A stretch of DNA of 64,000 nt from Prevotella sp. Its GTDB lineage: Bacteria > Bacteroidota > Bacteroidia > Bacteroidales > Bacteroidaceae. The stretch spans positions 62,001-126,000 of the forward strand of contig JAFTQG010000055.1 of NCBI GenBank assembly GCA_017462915.1. Direction: 5' to 3'. Shown here one piece after another: positions 1 to 64,000 of this stretch. The notes under the pieces were generated by a model, which saw only the letters and a program-made list of their open reading frames with translations, ran no database searches and was not told where the DNA came from. A program made the translations under genes and the position numbers. Position 1 is the first letter of the stretch; each line of letters opens with the position of its first letter.

Positions 1-16
1 TTTTTTTTTGAAAATA

Positions 17-48
17 TTTGGTAGTTTAAAAAAATAGCAGTACCTTTG
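17..48 (+). promoter_or_regulatory. Bacteroidetes-type promoter of tRNA-Asn
   Basis: TTTG at 17-20, a 20-nt spacer and TACCTTTG at 41-48 match the Bacteroidetes primary sigma consensus (TTTG, 19-21 nt, TAnnTTTG). The tRNA begins 31 nt after the -7 element, leaving room for a short processed leader. Confidence 0.75.
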
Positions 49-78
49 CACACGCTTTTGAGACATAATGCAAAGAAT

Positions 79-152
79 GCTTCCTTAGCTCAGTTGGTTA
101 GAGCATCTGACTGTTAATCAGGGGGTCCTAGGTTCAAGCCCTAGAGGGAGCG
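79..152 (+). tRNA. tRNA-Asn (anticodon GTT)
   Basis: The cloverleaf can be drawn directly. The acceptor GCTTCCT pairs with AGGGAGC (145-151) with one G-U pair. The D arm has GCTCAGTTGGTTAGAGC. The anticodon stem TCTGA/TCAGG closes the loop CTGTTAA, giving anticodon GTT. The T stem CTAGG/CCTAG closes loop TTCAAGC. The discriminator is G at 152 and no CCA is encoded, as is common in Bacteroidetes. Confidence 0.95.
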
Positions 153-159
153 CACAAGA

Positions 160-187
160 AGAGACATTCGCAAGGATGTCTCTTTTT
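160..187 (+). terminator. Rho-independent terminator of tRNA-Asn
   Basis: AGAGACAT and ATGTCTCT form a perfect 8-bp stem around an 8-nt loop, followed directly by a T-run, 7 nt downstream of the mature tRNA 3' end. Confidence 0.85.
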
Positions 188-198
188 GTATTAACGCC

Positions 199-292
199 CT
201 GCAGAGGGTGACCCTTCACCGTGCGAGAGGTGACCTTTCACCATGAGAAACGTCACCTTCCGGAGCATGAAAGGTCACGGTCTGCCGAGAGA
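199..292. repeat. GGTGACC-type repeat, copy 1
   Basis: About four degenerate units of 22-25 nt, each centred on a short dyad such as GGTGACCTTTCACC, with connectors like GTGCGAGA or ATGAGAAA. The same family occurs at 19561-19647, 34034-34111 and 61464-61545. It lies just before a 9-nt-period array here, at 34034 (after one) and at 61464 (after one). Confidence 0.7.
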
Positions 293-308
293 CGCGGCAG
301 AGACAACC

Positions 309-425
309 GGAATAGCCGATATAGCCAAAATAGCCGTTATAGCCTCTATAGCTTCTATTCCGGCTATCTCGGCTATTCCGGCTATCAACCTTAACCTTAA
401 CCCTAACGATAACCCAAAACCCAAA
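309..425. repeat. 9-nt-period palindromic array 1 plus GGTTAA-type tail
   Basis: 309-386 reads ATAGCCGAT-like 9-mers in the left half and CTATTCCGG-like 9-mers, their reverse complement, in the right half. It is followed at 387-425 by 6-7-nt units such as CTTAAC and CCCAAAA. A short reading frame through it (243-434) encodes only the tripeptide-like repeat IADIAKIAVIASIAS and is not considered a gene. Confidence 0.8.
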
Positions 426-462
426 ACCTCCTAACCGTACAAAGCATCTCACCACAACAGTA

Positions 463-497
463 GTGCACCACGGTACGTCCCTACAGTTTACGCAATA
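463..497. repeat. CTACAG-type repeat, copy 1
   Basis: The sequence from GTGCACCACGGTACGTCC through CTACAGTTTACGCAATA recurs with one or two changes at 54210-54251, where it forms the right arm of a hairpin. The rest of 498-574 is simple AACTCATAACTTATAACTC sequence with no gene that I can see. Confidence 0.6.
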
Positions 498-574
498 CGC
501 TCGCAGAGCTCAACTCATAACTTATAACTCATAACTCACAACTGCTCCTAACCGTATCACCGAAAAACCGCCCT

Positions 575-3500
575 ATGGAAAACAGACACCCTGCCCTGCA
601 TGACATCTACGAACCGGAAGTGGCGAGCACCCTCTTCCGTGAGCTCGGCGACGCCGTCGCCGGGCGTACCGACATGCACGGCGTGTACAAAGCCCTTGAA
701 CATATCTTCCAGCGCTGCCTCTTCATGAAGACAGGCACGGCACGGCTCAATCTCGGCGGCACATTTGCCAAGACCGACTACCTGCTGAAGGAATACCGCG
801 CACCGAAGAGTCTCGTGACGGCCGTCAACGACACGCGTGTACGTCTGCGTAAGGCCGCAGGACAGGCGGCGCACAGTGAGACCGTCGACGGCCTGCGGCT
901 GGAAGACCATTACATGCACGACTTCCGCAACCTCTGCGAGTTCATCTCCTTCATCTACAAGACACCCGTGCCGGGACAGCTCGCCGCCATGTTTCCCGAG
1001 AGCCGCAGGGAGGAGCAGAGCCTGTCCCTCATAGGCGAATATGCGCGCGTCATCGTGGAGAGATGGGACGACCGGTTCATCTACTGCCAGCACGAGAGTT
1101 CCATAGAGGGAGAGACCGTGAGAGTCGCCTACAGCGGCGGCGTCAACGGCCACGACTGGTCGTATCTCCGCGAGATGCTCTACGAGGGTGCACAGCTCAA
1201 CATCATACGCCCGAGGGAGAAGGACGGCGTGCTGATACCCGAGCTCATCATCCTCGAACCCGACTATCTCGTCGACATCTCCGCCATAGCGCGCTGCTTC
1301 ACGAGCTACGCCGAGTCGCCCCTCGTACACCTTATAAACAAGATACAGCCGCAGCAGACCACCGAACCCATCATACTCGGTAACTTCGCCAGCCAGCTCC
1401 TCGACGAGGCCATGACACACCGCGACACCGGTATGCCGCCCTACAGCCGGAGCGCAAGGGACTTCTTCAAGGACAACGCCCTGAACTTCCTCACATTAGG
1501 GCGCAACCATGACCTGCACAGGAACGCCCAGATGCAACGCATCAACATACAGGCGGCACTCGATACGCTGGAAGAGTCCCTCGGACGCTTCAACGTCAAC
1601 GACGCCATCGTAGAGCCTTCGTTCTTCTCCGAGATGCTCGGCCTGCAGGGACGCATGGACTATCTGCAGCTCGACCTCAAGGTCCTTATGGAGCAGAAGT
1701 CGGGCAAGAGCGCGTTCTCCTGCAACGAGACGGAGATAAAGCCCCGGGAGGAGCACTATATACAGCTGCTGCTCTACATGCTCATCATACGCTACAACTA
1801 CCGCGAAATATACGAGCGGAACAACCGCGAACTGCACGCTCTCCTGCTCTACTCCAAATACAGCAACGGACTCATCGAGCTTCCCTTTGCCCCGCAACTC
1901 GTGTTCCGCGCCCTGAAAGTGAGGAACGGCATAGCACGGGCAGACATGGCATACACACAGCCGGGAGGCTTCGCCCTCCTCGAGACGCTCTCAGCAGACC
2001 TGCTCAACGAGAAGAACGCCCGCGGAACGCTCTGGGAGCGGTATCAGAAGCCACAGCTCCAGAGCCTGCTCGCGCCTATCCGCGACGCCTCGCCGCTCGA
2101 AAGGATGTACTGCCTGCGGTTCATGACATTCATAGCCAACGAGCACGCCATGGCGAAAACGGGCAACAGGACGAAGGAGAACTCGGGCTTCGCCGCAAAA
2201 TGGCACGACTCTCTCGAGGAGAAACGCCTCGCGGGAAACATCCACGACGGGCTCTCCCTGCTCTCGCCCGACAGGGAGACGAAGGGGAAGATAGAGCGTG
2301 TGACGCTGAGATTCCCCGAGACGGCAGACAACGACATGTCGAACTTCCGCACAGGAGACATCGTGATACTCTATCCTTACGCCAAGGGCGAGGTGCCCGA
2401 CGCGAGGGCGACGATGGTCTTCCGCTGCTCCATAGAGGAGATAGGACAGGAGACCCTCACGCTCATGCTCCGCGCGCCACAGTCGGACAGCCGTGTCTTC
2501 ATGCGCCATGAAGGCATGGTCTGGGCCATCGAGCACGACTTCTTCGAGTCCTCATACAGCGCGCTGTACCGTGGGATGCACGCCTTCCTCTCCGCCCCGA
2601 AGGAGCGCAGGGATCTCCTCCTGCTGCAGAGAGAGCCTGAGACCGACGGGACACGGCGGCTGAAAGGCGACTACGGGGCGTTCAACAGCCTGTCGCTGCG
2701 CGTCAAGCAGGCAAAGGATATATTCCTCATCATCGGGCCGCCGGGGACGGGAAAGACATCGTTCGGCATGCTCAATACCGTCCGTGAGGAACTTCTCGAG
2801 GAGGATACCAACATCCTTCTCATGTCGTACACCAACAGGGCGGTGGACGAGATATGCTCCAAGCTCCATCAGGAGGGCATCCGTTTCATAAGAATCGGCG
2901 GCCGCCTCAACTGCTCCGGCGACTACCGCGACAGGCTTCTCGACGAGAGGGTGCAGGCGAGCGAGAGCATAGAGTCGCTCCGGGAGGAGATAATGGCGAC
3001 GCGCGTCATCGTCGGCACCACGACATCGCTCACCGCAAACATACAGCTCCTCGGCATGAAGGAGTTCAGCCTGGCGGTCATCGACGAGGCTTCGCAGATA
3101 CTCGAGCCGCATCTCACCGGACTGCTCAGTGCCCACCGCAACGGCGTCCCTGCCCTGCGCAAGCTCGTCTTCATAGGCGACCACAAGCAGTTGCCTGCCG
3201 TCGTGCAGCAGAGGCAGGAGACATCGCGTGTGGAGGAGGAGGCTCTCCATGCCATACATCTCACGGACTGCCGCCTGTCGCTCTTCGAACGCCTGCTGAG
3301 AAGGTATGGCGGTGACAGCCGTGTCGTGTACATGCTGACAAGGCAGGGCCGTATGCACCGCGACATAGCGATGTTTCCCAACCACGCGTTCTACAACAAC
3401 CGCCTTGAGGTAGTGCCGTGTCCTCACCAGACCGTGACGCTCCCGTTCAGGGGAAAGGGCACCGACGGCATCGACGATATGCTGGCGACACGACGCATAG

Positions 3501-4906
3501 CCTTCATCGCCGTGCCTGCTCCGCAGAGGTCTCCGTCGGAGAAGGTCAACCAGGACGAGGCGGACATCATAGCGGCGACGGTGGCGAGGATATACGAGAG
3601 GGAGCGGGAGGTGTTCTCCGCCGACAGGACAGTGGGCGTAATCGTGCCTTACCGCAACCAGATAGCCACCGTACGCAACACCATCGCCGGCTACGGCATA
3701 GAGGCGCTCGACGACATAACGATAGACACAGTGGAGAGATACCAGGGCTCGCAGCGCAGGTATATCGTCTACGGATTCACCGTGCAGAGGTATCACCAGC
3801 TGGATTTCCTGTCTGCCAACACCTTCACGGACACCGACGGGAGCATCATAGACCGTAAGCTCAAGGTCGCCATGACGCGTGCCGAGGAGCATCTCGTCAT
3901 GGTAGGCAACCCGGCGCTGCTTGCCAACAACTTCATCTTCTTCAAACTGATGGAGTTCGTGAGGAGCAAGCACGGGTATTTCCATATCCCGAAGGAGAGG
4001 TATGTACGGGGAGACTTCGCCGTTCCGCCTTACGACCCAGAGGCGCTTGACCTCGGCAGGGCGGCGTTCGGTGTCTCGGAGGCGTTCGGCAAGGCGTTCG
4101 CGCGACATGTCGCCATGCCTCTTCAGGAGGCTTCGGGAGAGGGATGGCCGGAGAAGGTCATGGGAGCGGACATGACGGCAAACCTCAATGCCATAGGCTA
4201 CGGCAGGACAGGATTCTCCGACCCGACACGGAAGGAGGGCCAGGACGGCATGACTCCCATGCAGCAGGCTCTCGTCTACTGCCATTATCTCATGCGTCCG
4301 CAGTATTGTCTCGCCAAGGAAATCTACGCCTCCTGCGGCGAGCGGATAAGGTGTCTCATGGCGGAGGCGGAGGGAAGGGTGCATCTCATAGACATAGGAT
4401 GCGGAGCTTCGGCGTGCGGCGTGGCGTTCGCCGAACTATTCCGGGACATCGCTCCCGGCATGACGTACACCGGCATAGAGGCTTCCGCGGAGATGAGGGA
4501 CATGGGAAAGGCCTTCATCGATGAGATATGCCGAGGGGCTCTGCCCTGCCGCATGGAAGGCTCTTTCGAGACTCTCGGCAAGGAACTGCTGGAGGAGCGT
4601 CACGGGATGCCGTCGCTTACGGTATTCAACTTCTCATGGTTCTTCCACAATGTCACGGCGCAGTATGCCGAACGGCTTGCTCTCCAGCTGGCAGACATCA
4701 TGGCACGACACCCTCAAGGCAAGTTCATCCTTGTCGTGCAGCATTACAGGAACGACTCTTGCCTGAACGCCTACAGGGCTTTCATGCAGGTGTTGCAGAC
4801 CCGCATCAGTGTCATCGGGCGAGGGACGGCCACTACTGCCTGCACTCTTGACGGCCGCAAGCACATGCTTTCCTCGCGGTATGATGTGCTTGAGGGACGG
4901 TTGTAG
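575..4906 (+). CDS. PD-(D/E)XK nuclease-like / SF1 helicase / methyltransferase-like fusion protein
   Basis: A 1443-aa cytoplasmic protein with no signal peptide. A RecB/Cas4-like nuclease motif is visible near residues 358-400: GRMDYL, then EQKSGK, then a QLLLYMLII helix. An SF1 (Dna2/Upf1-like) helicase follows: Walker A GPPGTGKTS near 722, Walker B VIDEAS near 835, GDHKQLPAVV near 868, a QGSQRRYIVYGF motif near 1057 and VAMTRAEEHLVMVG near 1100. After about 150 less clear residues comes IDIGCGASACG near 1273, which matches methyltransferase motif I, with a following TYTGIEAS strand as motif II. This suggests DNA end-processing or defence, but no reaction is proven. The gene is monocistronic, 420 nt after tRNA-Asn, and converges on the gene at 5351. 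The ATG at 575 is the first in frame; no Shine-Dalgarno is seen, as is usual in this group. Helicase assignment is firm; the other two domains are motif-level calls. Confidence 0.85.
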   Translation: MENRHPALHDIYEPEVASTLFRELGDAVAGRTDMHGVYKALEHIFQRCLFMKTGTARLNLGGTFAKTDYLLKEYRAPKSLVTAVNDTRVRLRKAAGQAAHSETVDGLRLEDHYMHDFRNLCEFISFIYKTPVPGQLAAMFPESRREEQSLSLIGEYARVIVERWDDRFIYCQHESSIEGETVRVAYSGGVNGHDWSYLREMLYEGAQLNIIRPREKDGVLIPELIILEPDYLVDISAIARCFTSYAESPLVHLINKIQPQQTTEPIILGNFASQLLDEAMTHRDTGMPPYSRSARDFFKDNALNFLTLGRNHDLHRNAQMQRINIQAALDTLEESLGRFNVNDAIVEPSFFSEMLGLQGRMDYLQLDLKVLMEQKSGKSAFSCNETEIKPREEHYIQLLLYMLIIRYNYREIYERNNRELHALLLYSKYSNGLIELPFAPQLVFRALKVRNGIARADMAYTQPGGFALLETLSADLLNEKNARGTLWERYQKPQLQSLLAPIRDASPLERMYCLRFMTFIANEHAMAKTGNRTKENSGFAAKWHDSLEEKRLAGNIHDGLSLLSPDRETKGKIERVTLRFPETADNDMSNFRTGDIVILYPYAKGEVPDARATMVFRCSIEEIGQETLTLMLRAPQSDSRVFMRHEGMVWAIEHDFFESSYSALYRGMHAFLSAPKERRDLLLLQREPETDGTRRLKGDYGAFNSLSLRVKQAKDIFLIIGPPGTGKTSFGMLNTVREELLEEDTNILLMSYTNRAVDEICSKLHQEGIRFIRIGGRLNCSGDYRDRLLDERVQASESIESLREEIMATRVIVGTTTSLTANIQLLGMKEFSLAVIDEASQILEPHLTGLLSAHRNGVPALRKLVFIGDHKQLPAVVQQRQETSRVEEEALHAIHLTDCRLSLFERLLRRYGGDSRVVYMLTRQGRMHRDIAMFPNHAFYNNRLEVVPCPHQTVTLPFRGKGTDGIDDMLATRRIAFIAVPAPQRSPSEKVNQDEADIIAATVARIYEREREVFSADRTVGVIVPYRNQIATVRNTIAGYGIEALDDITIDTVERYQGSQRRYIVYGFTVQRYHQLDFLSANTFTDTDGSIIDRKLKVAMTRAEEHLVMVGNPALLANNFIFFKLMEFVRSKHGYFHIPKERYVRGDFAVPPYDPEALDLGRAAFGVSEAFGKAFARHVAMPLQEASGEGWPEKVMGADMTANLNAIGYGRTGFSDPTRKEGQDGMTPMQQALVYCHYLMRPQYCLAKEIYASCGERIRCLMAEAEGRVHLIDIGCGASACGVAFAELFRDIAPGMTYTGIEASAEMRDMGKAFIDEICRGALPCRMEGSFETLGKELLEERHGMPSLTVFNFSWFFHNVTAQYAERLALQLADIMARHPQGKFILVVQHYRNDSCLNAYRAFMQVLQTRISVIGRGTATTACTLDGRKHMLSSRYDVLEGRL

Positions 4907-4916
4907 GCGGTTTTTG

Positions 4917-5031
4917 CGGTTAGACGGTTGTACGGTTATGCGGATATTACACGGTTATGCGGTTGATAGCCGGAATAGCCGATATAGTCTCTATAGATTC
5001 TATTCCGGCTATATTGGCTATTCCGGCTATC
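4917..5031. repeat. 8-nt arm plus 9-nt-period palindromic array 2
   Basis: 4917-4964 carries ACGGTTAT/GCGGTTNN-type 8-nt units. 4965-5031 is the array: GATAGCCGGAATAGCCGA at the left end and its complement TATTGGCTATTCCGGCTATC at the right. Confidence 0.75.
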
Positions 5032-5069
5032 CCTTTATCCCCTCAACCTAAAACCCAAAACCCACAAAG

Positions 5070-5145
5070 CCCCGGTTAAGCGAGAGCAGAGCCAAGCTTG
5101 CTTGAGCTCTGCAGAGCGGAAGGGACTTAGAGCGAAGCTCAACCC
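5070..5145. repeat. GCTTAA-type repeat, copy 1
   Basis: Starts with CCCCGGTTAAGCGAGAGCAG, continues CAAGCTTGCTTGAGCTCTGC, and ends GAGCGAAGCTCAACCC. The same order (9-nt array, AACCTAAAAC linker, this repeat) is found again at 30856-31115. Contains short dyads such as GAGCGAAGCTC. Confidence 0.65.
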
Positions 5146-5152
5146 AAAACCC

Positions 5153-5200
5153 CAAAAAAGCAACACCGCCCATAACCTCACGGCCACGGGCGGTGTTTTC
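5153..5200. terminator. Bidirectional terminator between convergent genes
   Basis: AACACCGCCC (5162-5171) pairs with GGGCGGTGTT (5188-5197). A T-rich stretch follows on the plus strand, and an A-run (CAAAAAAG) precedes it so that the minus strand also ends in U. It can serve both the helicase gene and the small gene at 5351. Confidence 0.7.
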
Positions 5201-5350
5201 TCCTCTCTCTTTCCACACACTATAAACTTCTGCCTTGCGGCAGCCGAAATTTCCCTTCATGGGGTAGAGACATGGCCGAGGAGAGCGGCCATGCCCCGTG
5301 CAATCCGTGTCTTCACGGTACTAAAACAAATTATATATTATGTTACTTTA

Positions 5351-5578
5351 TCACAATTCCCAGTTTCCCGAGAACGGGTTGCCGCCCTTTGACGGATTCT
5401 GATCGGGATCGGTTTTTGTCCCTGGCAGGTCGCCCTCTATCACGTGTCCACTGTCGTCGAGACTGGGGTTGCCGTTCTCGTCATCGTCAAAGATCTTCCA
5501 TGACTGGTTCATGATACATCCCTGTTCTATCTCTATCACCTTTATATCAGGCGCTACGTATTGTTTCTTCTTTTTCAT
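5351..5578 (-). CDS. Small acidic KKKxYVAPxI-type protein, 75 aa
   Basis: Starts MKKKKQYVAPDIKVIEIEQG and continues as a polar, Asp/Gly/Pro-rich chain ending GNWEL. Short proteins with this N-terminal pattern (basic start, YxxPxIxVIEIE) are common in Prevotella-type genomes next to secreted proteins, and their function is not known to me. A longer in-frame reading to 5998 exists, but it only overlaps the preceding gene in another frame, and the ATG at 5578 restores the typical start. The gene is 35 nt downstream of the 815-aa secreted protein and probably shares its transcript. There is no clear signal peptide. Confidence 0.65.
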   Translation of the reverse strand: MKKKKQYVAPDIKVIEIEQGCIMNQSWKIFDDDENGNPSLDDSGHVIEGDLPGTKTDPDQNPSKGGNPFSGNWEL

Positions 5579-5613
5579 TGTTCCCTCCGTTTTTATGTTC
5601 TTTTCCTTCTCCA

Positions 5614-8061
5614 TTATCTTACAAGGACTTTCTTTCCGTTCACGATATACAGACCGGCAGGCAGCCCTGCGAGAGATGTCGTGCCACGGCGGACAGCCTG
5701 TCCGCAGACGTTGTACACAGCAGTCTGAGGCGTGACGGCGTGGCAGTCCATGTCCATGGCTATGCCCTCGATGGCTGTCGTGGTGTTGTCGCTGATGCCG
5801 TCCATGGAGGCGCGGAAGGACAGCGTATGGGCGGCAGGGGCTGTCTCTCCGGCATGGATGTCCTCTATCCACCAGTTGTATCCCTTCAGGCGGTTGCGGT
5901 CGCTCTTGAAGTGGTACAGGTCGCCCTCGTAGAAGTTGTATGCGCCGGCAGGTGTCGGCGTGTCGTTCTCGAATGTGGCGTAGACCTTGAGCTGGCATTC
6001 CGTGCCGTTGACGCTGTATGTAGTGCCCTTCACGAATGTCCCGTCCGCGTTGTATGACAGTCCAGCCATCTTCTTGAAGTTTACGGCGTCCCCGATACCA
6101 AGCACATCTGTCGCGAACTTGCTCTTGGTGAGAGATACGCGCGGTATGACATAGTATGGAGCAGCTATCGTCGAGTTGCCTTCATCACCTATCCTTATAG
6201 GGACATTTCCCTCTGTAATGTAGTTGCCGCCCTCACCAGGCTTGATGATGTAGCACTCGCCTGCCCTGAGCACGACGGCGTTGTCGTTTTCAGGATTGAC
6301 ATTCACGAGACGGAACTCTATACAGTTATAGGTGTCCGAGATAGGGTCTGACAGCTTGGCGAGCTTCACCGTCGAGGAGAAGGTCTCCCTCAGCTGCTGT
6401 GCCGTGAGGTCGATAGGGAGGCAGAGGCTGTTCCACTTGCCTTCTTTCAGGTCGCGCTTGAGTATCATCACCCTGCGGACATAGTCGGCAGAATAGTCTA
6501 CTGTCTTCTTGTCGCTTCCGAGCGTGAAGTCCTCGCAGTCGTCATCAAGGGCGAAGCTCTCGCCGAGGTATTTCAGCTGGAAGTCGTCTACATATACATA
6601 GTCGCCCTCGGCCATATCCTCTGTAATCTCTATGCCGAGCTCCAGTTCCTTTGACGTGGTGCCTTCGGGGAAGTTGGCATATATCATCACGGAATTAGGG
6701 TAGATGCCGGTATAGAAAACCACTCCTGCCTCGACCTTATTGGATATTATGCCGTCGTCAATGCCGCCGGCAAGGATGTTCACGCCCTTGGATGTAAGAT
6801 TCTTGAATGTATTGCTGTTGAAATGTACTGTGCCGAGGCGTGACGGCACTTCACCGTATGACTTTGTGAGAAGCGGCACGGAAGACCATCCCGGTGTGCC
6901 TTCTGCCGTGGCGTCGGTGAGCTTTGCATAGAGGTTGGCATAAGGCTGTCTGGTGCCGTCCGCATCGTTGTACAGTCCCTGACACTCTATCCTGTACCAT
7001 CCGCTGTGTGGCAGCGTCACTCTCTGGTATAGTCTCTCGCCTTTCACGGCATCCTTGATGTCGGCGCAGTAGAACATGCCGAAGTTCGGCGCTACCGCAT
7101 TCACGTCATAGAGGTCGTTGCCGTCCGCGTCATAGAATTGCTGTGAGAAGTCTGTAGTGTAGTTGATTTTGAGATTCTCCGTACCATAGCTCTCGTCGCC
7201 GAGTTTCCATCCTATATCCCTCTTTGTTTTCCTGTTCCTGCTGTTGTTGTACATGTTCATGCAGTTGAAGCCCTGTGCACGCATCAGCAAGGTGGCATCT
7301 GTAGGGACATCATGGTTGTAAGTGGTTTCAAAGAGGTCTGTGAACTCCTTTACGGATACTATCTTCCAGTAGGTGTAGGTATTCGTGGCGAAATTTTCTA
7401 TTTCACTACTTGGCAGTGCCTTGACAAGGTTGTTATTGCCTTCCTGATAGACATTGACTATCATCGGCTGGTTGGCGCAAAGATAATAGTTTGTCCCACC
7501 ACGGGTGACATAGACGCGGTAGACCCTGTCCCCTTCGGTGCTCACTCCCGATACTTCCTCAAACTGCCAGGAGCAGTATTGATCGTCTGTGTATCCCGGG
7601 TTTCGGTCGAAGTACACTCCGTGCAGATTGGTGTTGTCTGGAGCATAGACGAATCCTGTATAGCTTCCCGTACCTTGGATGTTCGTCTCATTGTAGAACG
7701 GGCCTCTGATGTAATACTGTCCGCTTCCGGAGGTTGTCTCGCTGAGCACGAGCGGCAGACCTGTGGAGAATGTCGCCATACGCGTGCCCCAGTATCCTCC
7801 GGCGTGTACGAACATGTCCTTGCCTTTATTGTAGAGCAGCAGACGGGTAGCATTGGGGTCTACGTCGCCCTCCTCAGCACCTTTATAGTTATTATCGGCA
7901 AGGACGACATCCGACAGAGCCATGCCCTTGCCCTCGAAATGTGCTGTCTCGGCGGATATTCCCTGTGCCGCCGCCTCTTGCGGCATGGCGGCGAGAAGCA
8001 TGTACAGCAGATACATGCATAAAAACTTTGTTTTAAGCGTAAACATTCTCATCATAATCAT
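5614..8061 (-). CDS. Large secreted protein with T9SS-like C-terminal tail, 815 aa
   Basis: The N-terminus (MIMMRMFTLKTKFLCMYLLY, then MLLAAMPQEAAAQG) is a signal peptide. The body is beta-rich and Gly/Tyr/Asn-rich with no catalytic motif that I recognise. A stretch around residues 340-480 (HSGWYRIECQGLYNDADG, later DYVYVDDFQLKYLG) has the look of a carbohydrate-binding jelly roll. The end reads TAVYNVCGQAVRRG, then LPAGLYIVNGKKVLVR, which is the usual Prevotella type IX secretion sorting tail. The protein is therefore expected on the cell surface or outside. It precedes the small 75-aa gene and is divergent from the ATPase at 8541. Function unknown; export is well supported, substrate is not. 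Confidence 0.8.
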   Translation of the reverse strand: MIMMRMFTLKTKFLCMYLLYMLLAAMPQEAAAQGISAETAHFEGKGMALSDVVLADNNYKGAEEGDVDPNATRLLLYNKGKDMFVHAGGYWGTRMATFSTGLPLVLSETTSGSGQYYIRGPFYNETNIQGTGSYTGFVYAPDNTNLHGVYFDRNPGYTDDQYCSWQFEEVSGVSTEGDRVYRVYVTRGGTNYYLCANQPMIVNVYQEGNNNLVKALPSSEIENFATNTYTYWKIVSVKEFTDLFETTYNHDVPTDATLLMRAQGFNCMNMYNNSRNRKTKRDIGWKLGDESYGTENLKINYTTDFSQQFYDADGNDLYDVNAVAPNFGMFYCADIKDAVKGERLYQRVTLPHSGWYRIECQGLYNDADGTRQPYANLYAKLTDATAEGTPGWSSVPLLTKSYGEVPSRLGTVHFNSNTFKNLTSKGVNILAGGIDDGIISNKVEAGVVFYTGIYPNSVMIYANFPEGTTSKELELGIEITEDMAEGDYVYVDDFQLKYLGESFALDDDCEDFTLGSDKKTVDYSADYVRRVMILKRDLKEGKWNSLCLPIDLTAQQLRETFSSTVKLAKLSDPISDTYNCIEFRLVNVNPENDNAVVLRAGECYIIKPGEGGNYITEGNVPIRIGDEGNSTIAAPYYVIPRVSLTKSKFATDVLGIGDAVNFKKMAGLSYNADGTFVKGTTYSVNGTECQLKVYATFENDTPTPAGAYNFYEGDLYHFKSDRNRLKGYNWWIEDIHAGETAPAAHTLSFRASMDGISDNTTTAIEGIAMDMDCHAVTPQTAVYNVCGQAVRRGTTSLAGLPAGLYIVNGKKVLVR

Positions 8062-8186
8062 ATTTGTTTTAGTTTGATTGCTGCCTTATATGTCCCATGA
8101 CAGGCATATCTCCATCTTGTCTGTCTCCGTGAAGCCGACAGACCTGCCTGCGGGAAGGGCGTACTCTCCCTGTCAGAATTCCGATG

Positions 8187-8194
8187 CAAAGATC
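8187..8194 (-). promoter_or_regulatory. Possible -7 element for the 815-aa secreted protein
   Basis: On the minus strand this reads GATCTTTG followed by CATCGGAATT. It matches TAnnTTTG at seven of eight positions and lies about 125 nt upstream of the start codon. No convincing -33 element is seen. Confidence 0.35.
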
Positions 8195-8261
8195 GCAAAA
8201 ATCCGTCATAACGGCCGTGCTTTGCCATGTGTTTGTTGAACCGTTGCCGCAAAACATTGTG

Positions 8262-8302
8262 CGACAGGTAATTGGGGGGGGTGGCTTAACGTGTTTTAAC
8301 TT
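8262..8302. other. G8-tract element shared with the susC upstream region
   Basis: GTAATTGGGGGGGG followed by TTAACGTGTTTTAAC resembles, in reverse complement, the sequence at 39629-39665 (TTTTAACACATTTTACCCC... then GATTACTGTTAGC). Both copies lie upstream of genes for exported proteins. It may be a regulator site or a slippage-prone tract. Confidence 0.45.
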
Positions 8303-8402
8303 TATATTCCCTCATTGTCATGAGGTTGTGGGTTATGGGTTGTGGGTGGGAGGTTATACGGTGGTTCATCCGTCACGGTATCACTCCGAATGTCGGATGA
8401 AG

Positions 8403-8463
8403 CACAAAAACACCGATTAAAATGCCACAAAAACACCGATTAAAATGCCACAAAAACACCGAT
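8403..8463. repeat. 23-nt tandem repeat, about 2.6 copies
   Basis: The unit begins CACAAAAACACCGATTAAAA and ends TGC; copies start at 8403, 8426 and 8449. It ends 27 nt upstream of the -33 element of the ATPase promoter and could affect its expression. The remaining part of the 8062-8540 gap shows no gene. Confidence 0.85.
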
Positions 8464-8489
8464 CAAGACAAAATAAAAACAGCTAAATA

Positions 8490-8521
8490 CTTGCAGGATA
8501 GGAATTTATTTATTATTTTTG
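8490..8521 (+). promoter_or_regulatory. Promoter of the AAA_14/DUF4143 ATPase gene
   Basis: CTTG at 8490-8493, a 20-nt spacer and TATTTTTG at 8514-8521 fit the Bacteroidetes consensus. The ATG at 8541 is 19 nt beyond, so the leader is very short. Confidence 0.65.
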
Positions 8522-8540
8522 CAGGCAAAAGGAAATCAAC

Positions 8541-9833
8541 ATGAAATATTTTGCAAGAACAGCAGATAAAATGTTACAGGAAAGGCTGGAAGCCTTCGGT
8601 GCTGTACTTATTGAAGGACCAAAATGGACTGGCAAGACAACTACCGCGGAACAGCACGCAAAGAGTGTCATCAAGTTGCAGGACCCTGACATGCGAAACG
8701 AGTATCTTGAGACTGCCGCGACCATGCCCTCCCTGTTACTGAAAGGCAAACAGCCACGGCTGATAGACGAATGGCAGGATGTCCCAATGATATGGGATGC
8801 TGTACGCACTGCCGTGGACAAATCAGGCGGTAAACCGGGGCAGTATATCCTTACAGGAAGCAATACCGTGGACAAAGACGAGATACTCCATACAGGCACA
8901 GGACGCATCACAAGGATGAAGATGTATCCCATGAGTCTATGGGAGTCTCAGGATTCTTCCGGCGAGGTTTCCCTTCGCGAACTGTTCAATAATCCCGACT
9001 ACGATATTGACGGTGCTACAGGAAAGCTCAGTATGACCGAACTAATAAGGGTGGCCTGCCGTGGCGGATGGCCTGCCACACTGCAACTTAACAGGAATGC
9101 AAGTCTGCTTGTTGCCAGGGATTATGTCGACAGCGTATGTGACTATGACATCTCATCCATAGACAAGAAGCAACGCAACCCGAAGATAGCAAGGCAGATA
9201 ATACGCTCGTATGCCCGTAACATCAGTACGTTGGCGAAGAAGACAAATATCCTTGCCGATGTGACAGCATCAGGAGACATCAGCATATCCATGGATACAT
9301 TCGACGACTATATCCACGCCCTCGAGAGGCTTTTCGTCATCAAGGACATAGACGCATGGTGCCCGGCCATCAGAAGCAAGACGGCCATCAGAAGTTCTCC
9401 GAAACGCTGTTTCACAGACCCGTCCATAGCCGTAGCGGCAATGGGCGTTGATGCTGACGCCCTGGAGATGCAACTGAAGACATTTGGATTCATCTTCGAA
9501 CAGATGTGCGTACGCGACTTGCGAGCATATACCTTAGATTTCAACAGCCATATCTCATACTACCGTGACCGTTACGGTCTTGAAGCCGACTTTGTGCTCC
9601 ATCTTTCCGACGGACGTTATGCCCTCATAGAGTGCAAGCTCGGCAGCCATGAGATAGAAGAAGGGGCAAGTCACCTGCTGGAACTGAAACATCTGATACA
9701 GGAGCACAATAACACCGAAAGACAAGTACCATTGCGAGAACCCGACTTGCTTATCATCATTACAGGCGGCAAGATGGCCTATACCCGTAAGGACGATGTC
9801 AAAGTCATCCCGCTCTCATGTTTGAGAGACTGA
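8541..9833 (+). CDS. AAA_14 / DUF4143 family P-loop ATPase, 430 aa
   Basis: Walker A (IEGPKWTGKTT) lies near residue 26-36, Walker B (PRLIDEWQDVP) near 73-83, and LTGSNT serves as sensor near 110. The C-terminal part carries the DUF4143 pattern ending in a PD-(D/E)XK-like fold: GLEADFVLHLSDGRYALIEC, then KLGSHEIEEG. Proteins of this family are cytoplasmic, widespread in Bacteroidetes and often present in many copies. A DNA-related or toxin-antitoxin-like role has been suggested for them, but the activity is not established. The gene is intact and monocistronic, with its own promoter and a strong terminator at 9857. Compare the related but broken ATPase gene at 54307-55716. Confidence 0.88.
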   Translation: MKYFARTADKMLQERLEAFGAVLIEGPKWTGKTTTAEQHAKSVIKLQDPDMRNEYLETAATMPSLLLKGKQPRLIDEWQDVPMIWDAVRTAVDKSGGKPGQYILTGSNTVDKDEILHTGTGRITRMKMYPMSLWESQDSSGEVSLRELFNNPDYDIDGATGKLSMTELIRVACRGGWPATLQLNRNASLLVARDYVDSVCDYDISSIDKKQRNPKIARQIIRSYARNISTLAKKTNILADVTASGDISISMDTFDDYIHALERLFVIKDIDAWCPAIRSKTAIRSSPKRCFTDPSIAVAAMGVDADALEMQLKTFGFIFEQMCVRDLRAYTLDFNSHISYYRDRYGLEADFVLHLSDGRYALIECKLGSHEIEEGASHLLELKHLIQEHNNTERQVPLREPDLLIIITGGKMAYTRKDDVKVIPLSCLRD

Positions 9834-9856
9834 ATTGTTATATAATAAACATTAAC

Positions 9857-9930
9857 GAGACGAGCAGTCCCGCTCACTGATGCAACACAGTTCATAAACT
9901 GCTGTATCGGTGAGCGGGACTGCTCGTCTC
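9857..9930. terminator. Bidirectional terminator with perfect 21-bp stem
   Basis: GAGACGAGCAGTCCCGCTCA plus C (9857-9877) is perfectly complementary to 9910-9930. The 32-nt loop can pair further. It lies between the convergent ATPase and TPR genes, 23 nt after one stop codon and 33 nt after the other. The plus side continues into TGCAATGTTTTT. Confidence 0.85.
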
Positions 9931-9963
9931 TGCAATGTTTTTCCGCGGCTTGCGAGGCGAAGG

Positions 9964-11544
9964 TCAGCGGCGGCGGTTGCGGCGGCCGGTCTTCCTCGTG
10001 CCCTTGTCAAGCTGGAGTATAGGGTCAAGTGATGTGTCGGAAGGATTCACCTCCTTGTACTTCACAGCATACTGTATGGCGTGGCGCGTGTCGTCAGCAT
10101 GGAGATAATAGACGGCAAGGAAACGGTATCCGTCGGTGAGGAAAGCCTTCCTTCGGCGTGCCATAGCCGCAGGGTCTTCAGAGGCAGGAGGATTCTCCAC
10201 GCACTCCAGGAGCTTGAGATAGTGTGGCACGGCGGCATCCTTGTCCATGGCGGCGGTCATCCTCGCGCGGAGGTAGTGCATGAGGGTCGTCTCATAGTCA
10301 GGGAACTCACGCTGCATGATGGCGTATATGCTGTCGGCCTTGGCTATGGCTGCCATGCGGTCTGTCTCCGTGACGCCATCCTTGTCGGTCATCTCGCGGT
10401 AGATGTCGGCCATGTGGTAATAGTCGTATCCGCTGCGGTTGCGCTTGTTGGCGATGTATATGGCATACTCGTCGGCGGCCTTGAACCATTCGCCCTTGGC
10501 CTTTATGTCGGCGATATACTTCTCTATGAGCTGCCGCTTGGCCTTCAGATGGTCGTTGGTGAACTCGCCGTGGGTGTCGTATATCCTGTCGAACGTCTTC
10601 GTGGCGTTGGCCATGTCGCCCTGCTTGAGATACATCTGTCCGGCATAGAGATAGTCGAACGACACGAGGCTGTCGGTAGCCTGCTGGAGGCGGTCGTAAG
10701 ACTGGAGGGCCTCATCGTGCTTCTCCTGCCCGAAGAGGCAGTACATCATGGTACGGTGGAAGAGCGGATAGTCAGGATACTTTGCCTGTCCCTCGCGCGC
10801 TGTCGCGAGACCTGTGGCGTAGTCGCCGAGGAAGTAGTAGTCGAGGGCGTAGTTGTTGTACTGGTAGTCTTCAAGGCGTGTGCGCACCTTGGAGTAGGCT
10901 TCTGCCGACTCGCGGAACTTTCCCAGACGGTTGTATATGCCGCCGAGCTCCAGTTCGGCAGGATAGTCAGGACGCTGTCGCTTGAGCTCGTTGAGGACTG
11001 TCACAGCAGAGTCTGCGACGTGTCTCATGCGGAGGCTGTCGGCATGTGTCTGACGGTTGCCGTAGAGCTTGTACTTGAACATGCAGAGGTCTGCCACGCG
11101 CTCGTAAGGGACATTGTTCTGCGGCTCGACGGCGATGGCTTTCCTGTAATATATGTATGCCGTGTCGAGCGAGTTGGGCATGTTCCAGTAGTATTTGTAT
11201 ATATCGCCGTACTGTATGAGCGGAGCGGCGGCCTTGGGATTGCGCTCTATGGCGAGGTCGAGGAGCTTCTTGGCAGGCTCGAGCTCGCGGTTGCGGAAGT
11301 AGGCGTTGCCCAGCTGTGCCAGCACCTCAGGCTGCTTCTCGTACTTCTTGACGAGGATTTTCGACAAGGAGTCGGTCTCTGTAACGGAGTAGTGGCGCAG
11401 GGTATTGGCGAAGGCTTCCCCGATGGCCTTTGACGACTGTGCCGCAGAGGTCATGGCTGCGGACATGGCGAGGCTGAGGAGGAGGGCACGCATGGATGAT
11501 TTCCCGCGCAAGAGATGTATTGATGTTTCCATTATGGTTTTCAT
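9964..11544 (-). CDS. Periplasmic tetratricopeptide-repeat protein, 526 aa
   Basis: A signal peptide ends near SAAMTSAAQ (residue 35). The mature chain is almost wholly helical, with TPR-type patterns such as EVLAQLGNAYFRNRELEPAK and ALDYYFLGDYATGLATAREG, about ten helix pairs in all. The C-terminus is short and basic (KTGRRNRRR). TPR proteins act as scaffolds, so this one probably binds other members of its operon in the periplasm. It is the last of six genes transcribed from about 19250. It starts 9 nt after the stop of the 672-aa outer-membrane protein gene and ends at the 9857-9930 terminator. The start at 11544 puts a 20-residue stretch before the hydrophobic core; the Met at residue 18 (SSMRALLLSLAMSAAMTSAA) would give a more standard signal peptide. 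Confidence 0.82.
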   Translation of the reverse strand: MKTIMETSIHLLRGKSSMRALLLSLAMSAAMTSAAQSSKAIGEAFANTLRHYSVTETDSLSKILVKKYEKQPEVLAQLGNAYFRNRELEPAKKLLDLAIERNPKAAAPLIQYGDIYKYYWNMPNSLDTAYIYYRKAIAVEPQNNVPYERVADLCMFKYKLYGNRQTHADSLRMRHVADSAVTVLNELKRQRPDYPAELELGGIYNRLGKFRESAEAYSKVRTRLEDYQYNNYALDYYFLGDYATGLATAREGQAKYPDYPLFHRTMMYCLFGQEKHDEALQSYDRLQQATDSLVSFDYLYAGQMYLKQGDMANATKTFDRIYDTHGEFTNDHLKAKRQLIEKYIADIKAKGEWFKAADEYAIYIANKRNRSGYDYYHMADIYREMTDKDGVTETDRMAAIAKADSIYAIMQREFPDYETTLMHYLRARMTAAMDKDAAVPHYLKLLECVENPPASEDPAAMARRRKAFLTDGYRFLAVYYLHADDTRHAIQYAVKYKEVNPSDTSLDPILQLDKGTRKTGRRNRRR

Positions 11545-11553
11545 GAACGTGGA

Positions 11554-13572
11554 CTATAGTGTATACTGCGCTCCGAGGGACACGCTCGGTATGAGCTGCA
11601 TGCGGTCGCTGACGAAGCTAATTGTCTGTATGCCCGGCATCTTGAGCTTTGCCACGGCGTGGAGCGAAGGCTCGAGATATATGCCTATGTTGCGCGAGAA
11701 GTTGTGGCTCAGCTTCACGCCGCCGGTGAACGCGAAATGTGTCGTCACCTTGTGGCCGGAATCGTTCTTCACGGCATGTCCCTCCGGAATCTCCATGCCG
11801 GAAGGGGCTGAGACATTGTCGGAGAGGTAGAATGCCGCGCCAGGGCCGAAATAGAGCTCGGCACGGAAGCGTCGCGGTCCCTGGTATCCGCTGAGGAGGC
11901 GGCAGACATCAACACAGTAGTCGGCGGTGGCTATGAGAAGGCCGTGGCGGCGGTTCATTATGCCGGAGTGTGACTGTGAGACGGTGTTGCCGTCCTTGAC
12001 ATACTCATCGAGGTATGACGAGTATGCCGCGCGTGAGATGGAGAGGTAGTCTACTGACAGGCGTGCCGACGACACGTCGGTGAAGCGGTACTGTCCGAAG
12101 GCTTTCACTCCGTAGGAGAATCCCTTGTCGTCCATCGCCTTTACCTGCATCATCATCACAGGCATCGTGAACGAAAGGCCTGCCGTAATGGGAAGGGTTC
12201 CTGTCTCGTCCTCCGGCTCGAGGAGATGATGATGGCGGTACTTGGCTCCGCGCATCATTGCCGTCAGTCCGAAAAGGACCGATGCTGTCCTGTCGCGTCC
12301 CAGGCTTCCTGCCCTGTACTGGTATCTTGCATAGCGCGGCTCCACGAAGAACTGAAGGTCCTTGTCTATGGAGGCGAAGAGGTGTGCGCCGACACTGACA
12401 GACTCGAACGACACTGTCTTGTGGAAGGAGCCGGCGCCCGTGATGTTTATCGAGCCGTAGCCCAGGCCGCCGAGGAGGTATGCGCCGAAAGGTGCGTCCC
12501 AGCTGAAGCGTCTGGAGAAGCCGAAGGGGTTGAACATGGCTTCAAGGTTTCCTCCGCAGTATGTGGTATAGTCGTTGGTCATGCGGTCTTTTCCCGCCTT
12601 TTCCCACGACATGCGGTTGGACGCCATGAAGGCGGAGAGCTTCAGGCCTATGGCAGGGGAGAGCCATTTGCCCACTGCCCATGACATCTGGAGCCCTACG
12701 GTCTCCTTTGCCGGCAGGGTGCTGATAGGCATTCCCTTGCGGGAGGCGGCTACCGGTCCCATGGATGCCTCGACGAACCATGGTGCGCGGCGGAGGCTGT
12801 CAGCACGCTGGCGCGGCGCGTAGTTGTTCGTGAGGTTATGGACTATGCCGAGATTGACGCCGTAGAAGATGTCGTAACGGCGCCAGTTCTTGTCGGAGGA
12901 GGCGTCCATCTTGTCTTGTGTTATGCCGGCGTAAGGCTCTACGATGAAGTGTCCGTAAGGGCCTGCCACGAACTTGAACTGCAGGCCGCCGTGGAATTCC
13001 GGCGAGACACGCTTGGACATCTTCTGCAGCTTCGTGTACATGGCGCCGCCGCCGAGGAGGAGCGATACCTCGAAGTGGCGTGCCGGGTCGTATCCTCTGG
13101 AGAAGGCTGTCATGTTGAAGAGGTAGTCTGCCTTTCCGTGTGCCATGTAGAAACGTTTCTTGCTGTATTCCTCGTATCCTGTGCCACCGGCGAGGGAGAG
13201 GCGCACGGTATGGTATTTCCCGAAGGTCTTGCCTATGCCGAAGTGCATGGATGTGACGGTATTCAGCTTGTAGTCCTCGAATGACGCCGCCATGCCGAGG
13301 AATCCCATGCCTCCCTCAAGGAACATGTGGTCATACCAGCGCTTGGTGAACTCTTCGTTTTGCGGGCGGTAGCGCTTCTCGAGGGAGAAGTCCATGGCGC
13401 TCTTTCCCTTGGCTATGTTCTTCGGCTTCCTGGCTATCGTGTCCTGAAAGTAGTCCTCGTCCTCCGGGTCCGAGGCGATGGAATCGGGTATGGCAAGACG
13501 GCTGTAGGCCATGGCCTTCTGCGTTGCGGCAACGCAGAGGAGCAGGGATAGTATTGTGATGGTCTTCTTCAT
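11554..13572 (-). CDS. Outer-membrane beta-barrel-like protein, 672 aa
   Basis: Signal peptide MKKTITILSLLLCVAATQKA, cleaved after AMA. The mature protein has alternating aromatic strands typical of an outer-membrane barrel (for example HFEVSLLLGGGAMYTKL, HGLLIATADYCVDVCRLLSG, and a final VSLGAQYTL strand). Two halves look alike: each has a YGV-type segment and FVEP strands, so it may be an internal duplication. It is a structural rather than enzymatic call. Its ATG overlaps the stop codon of the upstream OmpA-domain gene (TAATG), which suggests translational coupling. It is the fifth gene of the operon. Confidence 0.75.
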   Translation of the reverse strand: MKKTITILSLLLCVAATQKAMAYSRLAIPDSIASDPEDEDYFQDTIARKPKNIAKGKSAMDFSLEKRYRPQNEEFTKRWYDHMFLEGGMGFLGMAASFEDYKLNTVTSMHFGIGKTFGKYHTVRLSLAGGTGYEEYSKKRFYMAHGKADYLFNMTAFSRGYDPARHFEVSLLLGGGAMYTKLQKMSKRVSPEFHGGLQFKFVAGPYGHFIVEPYAGITQDKMDASSDKNWRRYDIFYGVNLGIVHNLTNNYAPRQRADSLRRAPWFVEASMGPVAASRKGMPISTLPAKETVGLQMSWAVGKWLSPAIGLKLSAFMASNRMSWEKAGKDRMTNDYTTYCGGNLEAMFNPFGFSRRFSWDAPFGAYLLGGLGYGSINITGAGSFHKTVSFESVSVGAHLFASIDKDLQFFVEPRYARYQYRAGSLGRDRTASVLFGLTAMMRGAKYRHHHLLEPEDETGTLPITAGLSFTMPVMMMQVKAMDDKGFSYGVKAFGQYRFTDVSSARLSVDYLSISRAAYSSYLDEYVKDGNTVSQSHSGIMNRRHGLLIATADYCVDVCRLLSGYQGPRRFRAELYFGPGAAFYLSDNVSAPSGMEIPEGHAVKNDSGHKVTTHFAFTGGVKLSHNFSRNIGIYLEPSLHAVAKLKMPGIQTISFVSDRMQLIPSVSLGAQYTL

Positions 13573-16085
13573 TAGCTCAAACTGTTTTCTGTTTCCACAT
13601 TCTTTTCCGGATTTCCGGCTGGGGTGTCGTCTCCTGTATCTTCGTCCAGGTCGTCTCCGCTAAGTTCCTCGTCGTCTCCGGAGGTCTCCGGCTTCTTCCC
13701 GAGGAAGTCGTCAAGGAGCTCCGTGTACTTCGGTATATCGCGCTTGCGGTACTTGTACTTCTCCCTGAGGGCGTCGCTCACCTGTCCTTCGGTGAAATAC
13801 GTGAGGCGGAGGTCAGGGTCGAGGGTGAAGCTCTTGTAGAAGAGGGCGAGGTAGAGAGGGACGTAGTCCTTGGCGGTGACATTGCGCCGTGCCTCTTCGT
13901 CGGCTTCGAGGATGGCGAGAAGATACCATTTCTTGGCATCGTCGTCGCTCATCTTCATGACGAGCTCGCGGCATTCCGCGTCGGTCTTGCCCATGAAGGC
14001 GCGGCCTTCGGTATAGAGGATGGCGCGGTTGTCGCGTGAGGAGTTGAGGACATATTCCTCTGTCTTCCTGTATTCCTCTGCCTCGGCAGGAGAGAGCTTG
14101 CCGCTGTAGTATTTCAGGAAGTTACGCTTGAAGTCGACATAGTTGCGCAGAGCCGTGACTTCCTTGTCTGTGGACTCCGGGAACCAGAACTTCAGAAGCC
14201 TCGATGCGGAGTCGCGCTTCTCGAGCTGGTAGTATGCGAGGATATGGTTGATGAGTATCTGGCGGCGGTTCTTCAGCACTCTTCCGCGTGCCTCGCGGTT
14301 GTTGCCGAGGTAGGCTTCCGTAACGCGGTTGCTTGTCGTGTCGACAAAGGCCGCGAGGGTCTCGGTGCTCGGGTGTCCGTTGCGCAGCTGGAGGATGGCC
14401 ATGCGGTTGGCGACATACTGCGAGAATTTCAGCTTGTCCCAGTTGGGCTGTGATGTCATGTGGCGGTATGCGAGCATCGTGACGGTATCCTGCTCGGCGG
14501 TGTCCTTGATGCAGGCGAAGAGGTTGTAGTAGTCGCCGTCGGAGAGCTTCACGCTCTTGTCGTTGCTGAGGAGCTTCTTCTTGTTGGCGGCATAGTATTC
14601 GAGGACTTCCTCGGAGTCCATGATATGCATCTGCTCATATTTGTATATGCAGCGCATGGAGCGCATGTTCTCCAGTACAGGCGCGATGTCCGTGGCATAG
14701 AAGGAGAGCTGGCGGAGCATGGCTTCCGGCTGTCGGCCTGCCGCGGCGATGACGGCGCGGACGCTGTCGGCCTGGTCTTTCTTGCCGGCATTGTCGAGCT
14801 CGGCGGCTACATCGTCCCAGGTGTATACCTCGGTCTTGAGGCCGTTGGTGACGTCGGCGCGTCCCAGTCCGCGCATGACGAGGTTCATGGCGACCTGTCC
14901 GCGCTCCTTGGCGAGGCGGAGGTTCTTCTCGTATCCGCCGTCGGGCGAGGAGTAGGCTTCTATCTCTACGCGCATGAGCTGGTCGCCGTATTCCTTCATC
15001 TCCTTTATGAGTGTCCCGAGGCGCACGTCGTTGAGGGAGTCGGCGGTGAGCTCTGCCTTGCCCACGACGAAGTTGAGCTTGAGGTCTCTCGGCACGGCTC
15101 TCATGACTTCCTCGGCGTCGATGCGGAACTCTTCGAGGGGCATGTCTGCCGAGACGCCCTTGAGGTCAAGGAACTTGAACATCTTGCGCTTGTTGCATGA
15201 GCCTACGGTGTTGAGCTTCATGTAGCTGTGTGTGTAGTCCTCGACGAGGATGTCGCAGCTTATCTTATAGTCGCGTGACGGGTCTTTCTTGGCATATATC
15301 ACAGTGGTGTCTACCCTGAAAGGCTCTCCGTCGACGAGGGGGTGTCCCGGGACGAAGCCCTTGCCTATGCCCGCGGGCTCGTTCTTCCCGTAGCCGAAGT
15401 CCATGCGGCGGTCCTGCAGCATATGGTATCTGCGGCCTTCGTATACGAGCGGTGTGACATAGTCTGCCGTGTCTTCCGTCTGGCAATCCACGGCTACCGG
15501 CTGTATCATGACGCGTGTGTTCTTTCCCGTCAGGCCGGCAGGGAACTCGAAGGAGATGTGCACGGACATGTTGGCGCCGTCGTCGTCTCCGTCGTCTGCG
15601 GCGAAGGGGATATGGTCATGCTTGCGGTTGCCGTCGACGTTGATGTTGTCGAGGGTGTGCATACCGTCCATCTTGAACTCCACCGTCTCGTTGTATTCTG
15701 TCTGTCCTTCCTTTATCTCGAAGACGGCGAAGGTCTGGTCGTTGACATAGACGAGGACGCTCTGTCCCGGCCATGCGCGGACGCTGAATGTGCCGTTGGC
15801 TTTCGCGCGCTTGAAGCGTACATTGTTCTTCACGAGCGCGTCGTCGTACTCCGGGCCTCCGGGATAGCCGTCGGTGTCGACGGCCTTCACGAGCCTGTCC
15901 ATCACGGTCCTGGCCTTTGTCGCGGTCTTGAAGACGGCGTATGATGTGGGGTAGACGGACGGCGCGCCTTTCTTGCCGTAGCGTCCCTGTATCTGAAAGT
16001 TTGCCGTCAGGCGCTCGTCCTGGGCAGCGGCGCTTGCGGCCATGCACAGCAGGAAAGCGATGAATATGTATATTTTCTTCTGCAT
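13572..16085 (-). CDS. DUF3868-like protein with OmpA-type domain, 837 aa
   Basis: A signal peptide (MQKKIYIFIAFLLCMAASAA, then AQ) precedes a beta-rich N-terminal half. The block VDCQTEDTADYVTPLVYEG and following GYGKNEPAGIGKGFVPGHPL resembles DUF3868 of fimbria accessory proteins. Near residues 345-420 is an OmpA-C-like domain (LKLNFVVGKAELTADS; VEIEAYSSPDGGYEKNLRLA; KERGQVAMNLV), which in this superfamily binds peptidoglycan. The C-terminal 350 residues are helical, with a very acidic end (SGDDEELSGDDLDEDTGDD). The protein probably links the outer-membrane apparatus to the cell wall. It lies 46 nt downstream of the 186-aa DUF3575 gene and overlaps the next gene by one base. Confidence 0.8.
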   Translation of the reverse strand: MQKKIYIFIAFLLCMAASAAAQDERLTANFQIQGRYGKKGAPSVYPTSYAVFKTATKARTVMDRLVKAVDTDGYPGGPEYDDALVKNNVRFKRAKANGTFSVRAWPGQSVLVYVNDQTFAVFEIKEGQTEYNETVEFKMDGMHTLDNINVDGNRKHDHIPFAADDGDDDGANMSVHISFEFPAGLTGKNTRVMIQPVAVDCQTEDTADYVTPLVYEGRRYHMLQDRRMDFGYGKNEPAGIGKGFVPGHPLVDGEPFRVDTTVIYAKKDPSRDYKISCDILVEDYTHSYMKLNTVGSCNKRKMFKFLDLKGVSADMPLEEFRIDAEEVMRAVPRDLKLNFVVGKAELTADSLNDVRLGTLIKEMKEYGDQLMRVEIEAYSSPDGGYEKNLRLAKERGQVAMNLVMRGLGRADVTNGLKTEVYTWDDVAAELDNAGKKDQADSVRAVIAAAGRQPEAMLRQLSFYATDIAPVLENMRSMRCIYKYEQMHIMDSEEVLEYYAANKKKLLSNDKSVKLSDGDYYNLFACIKDTAEQDTVTMLAYRHMTSQPNWDKLKFSQYVANRMAILQLRNGHPSTETLAAFVDTTSNRVTEAYLGNNREARGRVLKNRRQILINHILAYYQLEKRDSASRLLKFWFPESTDKEVTALRNYVDFKRNFLKYYSGKLSPAEAEEYRKTEEYVLNSSRDNRAILYTEGRAFMGKTDAECRELVMKMSDDDAKKWYLLAILEADEEARRNVTAKDYVPLYLALFYKSFTLDPDLRLTYFTEGQVSDALREKYKYRKRDIPKYTELLDDFLGKKPETSGDDEELSGDDLDEDTGDDTPAGNPEKNVETENSLS

Positions 16086-16131
16086 TTATTCCTGTATATC
16101 TATATGTTATGGAGCATATGGAGAGGTGTCG

Positions 16132-16692
16132 TCAGTCCAGTATATATGCTATGGAGACACCTATCCTTGTCGGCAGGAAGTATGTTCCCCTTGCGTTGTA
16201 CGTATCGGTGATTTTCTCGTAGATGCCGCCTTTGTAGAATTCCTTCTGCTCGTAGAAGAAGTTCTGCACGCCGGCGTGCAGGTCAAGGTTCCAGCGGCGG
16301 GAGAGGTTTATGACATATCCGAATGTCACTCCCACGCCCAGTCCGTATCCGTCGTAGACCTTGTTGTCGTCCTTGATCTTGTATGTGCCGAAGGGCAGGC
16401 AGATGCCTACGAAGTGGCGTGACATGGCGCGCCGGGAGAAGTAATACCTGAGTTCCGGCTGCACTGCTATCATCTTCATGTCCGCGCCCCAGGGCTTGTG
16501 GTTGCCCATGGCGTTGAGGGAGATGGATGTACTGTTGCCCGTGGCGAACTCGAAGCCGAGGGACGGCGTCTGGAGCCCGTCCATGAGCAGATCGGTGTTG
16601 ACCGCAAGTTTCTGTGCTCCTGCATTAGCGGCAAACGTGATGACTGATACTATTGTTAGAAAGAATCTTCGCATTTGTAAAAAAAATCTCAA
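16132..16692 (-). CDS. DUF3575 family outer-membrane protein, 186 aa
   Basis: A signal peptide (MRRFFLTIVSVITFAANAGA within the first 26 residues) is followed by the DUF3575 pattern: LAVNTDLLMDGLQTPSLGFE, GADMKMIAVQPELRYYF, YGLGVGVTFGYVINLSRRWN, LHAGVQNFFYEQKEFYKG. The family forms a small beta barrel and is found in Bacteroidetes fimbria loci (mfa/fim type). A second Met at 16674 gives a tidier signal peptide than the one at 16692. Third gene of the operon, between the DUF5119 lipoprotein and the OmpA-domain protein. Confidence 0.85.
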   Translation of the reverse strand: MRFFLQMRRFFLTIVSVITFAANAGAQKLAVNTDLLMDGLQTPSLGFEFATGNSTSISLNAMGNHKPWGADMKMIAVQPELRYYFSRRAMSRHFVGICLPFGTYKIKDDNKVYDGYGLGVGVTFGYVINLSRRWNLDLHAGVQNFFYEQKEFYKGGIYEKITDTYNARGTYFLPTRIGVSIAYILD

Positions 16693-16790
16693 GCACTGTG
16701 TCGTCAGTGTCGTTGTACTCTGTATATCGTTTCGCGCGGTGTCCCCGCGGCGTCATGGCCGACGGCGCACGGGGAGGCTGTCCCGGCGTG

Positions 16791-17801
16791 TCAGCTGCCG
16801 GGCTCTGCCGTCCGCCATCTGTCGCCGCTGCCGGTCTTCACCTTGAGGGCGTCGCCGTCTATGGTGCATTCGGCACTGATGTTGAGGGTGGCGGTGCGCA
16901 TGTTGTTGGTGAGGCTTGTCCCGTCCTTCGAGTATGATGTTATGCGTGCGTTGCGGATTGTGCTGTAGAGGTTGATCTGTCCGTGCAGCACCTTGCGCTT
17001 GCCGCTCTTCGAGGTGACGTGCATGTGTACCTGCAGGATGCCCGGGCCTTTGTCTGCGGAGGCGTTTTCTGCCGATGTCACCGAGAGCACTTTCATGCTT
17101 CCCTTGCATTTCAGGAGCTTTGTGTCATACGTGTCGGCAGGGACTGTCGTGGGGTATGCCACCTTGTGGGTCTCGGTGCAGTCGATGTTGCCGGTGAAGA
17201 TGTCTATGCGGGAGGGGATGCCGGAGAGTTCCGTCTCCACCTTGTCGATGACGTATGGCTCGGCTCCCTGCTCCTTGCGTATGGAGAAGTTGACGTCGAG
17301 CTGCAGCGACACGGCCTTGAAGCTCAGGGGCACGGAGGTCTCGGTGTCTGGATATATGTCGTATACCGGTGAAGAGCAGATGTAGAGGGTGTTCTTCAGC
17401 GGATTGACATAGTTGCTGTAGCTGTTGTAGGCGTTGTAGGTGCCGCCGTGCGTGCCTTGGCTGATGTAGAGCTCGGAGAACGGGGTCCCCAGGTTCACGA
17501 CGCTTCTGTGGGCGGAGGTGAAGTCGTTGCTGCCGCTGCTGAAGCCGTAGCTCTTGTAGTGGCCTGAGGGCACGCTGACGTCGCCGGGGACGCCTGTCTC
17601 GAATACCCTCTGCACGGGCATGAACCGTATGAAGCGGACGGCGACCGTATAGAGCGGCGCGCCCTTGGGGGCGTTGCCGGTATAGTGTACTGTTCCCATG
17701 AAGCTCTCGCCTTCGGAAAGCTCCTCCTCCACGTCGATGCATGATGTCAGCATGAGGGCCGACATCATCATCGAGAGTATTATGTATGCCTTGCTTTTCA
17801 T
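16791..17801 (-). CDS. DUF5119 family lipoprotein, 336 aa
   Basis: The N-terminus MKSKAYIILSMMMSALMLTSC is a lipoprotein signal with lipobox LTSC, so the protein is anchored in a membrane by Cys21 and probably surface-exposed. The body (AVRFIRFMPVQRVFETGV; GHYKSYGFSSGSNDFTSAHR; then VLHGQINLYSTIRNARI) fits DUF5119, a family seen beside DUF3575 and DUF3868 in fimbria-like loci. It may be a tip or anchor subunit; that is inference. Its ATG overlaps the stop of the preceding gene (ATGA), so translation is likely coupled. A 98-nt gap separates it from the next gene. Confidence 0.8.
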   Translation of the reverse strand: MKSKAYIILSMMMSALMLTSCIDVEEELSEGESFMGTVHYTGNAPKGAPLYTVAVRFIRFMPVQRVFETGVPGDVSVPSGHYKSYGFSSGSNDFTSAHRSVVNLGTPFSELYISQGTHGGTYNAYNSYSNYVNPLKNTLYICSSPVYDIYPDTETSVPLSFKAVSLQLDVNFSIRKEQGAEPYVIDKVETELSGIPSRIDIFTGNIDCTETHKVAYPTTVPADTYDTKLLKCKGSMKVLSVTSAENASADKGPGILQVHMHVTSKSGKRKVLHGQINLYSTIRNARITSYSKDGTSLTNNMRTATLNISAECTIDGDALKVKTGSGDRWRTAEPGS

Positions 17802-19003
17802 CTTCCGCTCCTTTCCTTTTCTTCCTTCCGTGACTTCTTCCTTTCCTTCGCGGCGGCTGCCTCGGAGGCTTTGTCCATGCGGCGCTCTTCCTTGCGGAGC
17901 TTGCCGGAGAGGGTGCTCTCCGCCTTGTTCTGCTTCTTGAGGACAGAGCGTTCCTTCCTTATGATGCTTGCGTCGCTCTTCGCCGCGGCAGGGTCGGCCT
18001 TGATGATGGAGTCAAGCTGCTGCTGGTAGTATCCGTAGACGGTCTTGTACTGGGCGGTGGATACGGAGTCGCGGTACATCCTTGCCGCCCTCTCGTCGCG
18101 CAGGCTGTCCATGCGGTAGGCATACTGCAGGTCGACATCGTAGCGGAAGCGGTACTTGGTGTATCCTTCCTTCTTGCCTATGCGGTAGACGAGACCGGCG
18201 CGCAGCTCGTTGACGACGGGGAGGACCTTGAGGTCCTTCCAGCCGGCGGTCTTGCCTGTAGGACGGAATATGTTGCGGCCTTGGTCAACGGTGTACTGCG
18301 TGTAGTTCAGCCATGCCACTCCGGCACTGACGCCGAGCTCGAGGTCTATGCTCCTGCCGCTCCTGAACGTGTACAGCGGACGCTGGATGCCATACGTGAA
18401 GCCTGCCGTGAGCGCCTCGCCCTGGTAGCCTTTCGACTTTTTCCCGAAGAGGAAGGAGTATTTGGCGTAGGAGGCGAACAGCCCGCGGTAGTAGGTTGTC
18501 AGCGGATGTTTCCGGCGATGCCTGCGCTGCGACATGAGCCTGTCGAGCAGACTGGTATGGGCTTTCACGCCTTCGCCGTCTATGAGACGCGTGCGCCAGT
18601 AGTTGCGGAACTCCAGCTTCGTCTCGAAGATGTTGAACACGTGGTTGGGCACATACGTATGTGACTCAGCCCATTTATAACGGACATTGACACCGACAGA
18701 CCAGCGGTTCCAGTTCTTGTTGTTGGCAATGTCATACTCGATGCCTACATTAGGCACCATCACGAGCCAGTCCACACCGTTCGTGCGGAACGACAGCCGC
18801 TCGGCGACTGTCAGCGTATCCAGGCGGCGGCTGTCGTCAGGCACCCACTGGGCATACGTGCTCATGCTTGCTGTACATAGGAACAGCATCGGTAATATGC
18901 GTCTGATACGTTTGATAACTTTTATGATTTTTATGATGTTACTGAAATGTTGGTTCTTATCCTGCCGTTTGCTTCTTACCTCAGGCCAGCGACCGCCGGT
19001 CAT
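17798..19003 (-). CDS. DUF3575 family outer-membrane protein with charged C-terminus
   Basis: Recognised by FRTNGVDWLVMVPNVGIEYD, NRWSVGVNVRYKWAESH, LEFRNYWRTRLIDGE, GLFASYAKYSFLFGKKSKG and TAGFTYGIQRPLYTF, a DUF3575 barrel. The last 90 residues are a highly charged Lys/Arg/Glu/Ala coiled-coil tail that is unusual for the family. Export is implied by ILPMLFLCTASMSTYAQ after a basic IIKIIKVIKRIRR stretch. The start is uncertain: ATG codons at 19075 and 19003 both lie in or beside a GCTTAA-type repeat, and the true start may be nearer the hydrophobic segment. First gene of the six-gene operon; ends with an ATGA overlap into the DUF5119 gene. Confidence 0.75.
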   Translation of the reverse strand: MTGGRWPEVRSKRQDKNQHFSNIIKIIKVIKRIRRILPMLFLCTASMSTYAQWVPDDSRRLDTLTVAERLSFRTNGVDWLVMVPNVGIEYDIANNKNWNRWSVGVNVRYKWAESHTYVPNHVFNIFETKLEFRNYWRTRLIDGEGVKAHTSLLDRLMSQRRHRRKHPLTTYYRGLFASYAKYSFLFGKKSKGYQGEALTAGFTYGIQRPLYTFRSGRSIDLELGVSAGVAWLNYTQYTVDQGRNIFRPTGKTAGWKDLKVLPVVNELRAGLVYRIGKKEGYTKYRFRYDVDLQYAYRMDSLRDERAARMYRDSVSTAQYKTVYGYYQQQLDSIIKADPAAAKSDASIIRKERSVLKKQNKAESTLSGKLRKEERRMDKASEAAAAKERKKSRKEEKERSGR

Positions 19004-19193
19004 CACGCCCGGCACAGCAAGATGGCTCTCTCTGCCCTCGCTTGACCAGATGGCTGTAATCTGCCGGACCGGCATAGTCTGCGCGGAACATCTACAGCAC
19101 GCTGGTTCCGCAGATGGCCTTCCTGGATTTCATCCGGCCATCTTCATGCCCGGCACAGCAAACAGGCATCCTCTGTCCTCGCTTAATCAGATA
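18991..19193. repeat. GCTTAA-type repeats, copies 3 and 4
   Basis: 18991-19055 and 19125-19193 both contain GCCCGGCACAGCAA, a short variable part, CTCTGYCCTCGCTT and CAGATRG. The longer region 19088-19193 (ACATCTACAGCACGC ... CCATCTTCATGCCCGGCACA) is matched at 53487-53607. It lies between the operon promoter and its first gene. Confidence 0.65.
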
Positions 19194-19253
19194 GTTACTC
19201 TTTTTACGGTCTCTGTTTCTAATGGATTTTTCCTGAATCGCGATTCAGCGGTA

Positions 19254-19283
19254 CAAAATTACATACAAAATTCTGAAAACAAA
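19254..19283 (-). promoter_or_regulatory. Promoter of the DUF3575/DUF5119/OmpA operon
   Basis: On the minus strand TTTG (19283-19280), 18 nt, TAATTTTG (19261-19254). The leader of about 170-250 nt includes two repeats. The flanking AT-rich DNA is typical of promoters in this group. Confidence 0.55.
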
Positions 19284-19560
19284 ATATTGTACAAAAAACA
19301 ACCGTTATTTTTAATATCTTTTTGCAAAATCTGCCGCTTTTTGCGTGAACATATTTATAAATTACGCCAAAAAGGCGATAATTTACGTAAAACCGGCATC
19401 TGCCTCGACAATCTCTTCACACTTGTTTGCATAACTGCCCTATGCCTCACGCGCGAAAGGGCTGCTGCCTCGGCTGCTGGAAAAAGGAAAAGCAGACACC
19501 GCCGGCTCCCATGTCGGCGGTGTCTGCTGTCTGTGTCATGTAATATGCTGGTTATCCACG

Positions 19561-19647
19561 CTTTGCAGGAGGGTGACCTTTTACCTTGCAAAAGGTGGCC
19601 CTGCGGCATGTGAAGTGTCACCGCCTGTCATGCGAAAGGTGACGGGT
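19561..19647. repeat. GGTGACC-type repeat, copy 2
   Basis: Units GGTGACCTTTTACC, GGTGGCCCTGCGGCATG, GTGTCACCGCCTGTCATG and GAAAGGTGACGGGTT. No 9-nt array is adjacent to this copy. I see no gene between 19076 and 19867; a minus-strand reading frame at 19618-19842 lacks codon or family support. Confidence 0.6.
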
Positions 19648-19762
19648 TGTCGAGCGTTTTTTTACGGTTAGGCAAGAAACCATGACGAAAGCGAAAAAAA
19701 ATGGTTGAGGGACACCTTCTATGGTATTTGCCAAACGATACCTGCATGACTTGCCAGGGCAT

Positions 19763-19807
19763 AAAAAAATGATATGCACATGCCGTATAAAGCTACATGT
19801 GCATATC
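19763..19807 (-). terminator. Terminator of the PEGA/LamG-like operon
   Basis: GATATGCACATG (19771-19782) pairs with CATGTGCATATC (19796-19807). On the minus strand the stem is followed by a run of seven T. It lies 60 nt after the last gene. The stem sequence is nearly the same as that of the terminator at 22474-22520. Confidence 0.8.
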
Positions 19808-19867
19808 ATATATGTAACTATACCGATAAAAAAGGCTTTCATCGGACTTTTTATGCTCTTGCCATTC

Positions 19868-20485
19868 TTAATTCAATATCTCAACATCATCGAAATCGAC
19901 CTTACACTTGCCAAATGCAAAGAAGCCAAAACCATTGGAGGTAATCGGAACATATTTGCAAAGGAGAGCCTGCACGTCATTCACACGGATCTCAAGTTCT
20001 CCTCCTTGGTATACTACCTGAATGTCCAGAGATGTGTTCTTCTTGCCTTTCTGAAGTTTGAACTGGTTCTTCTGCTGACCCACGATCTTGCCCTCTTTCA
20101 TTTTGTAAAGCCAGGCACAATCACCCTTAATCATGAAGACGATACAATTCATGTCATCGATATAGTCAAGGATTATACCGAAACTTTTCTTGCCTTCAAA
20201 TTTTTCAAGAGTGGCCGTACACTTAAGGTCAAAGCCTTTGGCCGGATCCATCGGCAGGAAAGAGTGTGTGGCTACACTGCCTACCATTTCGTCAAGAGTA
20301 ATGTTGGCTTTGTCGCTCTTGCTTTCAAGCCGCATCACTCCTTCGATAATGTAAGCACGACCTAATTCAGCAGAATACTCTGTCCATTGCCAGGAGTTCG
20401 AGTCAAAGGTCTCCTTCACCTGAGCGACTGCCGAAGTAGCTGTCAAAGCTACAACGGTAATCAAAAATAAGAATTTCTTTTTCAT
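19868..20485 (-). CDS. Secreted LamG-like (concanavalin-fold) protein, 205 aa
   Basis: Signal peptide MKKKFLFLITVVALTATSAV, cleaved after AVAQ. The mature chain reads as one jelly-roll domain: FDSNSWQWTEYSAELGRAYI, GFDLKCTATLEKFEGKKSFG, IILDYIDDMNCIVFMIKGDC, LDIQVVYQGGELEIRVNDVQ, and a closing GFGFFAFGKCKVDFDDVEI. This is the pattern of DUF1080/LamG-type sugar-binding modules. No catalytic residues can be assigned. It is the third gene of a tight operon (17-nt gap after the second PEGA gene) and is followed by a terminator. Probably periplasmic or surface-bound. Confidence 0.75.
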   Translation of the reverse strand: MKKKFLFLITVVALTATSAVAQVKETFDSNSWQWTEYSAELGRAYIIEGVMRLESKSDKANITLDEMVGSVATHSFLPMDPAKGFDLKCTATLEKFEGKKSFGIILDYIDDMNCIVFMIKGDCAWLYKMKEGKIVGQQKNQFKLQKGKKNTSLDIQVVYQGGELEIRVNDVQALLCKYVPITSNGFGFFAFGKCKVDFDDVEILN

Positions 20486-20502
20486 AATATATTCAAATTT
20501 GA

Positions 20503-21243
20503 TTATTTTTCACCTAAACGAGTCTGAAACTCACTTACAAGCGTCTCGAATTCCTTCATGACACGATTAGTTTCCACAAAAGCCTCTTCCTTGCTGCGAG
20601 CCTGCGAAGGAGCAATTTCGGAAGTCAATTTTATCTGGAAAGTCAAGTCACCTCCGATATTGGCTTCCTTAACCGTCACCCTATGGCGCAGGGTCTTGCC
20701 CGCCTCTATGTAGTTCTTGTAGAGCCATGGAGTCTGTATGAAGCCGGAGGCAGCATCCGATGTCATTATCTCGTCAAAGTACTTCAGCAGGACATTGTGC
20801 GCCATTTTCCATGCATTCTCAGAATTGCGCTTGCCTGTTTTCTTGTTATCAGAATACAAGCGCCTGTTTACTTTAACAGTAAAGAAATTGTTCGCCACTG
20901 AAGACTCAGCTGTCTGTCTCATGAGCAGATCCTCCTTGAGTTTGATCTCGATAGTCTTACGGCCGTCATTTCCATAAACTCTTGTGGTCAGTGTCTCATA
21001 GCCTGGTGCAGAGCATTCGAGTGATATGAAGTCTTTTTTCTTGACAGTCACCTTTGCTGTCCCTTCGCCATAATAAGATCCGTTGACTTTTATCGTAGCG
21101 TCAGATGGAATCACGACAATCTGAATATCTTTCTCACGCCCGAAAAACTTATTGATTTTCCTGGATACCTCATCAAGTTGGGCGTCAGCGGTTCCTATCC
21201 CTACCATGAATATGGAGGCTAATATAACGAGCAGTCGTTTCAT
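20503..21243 (-). CDS. PEGA-domain exported protein, paralogue B, 246 aa
   Basis: Signal peptide MKRLLVILASIFMVGIGTAD, cleaved after ADA. A PEGA domain spans about residues 40-105 (IVVIPSDATIKVNGSYYGEG, TAKVTVKKKDFISLECSAPG, YETLTTRVYG). The helical C-terminal half (NAWKMAHNVLLKYFDEIMTS, SGFIQTPWLYKNYIEAGKTL) is shared with the gene just upstream. PEGA domains are found in envelope proteins and may bind surface-layer or cell-wall components. Starts 6 nt after the end of paralogue A, so it arose by tandem duplication. A block of about 99 nt (20741-20840) is almost identical to paralogue A although the rest has diverged. Confidence 0.82.
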   Translation of the reverse strand: MKRLLVILASIFMVGIGTADAQLDEVSRKINKFFGREKDIQIVVIPSDATIKVNGSYYGEGTAKVTVKKKDFISLECSAPGYETLTTRVYGNDGRKTIEIKLKEDLLMRQTAESSVANNFFTVKVNRRLYSDNKKTGKRNSENAWKMAHNVLLKYFDEIMTSDAASGFIQTPWLYKNYIEAGKTLRHRVTVKEANIGGDLTFQIKLTSEIAPSQARSKEEAFVETNRVMKEFETLVSEFQTRLGEK

Positions 21244-21249
21244 TCCTGA

Positions 21250-21936
21250 TTATTTTTCTCCAAGACGGGACTGGAACTCACTGATTAGAGTTTCAAACTC
21301 TTTCATTATGCGATTTGTTTCCAAGAATGATTCCTCTCGGCTGCGGCCTTGAATGGGTGCCATCTCTGATGCCATTTTTATCTGGAATGTCAAGTCACCG
21401 CCTATATTGGATTCTTTGATAGTAACACGTGTACGCAAAGTCTTGCCCGCCTCTACATAATTCTTGTAGAGCCATGGGGTCTGTATGAAGCCAGAGGCAG
21501 CATCCGATGTCATTATCTCGTCAAAATACTTCAGCAGGACATTGTGCGCCATTTTCCATGCATTCTCAGAATTGCGCTTGCCTGTGGCAGGATCGTCCGA
21601 ATACAGTCTCTTATTAACCTTGACAGAGAAGAAATTGTTGGCCACCGATGATTCTGTAGTCTGTTTCAGGAGCATATCCTCCTTGAGTTTGATCTCAATG
21701 GTCTTGCGCTCATCATTGCCATAGATGCGTGTGTTGAGAGTTTCATAGCCGGGACAACTACATTCAAGAGACACAAAATCATTTTTCTTGATTTTAAGGA
21801 CAGCGTTTCCTTCTCCGAAATAGGATCCATTAACTTTAATGGTGGCTTCTGAGGGTATGACAACAATCTTGACGTCTTTACCCCATGTACAGGCAACCAT
21901 TCCCATCGCCATAAGTACAAAGAAAAATCTTTTCAT
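21250..21936 (-). CDS. PEGA-domain exported protein, paralogue A, 228 aa
   Basis: The N-terminus (MKRFFFVLMAMGMVACTWGK) is a signal peptide; MVAC could act as a lipobox, which paralogue B lacks. The PEGA domain starts at residue 23 (VKIVVIPSEATIKVNGSYFG). The C-terminal helical half matches paralogue B closely and ends in the identical SEFQSRLGEK-type tail. Its shorter N-terminal linker lacks the VSRKINKFFGREK segment of B. First gene of the three-gene operon; the likely promoter is at 22212-22219, with the structured RNA region in between. Confidence 0.82.
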   Translation of the reverse strand: MKRFFFVLMAMGMVACTWGKDVKIVVIPSEATIKVNGSYFGEGNAVLKIKKNDFVSLECSCPGYETLNTRIYGNDERKTIEIKLKEDMLLKQTTESSVANNFFSVKVNKRLYSDDPATGKRNSENAWKMAHNVLLKYFDEIMTSDAASGFIQTPWLYKNYVEAGKTLRTRVTIKESNIGGDLTFQIKMASEMAPIQGRSREESFLETNRIMKEFETLISEFQSRLGEK

Positions 21937-21992
21937 AATAATTAAATATGGTTTTTCCTAACGGTTCCAGCTCCGTGAACCTATTTATGATT

Positions 21993-22172
21993 AAAGAAGC
22001 GTGGAACTGTATGCCACGTCTTAAAGTGAAGGTGCTAGGAAAACCTTTGAGAACAGATATGGGTCAACAGTCCCACGCCATATGCGTGGGAACCGTCTGC
22101 CGTCTCTTGTTCTCGTGAGATAAGTTTCCTAGGCTTTTCACTTACAAGAAGAAGACATAACGCTTCTTTTTT
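21993..22172 (+). ncRNA. Rod-shaped structured RNA candidate, possibly 6S-like
   Basis: The ends AAAGAAGCG (21993-22001) and CGCTTCTTT (22161-22169) pair, and a T-run follows on the plus strand. Further in, AAAGTGAA pairs with TTCACTT, CTAGGAAA with TTTCCTAG, GAGAACA with TGTTCTC, and CCCACGC/GCGTGGG form an apical hairpin. A side hairpin CGTGG/CCACG lies near the 5' end. The result is a long rod with internal bubbles of about 180 nt, as in 6S RNA; a Bacteroidales-1-type RNA is the other candidate I would consider. Strand is chosen from the T-run; a weak -7 (TATTTATG, 21982-21989) precedes it. The opposite strand is possible because a good promoter (22219-22212) points the other way. Family identity is inference. 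Confidence 0.45.
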
Positions 22173-22211
22173 CTATATGTGTCTTTGGATAAGCCGTAGC
22201 CAATCCGAATG

Positions 22212-22219
22212 CAAAGTTA
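22212..22219 (-). promoter_or_regulatory. -7 element TAACTTTG for the PEGA operon or the RNA on the minus strand
   Basis: CAAAGTTA on the plus strand is TAACTTTG on the minus strand, followed by GC, as in strong Bacteroidetes promoters. No clear -33 TTTG lies 19-21 nt upstream. The transcript would cross the structured region before reaching the ATG at 21936. Confidence 0.5.
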
Positions 22220-22473
22220 CGATTTTTTTCTTAAATTAAAGCCGCCATTTGTACAAAATCTTCTCCACTTTTTTATAAATCAAAAAAAATACATATATGA
22301 AGTTTATTACTTACATTATCCGTTATTGCTTGATTTTCAATATTATATACATCATTAACCATATCAGCTCTGATAAGTGCAGACAGTGAAATTTTAATAT
22401 ATTTAACTTTTAATCAAATACAAATAAGCGATTAATAGGATTACGTCCTGTTACAGAATGTCTTGTACAAGTA

Positions 22474-22520
22474 TGAAAAAAACAATATGCACATGCCGTT
22501 AATGTGCGGCATGTGCATAT
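22474..22520 (-). terminator. Terminator of the GH28 gene
   Basis: ATATGCACATGCCG (22485-22498) pairs with CGGCATGTGCATAT (22507-22520), a perfect 14-bp stem, followed on the minus strand by TTGTTTTTTTC. The gap 22220-22473 is AT-rich with no gene visible. Confidence 0.85.
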
Positions 22521-22584
22521 CTTGCTTATCATTTTACTATATGAAATCGAATGGAAAGTTCTACAACCTAAAACCCACAACCCG

Positions 22585-23913
22585 TCACTTTATCCTCACA
22601 TTCCTTGTCACTGTGCCTGGGATAAGCTCAGGGTCGAAAGCGTGGCGCTGGTCCGTGACATCGCAGTCGGTGAAGGAGAAGCCGCTGAGGAGATACTTGT
22701 CTGAGGTGCCTACATCGAAGAAGTTGTCGCACTTGACACTGATGTTGCGGATGTCGATGTCGTGACATCGGGAGACGGGCATGTCGGGACGGTTCCCGGG
22801 GTTGTAGAACTGCCGCCAGGGGCGTATGACGAGGAAGGAGCCGCACGTGCCGGAGACGTTCTCCACACGTATGCGCTCGTAGTGTTGCGGTGTGTCAGGG
22901 CGCATCTTTAGCCACAGGACGCGGTTGGCGTCAGCGAAGGTGATGTCGCGGAGGATGATGTTCCACACGTGTACGGCCTCCGAACCCACCGTGAGACAGC
23001 CGTGGACGACACCGTAACGGCAGTTCTCGACGATGACGTTGTACACCGGACCGTTGTCGGGAGCCTTGTCGGCCCATGTCCCCTTGCCGCCTTTCAGCAC
23101 CACGGCGTCGTCATTCACCTGCATGTAGCAGCCGGAGATGAGGACATCGTGGCAGTCGTCGAGGTCTATGGCGTCGGACGACGGCGCGCCGTGTTCCTTC
23201 ACGTCGCCCGGAGGGATGATGCCTTTCACGGGAGCCTGGATATGGCAGTCGAGGTAGCGCACACGGCGGCAGCGGTAGAGGTGGTTGGTCCAGAAGGGCG
23301 AGTTGACGAGATGCACGTCCTGCACGGTGACATCTGTGCTGTTGGAGATATAGACGAGGCGCGGACGCATGGCCTCGAGGTTGGTGCACTGCGGATTGTA
23401 CATGCGGCGATACCAGAACTCCTCCCAGTAGTGGTATCCGTTGCCGTCTATCGTGCCGTTGCCGGAGATGGTGAATCCGTCGATGCCGTCGGCGTTGACG
23501 AGCGCCGCGAAGTAGTTGAGCGTCTGTCCCTCCATGCGTGTCTTCAGGAGGCGGAAGTCGCGGATGCGGTCAGAGCCTTTCAGCCTGCCGCGGACAAGGA
23601 GGTGTGTCCCCTGGCGGAAGAATAGCGAACCGGAGAGGTATGTCCCTTCGGGTATGACGACAACGCCGCCGCCCTCTGTGGCGCAGCGGTCTATGACGGC
23701 CTGTATGGCTTCGGTCTGGAGGAGTGTGGAGTCGTTCTGCACGCCGTAGTCGGTGATGACATATTCCTTGCCGAGGGTGTCGGTGACGACCTTGCGCTTG
23801 TCGCTGAACCATGACGGTATCCTTGTGCCGTCGGGCCATGTGCCGTAACTGCTCTTCCTTGCGTGGGAGAGCATAGGCAGGAGGATAAGGAGGATGGTGA
23901 GGGTTGTTCGCAT
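22585..23913 (-). CDS. Glycoside hydrolase family 28 (polygalacturonase-like), 442 aa
   Basis: A secreted right-handed beta-helix enzyme expected to hydrolyse alpha-1,4 galacturonosyl bonds in pectin. A signal peptide (MRTTLTILLILLPMLSHARK) is followed by the family entry segment (ITDYGVQNDSTLLQTEAIQAVIDRC, read as YGVQNDS then AIQAVID). GH28 motifs are visible in altered form: SSDAIDLDDC near residue 248 (usually NTDG), NDDAVVLK near 268 (catalytic Asp pair kept), VHGCLTVGSE near 305 (the GHG region), and LKMR near 334 (usually RIK). The changes at the first and last motifs suggest an exo-acting or rhamnogalacturonan-type member. It sits upstream of DUF4230 and the sugar-acid genes, separated from them by a composite repeat. 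Confidence 0.88.
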   Translation of the reverse strand: MRTTLTILLILLPMLSHARKSSYGTWPDGTRIPSWFSDKRKVVTDTLGKEYVITDYGVQNDSTLLQTEAIQAVIDRCATEGGGVVVIPEGTYLSGSLFFRQGTHLLVRGRLKGSDRIRDFRLLKTRMEGQTLNYFAALVNADGIDGFTISGNGTIDGNGYHYWEEFWYRRMYNPQCTNLEAMRPRLVYISNSTDVTVQDVHLVNSPFWTNHLYRCRRVRYLDCHIQAPVKGIIPPGDVKEHGAPSSDAIDLDDCHDVLISGCYMQVNDDAVVLKGGKGTWADKAPDNGPVYNVIVENCRYGVVHGCLTVGSEAVHVWNIILRDITFADANRVLWLKMRPDTPQHYERIRVENVSGTCGSFLVIRPWRQFYNPGNRPDMPVSRCHDIDIRNISVKCDNFFDVGTSDKYLLSGFSFTDCDVTDQRHAFDPELIPGTVTRNVRIK

Positions 23914-23923
23914 TTTCTTTACG

Positions 23924-24135
23924 GTTTTTACGGTTATACGGTTGGGCGGTTATGCGGTTTTACGGTTAGGCGGTTATGCGGTTGGGCGGTTTTACGGTTA
24001 TTGTTAAGGTTAGGGATAGGGTTAGGGTTAAGGTTGATAGCCGGAATAGCCTGTATAGCCCCTATAGATTCTATATCGGCTATTACGGCTATCACCGTCT
24101 AACCGTCTAACCGTCTAACCGTCTAACCGTAAACA
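23924..24135. repeat. Composite repeat: 8-nt arms, GGTTAA units, 9-nt-period array 3
   Basis: 23924-24000 has ACGGTTNN/GCGGTTNN 8-nt units. 24001-24035 has GGTTAAGGTTAGGG-type units. 24036-24093 is the array, beginning GATAGCCGGAATAGCC and ending TATTACGGCTATC. 24094-24135 is the inverted arm, four copies of ACCGTCTA. It fills the gap between the GH28 and DUF4230 genes. Confidence 0.8.
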
Positions 24136-24142
24136 CCGCATC

Positions 24143-24826
24143 TCACTCCTTCCTCCTTACAAGCTGTCGGAGGGAGAAGTCGTCGCGGTATGCTATCTCT
24201 ATCTTCGAGAATCCGAGGGCGCGCAGCTGCGGTATGAGAATCTCCGTGGCAGAGACCTTGGCAGTCTCTATGACAGCCTGCTGTGCAGAGTCAGGGAGCT
24301 CTGTCCAAGCACGCTCCTTGGCCTGGCGCACCATCTCCTGATACTGCTCGTAGGTCAGTCCCTTGCCGAGGAGCTGCTTCTTCTGCGACTCGTTCTCATG
24401 GTCCACGGTACATGCCGTCTCCACTATCACGGGGTCAGGGAGTATGATGCGGATAGTCTCGCCGTCGGCACGGACATTGCGCCCGTCCACACGGCCGAGG
24501 TCGATGTATGCCTTGTAGGTCACGGTGACAGGGATTCGCGCCTCCGTCTTTCCGAGCGGCAGGTCGAGGGTCTTGTCTATGCCGAGGGCGCTCAGCGACA
24601 GCTTGTTCTGCGAGGTGTAGGTCATCGTCTTGCGGCTTGTCGCCTCAGCGGTGTACAGTCGCGAGTGTTGCCTTACGGCTTCCACGACGGTCTCGGGAGT
24701 AACGGTCTCTGCCTGCGCCTTCTCAGCATTGTCGCCGTTGCTGCACGCCTTGATGCTGAAGGTCAGCATAAGGAGGAGGACTATGACGGTGAGGATGAGA
24801 TAGACGGTGAGTTCTTTGGATTTCAT
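24143..24826 (-). CDS. DUF4230 family membrane-anchored protein, 227 aa
   Basis: An N-terminal membrane segment (VYLILTVIVLLLMLTFSIKA) anchors a periplasmic domain. The family pattern is seen in ETVVEAVRQHSRLYTAEAT, then ARIPVTVTYKAYIDLG, IRIILPDPVIVETACTVDHE and AKERAWTELPDSAQQAVIET. Function of DUF4230 is not known; it is widespread in Bacteroidetes and Firmicutes. Cys28 follows the membrane segment but no good lipobox is present. The gene sits alone between two composite repeats, so co-transcription with neighbours is uncertain. Confidence 0.85.
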   Translation of the reverse strand: MKSKELTVYLILTVIVLLLMLTFSIKACSNGDNAEKAQAETVTPETVVEAVRQHSRLYTAEATSRKTMTYTSQNKLSLSALGIDKTLDLPLGKTEARIPVTVTYKAYIDLGRVDGRNVRADGETIRIILPDPVIVETACTVDHENESQKKQLLGKGLTYEQYQEMVRQAKERAWTELPDSAQQAVIETAKVSATEILIPQLRALGFSKIEIAYRDDFSLRQLVRRKE

Positions 24827-24828
24827 TG

Positions 24829-25023
24829 GTTTGGTGGTTTAGTGGTTTAGTGGTTTGGTGGTTTAGTGGTTTAGTCGTTTGGTCGTTTGGTCGTTTGGTC
24901 GTTTGGTTACTTGGTTGATAGCCAGAATAGCCGATATAGCCGATATAGAGGACTAATAACTAAACCACTAAACAACTAAACCACCAAACAACTAAACCAC
25001 CAAACAACTAAACCACCAAACCA
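24829..25023. repeat. Composite repeat: inverted 8-nt arms around a half 9-nt array (4)
   Basis: 24829-24916 holds about eleven GGTTTAGT/GGTTTGGT/CGTTTGGT units; 24953-25023 holds the complementary ACTAAACC-type units. Between them 24917-24950 has only the left half of the 9-nt array (GATAGCCAGAATAGCCGATA...) and then GAGGACTAATAACTAAAC. The arms could pair over most of their length. Confidence 0.85.
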
Positions 25024-26121
25024 CTATTCAAACAGATTCCCCCAGGCATAGCTGCCGGGCTTCATGGTGATGTGTATATCGGCATTGAGAGGCTTCAGAC
25101 GCACGACGCCGGGAGCTATCTCGTCTGTCACGGCGAAGGTGCGCCACGGTGTCTGCGAGAGGATGGCAAAGGCTGTCGCGCCACCCTCGATGACGAGTTC
25201 GGCGGGAAGCCTTGCGGAGAGCAGGGAGCAGCAGACATCCGCCATTGTCTTGCGAAGGTAGACGGCGGCATGTTTGCCCTTGCGCACCTCCTTGTCGCCG
25301 ATGGTGAGCACTGCGCTGCCGTCTCTCGTGTAACGGGGAATGACGGCGTCGGTCCATGAGGCGGCATCGGCACGCTCGTAGAAGACGTCTACAGGCATCG
25401 TCTCGACACGTATGCCGAGGTCGAGGGCCTTGCTCTGCGTGGAACCGCGGACGACAATCATCGTGGAGGACAGGGAGAGAGGTGACGGCGTGTCGACAGG
25501 CGTGCAGCTTTCCTTGCCGAATACTTGCTCCACGAGGGAGCAGAAGAGGTCTGCCGCTCCGGCAAGTAGCGTGTCGCCTGTGGCAAGGGCGGAGACGACG
25601 GCGCGGTCAACGTCGGCCTTCGTCACGGCATCGGCGAAGGGAAGTCCCGGGAAGCGTTCGGCGACGTTGCTCGTCGTGGCAGGAAACTCGGGGTCGAACC
25701 TGAAGTCGGTCTCCGCTATCGGCTTGTCGCCGATGTAGTATATGCCGTCGCGTATCACACGGCCCTTGGAAGGATTGGCAGGGAGGTAGAGCGCCTCGCT
25801 GTATCGGCTATGGTCTATGATGGCCTGGAGCTCCTCGCGGACATTGCCGCGGAGAGCGGAATCGGTCTTGCGGAAGATGATTTTCCCTTTCTCATCTCCC
25901 GTGCAGGGCCAGGCGGTGACGGCCTGTGCCACCTCGGCGGTCATGGCATACGCCTCTGCCGGTGACACGGAGCGTGCGTCGGTGGCAAAGACAACGACAT
26001 CCGCTCCCTCCTCTATGGAAGAGGGGACGGATGTCGTAAGTGTCGTATGCAGGCCGTAGCGGTGTGCCATGCCGGCAATCTCCGCCGCTCCTGTTATGTC
26101 GTCTGCTATAACGAATATCAT
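25024..26121 (-). CDS. Four-carbon acid sugar kinase (DUF1537/OtnK-DtnK family), 365 aa
   Basis: Phosphorylates a C4 sugar acid such as threonate or erythronate at O4 with ATP. The N-terminal acid-binding signature is MIFVIADDITGAAEIAGMA, followed by VVVFATDARSV and IFRKTDSALRGNV. The C-terminal nucleotide-binding part has VIRGSTQSKALDLG-like (VVRGSTQSKA) and VIEGGATAFAIL. At 365 aa it is somewhat shorter than most members (about 400-430). The next gene downstream in the pathway, a PdxA2-like dehydrogenase, lies just upstream on the same strand; this kinase-PdxA2 pairing is the known D-threonate/erythronate module. Which acid is used cannot be read from sequence. Confidence 0.9.
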   Translation of the reverse strand: MIFVIADDITGAAEIAGMAHRYGLHTTLTTSVPSSIEEGADVVVFATDARSVSPAEAYAMTAEVAQAVTAWPCTGDEKGKIIFRKTDSALRGNVREELQAIIDHSRYSEALYLPANPSKGRVIRDGIYYIGDKPIAETDFRFDPEFPATTSNVAERFPGLPFADAVTKADVDRAVVSALATGDTLLAGAADLFCSLVEQVFGKESCTPVDTPSPLSLSSTMIVVRGSTQSKALDLGIRVETMPVDVFYERADAASWTDAVIPRYTRDGSAVLTIGDKEVRKGKHAAVYLRKTMADVCCSLLSARLPAELVIEGGATAFAILSQTPWRTFAVTDEIAPGVVRLKPLNADIHITMKPGSYAWGNLFE

Positions 26122-26269
26122 TTTGCGGTTTTTACGGTTGGGCGGTTCATACGGTTGGGCGGTATTGCAGTTGTACGGTTATACAGTTAGGCGGTTGCCA
26201 CAAAGACATTTATCCGCATAACCGTCCAACCGTAAAACCGTATGAACCGCCCAACCGCAAAAACCGCAT
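26122..26269. repeat. Inverted 8-nt arms without a 9-nt array
   Basis: 26122-26195 carries GCGGTTTTTACGGTTGGGCG and further ACGGTT/GCGGTT units; 26216-26269 carries the complementary AACCGTCCAACCGT and CCGCCCAACCGCAAAAACCG. Only about 20 nt separate the arms, so a hairpin of roughly 50 bp could form between the pdxA2-like and kinase genes. Confidence 0.8.
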
Positions 26270-26271
26270 TT

Positions 26272-27315
26272 CTACTTCATTCTCTCGCGGCGTGTCACGG
26301 CCATCTTCGCTGCATACTCTATGGAAGAGATGAGAGCATCCTCGGCGGCGACGCCCTTTCCTGCCACGTCAAAGGCTGTGCCGTGGTCTACGGAGACGCG
26401 GATGATAGGGAGGCCGAGGGTGATGTTCACGCCTTTCTGCGGAAGCATCTTGCCTGTCGCGGCGTCCCAGTTGAAGCCGACGACCTTCAAAGGTATATGG
26501 CCCTGGTCATGATACTGCGCCACGACACCGTCATACTTGCCGCTCTTGGCCTTGGCAAAGACTGAATCGGGCGGCACAGGACCTTCGACATTGAAGCCGC
26601 GGACCTTGAGCTCCTCCACGGCAGGGATGATTTCCTTCGCCTCCTCCCAGCCGAACAGGCCGTTCTCGGAGCAGTGTGGATTGAGTCCTGCTATGGCGAT
26701 ATGCGGATTGTCTATACCGAACTGGCGGCAGGCGTCGTCTATGAGTTCGTAGACTTCTATGATACGGTCTTTCTTGCATCTGTCGCAGGCCTCGCGGAGG
26801 GAGACGTGCGTGGAGACATGGATGACGCGCATAGGGCCGTCGGCAAGGAGCATGGCATACTTCTTCGTGCCCGTGAAGGTGGCGTATATCTCGGTATGGC
26901 CGTCATAGTTGTGACCGGCGAGGTGTATGGCTTCCTTGTTGAGAGGTGCCGTACATGTGCCGTCCACCTCGTTTGCCATGGCGAGGTCTATGGCCTTGCG
27001 GACATACTGGAAGGCGGCGTTGCCGCACTGCACCTGCACTTCGCCGAACTTGAAGGTGCTCATGTCTATGAGGTCAAGGTCGTAGACGTCTATCGTCCCG
27101 TGCTCGAACTTGGCGTCCTTGACGTCTGTCACGGCGTTTACCGTGAGCGGCTGGTCGAGTTTCAGGAGGTCTACGGCGAGCTGTATGATCTTCGCATCGC
27201 CTACGATGATTGGCTTGCAGAGGGTGTATGTATCCTTATGGGCAAGCGAGCGGACGCATATCTCCGGACCTATGCCGGCAGGGTCGCCCATTGTTATTGC
27301 TAAGATTGGGGTCAT
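26272..27315 (-). CDS. pdxA2: PdxA2-like 4-phospho-threonate/erythronate dehydrogenase, 347 aa
   Basis: A divalent-metal and NAD-dependent dehydrogenase that oxidises and decarboxylates a 4-phosphorylated C4 acid, giving dihydroxyacetone phosphate in the known pathway. Signature parts: ITMGDPAGIGPEI at the N-terminus, GHNYDGHTEIYATF (first metal His), LNPHCSENGLFGWEE (second) and SVDHGTAFDVAGKG (third). YHDQGHIPLKV near residue 255 is the usual substrate loop. True PdxA of vitamin B6 synthesis is similar. The PdxA2 call rests on the adjacent DUF1537 kinase and the lack of other pdx genes here. Separated from the kinase only by a repeat of about 150 nt. Confidence 0.85.
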   Translation of the reverse strand: MTPILAITMGDPAGIGPEICVRSLAHKDTYTLCKPIIVGDAKIIQLAVDLLKLDQPLTVNAVTDVKDAKFEHGTIDVYDLDLIDMSTFKFGEVQVQCGNAAFQYVRKAIDLAMANEVDGTCTAPLNKEAIHLAGHNYDGHTEIYATFTGTKKYAMLLADGPMRVIHVSTHVSLREACDRCKKDRIIEVYELIDDACRQFGIDNPHIAIAGLNPHCSENGLFGWEEAKEIIPAVEELKVRGFNVEGPVPPDSVFAKAKSGKYDGVVAQYHDQGHIPLKVVGFNWDAATGKMLPQKGVNITLGLPIIRVSVDHGTAFDVAGKGVAAEDALISSIEYAAKMAVTRRERMK

Positions 27316-27318
27316 GGT

Positions 27319-27429
27319 GGTGGTTTAGTGGTTTAGTGGTTTGGTGGTTTGGTGGTTTAGTGGTTTGGTTAATAGCCGGAATAGCCGATATAGAGGACTA
27401 ATAACTAAACAACTAAACCACCAAACAAC
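27319..27429. repeat. Composite repeat: inverted 8-nt arms around a half 9-nt array (6)
   Basis: 27319-27370 holds GGTTTAGT/GGTTTGGT units, 27371-27395 a short left-half array (AATAGCCGGAATAGCCGATA), then GAGGACTAATAACTAAAC and ACTAAACC-type units to 27429. The junction GATATAGAGGACTAATAACT is the same as in the copy at 24829-25023. Confidence 0.85.
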
Positions 27430-28575
27430 TTAATAAAGACTATTATATATATCCTTGCAGTCCTGTTCTGTCACAGGGCGCGGATTATTCTTCAGCAGGC
27501 GCTGCTGCAGCATTGCCGCCGCTGCCATGGCAGGGACTTCCGTCTGAGGGATGTCTATCTCGGCGAGCGTCTGAGGGATGCCGCAGTTCTTGGAGAGCGT
27601 TGCCACAAACTCCACGCCGCGGAGAGCTGTCTCCTCGTCTGTCGCGCCCGGTTCACAGCCGCAGGCGATGGCGACGTCGGCATATCGCTTGGCGTCGGCA
27701 GCCATATTGAACTTCATCACTGTAGGCAGGAGCACGGAATTGGAGAGGCCGTGGCTCTTGTGGAACATGCCGCCGACAGGATATGCGAGGGCATGGACGG
27801 CAGCGGTATTCACCGGACCGAGGCCGAGGCCGCCGTACATGGAACCGAGGAGCATTGCCTCGCGTGCCTCCATGTCCTTGCCGTCTTTCACGGCGCGCTC
27901 AAGATTCTTGGCTATGAGCTCTATGCCTTTCAGGGCGTACATGTCCACGCAAGGGTGTGCGAACTTGTTCGTGTACACCTCTATGCAGTGGGTCAGCGCG
28001 TCCATGCCTGTCTCGGCAGTGATGCGCGGAGGGACGGTAGCGGTGAGCTGCGGGTCGAGATATGCCACGTCGGCGAGGAGGAAATTGGAGATGATGCCCT
28101 TCTTGCCGTTGTCTGTCTCGTCGAGGAGGATGGCGTTAGGCGACACCTCGGAGCCTGTGCCTGCTGTCGTAGGGGCACAGGCGAACCACACTCCGCGCTT
28201 CTTTATGAAGCCTATGCCGTAGCATTCCTCTATGGTCTGCTCCGTATGCATGAACGTGGCGACAAGTTTCGCGACATCCATCACAGAGCCGCCGCCGATG
28301 CCTATCACGGAGTCGGCACCGAAATCCTGCGCTTCCTTGAGTATGCGCTTGAAGTCGTTGACGGTAGGTTCGCCGAGAATCTTTGTCTCTGTCATTGTCC
28401 TTACGCCGCCGTCGTTGAGAGCCTTTATCACCGGTTCGACGAGGGGAAGTATAGGGTCTGCGGTGAGAATAAAGAGACTTTTCAGTCCTGAAGCGAGATA
28501 TTCCTCACACATCTGTTTCATGCAGCCGGTGCCGAAGACTATGCGCTGCGGCTGCTTCAATTCTATTGGTTTCAT
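27430..28575 (-). CDS. Iron-containing alcohol dehydrogenase, 381 aa
   Basis: A group III Fe-dependent, NAD(P)-linked alcohol dehydrogenase. Seen: the coenzyme motif GIGGGSVMDVAKLVA near residue 95, PTTAGTGSEVSPNAI near 140, and metal ligands in MDALTHCIEVY and ALAYPVGGMFHKSHGLSNSV. Length is normal for the family (about 380-390). It probably reduces an aldehyde product, such as lactaldehyde or a sugar-derived aldehyde, or oxidises an alcohol; the substrate cannot be told. Transcribed 17 nt after the LysM gene, so it may share that transcript rather than the sugar-acid operon. Confidence 0.9.
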   Translation of the reverse strand: MKPIELKQPQRIVFGTGCMKQMCEEYLASGLKSLFILTADPILPLVEPVIKALNDGGVRTMTETKILGEPTVNDFKRILKEAQDFGADSVIGIGGGSVMDVAKLVATFMHTEQTIEECYGIGFIKKRGVWFACAPTTAGTGSEVSPNAILLDETDNGKKGIISNFLLADVAYLDPQLTATVPPRITAETGMDALTHCIEVYTNKFAHPCVDMYALKGIELIAKNLERAVKDGKDMEAREAMLLGSMYGGLGLGPVNTAAVHALAYPVGGMFHKSHGLSNSVLLPTVMKFNMAADAKRYADVAIACGCEPGATDEETALRGVEFVATLSKNCGIPQTLAEIDIPQTEVPAMAAAAMLQQRLLKNNPRPVTEQDCKDIYNSLY

Positions 28576-28592
28576 ATAATTATAATTGATTA

Positions 28593-29927
28593 TTATTTTA
28601 TATCCTGATGATAATGGTTGTATCCGTATTTCTTACATTCATCACACCAGTAGCTTTGGTCACCTCCTAAATAATCGGGACCGTACTTTATTACACGTAT
28701 AGGTTTATTTTCTTTTTTTGTTGAAGAAGATGACGAGCGGCTACGCCTACTTGAAGACGAAGTACCTGAAACGGAAGGCATAGACCTGCCGTTAACGACA
28801 GTGGAGAAATTTCCATTGTCATTGATGCCATATCCTGTACCATTTCTGTCAACCACATTCCATGATTCTGTGTATCCCTTGCCCTTACACTGTCCACAGA
28901 CTGTAGAACCAAAGCATCTCGGACAAACAATCGGTACACTGACGACGCTGTTCACCATCATTGTGTTCATGCAGAACTTGCATCGTCCTGTACCTAAACA
29001 TTCGATACACCGCATCTTGTTATGGAACTTCGCCGTTCCATCCTCCATCGTATAGACAGTATGTTCGCCGAATGCATCGGTATATGTGTAAGGCTTCCTA
29101 CCGTTTCCTTCTGACGTCTGACGCTGAGTAGTAGGAGCTGACGACCGTCGGGACTGATTCTGTACAGACGATGTTGACACCTTTCTGGCTTGTTCCTGAC
29201 GCTGAATTTCCGCCTTACGGCGCTGTTCAGCAACGGCAATCTCATGTTTCTGCGAACGAATCTCTTTCACAAGACTGGTGGCATGAGCCTTTTCGCTGCC
29301 TATGGCATAGCGCTGATACTCCAGACCGTAATGCAAAGCCTCATCAAGGTTCTTCTGCAGCACATCGCCGTTGAGAAAGCTCTCGGAAAGAAAGCGACAT
29401 GAGCGCCAGTATTCCTCCGAGGACTTGTCCTTCACTGCATCGGCAGACTTATGGTAGTAGTAGGCTGCAAGTTCAGGATTATGATTCTTTGACTTATTAT
29501 CCGAGTAGTATAGGCCTAGAGGATAATAACTCCTCACCTCTCCCGAGTCTGCTGCCGCCGCGAGATAAGCCATCGCCTCTTCGTTCTTCTTAGCCTTGAG
29601 CAAAGCCTGTCCCACCTGATAAGTGGCAGTTGCACTACGTGTAAGGACTTTCCCGGAGGAAGATTTCAGTCCGTAATCGAAAGGTTCCACCTCAGGAGCC
29701 TTATGCACCACAGGCACTCCACGATAAGGTATAAGGAGCTTGCGCCCTATATAACATACCGTACTTGACGGGTTGGCCGCCTTCAGTTCATCGACAGTGA
29801 CATTATATTTCTCCGCAATGGAAATAAAGTCTTCACCACGTTGTACGACATGTTCACATCGCTGTGCTTGGCATACTGTGGAAACCACTACAAGCATTGA
29901 CAGACAGAGGAGACGTAACAGTTTCAT
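28593..29927 (-). CDS. LysM and Sel1-repeat protein with zinc-finger-like CxxC cluster, 444 aa
   Basis: Signal peptide MKLLRLLCLSMLVVVSTVCQ, then a LysM peptidoglycan-binding domain (HVVQRGEDFISIAEKYNVTV, DELKAANPSS) near residues 25-70. Sel1-type helical repeats follow (AMAYLAAAADSGEVRSYYPL; ELAAYYYHKSADAVKDKSSE). After a Gln/Ser/Arg-rich linker there is a DnaJ-like cysteine cluster near 325-365: CIECLGTGRCKFC, then CPRCFGSTVCGQCKGKG. The last part is Ser/Arg-rich with a second CxxC (YWCDECKKYG). Such a mix of exported domains and zinc-finger motifs is odd and its role is unknown. The gene lies 6 nt after the coiled-coil lipoprotein gene and 17 nt before the dehydrogenase. Confidence 0.78.
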   Translation of the reverse strand: MKLLRLLCLSMLVVVSTVCQAQRCEHVVQRGEDFISIAEKYNVTVDELKAANPSSTVCYIGRKLLIPYRGVPVVHKAPEVEPFDYGLKSSSGKVLTRSATATYQVGQALLKAKKNEEAMAYLAAAADSGEVRSYYPLGLYYSDNKSKNHNPELAAYYYHKSADAVKDKSSEEYWRSCRFLSESFLNGDVLQKNLDEALHYGLEYQRYAIGSEKAHATSLVKEIRSQKHEIAVAEQRRKAEIQRQEQARKVSTSSVQNQSRRSSAPTTQRQTSEGNGRKPYTYTDAFGEHTVYTMEDGTAKFHNKMRCIECLGTGRCKFCMNTMMVNSVVSVPIVCPRCFGSTVCGQCKGKGYTESWNVVDRNGTGYGINDNGNFSTVVNGRSMPSVSGTSSSSRRSRSSSSSTKKENKPIRVIKYGPDYLGGDQSYWCDECKKYGYNHYHQDIK

Positions 29928-29933
29928 AGTTTT

Positions 29934-30791
29934 TCAGTATTTCACGACAAGGAAATTCGAGACACTCCAAAACTTTGTCGCATCTGTAACGGTAAGCGTA
30001 CAGGTGCCGTTGTCATTGGTCGTCATGGTATATGAGCCAGTCGGAGCCTGTGTCAATATTTCCGCTTTCTTTGCAGGGATAGAGAAGGTCTTTGTCTTCC
30101 GGATATCAATCTTCTTGAATGCAGAAACATTCACCTGTGACATGTCCAACTTGCTTTTCTTGAACAGAGACCCACCGGCAAGAAGACCTGCATTCTTCAG
30201 TTCTTTCTTTGAACCGATGAGCACATACGCCTCATTCATCATGTCGCTTTGTGTTTCAAGGGCTACTTCCTGAGCTTTGTTTTCTTCTTTAAGTTGAGCA
30301 ACATTGGAATTAAGGCGGTCAACATGACCTTTGAGGGTCTGAATATCGAAATTCCGCTTTTCAAGTTCCTCTGTCAACTCTACTATGGCTTGGTCTTTCT
30401 CACCGAGTTGCTTCTTCAGCGACGCTATAGTCTTCAACATCTTTTGAGACTTTGCGTCGCCGTTTTTGAGCTTATTTTCCAGTATGGCGATGCGTTCACG
30501 TTGACGGGCGAGGATAAGTTTATAAGCCTCAAGATTCTGCTTTATCTGGTCTTTCACAGACATATTTCCCTCACCCATTGTACGCAGGATGCCGCCTTCC
30601 ATATCGATGACGCTGTCCATGCTGACATTCACGGCATCAAGGAAGAGGGTCATCTCGTCCATCTCAGCCATCTTGCTGTCCACGACATTAAGCAGTGAGT
30701 CAGCTTCGGGATTCCCCTCTGTCTTATTGCCGCAGGAGACATTTGCCAGCATGGCAATGCAAATGATTGCAAAAACAGTGACTTTCTTCAT
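29934..30791 (-). CDS. Coiled-coil lipoprotein, 285 aa
   Basis: Lipoprotein signal MKKVTVFAIICIAMLANVSC with lipobox ANVSC. Residues 75-175 form a long coiled coil (ENKLKNGDAKSQKMLKTIAS; LKKQLGEKDQAIVELTEELE; RLNSNVAQLKEENKAQEV). The C-terminal 100 residues look like a small beta domain (AYVLIGSKKELKNAGLLAGG ... TGSYTMTTNDNGTCTLTVTD). Comparable Bacteroidetes lipoproteins of this layout have no known function. First gene of a likely operon with the LysM protein. Confidence 0.78.
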   Translation of the reverse strand: MKKVTVFAIICIAMLANVSCGNKTEGNPEADSLLNVVDSKMAEMDEMTLFLDAVNVSMDSVIDMEGGILRTMGEGNMSVKDQIKQNLEAYKLILARQRERIAILENKLKNGDAKSQKMLKTIASLKKQLGEKDQAIVELTEELEKRNFDIQTLKGHVDRLNSNVAQLKEENKAQEVALETQSDMMNEAYVLIGSKKELKNAGLLAGGSLFKKSKLDMSQVNVSAFKKIDIRKTKTFSIPAKKAEILTQAPTGSYTMTTNDNGTCTLTVTDATKFWSVSNFLVVKY

Positions 30792-30855
30792 TTTCTTTGA
30801 TTGTTTGTTTGTTTTTTTTATACGGTTTGTGGTTGTGGGGTTTAGGTTTTTGGTT

Positions 30856-30941
30856 GATAGCCGGAATAGCCGATATAGCCGGAATAGAGGCTATAGAGAC
30901 TATTTTGGCTATCAAGGCTATAGAGGCTATAGAGGCCTATC
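30856..30941. repeat. 9-nt-period palindromic array 7
   Basis: Left half GATAGCCGGAATAGCCGATA with GGAATAGAGG after it; right half is CTATTTTGGCTATC followed by AAGGCTATAGAGGC, so the symmetry is imperfect. Preceded by GGTTTNGG-type units (30825-30855). Confidence 0.75.
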
Positions 30942-30952
30942 CCCTAAAACCT

Positions 30953-31115
30953 ACAAAGTCCCGGTTAAGCGAGAGCAGAGCCAAGCTTGCTTGAGCTCTG
31001 CCGAACTTTTCGAGTAAGCGAGAACAGTAAAAAAGCTTGCTTTTAGACTGTCGAGCGAGAGAAAAGTCAAGATTACTTAATCGGAAGGGACTTCGAGCGA
31101 AGCTCAACCCACAAC
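30953..31115. repeat. GCTTAA-type repeat, long copy 2
   Basis: Starts as at 5070 (TCCCGGTTAAGCGAGAGCAG, then CAAGCTTGCTTGAGCTCTGC), but has an extra 60-70 nt insert with related units (CGAGTAAGCGAGAACAG, AAGCTTGCTTTTAGACTG, TCGAGCGAGAGAAAAG) before the shared end GGAAGGGACTTCGAGCGAAG. It stops 8 nt from the symporter stop codon. Confidence 0.7.
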
Positions 31116-31122
31116 CCGCTGT

Positions 31123-32706
31123 TTACTTTTTCCTTGACTCGAGCCATCCCCAGAGAGTCAGCTCGTCATCGGTCTTCGGGGCCTTGAAGAAGAACGACGC
31201 CACGTAGCCTACCACGAGAACGATGATATGGCTGTACACGCCGAGCATGTACTTGGAGTGTGTGTAGTTCCATGCCCCGAGGTCGAGGAGAGCCTGCTTT
31301 GAGCCGTCAGGCATCTTCTGCGGCGATGTCAGCATGGCGTATGCCGTGAAGAGGATGCAGGCGGCAAGGCCTACATACAGTCCCTGCTTGTTCGTGCGGC
31401 GGCTGAGCAGACCGAGGAGGAATATGCCGACTATGCCGGCGGAGAAGATGGCGTAGAAGCTGAATATCGTCTCGAGCACTGCGCCGCCGTTGCTCTGCAC
31501 ATAGAGTATGGCTATGCCTGTCGCGCCGAGTCCGGCGAGGACTACTATCCATCTGCCGAAGATGAGCTTTGTCCTGTCACTGACATCCGGCTTCAGACGC
31601 ACGAGATAGTCCTGCACGGCGATTGCCGAGAGGCAGTTGAGGTCTGAGTCGAGGGATGATATCGCCGCTGCTGCGATTGCCGCGATGATTATTCCGCGGA
31701 CGCCCATCGGGAGCTGTGTGGAGATGAAATGCGGGAACACCGAGTCGGGCTTCATGCCTTCCACCGCCGCGTCAGGAGCGAGCTGGTAGTATGCGAAGAG
31801 GAGCGAGCCGACGAGCATGAACATCGTCCATACCGGCACGGAGAGGAAGACGCCTATGAAGGCTGCATTCTTTGCCTCGTGGTCGTCCTTTGCGGTGAGG
31901 TAGCGCTGCACGATGGTCTGGTCTGTGCCGTACTTCTGCAGGGCGTAGAATATGCCGTTGAAGACCATCACCCAGAAGGTCGTCTCCACAAAGTCCCACT
32001 CGAACGGGCCGACGCCTATCTTGCTCACCTCGTAGGGGCCGACGTTCGTCGTGGCGTTCCATGCCGTGGAGAGCACGTCTCCAGTGGTGAAGTCCGTGCC
32101 CTGAGGGAAGAGGAGCATCGCCACGCAGAGGAGTCCGCCGCCTATGAGCAGTCCGCCCTGCACGACGTCCATCCATATTATCGCCTCCATTCCGCCGAGG
32201 AATGTGAGGAGGATGATTGTCACGGCGAGCACGGCTATGACTATGTATATGTCAATGTTCATGAATGCCGCAAGGGCCATGGACACGAGGAAGAAGACGG
32301 AGCCCATCTTCGTGAAGTGTGTGAGGATAAACGCCAAGCTGGAGTAGTATCTTGCCAGCGGACCGAAGCGCCGCTCGAAATACTCGTATGTCGAGAGCTT
32401 TATGACCTTGCGGAACAGCGGCACGATGATGCCTATGCAGCACACCAGCACGCAGGGCACCATGAGTCCCTGCACCAGCAGTATCCAGTTGCCGCCGTAT
32501 GCCGCGCCGGGATATGCGAGGAAGGTGACGCTGCTTATGAGCGTAGCGAAGATGCTCATGCCCACAGCCCATACCGGCACCTGTCCCGAACCGGTGAAAT
32601 ATGTGGAGGAGTCCTTCTGCCTGTGGGCGAAATAGACGCCCATCGCTATGGCGAGGAGGATAGAAAAGACCACTATCGCGTAGTCCACCCAGTGTATGTC
32701 TGCCAT
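31123..32706 (-). CDS. Sodium:solute symporter (SSS family), 527 aa
   Basis: An inner-membrane transporter of the LeuT-fold SSS family with about 14 membrane helices. Seen: MADIHWVDYAIVVFSILLAI, QVPVWAVGMSIFATLISSVT (the unwound first core helix, residues 42-61), LSTYEYFERRFGPLARYYSS and IAAIAAAAISSLDSDLNCLS (the second sodium-binding region). The C-terminus carries a short cytoplasmic tail. Likely substrate is a sugar acid or sialic-acid-like compound, because the aldolase gene immediately precedes it with a 12-nt gap; this is inference. Its gene ends against a GCTTAA-type repeat. Confidence 0.92.
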   Translation of the reverse strand: MADIHWVDYAIVVFSILLAIAMGVYFAHRQKDSSTYFTGSGQVPVWAVGMSIFATLISSVTFLAYPGAAYGGNWILLVQGLMVPCVLVCCIGIIVPLFRKVIKLSTYEYFERRFGPLARYYSSLAFILTHFTKMGSVFFLVSMALAAFMNIDIYIVIAVLAVTIILLTFLGGMEAIIWMDVVQGGLLIGGGLLCVAMLLFPQGTDFTTGDVLSTAWNATTNVGPYEVSKIGVGPFEWDFVETTFWVMVFNGIFYALQKYGTDQTIVQRYLTAKDDHEAKNAAFIGVFLSVPVWTMFMLVGSLLFAYYQLAPDAAVEGMKPDSVFPHFISTQLPMGVRGIIIAAIAAAAISSLDSDLNCLSAIAVQDYLVRLKPDVSDRTKLIFGRWIVVLAGLGATGIAILYVQSNGGAVLETIFSFYAIFSAGIVGIFLLGLLSRRTNKQGLYVGLAACILFTAYAMLTSPQKMPDGSKQALLDLGAWNYTHSKYMLGVYSHIIVLVVGYVASFFFKAPKTDDELTLWGWLESRKK

Positions 32707-32718
32707 GGGGTGCCCTCC

Positions 32719-33621
32719 TTACTCGTTGGTTATCGTCATGGCCTTCTCGGCGATGGCCTTCTCCTCGTCCTCGGAGAGGCGTGTGAGAGGCATGAGCATG
32801 TCAGGAGTGCAGAGGCCGCGTGTCTGCATCATCACCTTGAGGGCTGTCAGCGACTGGCCGAGGGTCCTGCCCTCCTGGTATATCTTGGCGATGCAGTTTG
32901 TCTCGTCCTGCAGGCGGTTGGCTGTCTCCATGTCGCCCTTCACGGCTGCGTCATAGAGGTCGCGGAACATTCCCGGCACGAAATTGCCTGTGGAAGGGAC
33001 TATGCCGTTGCCGCCGAGCTCGAGAGACTTGGCAGACTGTGCCGCCCATCCGCAGAAGTATGCGAAATCGTCCCTGCCCTGTGCTATGGCGATGCACTTC
33101 TCCATGCGCTCCATGTCGCGCTCCGAGTCCTTGAGACCTACGATGTTAGGATGATGTGATAGACGCTCGATGACATCGACAGGGATGGACATGTGTGTCG
33201 TCGCCGCGATGTTGTAGAGCATGAGCGGGCCCTTTATGGCGTCTGCCAGACGCGCGTAGTAGTTCTCCATCTGCTCTGCCGTGAGCGAGTAGTAGCTCGG
33301 GAGCGTCGCCACGATGACGTCGGCGCCAGACGCGCTGTAGTATCCCGCCTGCTTCAGCTGCTCCATGAAGCAGTTGCCTGTCAGTCCGGCATAGATGGTG
33401 ATCTTGCCCTCCGCCGCCTTAACGGCAGTCTCGATGAATGTCTGTCCGTCGATGGTAGACACGGAGTTGCCCTCGCCGGTGGTGCCCATGAGGAGAGGGC
33501 TCACGCCAGCCTTGACAAATGACTTGATGATTCTTTCCACTGCATCCTTGTCCAGGAGGCCGTTCTTCGTTACAGGTGTCACCATAGGGACAACCACGCC
33601 GTTGTACTTACTGCTGTTCAT
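32719..33621 (-). CDS. DapA/NanA-family aldolase (class I), 300 aa
   Basis: A TIM-barrel Schiff-base lyase or synthase acting on a 2-keto acid. The family loop GTTGEGNSVS lies near residue 43, the catalytic Tyr in MLYNIAATTHMSIPVDV near 135, and the Schiff-base Lys in NIVGLKDSERDMER near 162. Length is normal. Residues that separate dihydrodipicolinate synthase from N-acetylneuraminate lyase and keto-sugar-acid aldolases cannot be judged by eye. The adjacent SSS symporter and nearby pectin genes favour a catabolic sugar-acid aldolase over lysine synthesis. It is the first gene of a two-gene operon with a promoter at 33805-33812. Confidence 0.88.
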   Translation of the reverse strand: MNSSKYNGVVVPMVTPVTKNGLLDKDAVERIIKSFVKAGVSPLLMGTTGEGNSVSTIDGQTFIETAVKAAEGKITIYAGLTGNCFMEQLKQAGYYSASGADVIVATLPSYYSLTAEQMENYYARLADAIKGPLMLYNIAATTHMSIPVDVIERLSHHPNIVGLKDSERDMERMEKCIAIAQGRDDFAYFCGWAAQSAKSLELGGNGIVPSTGNFVPGMFRDLYDAAVKGDMETANRLQDETNCIAKIYQEGRTLGQSLTALKVMMQTRGLCTPDMLMPLTRLSEDEEKAIAEKAMTITNE

Positions 33622-33676
33622 TTTCGTTTACAGTTTGTTAGTTGTTTGATTATGTTGGGTTTATTCTTTCCTTTCT

Positions 33677-33722
33677 CCGCCCGGCACAGTGAGCGCGCTC
33701 CCTCTGCCCTCGCTTGTCGGAA
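33677..33722. repeat. GCTTAA-type repeat, copy 5
   Basis: GCCCGGCACAGTGAGCGCGC, then CCTCTGCCCTCGCTTGTCGG; short version of the copies at 18991-19193. It lies in the leader of the aldolase-symporter operon. Confidence 0.6.
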
Positions 33723-33804
33723 ACGTCGGTTTCATTGTCTTTCTCATATCCGGGAGAGGCATGTCGCCAGCCCCTGGCACAATGGACAGGGATGCCCGTC
33801 CCTG

Positions 33805-33812
33805 CAAAGTTA
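33805..33812 (-). promoter_or_regulatory. -7 element of the aldolase-symporter operon
   Basis: TAACTTTG followed by CAGGGACGGGC on the minus strand. It lies 184 nt upstream of the ATG. No good -33 element is visible. Confidence 0.5.
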
Positions 33813-33900
33813 ATGATTTTTTTTGTATTGCCGACACATTTTGCGTTTTTTTTTACGGTCAGGCGGGGATTTTTAGAGTTATAGTTGTAAGTTATGAGTT

Positions 33901-34003
33901 GATAGCCGGAATAGCCGATATAGCCGGAATAGAAGCTATAACGGCTATCGTGGCTATATCGGCTATAATGGCTATAATGGCTATAATGGCTATATCGGCT
34001 ATC
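33901..34003. repeat. 9-nt-period palindromic array 8, 103 nt
   Basis: Left half GATAGCCGGAATAGCCGATA, middle AGAAGCTATAACGGCTATCG, right half has three identical 9-mers (CTATAATGG) and ends TATATCGGCTATC. One of the longest copies in the window. Confidence 0.85.
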
Positions 34004-34033
34004 ACCAAAAAACCTACAACCCGCAAAAAACGC

Positions 34034-34111
34034 CCGTGACCTTTCATCTTGCGGAGGATGACCCTTTACCATACAGAGAATGACCTTTTGTCAGGTAAAA
34101 GGCCACCTTTT
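34034..34111. repeat. GGTGACC-type repeat, copy 3
   Basis: Units CGTGACCTTTCATCTTGCGG, GGATGACCCTTTACCATACA, GAATGACCTTTTGTCAGG and AAAGGCCACC. The following 34112-34306 is purine-rich (GGAGAAAATAAGACTCCGC-like) with no supported gene. Confidence 0.6.
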
Positions 34112-34306
34112 TCAAACTCTCTGAAAGACAGGGATAAAATAAAACGCTGCAATGGAGAGAAAAAAGCTCCGCAGGGGACAGGAAGATACTCTACAAAGGA
34201 GAAAATAAGACTCCGCAAAAGAGGAAAAAGACTCCGCGCGAGAGAAAAAGAAACTCTCCCTCCTGCCACCTTTTTGAGGCGCATGGAGAGAGAGTCTTCC
34301 GTTCAG

Positions 34307-34371
34307 CTGACGGCTTCAGGGGCATTACATTTACAACTAACTAAACTACAAAAGGCCTGAAAGCCCGTCAG
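34307..34371. other. Inverted repeat in the susD downstream region
   Basis: CTGACGGCTTCAGG (34307-34320) can pair with CCTGAAAGCCCGTCAG (34356-34371) around a 35-nt AT-rich loop. No T-run follows on either side, so it is not called a terminator. The right arm resembles CTGAAAGCGTCAGAG at 42214, in the leader of the PL9 gene. Confidence 0.5.
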
Positions 34372-34388
34372 TATAAGGAGCTGCATGT

Positions 34389-34585
34389 AAGTAAGTCACA
34401 AAAATTAAACGATACAATCCATGATAAAGCAAGCACTTACATCTTGTATGTATAAGCCTTGTTCTTTTTGGCTGTTTTTGCCTTGTCTCTCAGTCACATA
34501 GCCCGCTATGTTCCTTCGTTACAAGACGAAAACATCTCAAAAATAACAAAGCTTTATACTATACATTAATTTTTGTGACTTACTT
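34389..34585. mobile_element. MITE-like element with 20-bp terminal inverted repeats, 197 bp
   Basis: AAGTAAGTCACAAAAATTAA (34389-34408) is perfectly inverted at 34566-34585, and AT-rich subterminal parts with ATAAAGC are also inverted. The interior (CTCAGTCACATAGCCCGCTA, then TGTTCCTTCGTTACAAGACG) has no reading frame. It ends 2 nt from the susD stop codon. Which transposase could move it is not known from this window. Confidence 0.6.
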
Positions 34586-34587
34586 TA

Positions 34588-36396
34588 TCAATATCCAGGG
34601 TTCTGGTATTCGGCACCGTTGGCTATCGTCGCGGTGAATGTCGTAGAGATAGGACGGAGCGCGTAGTTCGGGTCGAAATACTTTGCCAGGTCAGGGTGTG
34701 TCTCCTGGAGGTAAGACGAGTTCTTGAGCATACCGGTGCGCTTCAGGTCGTAGAAGCGGCTGTACTCTCCGCAGAGCTCCCTGCCGCGCTCGTCGAGCAC
34801 GGTGCGCACGGTGGCTGTGCCGCCGAGAGACGTTGCGTTGGCCCTTGTGCGCACTTTGTTTATGTACTTCATGGCATCGGCTCCGCCGTTGAGGTAGATG
34901 TCAAGCTCTGCGGCGATGAGGTAGACCTCTGCCATACGCATCATGAATGTGGCGTTGAGGTTGCCGTTGCGCATCTTCGATGAGTTGGCGACATACCAGC
35001 GGCTGCTGTTGTGCTTGTTAAGAGAAGGATAGAAGTAGCGGAACTGGTTCTCGTTGCCTGCGGCGTTAGTCATGATGACATTCTTCTTGGCATCGTCATA
35101 GACGGCCTTGTAGTCCACGACGAGATACGGCGAGTTAGCCATGTTGGCCTTCTCTGCGGCGTAGTCGGCGTCCTGCGGCATGATGATCTTTATCGCCTTC
35201 TCGCTGACATTGATGCGCTGTCCTATGAGGTTCTGGCTCTTGCCCCATACGGCGACGTCGTCGGCGTTCTTCCATGTATACTCCTTGTTGGCGACCCACT
35301 CTGTGGTGAACGACTGGTGGAAGCGCGGGTCAAGAGTGCCGTCGGCCTGCACGTAGAGGCTCAGCAGATGCTGTGTAGGCATGAATATGCCCTGATAGCT
35401 GGTGTCCCAGGAGATGCGCTGCTGCTGGTTGTCCTCGCGTGCGCCGAACTTGTTGAGCGTGCAGAGGAATTTCTCGACGTTGCGGTTGAGCTTCCAGTTG
35501 CCGTTGCTCGAGCCGTGGCCGTTGCTGCCGGCATACCAGCGGTGCTTCCACAGCGCCTCCTTGTTGGCCCAGTTGTTGTCCTCCTTGAAGACATCCGCAT
35601 AGTCGGCATACATGTATGCCCCGTATTTCGCGCCGCCGCTCTCGCAGTCGGCGATGAGCTGCTGTGCGGCATCCATGCCTTTCTGCAGGAACTCCGTGGT
35701 GCCGTACTCGTATGTCTGGAGGCAAGCCTTGGCGAGGAAGCCGAGGGCGGCCTTCTTCGTAGGAGTGGTGCAGAGGTCGTCAGTACCCTTGCCGAGCCAC
35801 TGCACGGCATACTCCAGGTCAGGGATGATGAGCTGGCGGTATATCTCCATAGGCTCTGTGCGTGAAGGGCTGTAGTTTGCCGTGTAGGACTGCTCGAGGT
35901 TCAGCGTCACTGCGCCGAACTGCTCCACGGCGTTGAAGTAGTAGATGGCACGCATGAAACGCGCCTCGGCTATCTTCCCGTTAAGCTCCTCCTCGGAGAG
36001 GAAGGCCTTTGCCTTGTCGGCGTTGGCGAGCACAGTGTTGCATGCTCCCACGCCGTCGTATATGCCGTTCCAGAGGTTGTTGGTGTATGTGGTGTTTGGA
36101 GATGCGCCTGCAAAGAACCAGAAGTACTGCTGGTTAGTCTTGTCGTCGTTGGCGCAGGCTGTCCAGAGGTCGGTATCGCCCTCTGTCATCTCCATGAAGC
36201 CGTCAGTGCCGTAGAAGTATCTCTCCATGGCAAAGTAGCACTGGTTTACCAATTCCTGGAAGCCTGCCTCCTGTGTAGCGAGGTCCTCCAAGGTGAATCC
36301 TCCCGGATTCTCTTCGTCCAAACTGCATGATTGCATTCCGCCTGCCATCATGGCGAGTGCCGCTGCAATGTATATGTTTCTGAATGATTTTTTCAT
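34588..36396 (-). CDS. SusD/RagB family outer-membrane lipoprotein, 602 aa
   Basis: The surface glycan-binding partner of the SusC channel. The lipoprotein signal has lipobox GMQSC (residues 21-25 region) followed by SLDEENP. The SusD fold is seen in AEARFMRAIYYFNAVEQFGA, EPMEIYRQLIIPDLEYAVQW, TPTKKAALGFLAKACLQTYE and, near the end, RMAEVYLIAAELDIYLNGGA and LDERGRELCGEYSRFYDLKR. Length is typical to slightly long. It follows susC by 65 nt on the same transcript. Neighbouring PL9 and GH28 genes suggest pectin oligosaccharides as ligand (inference). Confidence 0.95.
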   Translation of the reverse strand: MKKSFRNIYIAAALAMMAGGMQSCSLDEENPGGFTLEDLATQEAGFQELVNQCYFAMERYFYGTDGFMEMTEGDTDLWTACANDDKTNQQYFWFFAGASPNTTYTNNLWNGIYDGVGACNTVLANADKAKAFLSEEELNGKIAEARFMRAIYYFNAVEQFGAVTLNLEQSYTANYSPSRTEPMEIYRQLIIPDLEYAVQWLGKGTDDLCTTPTKKAALGFLAKACLQTYEYGTTEFLQKGMDAAQQLIADCESGGAKYGAYMYADYADVFKEDNNWANKEALWKHRWYAGSNGHGSSNGNWKLNRNVEKFLCTLNKFGAREDNQQQRISWDTSYQGIFMPTQHLLSLYVQADGTLDPRFHQSFTTEWVANKEYTWKNADDVAVWGKSQNLIGQRINVSEKAIKIIMPQDADYAAEKANMANSPYLVVDYKAVYDDAKKNVIMTNAAGNENQFRYFYPSLNKHNSSRWYVANSSKMRNGNLNATFMMRMAEVYLIAAELDIYLNGGADAMKYINKVRTRANATSLGGTATVRTVLDERGRELCGEYSRFYDLKRTGMLKNSSYLQETHPDLAKYFDPNYALRPISTTFTATIANGAEYQNPGY

Positions 36397-36461
36397 GTTT
36401 TCGTAGATTTTTTGTCGTGAATGATCCCGAGCCGGCCGTCAGGCCGACACAAGGGGATATT

Positions 36462-39400
36462 TTAGAATGTGACGTTTACGCCGAACACGAACTGGCGGTA
36501 TGTAGGGAATGCGTCAGCGCCGTTCATCTCAGGGTCGGTATCCTTCAGCTGTGAGTCCATTGTCCATATCACAGGGTTGTATGCCGTCACGTAGAAGCGC
36601 AGCTTCTCCATGAGCACCTTGCGCGAGAGAGCCTTCGGGAGGGTGTATCCGAGGGTGATGTTCTTCAGCTTTATGAACGAGCCGTCGCGGTATCTCAGCG
36701 ATGAGAAGACAGTAGACTGCTCGGCGCCTGTGCCCGGACGCGGATAGTATGCGCCCTGGTTGCTCTCTGTCCAGTAGTCCACGCCGGAGAGCTGGTTGGT
36801 AGTCACGGACTGCTTGGCGTCGTACCAGCCGATGAGACTGCTGCTGATGGTCTGGCCTACACGTGCCATGGCGAAGATGGAGAGGTCGAAGCCCTTGTAT
36901 GTGAACGTGTTATTGAGACCGATGATCCAGTCAGGATTCTGGTGTCCGAGCACCTGGCGGTCTTTCTCGCCGTACTTGTGGAGGCCGCCGTCGCCGTCAT
37001 CGTCGAGAGTCTCTATCTTGATGAATCCAGGCTTCACGCCGTGAGTCTTCATGAGGTCGGCGTCGTCGGTAGTCTGCCAGAGGCCGATGTACTTGTATCC
37101 GTAGTGAGACTTGATAGGCTGTCCCTCGAAGAGGCTCTCGGCGATGATGTCGCCGTCAGGCAGCTCGTCAATCTTCTCCTTGCTCCATGTGAGCGAGAGT
37201 GTGGAGTTCCATGTGAAGTCCTTTGTCCTTATGTTGCGGCTGTTGACGGTAGCCTCGAAGCCCTTGTTGCTGGTCTTGGCGAGGTTCTGCCACATCTTGA
37301 GAGGCGCGCCCCAGCCTGTGAGGCTCGATGTGATAGGCACGGTACGGCTGTAGAGCAGTCCCTTGGTCTTTGTCGTGAAATATTCGAGAGAGCCGTCGAT
37401 GCGTCCGCCGAGGACGGAGAAGTCGAGACCGAAGTTCCAGTTGTATGACTTCTCCCAGCCGAGGTCGACACTTGCCACAGAACCTGTGTACTGTGCGAAC
37501 GGCACTATCTGTCCGTTGATGGTGATGCCGGCGCTGGAGTATACCCATGGGGTTGTGGCTGTGGAGTATGCGCCCACACCGCCGGAGTTACCTGTGACAC
37601 CGTAGCCTATGCGCAGCTTGAGGTTGTCGAGCCAGCCGCGTGTGCCTTCCATGAACTTCTCGTCGCTGATGCGCCATGCCACCGCCGTAGCGAAGAAGCT
37701 GTCCCACTTCTGTCCCGGGGAGAGCCATGACACGCCGTCCCAGCGGTTGGAGATATTGAGGAGGTACTTGCTCTTGTAAGAGTAGTTGAAGCGCACGGCG
37801 TAAGACATCTTCTGGGTCTGGGCGTAGTCAGACTCGATATGCTGCTGTCCTGCCGACATGAGACGGTGGAAGAACCACTTGTCCATATCCTGGCCGCTGC
37901 CGCCTGTCAGTGTCGACTCGTTCTCGGTCTTCTGCCATGATGTGATGAACGTGGCTCCGAAGTCATGGTCCTCTGCCACGGTTATCTTGTAGTTGAGGAT
38001 ATTCTCCCACATGTATGAGTAGCCCTCGTTATGCTTCTTCTCTGCGTGAGGCGAACCTGCGTATGTAGGGCGGTTGGCGTTGCACTGCGCGCCCCAGTAG
38101 AGTCCCTGACGGCTGTTGCTGAGTGTCGCGCTGACCTGCGAGCGCAGGCTGAGTCCCTTGAGCGGAGTGAGCTCGAGATAGCCCGTGGTGTTGATGTATG
38201 TGGAACGTGTGTTATTGGCATACTGGTTCTCGATGAAGTCGCCGAGCGGAGTATACTGTCCCTTGATGTACTCATGCCTTATGGACCCGTCCGCGTTGTA
38301 TGCGTCGCCGAGAGGGAAGACGCTGAGAGCCTTCGTGAAGGTGTTCTTCACGCCGGCGTTGCGGTTGCTGTAAGTGAGGTTGGAGGTGAAGCCTATCTTT
38401 GCCCAGTCGAAGAGCTCCTGGTCTATGTTCAGACGGAGCTGGTACTTGCTCTGGTTGTCATTCTCGAGCAGACCCTGGTCCTTGGCATAGTTTGCGGCGG
38501 CATATATCTTTGTTTTCTTTCCGCCGGCAGAGACAGAGAGCGAGTATTTCTGTGTCGTGGCGGTGTTGCCCGATACCTCGTCTACCCAGTCTATCCACTT
38601 GCCCTGCTCGTAGGCGTCAAGGTAAGTGTTGTTGTTGAATATCACAGACATGCTCTCAGGCTCTGTGCCGTACTTGTATCTGTAGGCCTCCTTCTGGTAG
38701 TTCACCCATTCGTCGCCCGTCATGCCGTGCCTGTAGTTAGGGCTTCCGCTGAATCCGTAGTAAGCGTCGAAGTTCACCGTAGCCTTGCCTTCCTTGCCGC
38801 GCTTTGTCGTAATCATCACGACACCGTTGGCACCAGCCGAACCGTAGATGGCTGTCGACGAGGCATCTTTCAGGACATCGATGGTCTCTATGTCGGAAGG
38901 GTTCACCTGGCTGTAGCTGCCCGGCACGCCGTCGATGATGAAGAGCGGCTCGTTGCTGCCGTAGATGGAGCGTGAGCCACGCAGGAGTATTGTCGGGTCG
39001 GCACCTATCTCGCCGCTTGTCACGGCGATGTCCATGCCGGCTATCTTGCCCTGCAGCGCCTCCATGGCGTTGCTTGTCGGTGTTATCGTGATATCCTCTG
39101 CCTTCATGGAGGTGACGGCACCGGTGAGGTCCTTCTTCTTCACTGTTCCGTAGCCGACTACCACGACCTCGTCCATAACCTGCGAGTCGGGAGACATCTT
39201 CACCTTCATGCCGTTATGAGCCTTCACCACCTGTGTGGTGTATCCTACGTAAGAGAGTTCAAGGGAGCCGCCGCTCGGGACGTTGAGCGAGAAGTGGCCG
39301 TCAACGTCAGTGATTGCCGCAGCCTGTGAGCCCTTCACCTTGATTGTAACGCCAATCATAGGCTCTCCGAACTCATCGACAACAGTTCCCTTGATCGCAT

Positions 39401-39530
39401 TCTGCTGGGCTTGCACAAGAGCGTTTGTCCTGGCATCGGCAAATGTCGAGACAGGACACATCGTTGCTGCAAAACCAGCTACCAACATAGCCTTGACGGC
39501 TCTGTTGACCAAAGTTTTGTTTTTTTGCAT
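36462..39530 (-). CDS. SusC/RagA family TonB-dependent transporter, 1022 aa
   Basis: An outer-membrane channel that imports oligosaccharides with TonB energy. After a signal peptide (ending PVSTFADA) comes a carboxypeptidase-D-like domain (IKGTVVDEFGEPMIGVTIKV, residues 46-130), a TonB-box-like EVVVVGYGTVKKKDL, the plug (NAMEALQGKIAGMDIAVTSG; IDVLKDASSTAIYGSAGANG) and a 22-strand barrel ending FVFGVNVTF. No N-terminal anti-sigma-binding extension is present, so regulation by an ECF sigma/anti-sigma pair is unlikely. Promoter at 39585-39616. First gene of the susCD pair; the PL9 gene upstream has its own terminator. Confidence 0.96.
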   Translation of the reverse strand: MQKNKTLVNRAVKAMLVAGFAATMCPVSTFADARTNALVQAQQNAIKGTVVDEFGEPMIGVTIKVKGSQAAAITDVDGHFSLNVPSGGSLELSYVGYTTQVVKAHNGMKVKMSPDSQVMDEVVVVGYGTVKKKDLTGAVTSMKAEDITITPTSNAMEALQGKIAGMDIAVTSGEIGADPTILLRGSRSIYGSNEPLFIIDGVPGSYSQVNPSDIETIDVLKDASSTAIYGSAGANGVVMITTKRGKEGKATVNFDAYYGFSGSPNYRHGMTGDEWVNYQKEAYRYKYGTEPESMSVIFNNNTYLDAYEQGKWIDWVDEVSGNTATTQKYSLSVSAGGKKTKIYAAANYAKDQGLLENDNQSKYQLRLNIDQELFDWAKIGFTSNLTYSNRNAGVKNTFTKALSVFPLGDAYNADGSIRHEYIKGQYTPLGDFIENQYANNTRSTYINTTGYLELTPLKGLSLRSQVSATLSNSRQGLYWGAQCNANRPTYAGSPHAEKKHNEGYSYMWENILNYKITVAEDHDFGATFITSWQKTENESTLTGGSGQDMDKWFFHRLMSAGQQHIESDYAQTQKMSYAVRFNYSYKSKYLLNISNRWDGVSWLSPGQKWDSFFATAVAWRISDEKFMEGTRGWLDNLKLRIGYGVTGNSGGVGAYSTATTPWVYSSAGITINGQIVPFAQYTGSVASVDLGWEKSYNWNFGLDFSVLGGRIDGSLEYFTTKTKGLLYSRTVPITSSLTGWGAPLKMWQNLAKTSNKGFEATVNSRNIRTKDFTWNSTLSLTWSKEKIDELPDGDIIAESLFEGQPIKSHYGYKYIGLWQTTDDADLMKTHGVKPGFIKIETLDDDGDGGLHKYGEKDRQVLGHQNPDWIIGLNNTFTYKGFDLSIFAMARVGQTISSSLIGWYDAKQSVTTNQLSGVDYWTESNQGAYYPRPGTGAEQSTVFSSLRYRDGSFIKLKNITLGYTLPKALSRKVLMEKLRFYVTAYNPVIWTMDSQLKDTDPEMNGADAFPTYRQFVFGVNVTF

Positions 39531-39584
39531 AATTTTAAGTTAGTTATTTTATAGTTTTGTTAGGGTATGTCCGTTTGGACTGTA

Positions 39585-39616
39585 CAAATTTAGTGATATT
39601 CTTAATATTATTCAAT
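39585..39616 (-). promoter_or_regulatory. Promoter of the susCD operon
   Basis: On the minus strand ATTG (39616-39613), a 20-nt spacer and TAAATTTG (39592-39585). The leader is about 50 nt. The C8-tract element lies just upstream. Confidence 0.6.
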
Positions 39617-39628
39617 TTGACTGAAACC

Positions 39629-39665
39629 GTTTTAACACATTTTACCCCCCCCGATTACTGTTAGC
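39629..39665. other. C8-tract element upstream of susC
   Basis: TTTTAACACATTTTA, eight C, then GATTACTGTTAGC. It is placed about 15 nt upstream of the -33 box and matches the element at 8262-8302 in reverse orientation. Position fits an activator site. Confidence 0.45.
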
Positions 39666-39717
39666 AAATATTAACATATTTAGGGTTTTAGGTTGGAGGT
39701 TTTGGGGTTTTAGGGCT

Positions 39718-39802
39718 GATAGCCGGAATAGCCGATATAGCCGAAATAGAAGTTATAGAGGTTATAATATCTATTGCGGCTATTTGGGCTATCCCGGCTA
39801 TC
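39718..39802. repeat. 9-nt-period palindromic array 9
   Basis: Left half GATAGCCGGAATAGCCGATA then GCCGAAATAGAAG; right half ends GGGCTATCCCGGCTATC. Preceded by TTTAGGGTTTTAGGTTGG-type units (39678-39717). Confidence 0.8.
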
Positions 39803-39811
39803 CTTATTTAA

Positions 39812-39852
39812 AAGAAAAAAAATCCCTGCAGCTTCTCTCGAAACTGCAGGGA
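39812..39852 (-). terminator. Terminator of the PL9 gene
   Basis: TCCCTGCAG (39823-39831) pairs with CTGCAGGGA (39844-39852); on the minus strand it is followed by ATTTTTTTTCTTT. It lies 45 nt after the stop codon at 39898. Confidence 0.85.
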
Positions 39853-39897
39853 CTGTATCTGCTATTGCGGCAATATACGCTGCCGCTTGGCGTTGTA

Positions 39898-42123
39898 TCA
39901 CTTCATCTGCTGTCCTGCGGTGTTGTACAGCGCGCCGCCGTCGGCCTTGATGACGAGCTTTCCGCTGGCTGTGATGATGGCGCGCGAGCGGCCTGTAGGA
40001 GCCTGGTCCACGACGGCCTGTCCGATGGCTGTGCCTGTGTCAGGCGTCGTCTCGTATGCGCCGAGGTCAGGGGCTGCGCCGAGATACTCTATGGCAGGGA
40101 CAGGGAGACCGAGGTATTCGGTGGCGTCTACAGCCTTGCCGGTGTCTATGAGCGCGGCGGCAGTGAGCGTGGAGTTGTTGTAACCCTTTGCCGTAGCACC
40201 TTTCTTTATATGCGCGAAGGTCATCTCAGGGAGGTTGTCGTCAGCGTCGCGCGGAGCGATGAGCTGTGTATGGTCAAGGCTCTCGAAGAGTTCAGGTGAG
40301 GCCTTGTGGAACTCGCAGTTGCTGACAGTGAGCCCTGCGAGCGTCTCGTCTACCTCGAAGCGTCCGTAGTCGCCCTGCTTGCCGTGCTCCGTAGGCTTTG
40401 TCACGCCGCTGCTGCTGCGCTTGTCCTTGAGGTCGTTGTCGTTGATGGCGATACAGTTGGTGAGCTCCACCTTGTGGCCTGCTGCGGTGTTTATAGCCTC
40501 ATAGATGCGGTAGGAGTAGGCCTTTGTGCCTATGGAGGTGAGCGTCATGCCTGTGCAGTTGTTCATGATGATGTCGCCCGAGTTATGGTTCTGGTCGAAG
40601 CCCTTCGCCTTGTTGCAGACGGCGAGGCAGCGGTTCATGTAGACATTCATCGCACCTTGATCGGAACCGCACTTGAATCCGTTGCCGTTGCCACTCGGCG
40701 CGACGGTGTTCTCGTCGAGGAATCCGTTCTTGTAGCTTATGCAGTTGTCGATGATTATCGTCTGGTTGTCGCCGAAAGCGCCGTCCTTCTTGTAGAATAC
40801 ATCCCAGCCGTCGTCGCTGTTGAGATATGCGCGGCAGCCGAAGAAGTAGTTGCCTGTGCCCACGGAAATCTTCGGAGCGAAGCCGTCGGCGTCACCCTCG
40901 CCCTCGTCGCAGTTGAGATACGAGTCGCAATTGATGACGTAGTTGTACTCCGCCATGTTCTTCATCTGCAGTCCCGTGTCGCCGTTCTTGTAGAAATGGC
41001 ACGCCTCGATGATGTTGTCATGTCCTTGGTCGGTAGCCTTGGCTATGTCAGAGGAAGAGCCACCCGTAGGCTTGTTGCGCTCTATGAGCATACCGTTGTC
41101 GCTGGCGTTGGTGATGTCTATGTGGTAGAAATACCAGTAGGAGGAGGTGAGGCGCACGCCCTGATACGGGTTGTTGCTGTGTCCGTGGACAGGATGGTCG
41201 CAGTTTATCACGGCGCGTCCGTCAAGACATACCATGGAGTTGTAGTTGTCGTGCGTACCGTTGCGGTTGTCGATGTTTATGCGCGCCGTAGGACGATACT
41301 CTCCCGGTGCGAGGATGATGGTCGTGCCTGGCTCCACAGCCTTGTCCACGGCGAGCTGTATGCTCTTCAGAGGAGTCTCTGGCGATGCTCCGTCGTTTGT
41401 GTCGAGGCCGTCAGGGGCGACATATATCTTCGGGCCGTTGCCGAAGATATTGGTATGGAGGAGGGAGAAATCCTGCGTGATGTCAAAGGCGTGCGTCTCA
41501 TCCTTCGGGTTGTCAGGGTTATCAGGCGATGTAGAGCCACCTCCCGAATTGTCGAGGGCGAGCTTGTCGCCCACGGCGAGGCTGTAGAAATACATTCCTC
41601 CCGGGATGGTAATCTCCACAGCTCCGTCTTCAGCTATCTCGGAGAGAGCCGTGACATGTGTCTTCCCCGATGTGGAAGGGAGAGGAGTGACGAGGTTTGT
41701 GACTACAGGAGTGCGTGTCACGGAGCTCTTTGATGTCATGTACTCCACCTTCACCCATTTGCCTTTCTTGCAGTCAGGGATAATCATCGTACATTTGTCG
41801 CCGAGCCACATGGACTTGGTTTCTCCTCCGAAGCGAAGGTTTCCTTCAGGATTTGCCGGCACGGTGAAGCGCAGTCCGGCAGTAATCGTCAGTTCCTGTC
41901 CCGAGGCTGTGGCGGCCTCGTCCGTGAGAGCTGGGGTGAAGCAGAAGCGGCTCTTGCTGTCGGTAATCCAGCGGCTGTCGGTGGCGATGGCAGAGGCATC
42001 GGCTTCAGGTACGGAGACGAAGTTCCAGAGCGTAGCCTGCGGATCCTGTACATCTTCATCCTGTGCGAAAGCGCAATGGACGCCAATGAGGCCCATTGCC
42101 AGCATAATCAGAATCTTTCTCAT
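39898..42123 (-). CDS. Pectate lyase-like right-handed beta-helix protein (PL9-type), 741 aa
   Basis: Expected to cleave polygalacturonate by beta-elimination outside the cell. Signal peptide ends near HCAFAQ (residue 20). Residues 25-190 form a beta domain, and a short Gly/Pro/Asp linker follows. The parallel beta helix starts at KIYVAPDGLDTNDGASPETP (about 232). Calcium and catalytic motifs of PL9 are visible: CDEGEGDADGFAPK (about 400-413), YLNSDDGWDVF (about 430) and GNGNGFKCG (about 475, with the candidate catalytic Lys), then AKGFDQNHNSGD. The C-terminus ends abruptly at ALYNTAGQQMK, a shortened form of the T9SS-like tail of its neighbours. The gene has its own promoter (about 42257) and terminator. 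Confidence 0.88.
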   Translation of the reverse strand: MRKILIMLAMGLIGVHCAFAQDEDVQDPQATLWNFVSVPEADASAIATDSRWITDSKSRFCFTPALTDEAATASGQELTITAGLRFTVPANPEGNLRFGGETKSMWLGDKCTMIIPDCKKGKWVKVEYMTSKSSVTRTPVVTNLVTPLPSTSGKTHVTALSEIAEDGAVEITIPGGMYFYSLAVGDKLALDNSGGGSTSPDNPDNPKDETHAFDITQDFSLLHTNIFGNGPKIYVAPDGLDTNDGASPETPLKSIQLAVDKAVEPGTTIILAPGEYRPTARINIDNRNGTHDNYNSMVCLDGRAVINCDHPVHGHSNNPYQGVRLTSSYWYFYHIDITNASDNGMLIERNKPTGGSSSDIAKATDQGHDNIIEACHFYKNGDTGLQMKNMAEYNYVINCDSYLNCDEGEGDADGFAPKISVGTGNYFFGCRAYLNSDDGWDVFYKKDGAFGDNQTIIIDNCISYKNGFLDENTVAPSGNGNGFKCGSDQGAMNVYMNRCLAVCNKAKGFDQNHNSGDIIMNNCTGMTLTSIGTKAYSYRIYEAINTAAGHKVELTNCIAINDNDLKDKRSSSGVTKPTEHGKQGDYGRFEVDETLAGLTVSNCEFHKASPELFESLDHTQLIAPRDADDNLPEMTFAHIKKGATAKGYNNSTLTAAALIDTGKAVDATEYLGLPVPAIEYLGAAPDLGAYETTPDTGTAIGQAVVDQAPTGRSRAIITASGKLVIKADGGALYNTAGQQMK

Positions 42124-42256
42124 AAGTTGATAGTTTTAGTGTCTCCCGTCAAAACGTGCTGACAGAGCGGGGAATGAAAGAAAACGGCATCCTTCTGCCG
42201 TACATGTTTCAGGGGTCTGAAAGCGTCAGAGCGGTATAAAGTAAGTTAATTATCGG

Positions 42257-42291
42257 CAAAATTAATTAATTTATTTCATATATGCAACAAA
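42257..42291 (-). promoter_or_regulatory. Promoter of the PL9 gene
   Basis: TAATTTTG on the minus strand at 42264-42257; candidate -33 sequences are GTTG (42288-42285, spacer 20) or TTTG (42291-42288, spacer 23). The leader of about 130 nt contains CTGAAAGCGTCAG-type dyads (42160-42240) of unknown role. Confidence 0.45.
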
Positions 42292-42301
42292 AATGGAGAA
42301 A

Positions 42302-42513
42302 AAGTGGTTTGGTTGTTTGGTGGTTTAGTTGTTTGGTGGTTTAGTGGTTTGGTTGTGGGTGGTAGGTGATGATAGCCAGAATAGCCGATATAGCCGGAAT
42401 AGAAGCTATAGAGTCTATAATATCTATATCGGCTATATCGGCTATCATCACCTACCACCCACAACCAAACCACTAAACCACCAAACCACTAAACAACTAA
42501 ACAACTAAACAAC
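42302..42513. repeat. Composite palindrome: long inverted arms around 9-nt-period array 10
   Basis: The left arm 42302-42370 (GGTTTNGT units, then GTGGGTGGTAGGTGATGAT) is complementary to the right arm 42447-42513 (ATCACCTACCACCCAC, then ACCAAACC/ACTAAACC units). The array 42371-42446 lies between them and is itself inverted end to end. A transcript could fold into one hairpin with about 60-70 bp of outer stem. Clearest full example in the window. Confidence 0.9.
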
Positions 42514-42514
42514 T

Positions 42515-42545
42515 AAAAAGGCCACCACGCATCCCGCGTGGCAGC
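42515..42545 (-). terminator. Terminator of the cohesin/dockerin gene cluster
   Basis: CCACGC (42525-42530) and GCGTGG (42536-42541) form a stem extended by GC pairs, followed on the minus strand by CTTTTTAG. It lies 30 nt after the stop codon at 42575. Confidence 0.7.
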
Positions 42546-42574
42546 CTCGTCTGAATATTCTATAGAGCAATGAC

Positions 42575-45412
42575 TTATTTGATCATATACTTCTTGCCGT
42601 TCTTGATGACAATGCCCTTTGTGCCTTTGGCAACACGCTGGCCTGCGAGATTGTATACAGGAGCGTTCACGTCATCCTCTGCTGTTATCTCAGAGATGCC
42701 TGTCGCTGTCTTGTAAGCCTCCTCGGCAGCCTTCAGTGCTGCAAGAGCTGCCTCAAGCTCTTCCTTGGTCTTTGCAGTAGAAAGAGCTGTCTGGGCCTCC
42801 TCGATAGCTGCGTAGAGAGCTGCACCAGATGTGCCTTCCTCTGCCGGGTCTTCGCCGAGAAGCTCGGTAGCTGTAGCTATCTCATCCTCGAGAGCTGCCT
42901 TCGCAACTGCTATCTCGTAAGCCTCCTCTGCTGCCTGAAGAGCAGCAAGAGCTGCGTCAATCTCATCCTGGAACTCTGCGCTTTCAAGTGCTGTCTTCGC
43001 TGCGTCGATGGCTACCAGGAGAGCAGCGCCCGGTGTGCCTTCCTCTGTAGAAGCGTCGCCGAGAAGCTCGGTAGCTGCTGTCACCTCTGCCTCGAGAGCT
43101 GCCTTGTCGAGAACAGGAGCGACAAACTCTGTGAGCCAGCGTGGGTCGCCTGTCTGGAACTTAGCCTGCTGTGTAGAAGCGCCGATAGTGAAGTCGCCTT
43201 CTGCAACATTTGCAAATGCCGGATTTGTGAAGAGGATAGTTCCGCTCTTGTCGTAGTTTTTCTCGCTTGCAGAAATGTCAGTGCCGTCATTGAAGTATGT
43301 GTTGTTTGCAAACTCCTGAGGTGCGCTGCCATTGATGTTGCCACCTGACATACGGCGGATGATGTCCTTGCCGCAGTTGTACCAGATATTGTTCTTGACA
43401 TCGAACTTGATATAGTTCTTTCCGCTGATAGCACCATAGTTGCCCCACTGTCCGTCAGACTTGAGGAGACCGTGGAACGTGTTGTTCTGGTAGTTCATCA
43501 CCATGAACTCCGTCTCTGTGCTGAATCCGTAGCGGTCGAGACGTGCAGAGTTGTTGTATCTGATGAAATACTTTGCGACAGCATTGTTTCCGTAGAATGT
43601 AGAGTTGGTGATGTTCACATCCTTTGCACCACCGGCCTTGAACGATATGAGAGCCTCGTTGTCAACAGCTTCTGTAGCGAGCTCGAAGACAGAGTTGTTT
43701 ACGGTAAGGTCGACAAGGCATATCTTGACATTGTTGTCGTAGAGTATAGAGCCCTTGACACCCTTGACTGTTACGCCGTCAATCTTGACATTGTCTACTC
43801 TCTTGTAGTCGTTGCCCTCAACGGCTGTGCCGTCGGTCAGCAATACAAGTGCTGCTGTGTTTGCAGAAGCGTCCACTGTCGCGCCGTTGCCGTTGACAGT
43901 AAGGTTTCCGGCTGTCTCGATGGAAGCGCCTACGGTATATGCTCCGTCCTTTGCAAGGTTTATGACGATATTGCCCACCTTGCTGCCTTCTGCCTCTATC
44001 TCCGCCTTCTTGGCAGCGACAGCAGCGGCGATGTCGCCTTCCGCAACATCTATCACAGCGTCCATGAACTCAGGAACAGCAACGATGCTGATAGGCTGGA
44101 ACTGGATGTTGCCGCTGTAGATGCTCACGGCACCGACGATATTGTACTTTGTGCCTTCAACAGGGGCGGCAATCTCTATGCCGAACTGGTTGTAGCCTGC
44201 TACCTTCTCCTCGCCCTTTACGATGTCGAAGCGGTTGTTTGCAGGTTCTGTGTATGTCACGCCCTTCAGCATGACAACCTTATTGACATTCTCCGCCTTG
44301 ACGTCTGCCAGCTGCATCTCGTCGTATGCCACCTCTACAGGCTCGCCCTCCTTGACAGCAAGCGGTGCGTCAGGAACAATCTCCAGAAGGTCCTTGTAGA
44401 TTGAGACCTTGCCCGTCCATCCTGCGGCAAGAGTCTTGCCGACGGCAGTGTCCTCAGTCTTTGCAGAACCTGAATCGAAGATAAGGCAGGCGCCTGTCTC
44501 GTCCTTTATATATACATAGCTCTGTGCGCCGTTCTGTGTGGTCTTCACCTGCTTTGCCACGACAAGTGCCTCGCCGTCGAAGCGGAAAGGTGTATCGCCC
44601 GCAAGAGCATTGATTTCAGCAACGGTCTTTGCCACAGGGTTTGCCACAAGCTCCTTTGTCACGACAGCACTTGCCTTGCCCTTGCCGTTGATGGCAACAG
44701 CCTTGACGGTCGTCGTCGCGGAAATCTCGAACGGCTCGCTGTAGAGGCTACTCTCGGCAGTAGGCTCTGTCACGCCGTCGACAGTGTAGTATATCTTCGC
44801 GCCCTCTGTCTCGCAGGTCAGAGTAACGGCTGTTGTGCCGAAGAACGGTGTCTCGCCCGTGATTACAGGGTCTGTGATAAAGTATGCGGCATTGGAGACC
44901 TCACCTGTGAAGTCAAAATACTGGCCGCCGTTGAACTTTACCTTGTTGAACTTTATCTCGGCCGTCTCTGCCAGAGCATCGTCGGCCTTCACCTTGAAGG
45001 AGAACAGTGTGCCGTCCTTGAGGTTAGCCATAGCCATATTGTAGACGATAAGTTTCATCTCCTTGCCCTGCTTCACCTCGGAGCCCTCTTCCTGCTTTAC
45101 AACAGACTCGTCCACGAGGTGGCTGCGGAGACAGCTTGTACCCTTGGAGAAGACATAGGAGGTGCCTTCCTCTGGATCTTCTGTCTTGACAAATTCGAGA
45201 CCTTCAGGAAGCACGACATTCACCTGGAAACCCGAACGCTCCACAGCACTTGCATAGTTAACTGTGACGACAGCCTCCTGACCGGGAGCGATGGAAAGAG
45301 CGTCCATCGACAGCTTCTCAGGATTCTCTGTCTGTGCGCTGGCGCCGGTGACAAGACCGACGAGCATCATCAGGCATACGCCTAACTTTGCGATTATATC
45401 ATTTGTTTTCAT
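42575..45412 (-). CDS. Multi-domain secreted protein with cohesin-like, CHB_HEX_C, beta-helix and FIVAR-like modules, 945 aa
   Basis: Signal peptide (to GASAQT, residue 27). Residues 30-170 resemble a cohesin domain (LSIAPGQEAVVTVNYASAVE; FQVNVVLPEGLEFVKTEDPE). Residues 195-255 match a chitobiase C-terminal-like repeat (FFGTTAVTLTCETEGAKIYY then TVDGVTEPT). An OB-like part (SYVYIKDETGACLIFD) and a right-handed helix-like region with DUF4957-type start follow (NIVINLAKDGAYTVG; LTVNGNGATVDAS). Two FIVAR-like three-helix repeats lie near 740-900 (AALLVAIDAAKTALESAEF; AALYAAIEEAQTALSTAKT). The C-terminal tail VYNLAGQRVAKGTKGIVI is T9SS-like. No catalytic site is seen, so an adhesive or scaffolding role is likely. 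Third of three co-oriented genes; it is followed by a terminator. Confidence 0.8.
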   Translation of the reverse strand: MKTNDIIAKLGVCLMMLVGLVTGASAQTENPEKLSMDALSIAPGQEAVVTVNYASAVERSGFQVNVVLPEGLEFVKTEDPEEGTSYVFSKGTSCLRSHLVDESVVKQEEGSEVKQGKEMKLIVYNMAMANLKDGTLFSFKVKADDALAETAEIKFNKVKFNGGQYFDFTGEVSNAAYFITDPVITGETPFFGTTAVTLTCETEGAKIYYTVDGVTEPTAESSLYSEPFEISATTTVKAVAINGKGKASAVVTKELVANPVAKTVAEINALAGDTPFRFDGEALVVAKQVKTTQNGAQSYVYIKDETGACLIFDSGSAKTEDTAVGKTLAAGWTGKVSIYKDLLEIVPDAPLAVKEGEPVEVAYDEMQLADVKAENVNKVVMLKGVTYTEPANNRFDIVKGEEKVAGYNQFGIEIAAPVEGTKYNIVGAVSIYSGNIQFQPISIVAVPEFMDAVIDVAEGDIAAAVAAKKAEIEAEGSKVGNIVINLAKDGAYTVGASIETAGNLTVNGNGATVDASANTAALVLLTDGTAVEGNDYKRVDNVKIDGVTVKGVKGSILYDNNVKICLVDLTVNNSVFELATEAVDNEALISFKAGGAKDVNITNSTFYGNNAVAKYFIRYNNSARLDRYGFSTETEFMVMNYQNNTFHGLLKSDGQWGNYGAISGKNYIKFDVKNNIWYNCGKDIIRRMSGGNINGSAPQEFANNTYFNDGTDISASEKNYDKSGTILFTNPAFANVAEGDFTIGASTQQAKFQTGDPRWLTEFVAPVLDKAALEAEVTAATELLGDASTEEGTPGAALLVAIDAAKTALESAEFQDEIDAALAALQAAEEAYEIAVAKAALEDEIATATELLGEDPAEEGTSGAALYAAIEEAQTALSTAKTKEELEAALAALKAAEEAYKTATGISEITAEDDVNAPVYNLAGQRVAKGTKGIVIKNGKKYMIK

Positions 45413-45433
45413 ACTGTCTTATGTTTATTGGTT

Positions 45434-46555
45434 TTATTCTCCTCTAACCTTTGCGATGGCCGCATAGATATCGTCAATATCCACCATGCCGTCACCGTTT
45501 ACATCGGCATACTTGTTGTCCGACTCCCCTCTTGAGACCTTGATTACCTCATAGATATCGTCCACATCCCAGTTGCCGTCGTCCGTGACGTCTGTATTGA
45601 CCTTCACGAGGGCTGTCAGACCGTCAGGCATATCGTAAGAGAGACCGTAGGTCGTAGACACCTTGATATCTGTAAACCTTACCTCGCCGCCCTTGAACGC
45701 GTTGTCTGCAACGACATTGAGCGAGAAGAGCACGCCCTCCTTGCCTTCAAACACGTCGTTGGTAAGAGAAGAGAGTATCACAGTGTAGGTGTCCTCGCTG
45801 CCCGGCAACGGTGCCACGGTGGCAATGACGTTGTTGGAGAGACGGTCGGTGTATGTCACCCATTCGCCGTCAACGCCATCCGTGAACGACAGTCCCTCAG
45901 GGAGAGTGACCTTAGCCTGGAAGCCCACGATGTCGGCGTCGTTGGCAAGAGTGACGTCGATAAGTGCAGGAACTCCTGCACGGACCTTCACCTCATCGTT
46001 TGCCAGACCTGCCGTAGCCACCTGCGCCATGACAGGCACCTCCTGCTCCGGCATGTCGAGGATTACCGGCTCTGCCACTGTGGCGTTGCTGCCCACGATA
46101 TTCCTGATGACAATCTTGTCGCTCTTGAATGTAGGGTCTGCCTTCACCTTTATGGTAACCACAGCACCGCTGTTGCCCTTGACGGCAGAGGTAGCCATCG
46201 TGGCAGACTGTGAGAGGAAGCCGAAGCGGTGGAAGCTCTTGTTGCCCTCCGTGAGAGTTGTGCCGAAAAGGGAATGGCTGCTGCGTGTGATGCGGCTTGC
46301 CACCTTCTCGATGCTGTTGTCGACATACGTCAGTCCCTCGGGGAGATACACGTCGAACTGCAGTGAGGACACAGGGTCCTCGTTGTCGAGATTCACCTCG
46401 ACGGTAGCCTCTCCACCGGGAACGATGGCGAAGCTCTCTATCCATACCTTGTTGTCTCCGGCGTATGCGCTAAGACATCCGACGAGAAGCGACACCAGCA
46501 CGGCCATGCGATGCAACGTGGCTGTATGGAAGAATCTTGCTGTAAGTTTATTCAT
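45434..46555 (-). CDS. Secreted protein with two cohesin-like domains and a C-terminal dockerin, 373 aa
   Basis: Signal peptide ends near LSAYAG (residue 33). Two cohesin-like beta sandwiches lie at about 35-175 (FAIVPGGEATVEVNLDNEDP; LQFDVYLPEGLTYVDNS) and 180-330 (VRAGVPALIDVTLANDADIV; FQAKVTLPEGLSF). The last 40 residues form a type I dockerin-like pair of calcium loops: DVTDDGNWDVDDIYEVIKVS and DVNGDGMVDIDDIYAAIAKV, with the regular Asp/Asn spacing. The protein could thus offer both partner types of a cohesin-dockerin contact, but binding is not shown. Starts 110 nt after the 1947-aa gene and is 21 nt before the 945-aa gene. Confidence 0.82.
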   Translation of the reverse strand: MNKLTARFFHTATLHRMAVLVSLLVGCLSAYAGDNKVWIESFAIVPGGEATVEVNLDNEDPVSSLQFDVYLPEGLTYVDNSIEKVASRITRSSHSLFGTTLTEGNKSFHRFGFLSQSATMATSAVKGNSGAVVTIKVKADPTFKSDKIVIRNIVGSNATVAEPVILDMPEQEVPVMAQVATAGLANDEVKVRAGVPALIDVTLANDADIVGFQAKVTLPEGLSFTDGVDGEWVTYTDRLSNNVIATVAPLPGSEDTYTVILSSLTNDVFEGKEGVLFSLNVVADNAFKGGEVRFTDIKVSTTYGLSYDMPDGLTALVKVNTDVTDDGNWDVDDIYEVIKVSRGESDNKYADVNGDGMVDIDDIYAAIAKVRGE

Positions 46556-46665
46556 GACTTTAGATTTACTTGTATTTTGTATCCCACGTGATTAAGGAGA
46601 GCAGCCGACACAGACCCGAAACCCCTGCCGTGCCGGCCGCCGATCCTATCAACAAGTGAGAAGTA

Positions 46666-49600
46666 TTACTTTTTGAGAATCTTCTTGGTATTGCCGTTCT
46701 CGCCGACAATGATGTTGAGACCCTTGTTTACAGCCTTGAGAAGCTGGCCGCCGACAGAGTAGATGCGCTCCTTCACCGTTGCCGCCTCGATGCCGTCGAT
46801 GTCTGTAGCACCGCTTCCGGCTGTGCCGAGAGCATAGCTCTTGCCCGCTGCGTCACTGAAGAATATGTTGTCCACTCCTATCTTGGCGTTGCCGTCGAAG
46901 CTGCTGCCTACCTCTACATCGAGATATACGATGGCGCCGTCGCGTCCGCTGAACTCGTTGTTGTCGATGGTAGCCACTACAGTGCGGAAGGTGTTGTCGC
47001 CTATCTCGTTGTAGAACAGCTCATGTCCGTCGGCACGCTCCGAGAGGCTCTGGCCCGCGAGCTTCATGCCTGCAGGGAGAGTGATGTCAAACTGGCCTGC
47101 GGTGAACGCCTCGACATGGCTTACATTGACTGCGATACGCACTGTCTTGCCGAATACGCCTGTCTCCTCAGAGACCTTGGTGAGCGTCAGCTCGTCGTCG
47201 GCAGAAGCGGAAGCGGCAACTGTGCGTACACGTGCCTTGCTTGCCGATGCTGTCTCCACGGCATCCTTGCCCAGAGGGTTGTTGTAGAAGATGATGTTGG
47301 AGATGGTCGTCATGTCGGCAACATTGATCTGCTTGTCGTTGTTTGCGTCGGCACCGTAACGCTTAGCCTCCGGTATCTCTTCGTAAACTGCGGCAGTGAG
47401 TATCATGTTGCGCACCTCAGAGTAGTCGTTTACAGTCACTCTGCCGTCGCCGTCGGCATCGCCTGTGACGTAAGAGAGATTGTCAGCATCCTCGGCAAGC
47501 TGCGCAACGTCTGAAGCGAGCTGTGCAAGACGTGCAGAGACGGTCTCCCATGCCTCGGTGCTGTAGTCGATAGCCTGAGGCTTCTCGAGCTTCTCGCCGT
47601 CGATATCATAAACGACCTGGCCGTTGTGGTAAGACGCATTGTTGAACTTTGTCGCTGCCTGTATAAGTCCCTGTATACGGTTGTGCTCTTCCAGCAGCAG
47701 TTTCTTTGTAGCATCGCCATACTGGTTCTTGTTTACAGAAGCAAGAGCGTCTGCCAGAGCATTGCTGACATCGGCGATGATGCCGTTGGACTCACGCTTC
47801 TTGAGGAGCTTCTCGTTGGCTGCGACCTTGTCGGATATAGTCTTGATGTCAGTGTCATACTGGTCACCCTTCGTGAGGAGTACGCCGTCATGGTCACTGT
47901 CAACGCTCTCCTTGAGGTCGGCAATCTCCTTGTCTATGCCTTCCTTCCACTTGTCAAGACTCTCTATATCTATATGTGTGAATGCCTTGAGTGTGCTGTA
48001 AGACTTCTCCAGGTCTGAAACGAGAGTGTCCAGCTTGCCGCCGATGGCTGTGTAAGCATCGTCGTTGGCCTTCTGCTTCTCATACTCAGCCTTGAGCTCT
48101 GCGCACTTCGCGTCAGCCTCCTCTATGAACTTTTCAATGTCTGAAAGGATATTGTCCTTATAGAAGTGGAGACTGCCCTCCTTCTCGGCCTTGTAAGCCT
48201 TGATGGCGTCGAGCTTGCCTGTGAGATAAGCCACTACATCGTCGCCCAGCTCGCCTGTAGCCTCGTTGTAGTCTGCCCAGCCCTTGACCTCGGCGAGCTT
48301 GTCGTCTGCTCTGCCGAGAGCCTCTGCGATGATGGCTGTTACGTCAAGGCTCTCGCCTGTCTGCATTTTGAGGAGCTCGTCGTATGTAGCGACAATCCTG
48401 CTCTCGAAGTCGAGGATAGCGGCACGTGCGTCATCGAGCTTGCCCTTGAGGTTGCCCTCTTTCCAGCGCTTCTCGGTTTCCGCAAGCTCGTCATAGTAAG
48501 CGGCGATCTTCTCGTCGTAGCCCTTGACAGCGTCGAGGTCTTCCTTGGCTACCTGGTTATACTGCTCCTTGACGGCGTCGATACGTACCTTCAGGCTGCC
48601 GGCAGCATTGAGACTCTGCTCGATAGCAAGCTCCTTGAGTTTCTTGATGTCCTTGTCGATACTTCCATCCTTCTTGATGATTTTCTCGATTTCAGACTTA
48701 TAAGCGACACAAGCGTTGAGACCATTCTTCTCTTCTGTCGTCTTGCGGTAATCAAGAAGATTATCGATGATTTTCTGCAGCTCACTGCCGATAGGGAATT
48801 TCTCATCGTGCGTAATATACATCGCGCTCAGCCAAGCCGTAGCGTCAGCAACCCTCACGTCGGCAGCGTCGAGCATCTTGACGATGTCGTTGTATGCCTT
48901 GAGGTTTTCCTCTCCGTTATCAGAAGCTTTCTTTGCATCATTGTATACCTGAGAGTTCTTGTACTCGGTGTCTGCATAGTACTGCTTGCAGAGGCCGACA
49001 ATCTGCATGATTGTAGCCTTGCCCTCGTCTGTTGCAGGGTCGACATTCTCGTCAAGCTTCTTTGCCTCGCCGTAAGTAGCATTGTACTTCTCCTCAAGCT
49101 GCTTGAGATAAGCGGCATTGTCGATATTGCCGAGCTCGCCGATTTCCTTTGCCTCAGCTGTGTAGAGAGCTTCTACAGCGTCGAGCCAGCCGGTCTTCTC
49201 CTTGCCGTAAGCGGCAGCGAGGTCTGCTTCGAGTCTCTTCTCATAATCCTTGAGAGTCTCCATCCATGTATCGACATTGACAGCATACATCCTGTCTGTA
49301 GGGATACCGCCGACAGCATCGCCCGCGGCATTCTTTGCAGCCTCGACAACATCCTTGACATCCTTGAACGCGTCCTTCTTGCCGTACTTGAAGTCGTTTA
49401 CAACAGCCTCATTGGCTTTAACGGCATTGTCTGCATCGGTGACAAGGGAGTTGAATGCGGCATAAGCCACCTTGTTCACGCCGTCCTGATACTCCTTCAG
49501 CTTAGCGTCTATCTCATCGTTATACTGCTCGGCAGTGCCGATCCATACGGAAGCGTCGTATACTGTAGGCTTCTCGAGATTGGCAAGGACATTAGCGTCG

Positions 49601-52509
49601 TAGTCCTTCTGCTCGCTGTCTTTCAGTGTACGGAGAAGCTCTGCAAATGCATAAATCTCGTCATGTGTTTTCAGAAGTGCTTCGAGTGCTTCATCGAGTG
49701 CTGCGTTCTTGATATTGCTGAACTGGTTGAGGATATCGACAGCATTGCCGAATGTGCCGTATGTCGTATTGTAAGTAGCGATGAAGAGCTCATGAGCCTT
49801 GGCGTTGTCAGCGGCGACAGCGGCGTTATATCCATCAGTCTGCTCGTTCTGGATAGCAGTGATGGCCTTGCTGATTGCCTCTGCCGTGTTCATGAATTCT
49901 GTGTTCTTATCGGCAGACTCACCCTTGGCGAATGCGTCAGCGACAGCCTTCTCGAGAGCCTTGATGTTCTCAGCCTCTGTGACGAGACGTGCCAGATAGC
50001 CTGCAGAAGCAGATGTCTGGTCCTTGAGTATCTGCTCGTTTGCCTTTTCCCATGTCTCTTTGAGGGTCGTGAGAGTAGACAGCTGGTCGTTGTGAGCATT
50101 CTCGTTAGGCACGATCTTCTTCGCCAGTTCGTCTGCGGCGGTCTTGACAGCCTTTATCTCATCTGCGAAGCCGTCCTTGCCGTCCACGGATTTATGCTCG
50201 CCGTATGTCTTGTCGACATTCTCCTTTATCTTCGCGAGAGTCTCGTTGAGCTTGTTGAGCTCGCCTGTATAGAAGGTCTTTGCATCGCCTGTAGCCTTTT
50301 CCACCTCAGCTGCAAGAGCTGCAAGAGACTTGTCCACGTCAGAGCCTGTAGCGTACAGCTCGACAGTCTCATCGTAAGCCGTCTTGTTGGCAGCAGCAGC
50401 CTCTGCCTGCTTGGCAAGCTCTGCGGCAGCGGCCTCTATCTTGAGCAGTCCTTTATTGATTTCGTCATATCCTACGATGGCATTTTCCGCTGCAGTGTTC
50501 TTTTCTTCGTCAGTAGTGGCATTGTCAAGAGCTGTCTTCAAGGCAGTGACCTTTCCACTCAAGCTATACAGTCCATCCGGTTTGCTTTCACGGAGCTCTT
50601 TCTTCTTGGCTTCTATCTCATCGGCCATATTGCCCAGGTCAGCACCCTCGCCTATCTCTCTAATGAGAGTCTTCACCTCCTGTACACGGCGTGCTGCGTC
50701 ATTCATCATGTTCTCGGCGGCAGCCCAAGAAGATACCTTGTCGAAGTTTGCCTTGTTGTCGGCATAGCTCTCGGTCCAGCCTTTGAGATCGGCGGCATTT
50801 GCTATGGTCGTATTGATAGCCTTCAGTGCCTTGAGATGCTCTGCATCGGCCTTGGCGTTGGCAGCATCGACAGCGGCATTGATTGCGTCGATGCTATTCT
50901 GTGTCTCCTTGATAGCAGTGCCGTATGTCTTGCCACCTACTTCGCCGTTGACAGTCACTTCAAGGTCCTTAGCCACTTTCTTGAGGGCTTCGAGGTCGTT
51001 CGTTGCGGCTGTGACAGCGGCTTCTATATTATTATAGGTAGCCAGAGCGTCTGCAGCAGATGTCTGGAAAGCAGTGGCCTTTGGACCACATGCGTTTGCA
51101 GCGTCTGTAGCCTTCTTCTCATTACTTACAGACTTGAAGCCCTTATAGTCCTTGTCGGCATCGGTCTTGAGCTTTGTCAGAGCAGCCTGAATGTCATTGA
51201 CAGTCTTTGTGAAATGGTCAAAGGCATTGTATTTCTTGTCGTTTGACTCTTTCTTGGCTTCCTTGATGGCATCGTCAAGAGTCTTCTGATTATTGTCTAT
51301 AGCCTTGACAATTCTTGTATAAGCGTCATGGTTGTCGAGGACAGCCTGATACTTATGCTTATTATTGTCATCAACCTCATCTATAGCTTTTGTGATTGTC
51401 GTCACATCACCCTTATACTCAAGCGTGCTGACAGTATGTGCCTTATACGCTTCGTCAACCTTAGTCTTGAGATCATCGACCAGTGCCTGTGCAGCATTGA
51501 TGTCAGCGTCGCAGACTGTAAGACCGCGGTCCTTCAGTTCAGCCTTCATCTTGTCAAGCCGTCCCTGGAAGCCGTTTATCGTCTCGTCAGCAGTAGCCTT
51601 TGCCGTCTCCTGAGCAGTCTTGTTGGCTGTATAGCTATCGATGATATTCTCGATCTCTGCTGTGGCATCATTTACAGCCTTGATTCTGATAGAGCTGTTC
51701 TTGTCTGCCTCGCCTTTGAGGGCATCTGCTTCATCAGCAGCCTTTATCTGATTGACTTTTATCAGCTGTTCACGGAGCAATCCGAAGACTTTCTCCTGCC
51801 AGTCCTTGTATATCTCGCCTGTGAACTCTGTATTGGCTGTCTCCCATGCTGCATCGTACACTGCCTGGAAATCTGCTACTGCCTTAACGACTAACTGGTG
51901 AGACGCATCACTGTTTCCGTAACTGTCGTTATCTTTCGAGATGCTTTCACGGTATTTCTTTATCTGAGCGCTTATTTTTGTTATCTCGTCAAGGAGAGAC
52001 TGCTTGTCGTTGACTATATCATAAGAGCCGAGGTCGTATGACGCGATTCTTTCGCCGAGAGCCTCTACGCCGAGGTCTGCATAGTATTTCTTGTATACCT
52101 CTGTTACATTAGCATATTCCTCTGTCTCCTTTACAGCATCAGCGTATGCCTTCTCGAGATCCGTATATTTTGCTTTTATCTCAGTGCGTGTGGCATAAGG
52201 GAGCTGTGCATATTCAGCAGCTTCAGCGAGTGCAGTGATTTCCTGGTCCAATGCGTCAACCTCTTCCTGTGTCACAACCGGTGCCTTCTCCAGGTCCTTG
52301 ATTTTGCCCCTAAGAACAGACGCCTGTGAATTGTATTCGGCTTTAATCGCATCATCGTAAGTCGTGATAGTGTTTATCAATCTGCTGAGGCGCTGGTCCA
52401 ATGCCTTGATAGCAGCATCTTTTTGATCTGCTGTCAGCTCTGCGGCATGCATCTGTACAGGTGCCCCGATTGCCGATAAAGCAACAACTGAAAGTGTAAT
52501 TTTGTTCAT
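46666..52509 (-). CDS. Giant secreted helical protein with dockerin, cohesin-like domain and T9SS-like tail, 1947 aa
   Basis: Signal peptide MNKITLSVVALSAIGAPVQM, cleaved after HAA. Residues 25-1690 are a near-continuous chain of Ala/Lys/Glu/Asp-rich helices, probably three-helix or spectrin-like repeats with many YxDxxKxxxD segments, and almost no Cys or Trp clusters. Near 1720-1790 is a two-loop dockerin (GDADGDGRVTVNDYSEVRNM; GADANNDKQINVADMTTISN). Near 1800-1900 comes a cohesin-like sandwich (VRIAVNVSHVEAFTAGQFDI; TLPAGMKLAGQSLSERADG). The end IYSVGGQLLKAVNKGLNIIV is T9SS-like. A long stalk or fibre at the cell surface is the natural reading. The first gene of the three-gene cluster, with a promoter at 52622-52629. 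Confidence 0.82.
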   Translation of the reverse strand: MNKITLSVVALSAIGAPVQMHAAELTADQKDAAIKALDQRLSRLINTITTYDDAIKAEYNSQASVLRGKIKDLEKAPVVTQEEVDALDQEITALAEAAEYAQLPYATRTEIKAKYTDLEKAYADAVKETEEYANVTEVYKKYYADLGVEALGERIASYDLGSYDIVNDKQSLLDEITKISAQIKKYRESISKDNDSYGNSDASHQLVVKAVADFQAVYDAAWETANTEFTGEIYKDWQEKVFGLLREQLIKVNQIKAADEADALKGEADKNSSIRIKAVNDATAEIENIIDSYTANKTAQETAKATADETINGFQGRLDKMKAELKDRGLTVCDADINAAQALVDDLKTKVDEAYKAHTVSTLEYKGDVTTITKAIDEVDDNNKHKYQAVLDNHDAYTRIVKAIDNNQKTLDDAIKEAKKESNDKKYNAFDHFTKTVNDIQAALTKLKTDADKDYKGFKSVSNEKKATDAANACGPKATAFQTSAADALATYNNIEAAVTAATNDLEALKKVAKDLEVTVNGEVGGKTYGTAIKETQNSIDAINAAVDAANAKADAEHLKALKAINTTIANAADLKGWTESYADNKANFDKVSSWAAAENMMNDAARRVQEVKTLIREIGEGADLGNMADEIEAKKKELRESKPDGLYSLSGKVTALKTALDNATTDEEKNTAAENAIVGYDEINKGLLKIEAAAAELAKQAEAAAANKTAYDETVELYATGSDVDKSLAALAAEVEKATGDAKTFYTGELNKLNETLAKIKENVDKTYGEHKSVDGKDGFADEIKAVKTAADELAKKIVPNENAHNDQLSTLTTLKETWEKANEQILKDQTSASAGYLARLVTEAENIKALEKAVADAFAKGESADKNTEFMNTAEAISKAITAIQNEQTDGYNAAVAADNAKAHELFIATYNTTYGTFGNAVDILNQFSNIKNAALDEALEALLKTHDEIYAFAELLRTLKDSEQKDYDANVLANLEKPTVYDASVWIGTAEQYNDEIDAKLKEYQDGVNKVAYAAFNSLVTDADNAVKANEAVVNDFKYGKKDAFKDVKDVVEAAKNAAGDAVGGIPTDRMYAVNVDTWMETLKDYEKRLEADLAAAYGKEKTGWLDAVEALYTAEAKEIGELGNIDNAAYLKQLEEKYNATYGEAKKLDENVDPATDEGKATIMQIVGLCKQYYADTEYKNSQVYNDAKKASDNGEENLKAYNDIVKMLDAADVRVADATAWLSAMYITHDEKFPIGSELQKIIDNLLDYRKTTEEKNGLNACVAYKSEIEKIIKKDGSIDKDIKKLKELAIEQSLNAAGSLKVRIDAVKEQYNQVAKEDLDAVKGYDEKIAAYYDELAETEKRWKEGNLKGKLDDARAAILDFESRIVATYDELLKMQTGESLDVTAIIAEALGRADDKLAEVKGWADYNEATGELGDDVVAYLTGKLDAIKAYKAEKEGSLHFYKDNILSDIEKFIEEADAKCAELKAEYEKQKANDDAYTAIGGKLDTLVSDLEKSYSTLKAFTHIDIESLDKWKEGIDKEIADLKESVDSDHDGVLLTKGDQYDTDIKTISDKVAANEKLLKKRESNGIIADVSNALADALASVNKNQYGDATKKLLLEEHNRIQGLIQAATKFNNASYHNGQVVYDIDGEKLEKPQAIDYSTEAWETVSARLAQLASDVAQLAEDADNLSYVTGDADGDGRVTVNDYSEVRNMILTAAVYEEIPEAKRYGADANNDKQINVADMTTISNIIFYNNPLGKDAVETASASKARVRTVAASASADDELTLTKVSEETGVFGKTVRIAVNVSHVEAFTAGQFDITLPAGMKLAGQSLSERADGHELFYNEIGDNTFRTVVATIDNNEFSGRDGAIVYLDVEVGSSFDGNAKIGVDNIFFSDAAGKSYALGTAGSGATDIDGIEAATVKERIYSVGGQLLKAVNKGLNIIVGENGNTKKILKK

Positions 52510-52621
52510 AATGCTTTAGTTTATTAATTAATAAATGTTGTTTCTCTGATTTCATGCAACCAAGGCTGCCGTTACCGCTGTTTACGGGCTACGGGACAGC
52601 ATGGCTCACTGACTTTGGGGA

Positions 52622-52629
52622 CAAAGTTA
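52622..52629 (-). promoter_or_regulatory. -7 element of the giant protein gene
   Basis: TAACTTTG on the minus strand, followed by TCCCC. It lies 113 nt upstream of the ATG; the leader contains GTTACCGCTGTTTACGG-like sequence. A -33 box is not clear. Confidence 0.5.
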
Positions 52630-52662
52630 ACTTGATTTTAAGAAAATTAAATCACACGGAAC

Positions 52663-52699
52663 GCCGTTTCGCGTGAAACTGCCGTTTCTTTTCGTGAAA
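52663..52699. promoter_or_regulatory. Twin dyads upstream of the giant protein promoter
   Basis: GCCGTTTCGCGTGAAACT (52663-52680) and GCCGTTTCTTTTCGTGAAAT (52681-52700) are direct repeats at 18-nt spacing, each with internal GTTTC/GTGAAA symmetry. They lie 35-70 nt upstream of the -7 element, where an activator would bind. The LytTR gene is next door, but the spacing differs from the usual 21 nt of LytTR half-sites. Confidence 0.4.
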
Positions 52700-52729
52700 T
52701 GAACAAGACATCATTCGTCGCATATAAAA

Positions 52730-52797
52730 CATCTGCGTAATCTGCCGAATCTGCGTGCTGTAGGTGTGTCACGCGGATTCGGCAGATTACGCAGATG
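52730..52797. repeat. ATCTGCGT-type palindrome, copy 1
   Basis: 28-nt arms at 52730-52757 and 52770-52797 pair with one mismatch around a 12-nt loop. Each arm is made of three 9-nt units (ATCTGCGTA, ATCTGCCGA, ATCTGCGTG). A degenerate GATAGCCGGGATAGG follows at 52830. Confidence 0.85.
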
Positions 52798-52903
52798 ATT
52801 ATTTTCTCCGGTTGTGCGGTTGTCTGGTGATAGCCGGGATAGGAAATATATCATAAGATGCGCAACAGTTCTTCTGCTTACCATTTTTGACTATATATAA
52901 ATT

Positions 52904-52971
52904 AATCTGCGTCATCTGCTGAATCTGCGTGACATATTTACAGCACGCAGATTCAGCAGATGACGCAGATT
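52904..52971. repeat. ATCTGCGT-type palindrome, copy 2
   Basis: Perfect 28-nt arms at 52904-52931 and 52944-52971 with a 12-nt loop (ACATATTTACAG). Units are ATCTGCGTC, ATCTGCTGA, ATCTGCGTG. It lies 63 nt from the end of the LytTR gene and could end its transcript, though no T-run follows. Confidence 0.85.
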
Positions 52972-53034
52972 CTTATTCCTTGTTTACCGGCAGAGCAGAC
53001 GATAAGGAATGACAGCAGGAACATACGGGCACTG

Positions 53035-53391
53035 TCAGGACTTCCTTCCGAGGCTCTCGATAAGGTCTCTGAGTATCTGTTTCGGCAGATGTATGGAATG
53101 GTTGTTGCCGTGGGAATCGGCAAGCACCACTATCTGCTTCACGGTATTGATGTGGAAGACCACCCTCGTGTTGATGACGTATGTCCGTCCCACTCTGATG
53201 AGGAACGGCTCGTCGGGAAACTTCTCGTCCAGCAGTCCCATGACCGTGGAGAGCCCGTAGGGCACCATGAAATGGTTGCCGGAGAGGTAGTATACATGGG
53301 TGTAGTGGTCGTCGGCCTGCATATACATCACTTTGTTGCAGTCGATGACATAGAGCTCATTGTGAGCGCAGAGGCTGATTGTCGAGTTCAT
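53035..53391 (-). CDS. LytTR-family DNA-binding regulator, 118 aa
   Basis: Consists almost wholly of a LytTR domain: KVMYMQADDHYTHVYYLSGN, HFMVPYGLSTVMGLLDEKFP, FLIRVGRTYVINTRVVFHIN and HSIHLPKQILRDLIES. There is no receiver or membrane domain in this frame, so it resembles the stand-alone LytTR regulators of Bacteroidetes. The ATG at 53391 is chosen because the in-frame extension to 53544 runs into a repeat. It is 500-600 nt downstream of a very good promoter (54018-54048) with a decayed coding relic in between, so the regulator may once have been part of a longer or two-gene unit. A possible target is the adjacent secreted-protein cluster (inference). Confidence 0.85.
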   Translation of the reverse strand: MNSTISLCAHNELYVIDCNKVMYMQADDHYTHVYYLSGNHFMVPYGLSTVMGLLDEKFPDEPFLIRVGRTYVINTRVVFHINTVKQIVVLADSHGNNHSIHLPKQILRDLIESLGRKS

Positions 53392-53470
53392 ACCGTGTCG
53401 TTGGTTGCGCTTTTTCCGGTTTCGCATGACCCTCGCCAGTGTTCCCTTGTGGACGTGAAAAAAACATTCT

Positions 53471-53607
53471 AATCTGAACCTGCGTGACATATCTACAGCA
53501 CGCAGATTTCGCTGATGACGCAGATATTCTTTCTTGGATTCCATCCGACCATCTTCACGCTCGGCATAGCAAGCAAGCTCCGCTGCTCGCGCTTAATCAG
53601 ATGGCTG
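53471..53607. repeat. Degenerate ATCTGCGT palindrome (copy 3) joined to GCTTAA-type copy 6
   Basis: 53471-53525: AATCTGAACCTGCGTG, loop ACATATCTACAG, then CACGCAGATTTCGCTGATGA. 53526-53607: TTGGATTCCATCCGACCATC, CTCGGCATAGCAAGCAAGC, CGCGCTTAATCAGATGGC. The same order occurs at 19088-19193. Confidence 0.65.
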
Positions 53608-53650
53608 GATATATATACATAAAAACGGAAAAGCGTGGGAACATTATACG

Positions 53651-53925
53651 CTACTGTCCTGCACACCGTGGCTCTCGCATTGCCTGTACTCGAAGGAACA
53701 GCAACGAAATCCCCACGCCGATATGGACAATAGTCATCCGTATTGGCATATCCATATACATCAGACTTATGGCGGAGAGCAGATCCTCGCCTTGCACGTA
53801 TATGCCAAAATACAGACGTGTATGTACACATCATCATGGGCATCTACCGTTGCCTTGCCAACCCAAGTACAGTTTAGAATTTGCGAGATTCCGGTGTACT
53901 GTTGAACAAGACGTCGTATAAACGC
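53651..53925 (-). pseudogene. Decayed coding relic, frameshifted
   Basis: Two overlapping frames read together as a plausible protein: GISQILNCTWVGKATVDAHD then, after a shift near 53810, RLYFGIYVQGEDLLSAISLM and MTIVHIGVGISLLFLRVQAM, a likely membrane helix, before a stop. No intact start codon is found. It lies under the promoter at 54018-54048 and upstream of the LytTR gene. I do not recognise a family; it may be spurious. Confidence 0.25.
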
Positions 53926-54017
53926 CTATCTATTGTTATGTTGCCTCATCTGCCTGCGTGATTGCCCCTGTCATGAGTCTCTCACAGGAAGCCTCCTGCC
54001 TGCAGATTTGTGCGCTA

Positions 54018-54048
54018 CAAAGGTAATACAAACAAACCGAAATACCAA
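54018..54048 (-). promoter_or_regulatory. Consensus promoter upstream of the relic and LytTR gene
   Basis: On the minus strand TTTG (54048-54045), 19-nt spacer, TACCTTTG (54025-54018), a full match to the Bacteroidetes consensus. No intact gene starts within 600 nt downstream. A small RNA from here is possible. Confidence 0.65.
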
Positions 54049-54191
54049 ATATTTGAAATGAAAAAGCGAAAGCTATCGGAAAGAAAATTCCCGATACATC
54101 TATATAATAACCTAAAGTTACAAAAAAAACGATAACCTTAACCCTAACCTTAACGATAACCATATAAAACTGCATGCCACACCTCACCACA

Positions 54192-54251
54192 CTGTAGGGA
54201 CGTACCGTGGTGCACCGCTGTCCACGGTACTTCCCTACAGTTTACGCAATA
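54192..54251. repeat. CTACAG-type hairpin, copy 2
   Basis: CTGTAGGGACGTACCGTGG (54192-54210) pairs with CCACGGTACTTCCCTACAG (54222-54240) with one mismatch; then TTTACGCAATAT. Matches 463-497. Preceded by GATAACCTTAACCCTAACC-type units (54130-54165) and followed by a short 9-nt-type fragment (54284-54302). Confidence 0.7.
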
Positions 54252-54306
54252 TTCTAATCGTAATCTAAAAAATGATAACCATATATCGGCTATTCCGGCT
54301 ATAATG

Positions 54307-55716
54307 TCACTCTATAAACAAATCATCTAATCTCACTTCGCTCTGGATATTACCGCTATACATATTCTTCTTCAATCCATACGTAGTGACAAATGTCTGA
54401 TGCAGTGCCTTGCGGGTCTTCGTCGCTGAACGGAAAACCTCTGCCCTTTCACGCAGGTGCTCATCATATTGCCTGGTGATTTCAAACTCGCCTTGCGAGA
54501 ATTTCATCTCGCAAAGATTGATAGTCTGGTCACGACGATCAATCAGCAAATCTATCTGACCGCCGTCACCTCTCCATGCACACACATCGCTTTGCACGCC
54601 GCTTATGCCCAGTTTCTGCTTGATTTGGCGGACATGATGCAGGCACAACTGCTCAAAGGAATATCCGCTCCATACTCTACGGGATGGCGAATCAATCATA
54701 TTCTGCCAATGATTCTCGTCCTGTCCGCGATACCCTTTAACATACCGCAAGTGAAACAGCGTAAACAAATCGGTAAGCTGGTAGACCGTTCCACGTTCTG
54801 TCTTGCCGAACGCCGTGTATTGACGGATAAAATCACAATCGCTCAGATTTCGCAGAGCCTTTGTCAAGGCACCGCCATCTTCGATTTTAGTTGCTGCCAT
54901 GATTTCCATCCGTGTCATTCCGGTCGCCTTGCTTGCCAATATTTCAATGATTTGCCTATGCAATGTTGCCTCGTTGAACAGCGAGCGGAAAAGGAAATCA
55001 TATTCCCGAGCCAACGGTGCATTCTGCACGAAGAACAGATTGTCCACATTCTGGGTGAAGCTCATGCCACGCTCGAGCATTTGCAGATAAAGCGGCGTAC
55101 CGCCAAGAACCATATAACACTCAGCTATCTGGTAACGGTTCCAGCTGATGCCGCGTGAAAGAAGATACTGTTCTGTTTCATGCAACGTAAACGGGGCAAG
55201 ATATATACTGCGTGTGGTGCGGTTATACAGTCCGCCTTTATCAGAAAGAACATTCTCGCGCATCCATGTCGTTGCACTGCCACAGACAATCAGTTTCAGA
55301 CGGTTATTCGCCGCTCCCCACGAGTTCCAGAAATACTCCAATGCCTTTACAAAACGGCTTTTCTGCGTATCCATCCATGGAAGTTCGTCAAGAAAGACTA
55401 TAAGAGGCTCATTGCCTACTGACGACTCCAGATATTCACGTAATTGGGCAAATGCCTCAAACCAGTCTTTTACTGCTTTCCATTTCCGCCCTGAATAGTA
55501 TTCCAACTGCCTGCGGAACTCTCCGAGCTGTTCCTTCTTCGTACCTTGGTACATCCCTGTAGAGTAAAAACTGAATGCGTCATCGAAATACTGACGCCCA
55601 AAAAGGTCTTTCCTACTCGGCGACGACCATAGATAGCTATCAATTCCGAAGACTCAGAGCCTATACGTTGGCGCAGTATTTCCTGCTTTTTTTCTGCCTA
55701 TAAGTGTATCTGCCAT
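54307..55716 (-). pseudogene. DUF234-type AAA ATPase gene with two frameshifts
   Basis: An archaeal-type P-loop ATPase with C-terminal DUF234/PD-(D/E)XK-like part. From the ATG at 55716 the frame reads MADTLIGRKK and then leaves the expected frame at an A7 run (55685-55691), meeting a stop. In the +1 frame the sequence continues ILRQRIGSESSELIAIYGRR and RVGKTF (Walker A), then shifts back near 55601 (one base missing in TTGG-GCG) to RQYFDDAFSFYSTGMYQG. From the Met at 55554 the frame is open for 415 aa, with Walker B VFLDELPWMD and DLLIDRRDQTINLCEMKFS near the end. The two changes compensate, so either the gene is dead or the sequence has two indel errors. The promoter is retained. Confidence 0.75.
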
Positions 55717-55741
55717 ATTGCAATGCATTTATTCTTCGGTG

Positions 55742-55749
55742 CAAATATA
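55742..55749 (-). promoter_or_regulatory. -7 element of the DUF234-type ATPase gene
   Basis: TATATTTG on the minus strand, 26 nt upstream of the ATG at 55716. A -33 box is not evident. Confidence 0.45.
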
Positions 55750-55832
55750 ATAATAATATTTCGATTCCATGTCGGTAACTCGTTTTATTTTTAAGTTACC
55801 GATAAAAAATATGGACCTAATACGCAAAAAAA

Positions 55833-56079
55833 ACGATAACATTAACCCTAACCTTAACGATAGCAGGGATAGCCGATATAGCCGGAATAGAAGCTATAGA
55901 AACTATAGAGGCTATAGAGGCTATAGAGGCTATAATATCTATATCGGCTATTGAGGCCTATTACGGCTATATCGGCTATCACCACCCAAAACCACCAAAC
56001 CACCAAACCACCAAACCACTAAACCACTAAACAACTAAACCACTAAACAACCAAACCACCAAACAACCAAACAACCACC
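55833..56079. repeat. Composite repeat: GGTTAA-type units, 9-nt-period array 13, 8-nt arm
   Basis: 55833-55858 AACATTAACCCTAACCTTAA; 55859-55980 the longest array (122 nt) with five successive GAGGCTATA-type 9-mers in the middle; 55981-56079 about twelve ACCAAACC/ACTAAACC units running up to the transporter stop codon. Here the left and right outer arms belong to different unit types. Confidence 0.85.
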
Positions 56080-56080
56080 C

Positions 56081-57112
56081 TCACTTCCCTGCCTTCCAGA
56101 GCTGGTAGGAGTTGACGAGATTGTGCCAGATGCTGTAGCATCCGCCGACGACGGAGGTCACGGGATTGAGGAACATCAGCCCGAGCCATATCACGAAGAC
56201 GGTGTTCTTCTGCCCGAAGGCCTGTCCTGCCGTTATCGCGCTGCGCTCTCCGGCATCGACATAAGTGGCAGGGTCGTAGACGGCAATCTTCCACTCCGAG
56301 GGGTCTTTCACGGGCTGCGGCCACCGCCGTCCTATCGTCCTGCCGAGGCGGAACTGCAGGAGGCAGGCCGCAAGGGAGACGAGCGACAGCCAGAGGAGCA
56401 TGGAGAGAGGGATATGGCTGTCGTATATCGTGCGCACGGTGACGGTGATGGCGAGGGGAAGGGCCACGAGCCAGAGGTAGAAGGGGAGGTCTGGGACGCT
56501 GAGGAGCTTCTCCGAGAGGCTGTGGCAGAAATGGCGCACGGTGATGGCGAGTACCAACGGGCAGAGGAGGAGCGGGAAGACCTGTCCTGTGATGAGGAAT
56601 AGCTCGGTGAAGAAGTCCATGCCGGCGTGTGGCTCCACGAGGGTGAGGAACGCCGGAGCAAGGATGCTCACCATCATGTTGCAGAGGAGGATATATGTCA
56701 CTATTCCCGACATGGAGCCTCCGAGTTTCCTCACTATCACTGCCGCTGCCGTGGCGGTGGGACAGATAAGGCAGAGCATCGCGCCTTCAAGGACGATCTT
56801 GATGTCTGCCGTGGCTTCTGCGGGGAAGAGCGTCCCGCAGCTCCAGGCGGCGAGGGACGCGAGGGCGAAGAGCCCTCCTTGTGTGAGGAGGAGGAGCCCG
56901 TGCCAGCGGTGGGGCTTGAGCTCGTGGGGGCTCACGCGGAGGAAGGAGAGGAAGAGCATGACGAATATCAGCGTCGGCTGTATGGCGCGTGTTATCACGG
57001 TGTAGAGGGCCTTCTCGCCGTCTTCGCCGAGGGGAAGGGCGCGGAAGATGTAGTATGCCAGCACGCCCATCGCCATGGCGACAGGGAGCTTGAAGGTGCG
57101 GAGGAGGGACAT
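56081..57112 (-). CDS. Bile acid:sodium symporter (BASS)-family transporter, 343 aa
   Basis: An inner-membrane protein with 9-10 helices. Family features: IQPTLIFVMLFLSFLRVSPH, AMLCLICPTATAAAVIVRKL (a crossed-helix TATAAAV motif), GIVTYILLCNMMVSILAPAF, and a C-terminal AGQAFGQKNTVFVIWLGLMF, typical of BASS proteins. The substrate may be an organic anion or keto acid; it cannot be told. The ATG at 57112 is used because the in-frame extension to 57259 encodes only the repeat-derived peptide NSHYSLYSFYSGYIGYSGY. It lies downstream of frdB beyond a terminator and a repeat. Confidence 0.82.
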   Translation of the reverse strand: MSLLRTFKLPVAMAMGVLAYYIFRALPLGEDGEKALYTVITRAIQPTLIFVMLFLSFLRVSPHELKPHRWHGLLLLTQGGLFALASLAAWSCGTLFPAEATADIKIVLEGAMLCLICPTATAAAVIVRKLGGSMSGIVTYILLCNMMVSILAPAFLTLVEPHAGMDFFTELFLITGQVFPLLLCPLVLAITVRHFCHSLSEKLLSVPDLPFYLWLVALPLAITVTVRTIYDSHIPLSMLLWLSLVSLAACLLQFRLGRTIGRRWPQPVKDPSEWKIAVYDPATYVDAGERSAITAGQAFGQKNTVFVIWLGLMFLNPVTSVVGGCYSIWHNLVNSYQLWKAGK

Positions 57113-57113
57113 T

Positions 57114-57223
57114 TTTTTGTGGTTATACGGTTGTGCGGTTGTGGGGTTATAGCCGGAATAGCCGATATAGCCGGAATAGAAGCTATAGAGGCTATAATGG
57201 CTATTCTGGCTATTGCGGCTATC
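57114..57223. repeat. 8-nt arm plus 9-nt-period palindromic array 14
   Basis: 57114-57148 GTGGTTATACGGTTGTGCGG-type units; 57149-57223 the array ATAGCCGGAATAGCCGATAT ... CTATTGCGGCTATC. It separates frdB from the transporter gene and touches the start region of the latter. Confidence 0.8.
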
Positions 57224-57230
57224 AGTCCTA

Positions 57231-57279
57231 AAAAACCATTGCAACGACCGCCCGGACAAAGGGTATTGTCCGGGCGGTC
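57231..57279 (-). terminator. Terminator of the frd operon
   Basis: GACCGCCCGGACAA (57246-57259) and TTGTCCGGGCGGTC (57266-57279) form a perfect 14-bp stem with a 6-nt loop; on the minus strand a T-run (GGTTTTTTAGG) follows after 9 nt. It is 30 nt after the frdB stop codon. Confidence 0.7.
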
Positions 57280-57309
57280 TATTGAATAGAGAGAGTGGAT
57301 GTGTCGCTT

Positions 57310-58068
57310 TTAGTCGGCGAGCTTCGCCTTGATGAACTCGCGGTTCAGGCGTGCGATGTTTGCGATGGACTCGTTCTTAGGGCATACGGCCTCGCAGGCA
57401 CGGGTGTTCGTGCAGTTGCCGAAGCCGAGCTCTTCCATCTTCATCACCATTGCCTTGGCGCGCTTCGCTGCCTCCGGGCGTCCCTGTGGGAGGAGGGCGA
57501 GCTGGCTCACCTTAGAGGAGACGAAGAGCATCGCTGAACCGTTCTTGCAGGCTGCCACGCAGGCGCCGCAGCCGATGCATGTGGCGCAGTCCATTGCCTC
57601 GTCGGCATCCTGCTTAGGGATAAGGATGGCGTTGGCGTCCTGTGCCTGTCCTGTGCGGATGCTGGTGTATCCGCCTGCCTGGATGATCTTGTCGAAGGCG
57701 TTGCGGTCTACCATGCAGTCCTTGATGACAGGGAAGCCTGCCGAGCGCCATGGCTCCACGGTGATGGTGTCGCCGTCGTTGAACTTGCGCATGTAGAGCT
57801 GGCATGTGGTAGCTCCGCGCTCTGTCTTTCCGTGCGGTGTGCCGTTGATGTAGAGTGAGCACATGCCGCAGATGCCTTCGCGGCAGTCGTGGTCAAACAC
57901 GAATGGCTCCTTGCCGTCGTTGATGAGCTGTTCGTTCATCATGTCGAGCATCTCGAGGAATGATGTGTCGTCAGGCACATTCTTCATTACCTGCTCGTCG
58001 AAGTGTCCCTGGTCCTTCGGACCGTTCTGCTTCCAGAATCTTACTGTTACGGTTATATTTTTTGCCAT
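57310..58068 (-). CDS. frdB: Fumarate reductase/succinate dehydrogenase iron-sulfur subunit
   Basis: Carries electrons between the heme b subunit and the flavin subunit of complex II at the inner face of the membrane. A [2Fe-2S] domain is seen in [18 protein letters not shown] and GATTCQLYM (residues 58-90). The C-terminal part has the Cys clusters [17 protein letters not shown] (about 160) and [14 protein letters not shown] (about 218) for [4Fe-4S] and [3Fe-4S]. Length 252 aa is normal for the Bacteroidetes type. It is separated from frdA by an unrelated small gene, which is unusual. In this group the complex works mainly as a fumarate reductase in anaerobic energy metabolism. Confidence 0.96.
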
Positions 58069-58071
58069 TTT

Positions 58072-58107
58072 TTAGTCGTTTTGTGGTTTGGTCGTTTTGT
58101 TGTTTGG
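58072..58107. repeat. 8-nt-type arm downstream of the four-helix-bundle gene
   Basis: GTCGTTTTGTGGTTTGGTCG, then TTTTGTTGTTTGGTTA. It is complementary in type to 58484-58521, so the small gene between is enclosed by inverted arms. Confidence 0.65.
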
Positions 58108-58470
58108 TTATTTGTCCTTTTGTTTTACCGATGTAATCAAGGCGCTAAGCATCTTGCGTATTATAGTCAACTGCCCGGATAGTCTTGACTCCGTCTCGTC
58201 GTCAATATAGCCGAAACGGTGACTTAAGACGAGTTGCGTATCAAGTTCGGAAGCCGAGCCGGAGGCTATGTACAGGAAGTGCAGTGTCTCCTTGTCTGTG
58301 CCGCGCGCATACCCTTCAGCTATATTCATCGAGATGGATGTGGCGGCTCTGCGCATTTGCGAGACCATGCCGAACATCTCATCCTTTGGGTATCTGCGCG
58401 TTATGTCTTGGACATCTACAGCAATATCTATTGCGTTTTGCCAGACCTTCAGATTCTTGTGAGACTCCAT
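58108..58470 (-). CDS. Four-helix-bundle (S23/IVP-type) protein inside the frd operon, 120 aa
   Basis: Matches the S23 family that is often encoded in 23S rRNA intervening sequences and also scattered in Bacteroidetes genomes: ESHKNLKVWQNAIDIAVDVQ, YPKDEMFGMVSQMRRAATSI, MNIAEGYARGTDKETLHFLY and ASGSASELDTQLVLS. The function is unknown; it is small and cytoplasmic, with a conserved surface. The Met at 58470 starts the standard N-terminus; the extension to 58518 lies in the repeat arm. The gene interrupts frdA-frdB, and both flanks are 8-nt repeat arms in inverted order, so it looks like an inserted cassette. Expression would be by read-through of the frd transcript. Confidence 0.88.
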   Translation of the reverse strand: MESHKNLKVWQNAIDIAVDVQDITRRYPKDEMFGMVSQMRRAATSISMNIAEGYARGTDKETLHFLYIASGSASELDTQLVLSHRFGYIDDETESRLSGQLTIIRKMLSALITSVKQKDK

Positions 58471-58483
58471 CTTGCTCCAGTAA

Positions 58484-58521
58484 TAACTAAAAGACCAAAC
58501 AACCAAACAACCAGACAACCA
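58484..58521. repeat. 8-nt-type arm upstream of the four-helix-bundle gene
   Basis: AACTAAAAGACCAAACAACC, then AAACAACCAGACAACCAA; inverted relative to 58072-58107. It ends 4 nt from the frdA stop codon. Confidence 0.65.
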
Positions 58522-58524
58522 ATT

Positions 58525-60507
58525 TTAATTCTTATAATTACGTGTCTGTACCTTGATTATCTCATACTCGAGAGGCTCTTTGGAGAGCTCCGGAGCGGTC
58601 TCGTCGTTGTTCTGGTACTCCCAGCAGCCGACATAGAAGAAGTTCTCGTCGTCACGCTTTGCCTCGCCTTCCTCCGTCTGGTACTCCTCGCGGAAGTGTC
58701 CGCCGCAGGACTCGTTGCGGTGCAGGGCGTCGTAAGCCACGAGCTCGCCCATGAGGATGAAGTCGCGGAGGTGGACAGCCTTGTCGAGCTCGACGTTGAG
58801 ACCTTCCTTGGTGCCTGGCACGAAGAGGTTGGTGTTGAACTCCTTGCGGAGGTCCTTGAGCATCTTGAGACCTTCCTCGAGACCTTTCTTGGTACGTCCC
58901 ATGCCGACATGCTCCCACATGATGTGTCCGAGCTCCTTGTGGAGGGAGTCTACGGAGCGCTTGCCGCGGATGTTGAGGAGGCGTTCCATCTCGGCGTCGA
59001 CGGCCTTCTCCGCTGCCTCGAACTCAGGCATGTCGGTAGAGAGGCGCGGCCATATCGCCTGGTCTGCGAGGTAGTTCTGTATGGTGTAAGGGAGCACGAA
59101 GTATCCGTCGGCGAGGCCCTGCATGAGGGCGCTGGCTCCGAGGCGGTTGGCTCCGTGGTCGGAGAAGTTGCACTCGCCGATGGCGAAGAGTCCCGGTATC
59201 GTTGTCTGGAGCTCGTAGTCTACCCAGATGCCTCCCATGGTGTAGTGGATGGCTGGGAAGATCATCATCGGGTTGTAGTATTTCACGCCGTCGATTTCGT
59301 TTGCGAGCTCACCAGGATTGACATCGGTGATTTCCTCGTACATGTCGAAGAGGTTGCCGTAGCGCTGCATGATCTGGTCGATGCCCAGGCGGTTGATGGA
59401 CTCCGAGAAGTCGAGGAAGACGGCGAGGCCTGTGTTGTTGACGCCGAAGCCCTTGTCGCAGCGTTCCTTGGCGGCGCGGCTGGCTACGTCACGAGGCACG
59501 AGGTTGCCGAATGCCGGGTAGCGGCGCTCGAGGTAGTAGTCGCGGTCCTGCTCAGGGATGTCGGAGCCTTTGATTTCGCCCTTCTGCAGTTTCTTGGCGT
59601 CCTCGATGTTCTTAGGCACCCAGATGCGTCCGTCGTTGCGGAGTGACTCTGACATGAGGGTCAGCTTCGACTGGTTGTCGCCGTGTACAGGGATGCAGGT
59701 AGGGTGTATCTGCACGTATGAAGGGTTGGCGAACATCGCGCCCTTGCGGTAGCACTGGATGGCGGCTGTGCAGTTGCAGCCCATGGCGTTTGTGGAGAGG
59801 AAGTAGGCGTTGCCGTATCCGCCGGTGGCGATCACCACGGCGTTGGCTGAGAAGCGCTCGAGCTTTCCTGTCACGAGGTTCTTGGCGATGATGCCGCGTG
59901 CGCGTCCGTCGATGATGACGACGTCCTCCATCTCGTAGCGTGTGTAGAGGCGTACCTTGCCGTCATTGACCTGCTTGGAGAGCGATGAGTATGCGCCGAG
60001 GAGGAGCTGCTGTCCTGTCTGTCCCTTGGCGTAGAAGGTGCGTGACACCTGTGCGCCGCCGAAGGAGCGGTTGGCGAGCATACCGCCGTACTCGCGGGCG
60101 AAAGGCACGCCCTGTGCGACACACTGGTCGATGATGTTGTTCGACACCTCTGCGAGGCGGTACACGTTTGCCTCACGTGCGCGGTAGTCGCCGCCCTTCA
60201 CTGTGTCGTAGAAGAGGCGGTATACGGAGTCGCCGTCGTTCTGGTAGTTCTTGGCGGCGTTGATGCCTCCCTGTGCGGCGATGGAGTGTGCGCGGCGCGG
60301 AGAGTCCTGGATGCAGAAGTTGTAGACGTTGAAGCCCATCTCGCCGAGCGATGCGGCGGCGCTGGCGCCTGCCAGTCCTGTGCCGACGACGATGACGTCG
60401 AGCTTCAGTTTGTTCTTAGGGTTGACCAGTCGCTGGTGTGCCTTGTAGTTGGTCCATTTCTCGGCGACAGGTCCTTCTGGTATTCTTGAGTTTAATGTCT
60501 TAGCCAT
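58525..60507 (-). CDS. frdA: Fumarate reductase/succinate dehydrogenase flavoprotein subunit
   Basis: Catalytic subunit that interconverts fumarate and succinate with covalent FAD. The dinucleotide fold [20 protein letters not shown] lies near residue 39, and the FAD-linking His is in [15 protein letters not shown] near 92. Substrate-site segments are [11 protein letters not shown] near 270, [15 protein letters not shown] near 415 and [17 protein letters not shown] near 450. At 660 aa it is of the long Bacteroidetes/Wolinella type. Second gene of the operon, 26 nt after frdC. Confidence 0.96.
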
Positions 60508-60533
60508 TGTTTTCTTGTTTCTTCAGGGTTCGA

Positions 60534-61217
60534 TTATTTCAGTGTGAACGCTATTGCCACCACGGCGAAGCCGAGCATGAGCACGGTGGTGTAGACTGTG
60601 CCGATGACCTTCCAGCGGCAGAACCATACCTTGCCGTTGATGCCGAGGGTCTGCATGGCAGACCAGAAGCCGTGTGTGAGGTGGAACCAGATTGCGGCGA
60701 ACCACAGGAGGTAGATGACGGTGTACACAGGGTTGGCGAAGGTGTGCTCTATCCATGCGTATCCGTCGGCAGGGCCAGGGACGCCTGCGCATGTGCCGTA
60801 GATGGCAGAAGCTGGGTCAAGGAGCTCCTGCGCCATCATGTTCCACCAGAAGTTGTAGAGGTGGAGCACCATGCCGAGGACGATGATGATGCCGAGGACG
60901 AGCATGTTCTGCGAAGCCCAGTCGACCATCGCCGGCTTGTCTGTCACGGCATACTGGCTGTTGCCGCGCGCCTTCTTGTTCTGGAGCGTGAGCCAGAAAG
61001 CGTAGAAGATGTGAATCACTGCCAGACCGGCAAGGCCGAGTGTCGCCACCACAGCATACCAGTTGGCTCCAAGGAACTCACAGATCATGTTGTAGCCTTC
61101 TGCAGAGAACAGCGCGACCACGTTCATGCTCATGTGGAACGTCAGGAAAAGGATAAGGCAGATGCCTGTAACGGACATCACTACCTTTCTACCGATTGGA
61201 GAGTTTAATAACCACAT
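60534..61217 (-). CDS. frdC: Succinate dehydrogenase/fumarate reductase cytochrome b subunit
   Basis: Membrane anchor with five helices that binds heme b and menaquinone. Helices start at SPIGRKVVMSVTGICLILFL and include VVATLGLAGLAVIHIFYAFW and YTVIYLLWFAAIWFHLTHGF. Conserved His residues are seen in FLTFHMSMN, AVIHIFYAF, GMVLHLYNFWW and WFHLTHGFWSA. The ATG at 61217 is used because the longer frame to 61676 passes through repeats (IADIAGIEAIETTEAIQ). First gene of the frd operon. The likely promoter at 61726-61756 leaves a leader of about 500 nt that includes a 9-nt-period array. Confidence 0.93.
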   Translation of the reverse strand: MWLLNSPIGRKVVMSVTGICLILFLTFHMSMNVVALFSAEGYNMICEFLGANWYAVVATLGLAGLAVIHIFYAFWLTLQNKKARGNSQYAVTDKPAMVDWASQNMLVLGIIIVLGMVLHLYNFWWNMMAQELLDPASAIYGTCAGVPGPADGYAWIEHTFANPVYTVIYLLWFAAIWFHLTHGFWSAMQTLGINGKVWFCRWKVIGTVYTTVLMLGFAVVAIAFTLK

Positions 61218-61284
61218 AGAAATGTTTTTGAATGTTGATTGATTAGTTATGTTTTCTTTTTTGCTTGTTTCCTGAGAATGGGGG

Positions 61285-61434
61285 TGTACGGTTTTACGGT
61301 TTGATACGGTTTTGCGGTTGGGCGGTTTACGGTGATCGGCGATAGCCGTTATAGCCGCAATAGCCGATATAGCCTGAATAGCCTCTGTAGTCTCTATAGC
61401 TTCTATTCCGGCTATATCGGCTATTCCGGCTATC
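61285..61434. repeat. 8-nt arm plus 9-nt-period palindromic array 15, in the frd leader
   Basis: 61285-61340 TGTACGGTTTTACGGTTTGA-type units; 61341-61434 the array, GATAGCCGTTATAGCCGCAA at the left and CTATATCGGCTATTCCGGCT at the right. It lies between the predicted frd promoter and frdC, so it would be part of the mRNA. Confidence 0.85.
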
Positions 61435-61435
61435 G

Positions 61436-61640
61436 TCAGGGTTAGGGTTACCGTCATTTCCCGACAGTCACCCTTTGCCGCCCGGAGGGTCACCCTTCGC
61501 AGGGTGAAAGGTGAGGGTTGCGACGGTGAAAGGTCACGGTCTGTCTTTTGGGTCAGCGGCTTTTGTCCCCGTTCCTTACCGTTAACCTCATGGTTAAGGT
61601 TAAGGTTAAAGTCAGGGTTAGGGTCAAGGTTTCCACAGCC
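61436..61640. repeat. GGTGACC-type copy 4 with GGTTAA-type units
   Basis: 61436-61452 AGGGTTAGGGTTACCG; 61464-61545 GTCACCCTTTGCCGCCCGGA, GGGTCACCCTTCGCAGGG, TGAAAGGTGAGGG, GTGAAAGGTCACGG; 61588-61640 GGTTAAGGTTAAGGTTAAAG and AGGGTTAGGGTCAAGG. No gene is seen between 61218 and 61815. Confidence 0.65.
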
Positions 61641-61725
61641 TTCTGACGCAACCGCACAACGAGACACAGGACGCACCTCGTGCCTTCTGTCAGATTGTAC
61701 ACGCGTATGTGCGTGGTTTCGATTG

Positions 61726-61756
61726 CAAAATTAATAATTATTGTTGATTAATCAAA
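61726..61756 (-). promoter_or_regulatory. Promoter of the frd operon
   Basis: On the minus strand TTTG (61756-61753), 19-nt spacer, TAATTTTG (61733-61726), a full consensus match. It is the only good candidate upstream of frdC. Confidence 0.6.
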
Positions 61757-61786
61757 ATATTTTTCAAAGAATTCAAATTATTTTCT

Positions 61787-61794
61787 TACTTTTG
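61787..61794 (+). promoter_or_regulatory. -7 element of mnmG
   Basis: TACTTTTG followed by CAG, 21 nt before the ATG at 61816. The -33 region is AT-rich without TTTG. Confidence 0.5.
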
Positions 61795-61815
61795 CAGTAA
61801 AATAAAAAAAACGCA

Positions 61816-63813
61816 ATGATACTTTTCTATGACGTGATAGTCATCGGGGCAGGACACGCGGGATGCGAGGCGGCATGTGCAAGTGCCGGCATCGGCGCAA
61901 GGACATGCCTCGTGACGATGGACATGAACAAGACGGCACAGATGTCGTGCAACCCTGCCGTGGGAGGAATAGCCAAGGGACAGATAGTCCGCGAGGTCGA
62001 CGCCCTCGGCGGAAGGATGGGCATGGTCACGGACAGGACAGCCATACAGTTCCGTATGCTCAACCGCTCCAAAGGCCCTGCCATGTGGAGCCCGAGGGCA
62101 CAGTGCGACAGAGGCAAGTTCATCTGGGAATGGAGACACCAGCTCGACATCACTCCCGGACTTGACATCTGGCAGGACCAGGTCGACGGACTGCTCACGG
62201 AGAACGGACACGTCACCGGCGTGACGACCGTCTGGGGCGTGGAGATAAGGGCGAAGAGCGTCGTGGTGACGGCAGGGACTTTCCTCAACGGACTGCTCCA
62301 CATAGGCCGCAAGATGCTCCCGGGAGGAAGAATCGCCGAACCTGCCGCCACACGTCTCACAGAGTCCATCAACAGCCTCGGCATACGCTCGGCACGCATG
62401 AAGACGGGAACGCCCGTGCGTATCGACGCGCGCTCGGTACACTACGAGGACATGACACGGCAGGACGGCGAGCAGACCGACAGGATGTTCAGCTACCTCG
62501 ACTCACAGACGTTCGAGAGCCAGTATCCTGACAGCCGCGAGAATTTCGCCCTCCCTCACAGCGACAACGGCGACGGGGCTGGCGGCTCAGTGCTCCCATG
62601 CTGGACGACGGAGACGAACCGCCGATGCCACGAAAGACTCATGGCGGGCATAGCCGACTCTCCGCTCTACAACGGACAGATACACTCCATCGGACCGCGC
62701 TACTGCCCTTCGGTGGAGACAAAGCTCATGACATTCCCTGACCGCGACTCTCATCCGCTCTTCCTCGAACCTGAAGGGACGGACTCCAACGAGATGTACC
62801 TCAACGGCTTCTCATCGTCCATGCCTATGGAGGTGCAGATAGAGGCGCTGAAGGAGATTCCGGCGTTCCGCGACCTGAAGGTCTACCGCCCGGGATATGC
62901 CATAGAGTACGACTTCTTCGACCCGACACAGCTGAAACATACGTTGGAATCGAAGATTTGCGGCGGACTCTTCTTCGCCGGACAGGTCAACGGCACGACA
63001 GGATATGAGGAGGCGGCAGGCCAGGGGCTCATGGCAGGTCTCAATGCCGCGCTCCTCGCCGGCGGAGGAGAAGGACTGGTGCTCGACAGAGACCAGGCGT
63101 ATATCGGCGTGCTCATAGACGACCTCGTGATGAAGGGTGTCGACGAACCGTACCGCATGTTCACCTCCAGAGCGGAATATCGCATACTGCTCCGTCAGGA
63201 TGATGCCGACAGGAGACTGACTCCACTCTCCTACTCTGCCGGACTGGCGACTGCCGTCAGGATGGACTGCTGGCGCAGGAAGGAGAAGGCTATCGACGCT
63301 CTCATGGAGAAGTTGCGGAATACTACGGTGAAACCGCAGGAAATAAATCCTTACTTGGAACAAATCGGTTCTACTCCGCTCCGTGGCTCATATCATCTTC
63401 ATGACCTTCTCGCTCGTCCGGGCGTGACGATAGAGGGTCTTGTGGAACATGGTGTGCTGCGCGATTTCTGTGCAGATTTCATCGGATTTTCCGCCGAAAA
63501 ACACACCGACAGCACGACATCGTCCTCTGCATCTGAGCAGAGCAGCATGGGTCGCGAGGTCATCGAGGCCACGGAGGTGATGGTAAAATATGATGGGTAT
63601 ATCCGCCGCGAGCGCGAATATGCAGACAAGATGCACCGCCTCGAGGACATCAAAATACGCGGAAACTTCGACTATAATTCTCTGCAGAGCCTCTCCACTG
63701 AGGCACGACAGAAGCTCACGGCACGACAGCCGCAGACTCTCGCGCAGGCTTCACGCATACCGGGCGTCTCCCCTTCAGACATCAATGTCCTGCTGGTCTA
63801 CATGGGACGCTAA
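61816..63813 (+). CDS. mnmG: tRNA uridine-34 5-carboxymethylaminomethyl synthase subunit MnmG (GidA)
   Basis: With MnmE it modifies U34 of several tRNAs using FAD and methylene-tetrahydrofolate. The FAD motif YDVIVIGAGHAGCEAACASA is at the N-terminus, followed by the family signature SCNPAVGGIAKGQIVREVDA and GPAMWSPRAQCDR. Later signatures are EDMTRQDGEQTDR-like (MTRQDGEQTDRMF), NGFSSSMPMEVQ and AGQVNGTTGYEEAAGQGLMA. A Ser/Thr-rich insert (HTDSTTSSSASEQSSMG) near residue 560 makes it longer (665 aa) than the usual 620-630. The stop codon is directly followed by the parS-like site. Confidence 0.97.
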   Translation: MILFYDVIVIGAGHAGCEAACASAGIGARTCLVTMDMNKTAQMSCNPAVGGIAKGQIVREVDALGGRMGMVTDRTAIQFRMLNRSKGPAMWSPRAQCDRGKFIWEWRHQLDITPGLDIWQDQVDGLLTENGHVTGVTTVWGVEIRAKSVVVTAGTFLNGLLHIGRKMLPGGRIAEPAATRLTESINSLGIRSARMKTGTPVRIDARSVHYEDMTRQDGEQTDRMFSYLDSQTFESQYPDSRENFALPHSDNGDGAGGSVLPCWTTETNRRCHERLMAGIADSPLYNGQIHSIGPRYCPSVETKLMTFPDRDSHPLFLEPEGTDSNEMYLNGFSSSMPMEVQIEALKEIPAFRDLKVYRPGYAIEYDFFDPTQLKHTLESKICGGLFFAGQVNGTTGYEEAAGQGLMAGLNAALLAGGGEGLVLDRDQAYIGVLIDDLVMKGVDEPYRMFTSRAEYRILLRQDDADRRLTPLSYSAGLATAVRMDCWRRKEKAIDALMEKLRNTTVKPQEINPYLEQIGSTPLRGSYHLHDLLARPGVTIEGLVEHGVLRDFCADFIGFSAEKHTDSTTSSSASEQSSMGREVIEATEVMVKYDGYIRREREYADKMHRLEDIKIRGNFDYNSLQSLSTEARQKLTARQPQTLAQASRIPGVSPSDINVLLVYMGR

Positions 63814-63829
63814 TGTTTCACGTGGAACG
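63814..63829. promoter_or_regulatory. Candidate parS site (ParB-binding)
   Basis: TGTTTCACGTGGAACG differs from the standard TGTTTCACGTGAAACA at two of sixteen positions and keeps the full GTTNCACGTGNAAC core. It starts right after the mnmG stop codon. parS sites cluster near replication origins. Confidence 0.6.
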
Positions 63830-63878
63830 TATATAAAATCCACGATTTCAGCGGAGAATCCTGTCGGTGGCAACAAAA

Positions 63879-64000
63879 ACTATAGCCTATATAGCCGCAA
63901 TAGCCATGATAGCCTCTATGGATTCTATAGTCTCTATAATTCCTATAGCTTCTGTAGTTTCTATAATATCTATAGCTTCTATTCCGGCTATTCCGGCTAT
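63879..64000. repeat. 9-nt-period array 16, cut by the window end
   Basis: At least 122 nt: CTATATAGCCGCAATAGCCA at the left, a long middle of CTATAGTCT/CTATAATTC-like 9-mers, and CTATTCCGGCTATTCCGGCT at the right edge. Confidence 0.8.

Follow-up and report, generated by a model that had tools for sequence, protein, structure and literature searches.

The window analyzed here, a stretch of 64,000 nucleotides, lies in a Prevotella-like genome, and the spacers between its genes contain short tandem repeats. The features are as follows.

312..385, full 9-mer array, then the 6-mers AACCTT/AACCCT
4953..5030, full 9-mer array, with CGGTT units ahead of the array
23931..24001, CGGTTNNN 8-mer arm
24037..24092, full 9-mer array flanked by the 6-mers GGTTAG/GGTTAA and by ACCGTCTA 8-mers (24094-24130)
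24827..25023, minus strand (mRNA strand), complete stop-to-start spacer: GT 8-mers at about 25023-24959, 9-mer half array at 24947-24918, CA 8-mers at 24907-24827; the predicted fold of 24818-25032 is one stem (-91.6 kcal/mol, z -11.2)
26122..26271, minus strand, CGGTT/AACCG 8-mer spacer without 9-mers, between pdxA-like and kinase-like (SBD_N) genes
27316..27429, minus strand, complete stop-to-start spacer: GT 8-mers, 9-mer half array at about 27394-27372, CA 8-mers; the predicted fold of 27307-27438 has z -6.5
30857..30930, full 9-mer array
33902..34002, full 9-mer array of 11 units
39719..39801, full 9-mer array
39854-39821, minus strand, terminator-like site from a simple scan, separate from the 39719 array
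42304..42517, nested spacer: GT 8-mers at 42304-42363, 9-mer array at 42372-42445, CA 8-mers at 42461-42517
54283..54302, two-unit piece of a 9-mer right arm
55860..55980, full 9-mer array with a 1-nt phase shift; CA 8-mers then at 55989-56077
57145..57222, full 9-mer array
58071..58108, GT 8-mer arm
58494..58522, CA 8-mer arm
61338..61433, full 9-mer array
63882..64000, 9-mer array, running 31 bases past the window end

The called gene at 60534-61457 runs over the array at 61338..61433, and its start is probably wrong. In the sister genome G259, the gap orthologous to that of the 63882 array holds an array with different unit numbers. For the 34389 element in G259, 18 of 73 listed matches were at 72-91%. 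No plasmid match was found for window positions 575-4906.

The first-pass annotation listed 9-nt-period palindromic arrays at 13 places, and inspection of the sequence showed that each place has a 9-mer array, a half array, or a piece of one. A phase-based finder called 11 arrays of at least four units in the window or reaching into it; visual inspection added two half arrays (24918 and 27372) and a two-unit fragment (54283). The motif ATAGCCGGAATAGCC has 21 window matches with up to one mismatch, against a mean of 0.00 in 100 shuffles, and three copies of a Markov-resampled contig contained 0, 0, and 0 arrays. The assertion that arrays occupy most large gaps is an overstatement if 9-mers alone are counted (9 of 24 gaps); with 8-mers added, the count rises to 15 of 24. 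These gaps are at least 60 bp long as called, and both bordering genes have their borders inside the window; borders came from a simple, purpose-made gene caller. The arrays are almost wholly intergenic (112 of 4,553 array bases inside called genes).

The 9-mer arrays are real, but their first description was incomplete: repeat families of several periods occur in an ordered spacer, and the 9-mer is one of them. That description left out the 8-mer outer arms, the order relative to the gene strand, and the way in which the repeats adjoin stop and start codons. In many cases, the 9-mers are nested in a stop-to-start spacer with 8-mer outer arms, and the order on the mRNA is stop, GT-rich units, GGCTATNNC 9-mers, CA-rich units, and the next start. 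Tandem unit periods of 6, 7, 8, and 9 nt are found, and one unit alphabet is common to many gaps. On contig C38, 61 of the 84 same-strand gaps of at least 60 bp contain 8- or 9-mer tandems, and autocorrelation reaches z 34.7 at lag 8 and z 28.6 at lag 9. Autocorrelation was also computed for 20 other genomes (one 15-20 kb sample with 3-9 gaps each). Signals elsewhere were scattered: lag 7 in G316 (z 6.4) and G226 (z 4.5), and lags 7, 9, 10, and 13 in G324 (z about 3).

Across 492 units of the studied genome, the 8-mer has two freely varying positions, while the six others are 90-99% fixed. In two other genomes (38 and 47 units), position 5 is also free and position 8 is less free (T 0.87 and 0.72), with the remaining positions 84-97% and 79-100% fixed, respectively. 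Position-specific freedom of this kind, shared at position 5 with the two other genomes, is consistent with a binding-site array in which an RNA- or DNA-binding protein would read the core letters and the free letters would act as linkers (GTTT-R-GT-B, CGGTT-NNN, GGCTAT-NNC). The published account of the TAACTGA repeats of Beggiatoaceae proposes S1, cold-shock, or Csr proteins as candidate binders (PMC4679880). However, several unrelated cores and periods occur within one genome, and the relative G324 has other cores with an only modest genome-wide excess: its 9-mer ACTGWCAWTACTGWCA has 8 exact matches in G324 and 0-3 per genome in the other 397, with 15 of 398 genomes having any. From the sequence, we consider a binding-site array decidedly unlikely. 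RbpB was rejected as a binder; the published passages on it show no matching motif.

The layout follows transcription with few exceptions: GT-rich or GG-containing units come after the stop codon, and CA-rich, G-poor units come ahead of the next start. Among the 58 same-strand arrays, 53 were scored (5 unscored), and 9-mer polarity matches transcription in 44 (44 vs 9, Fisher p 1.4e-6). Same-strand gaps contain 64 GTTTNGTN arms: GT arms lie nearer the stop in 30 of 32 cases and within 15 nt of it in 29 of 32; CA arms lie nearer the start in 30 of 32 and within 15 nt of it in 20 of 32 (strand rule, p 7e-14). The 40 CGGTT arms keep the rule in 16 of 17 and 22 of 23 cases, adjoining the codons less commonly (within 15 nt in 6 of 17 and 9 of 23). 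The few convergent gaps (three GT and three CA arms) likewise have GT arms after stops. A TAG stop precedes 36 of 78 array gaps vs 9 of 82 other gaps (p 6e-7), and the G fraction of the last 40 nt upstream of the start is 0.07 in 77 array gaps vs 0.16 in 41 others. On the mRNA strand of 138 same-strand gaps, at least two GGCTAT occur without ATAGCC in 43, the opposite pattern in 2, and both hexamers in 23; the end-to-end symmetry ascribed to the arrays is borne out by the last group but not by the first. Because array polarity follows transcription, a role at the mRNA level is possible.

Of 58 same-strand 9-mer arrays, 42 lie closer to the stop than to the start (medians of 49 and 84 nt, respectively), as might be expected of an mRNA 3'-end or processing element, either a terminator or a REP-like protector of the upstream transcript. 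However, on the mRNA strand, 0 of 68 cases have a run of at least five T within 20 nt downstream of their final GGCTAT, and a separate terminator-like site stands beside one array (39719), with none at a second gap (57100-57330). Such an element is very unlikely, and an intrinsic terminator was rejected on the T-run count, in keeping with the earlier remark that a fixed 9-nt step is no normal terminator design. In at least one window gap, a terminator-like site (39854-39821) separates the array from the end of the gene; therefore, not every array need be co-transcribed with the gene upstream. The promoter-like TANNTTTG was present in 6 of 78 array gaps, where shuffles gave 3.8, and in 10 of 60 others, where shuffles gave 1.6. 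The only Rfam match at gathering score in the window was a tRNA, and known structured RNAs were rejected. A quadruplex was also discarded: none of the 78 array gaps has four runs of at least three G on either strand. Two-G motifs occur in 27 of 78 on the sense and 63 of 78 on the antisense strand.

Since inverted partners are common, end-to-end folding of the transcript is possible. Gaps with 8- and 9-mers fold better than their shuffles (n 33, median z -6.1), as do those with 8-mers only (n 4, z -7.8), compared with z -2.4 in gaps with neither (n 50); the values for joining of the two gap ends are 0.35, 0.60, and 0.00, respectively. These predictions could reflect a selected coupling hairpin, in which the GT arm after the stop would pair with the CA arm before the start and the leader would open only when a ribosome finishes the upstream gene. 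According to published passages, structure of -5.2 kcal/mol over the ribosome site cut a reporter five-fold in P. bryantii, which has no functional Shine-Dalgarno contact (PMC3155529), and RNA unfolding is one proposed model of coupling (PMC12548453). However, the 8-mer arms pair equally well within and across loci (0.777 vs 0.775, p 0.45), arm unit numbers are uncorrelated (r 0.02, 22 gaps), the arms show no wobble optimization, and many gaps have one arm only. The predicted pairing of positions -20..-1 is 0.45 vs 0.43 in controls, with a paired AUG predicted in 8 of 22 gaps vs 30 of 50 controls; thus, the start is not specially hidden. The same review also states that coupling declines with stop-start distance and tends to be weaker where structure directly follows the stop (PMC12548453). 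We regard the selected hairpin as possible but doubtful. The pairing constraint proposed in the first-pass annotation is not supported because arm pairing is not locus-specific. Compensatory pairing of the 9-mers was also rejected (own-locus 0.359 below cross-locus 0.452, p 0.998, 22 arrays), although this index-based comparison mixes polarities and is weak. A wider reading is that a bacterium without Shine-Dalgarno initiation rebuilt its operon spacers with a small set of repeat words, the fixed letters being read and the inverted halves folding stop onto start. If this unlikely reading were true, unit number would tune the coupling of neighboring genes and would differ between sister species, like evolving rheostats.

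The repeat is not confined to the window: the array 15-mer has 65+63 exact matches genome-wide, and its reversed control has 0. By hand count, 59 of the 128 matches fall on C38, in 7.2% of the genome. The repeat is lineage-limited; among 398 sampled genomes of the genus, the 9-mers occur in number in the studied genome (204) and its sister G259 (27) only, and the other sampled genomes have the motif at control level or not at all. No description of these Prevotella repeats was found among the best matches of the literature searched. A single polarized master sequence in many gaps, present in number in 2 of 398 genomes, would suit a mobile element such as a MITE, REP/RAYT, or integron cassette site, and inverted arms are present, as a comparison with MITEs would have it. 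However, no Y1 transposase match was found in the studied genome, whereas Y1 is present in 27 of 40 genomes searched; the integron integrase model scored 76.4 bits at best against a cut-off of 265; and unit numbers within shared arrays differ between the sister species. A mobile element is highly improbable. RAYT/REP was rejected on the missing Y1 match, although dead REPs are compatible with such absence, and the earlier exclusion of a REP design is upheld by the lack of RAYT. Integron cassettes with attC sites were considered because the spacers fit stop-to-start, and were rejected on the integrase score; below-cut-off matches occur in 14 of 14 controls too. CRISPR, also dismissed earlier, lacks its constant repeat and equal-length unique spacers here, since the units abut.

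Comparison with the sister points to turnover, with arrays that differ in unit number or in presence between the same gaps. Gap length differs in 9 of 9 array gaps (median 57 nt) with flanks 90-98% identical, and it is unchanged in 4 of 6 non-array gaps; however, by rank test, the contrast between the two sets of gaps is not significant (p 0.21, n 9 and 6). Tract counts differ in 9 of 9 array gaps; at C13:4063, for example, there are 12 GTTTNGT vs 1 and 3 GGCTAT vs 1. At C38:184105 and C38:125813, the sister gap has other elements, not fewer units. With such similar flanks but different unit numbers, the sister pair already offers a natural experiment.

These are probably slippage-grown, lineage-specific spacer repeats, similar to the GGGNATC repeats of Xanthomonas and Nostoc and ordered by translation. 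Short-period tandems would have grown inside gene spacers until many spacers came to be made up of repeats. Units would be gained and lost through slippage or unequal exchange, and the same units may be carried among gaps via recombination. Translation would maintain the unit order because Bacteroidetes initiate without Shine-Dalgarno contact and favor a G-poor open leader. Coding regions would set the limit to array growth, with the array commonly providing the TAG stop. The long stop-to-start stem would mainly be a by-product of the same units being present on both sides in inverted orientation, and it may serve mildly as an intercistronic spacer. However, slippage alone leaves the fixed and free 8-mer positions unexplained. 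Other observations run against parts of this account: in convergent gaps, no start needs protection after the GT arms; the clustering on C38 is not accounted for; and the other elements in some sister gaps do not suit unit loss.

STRR of cyanobacteria are short tandemly repeated repetitive DNA between genes, as are the repeats here, and STRR units are heptamers. STRR are not known to be nested or strand-ordered, unlike the present spacers. REP/BIME elements share with the arrays an intercistronic location, palindromic form, and many copies; however, they are fixed palindromes of a few tens of nucleotides linked to RAYT, whereas unit arrays without a Y1 transposase match are found here.

Passages on the TAACTGA heptamers of Beggiatoaceae, some Cyanobacteria, and Bacteroidetes describe direct repeats mostly a few nucleotides before starts, as here; one set in F. 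litoralis right after a stop in reverse orientation, resembling the present strand order; and, for some sets, shorter gaps without obvious repeats in the closest relatives, again as here (PMC4679880). The main genome of that account has one fixed unit and one inverted set, whereas degenerate units and frequent inverted arms are found here (PMC4679880). Published passages on the GGGNATC/(GGGANTN)n heptamers of Xanthomonas and Nostoc offer further likenesses: short units in which some positions are fixed and others free, spread over the genome and mostly between genes of the same strand, near the stop (some overlapping it) on the coding strand and near the start on the non-coding strand, with length varying between close relatives (PMC4692102). 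However, units of 8 and 9 nt (6 and 7 too) occur here, several families are nested per spacer, inverted partners are common, and there is no G3 quadruplex motif. The traits of the STRR/GGGNATC class are found here: tandem units of about 5-9 nt at many loci between genes, fixed and free positions within the unit, length or unit number varying between close relatives, and, as in GGGNATC, a G-rich strand that is coding after stops and non-coding before starts. Whether the repeats are passengers shaped by translation or tuners of neighboring genes is testable because of the strand rule and a genus whose member P. bryantii has no functional Shine-Dalgarno. The spacers appear to belong, in an extreme and strand-ordered form, to an already known bacterial spacer-repeat class and do not look like a new machine, and they follow the same strand rule as Xanthomonas and Nostoc with different units.

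Every array of 9-nt period that the first-pass annotation had listed in the large intergenic gaps was present in the window sequence. A finder requiring at least four units in phase modulo 9 was run on 373.6 kb of the source genome, G000 (2.93 Mb, 59 contigs), and returned 73 9-mer arrays, 57 of them within 208.6 kb of C38, the contig carrying the window (at 62001-126000); three Markov-resampled copies of C38 gave 0 arrays. Array densities outside C38 are biased because those stretches were chosen for containing matches. Exact matches to ATAGCCGGAATAGCC across the genome numbered 65+63 (reversed control, 0). C38 represents 7.2% of the genome, yet holds 59 of the 128 exact matches (p 4e-33; hand count among the matches listed), and its 9-mer match density is 6.4-fold above the expectation from its length. 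C44, the contig carrying rpoB, has 3 9-mer matches in 146 kb.

Each 9-mer unit consists of AT and seven letters. Left units are ATAGCCGNN and right units ATNNCGGCT, in identical phase, with ATAGAAGCT and ATAGAGGCT among the centre units. The array is polarised and reads GTG ATAGCCGGA ATAGCCGAT ATAGCCGGA ATAGAAGCT ATAGAGGCT ATAATATCT ATATCGGCT ATTCCGGCT ATCAC, or its reverse complement. Further period families flank it: 8-mers (GTTTRGTB and CGGTTNNN), 6-mers (GGTTAG/GGTTAA) and 7-mers. A common order on the mRNA is stop codon, GT-rich 8-mers, TATTAGTCT, GGCTAT 9-mers, sometimes AACCCT 6-mers, CA-rich 8-mers and start codon. On C38, an 8- or 9-mer tandem occurred in 61/84 same-strand gaps of at least 60 bp (0.15 expected in shuffled gaps), 7/12 convergent gaps and 7/12 divergent gaps; 9-mer arrays alone occurred in 43/84, 4/12 and 5/12, respectively.

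Gene borders throughout were taken from a simple caller built for this analysis, and 112 of 4553 array bases fell inside called genes. The upstream stop was nearer than the start for 42 of the 58 arrays in same-strand gaps, four of which overlapped the stop codon. The repeats mostly follow transcription: 60/64 GTTTNGTN arms obeyed a GT-after-stop, CA-before-start order, as did 38/40 arms of the second 8-mer family (CGGTT). Polarity was scored for 53 of the 58 9-mer arrays, and 44 of them matched the direction of transcription. Among the nine exceptions, plus-strand genes accounted for seven arrays, all in forward polarity (three lie at 128.8-138.3 kb of C38), and minus-strand genes for two, both in reverse polarity. 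Half arrays presented GGCTAT on the mRNA in 43/138 gaps and the opposite form in 2/138; in the sister genome, G259, the counts were 13 for GGCTAT vs 2 for ATAGCC. A TAG stop preceded 36/78 array gaps vs 9/82 others. TAG is contained in GTTTAGT and ATAGCC, and by eye the stop of several genes sits in such a unit.

The strongest sign of something past plain slippage is the pattern of fixed and free letters. Among 492 interior 8-mer units of G000, positions 1-4, 6 and 7 were fixed at 90-99%, position 5 was A (0.47) or G (0.50), and position 8 was G (0.48), T (0.35) or C (0.16). The search seed left positions 5 and 8 free, while extension allowed two changes at fixed positions, few of which were seen. 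In G551 (38 units), position 5 was free (T 0.45, G 0.29, A 0.26) and position 8 was mostly T (0.87); in G500 (47 units), position 5 was A (0.51), G (0.36) or T (0.11) and position 8 was T (0.72) or G (0.19). The remaining positions were fixed at 84-97% and 79-100%, respectively. A similar pattern was found in CGGTTNNN units (n=179; core 94-100% fixed) and GGCTATNNC units (n=209; CTAT 99-100%, both G residues and the final C 83-85%). Old variants spread through exchange between arrays would also give this pattern. Protein binding would be a live but less likely role.

A strong stem is predicted in the spacers. Among 125 same-strand gaps of 60-320 nt, those with an 8-mer tandem and the 9-mer hexamer (n=33) had a median z of -6.1 and end-to-end pairing of 0.35; the values were -7.8 and 0.60 with 8-mers only (n=4), -3.9 and 0.07 with the hexamer only (n=38), and -2.4 and 0.00 with neither repeat (n=50). 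Predicted folds in the window included 24818-25032 (-91.6 kcal/mol, z -11.2) and 27307-27438 (z -6.5). The first-pass annotation had proposed that slippage and a pairing constraint both act; nothing shows selection on the predicted pairing. Arm complementarity was no higher within loci than across loci, wobble-tolerant G was not enriched at position 5 of GT arms (A 95, G 71), and pairing near the AUG was no higher in 22 two-arm gaps than in 50 control gaps. Coupling of neighbouring genes would likewise be a live but less likely role. A terminator-like site lies between the array at 39719-39801 and its upstream gene; therefore, the two may not be co-transcribed.

Fifteen gaps were anchored as orthologous between G000 and G259 (9 array, 6 other). 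Length had changed in 9/9 array gaps (median 57 nt), and 4/6 other gaps were unchanged (rank test p 0.21). Of the two gaps classed as "non-array" that did change, one contains 8-mer-like repeats that the search pattern failed to pick up.

Array gaps of G000 compared with G259
C13:4063, GTTTNGT 12 vs 1, GGCTAT 3 vs 1
C13:8253, GTTTNGT 6 vs 2, GGCTAT 3 in each
C25a:32334, CGGTT 3 vs 1
C47:9632, GTTTNGT 8 vs 0, GGCTAT 4 vs 2
C38:187206, G259 gap shorter, without GTTTNGT, GGCTAT or CGGTT motifs
C38:184105, G259 without 9-mers, a different dispersed element instead
C38:125813, G259 gap of 800 nt with inserted elements

The relatives G324 and G343 are close in one gene (PdxA 93-94% identical), and their pdxA gaps carry sequence unrelated to that of G000: G324 has its own 9-nt GACARTAYT units plus CATGAT units, and G343 has little. 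The G324 stretches L175 and L195-L200 contain intergenic 9-nt GACARTAYT arrays and ~10-nt CATGAT arrays, and one G324 array gap has outer arms of GGTTATG / CCATAACC type.

Other repeats were noted in and near the window.
34389-34586, MITE-like element of ~200 bp with terminal inverted repeats TAAGTCACAAAAATTAA...TTAATTTTTGTGACTTA; 18/73 matches in G259 fall on it (72-91% identity)
5074-5140, 30960-31110 and the C38:56087 gap, dispersed palindromic element CCCGGTTAAGCGAGAGCAGAGCCAAGCTTGCTTGAGCTCTGC...GGGACTTCGAGCGAAGCTC within spacers; a G259 gap contains a similar element
460-490 and 54190-54245, dispersed repeat GTAGGGACGTACCGTGGTGC; in G259 it forms inverted pairs, twice within the gap orthologous to that at 63814
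52730-52975, pair of related palindromes around CTGCGTAATCTGCCGAATCTGCGTG
8403-8463, 23-bp unit in 2.7 perfect tandem copies

The 9-mer repeat is narrowly distributed. ATAGCCGNNATAGCC occurred 309 times in G000 (control 7) and 0-3 times apiece in 200 other sampled genomes of the family, level with their controls. Among 398 sampled genomes of the genus in which G000 and G259 are placed, a 24-mer searched with at most 3 mismatches allowed was found in number only in G000 (204) and G259 (27); six others had 1-2 matches and 390 had none. A contig-collection search matched the G259 contig alone, in a collection from which records close to the window's genome may be missing. Three tandem copies of GTTTNGT were present in 48/398 genus genomes, led by G000 (727), G551 (701), G500 (486), G221 (116) and G334 (88), a count biased toward the G000 form because the free letters of the pattern sat at positions 5 and 8. 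G551, G500, G221, G334 and G407 have many GTTTNGTN tandems, yet zero ATAGCC 24-mer matches.

We favour a reading in which slippage would expand the repeats between genes, translation would maintain their order within spacers, and the stop-to-start hairpin would be mainly a by-product, because the strand rule is that of GGGNATC repeats and because of data on initiation in P. bryantii. According to PMC3155529, P. bryantii initiates translation without functional Shine-Dalgarno contact; a structure of -5.2 kcal/mol on the initiation site causes a five-fold loss, and a hairpin at -21 gives no such loss. The Prevotella repeats share their strand rule with the GGGNATC repeats of Xanthomonas and Nostoc, which are reported to lie on the coding strand when they follow a stop codon, in some cases overlapping it, and on the non-coding strand when they precede a start codon (PMC4692102). 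The strand rule is shared in part by the TAACTGA repeats (PMC4679880).
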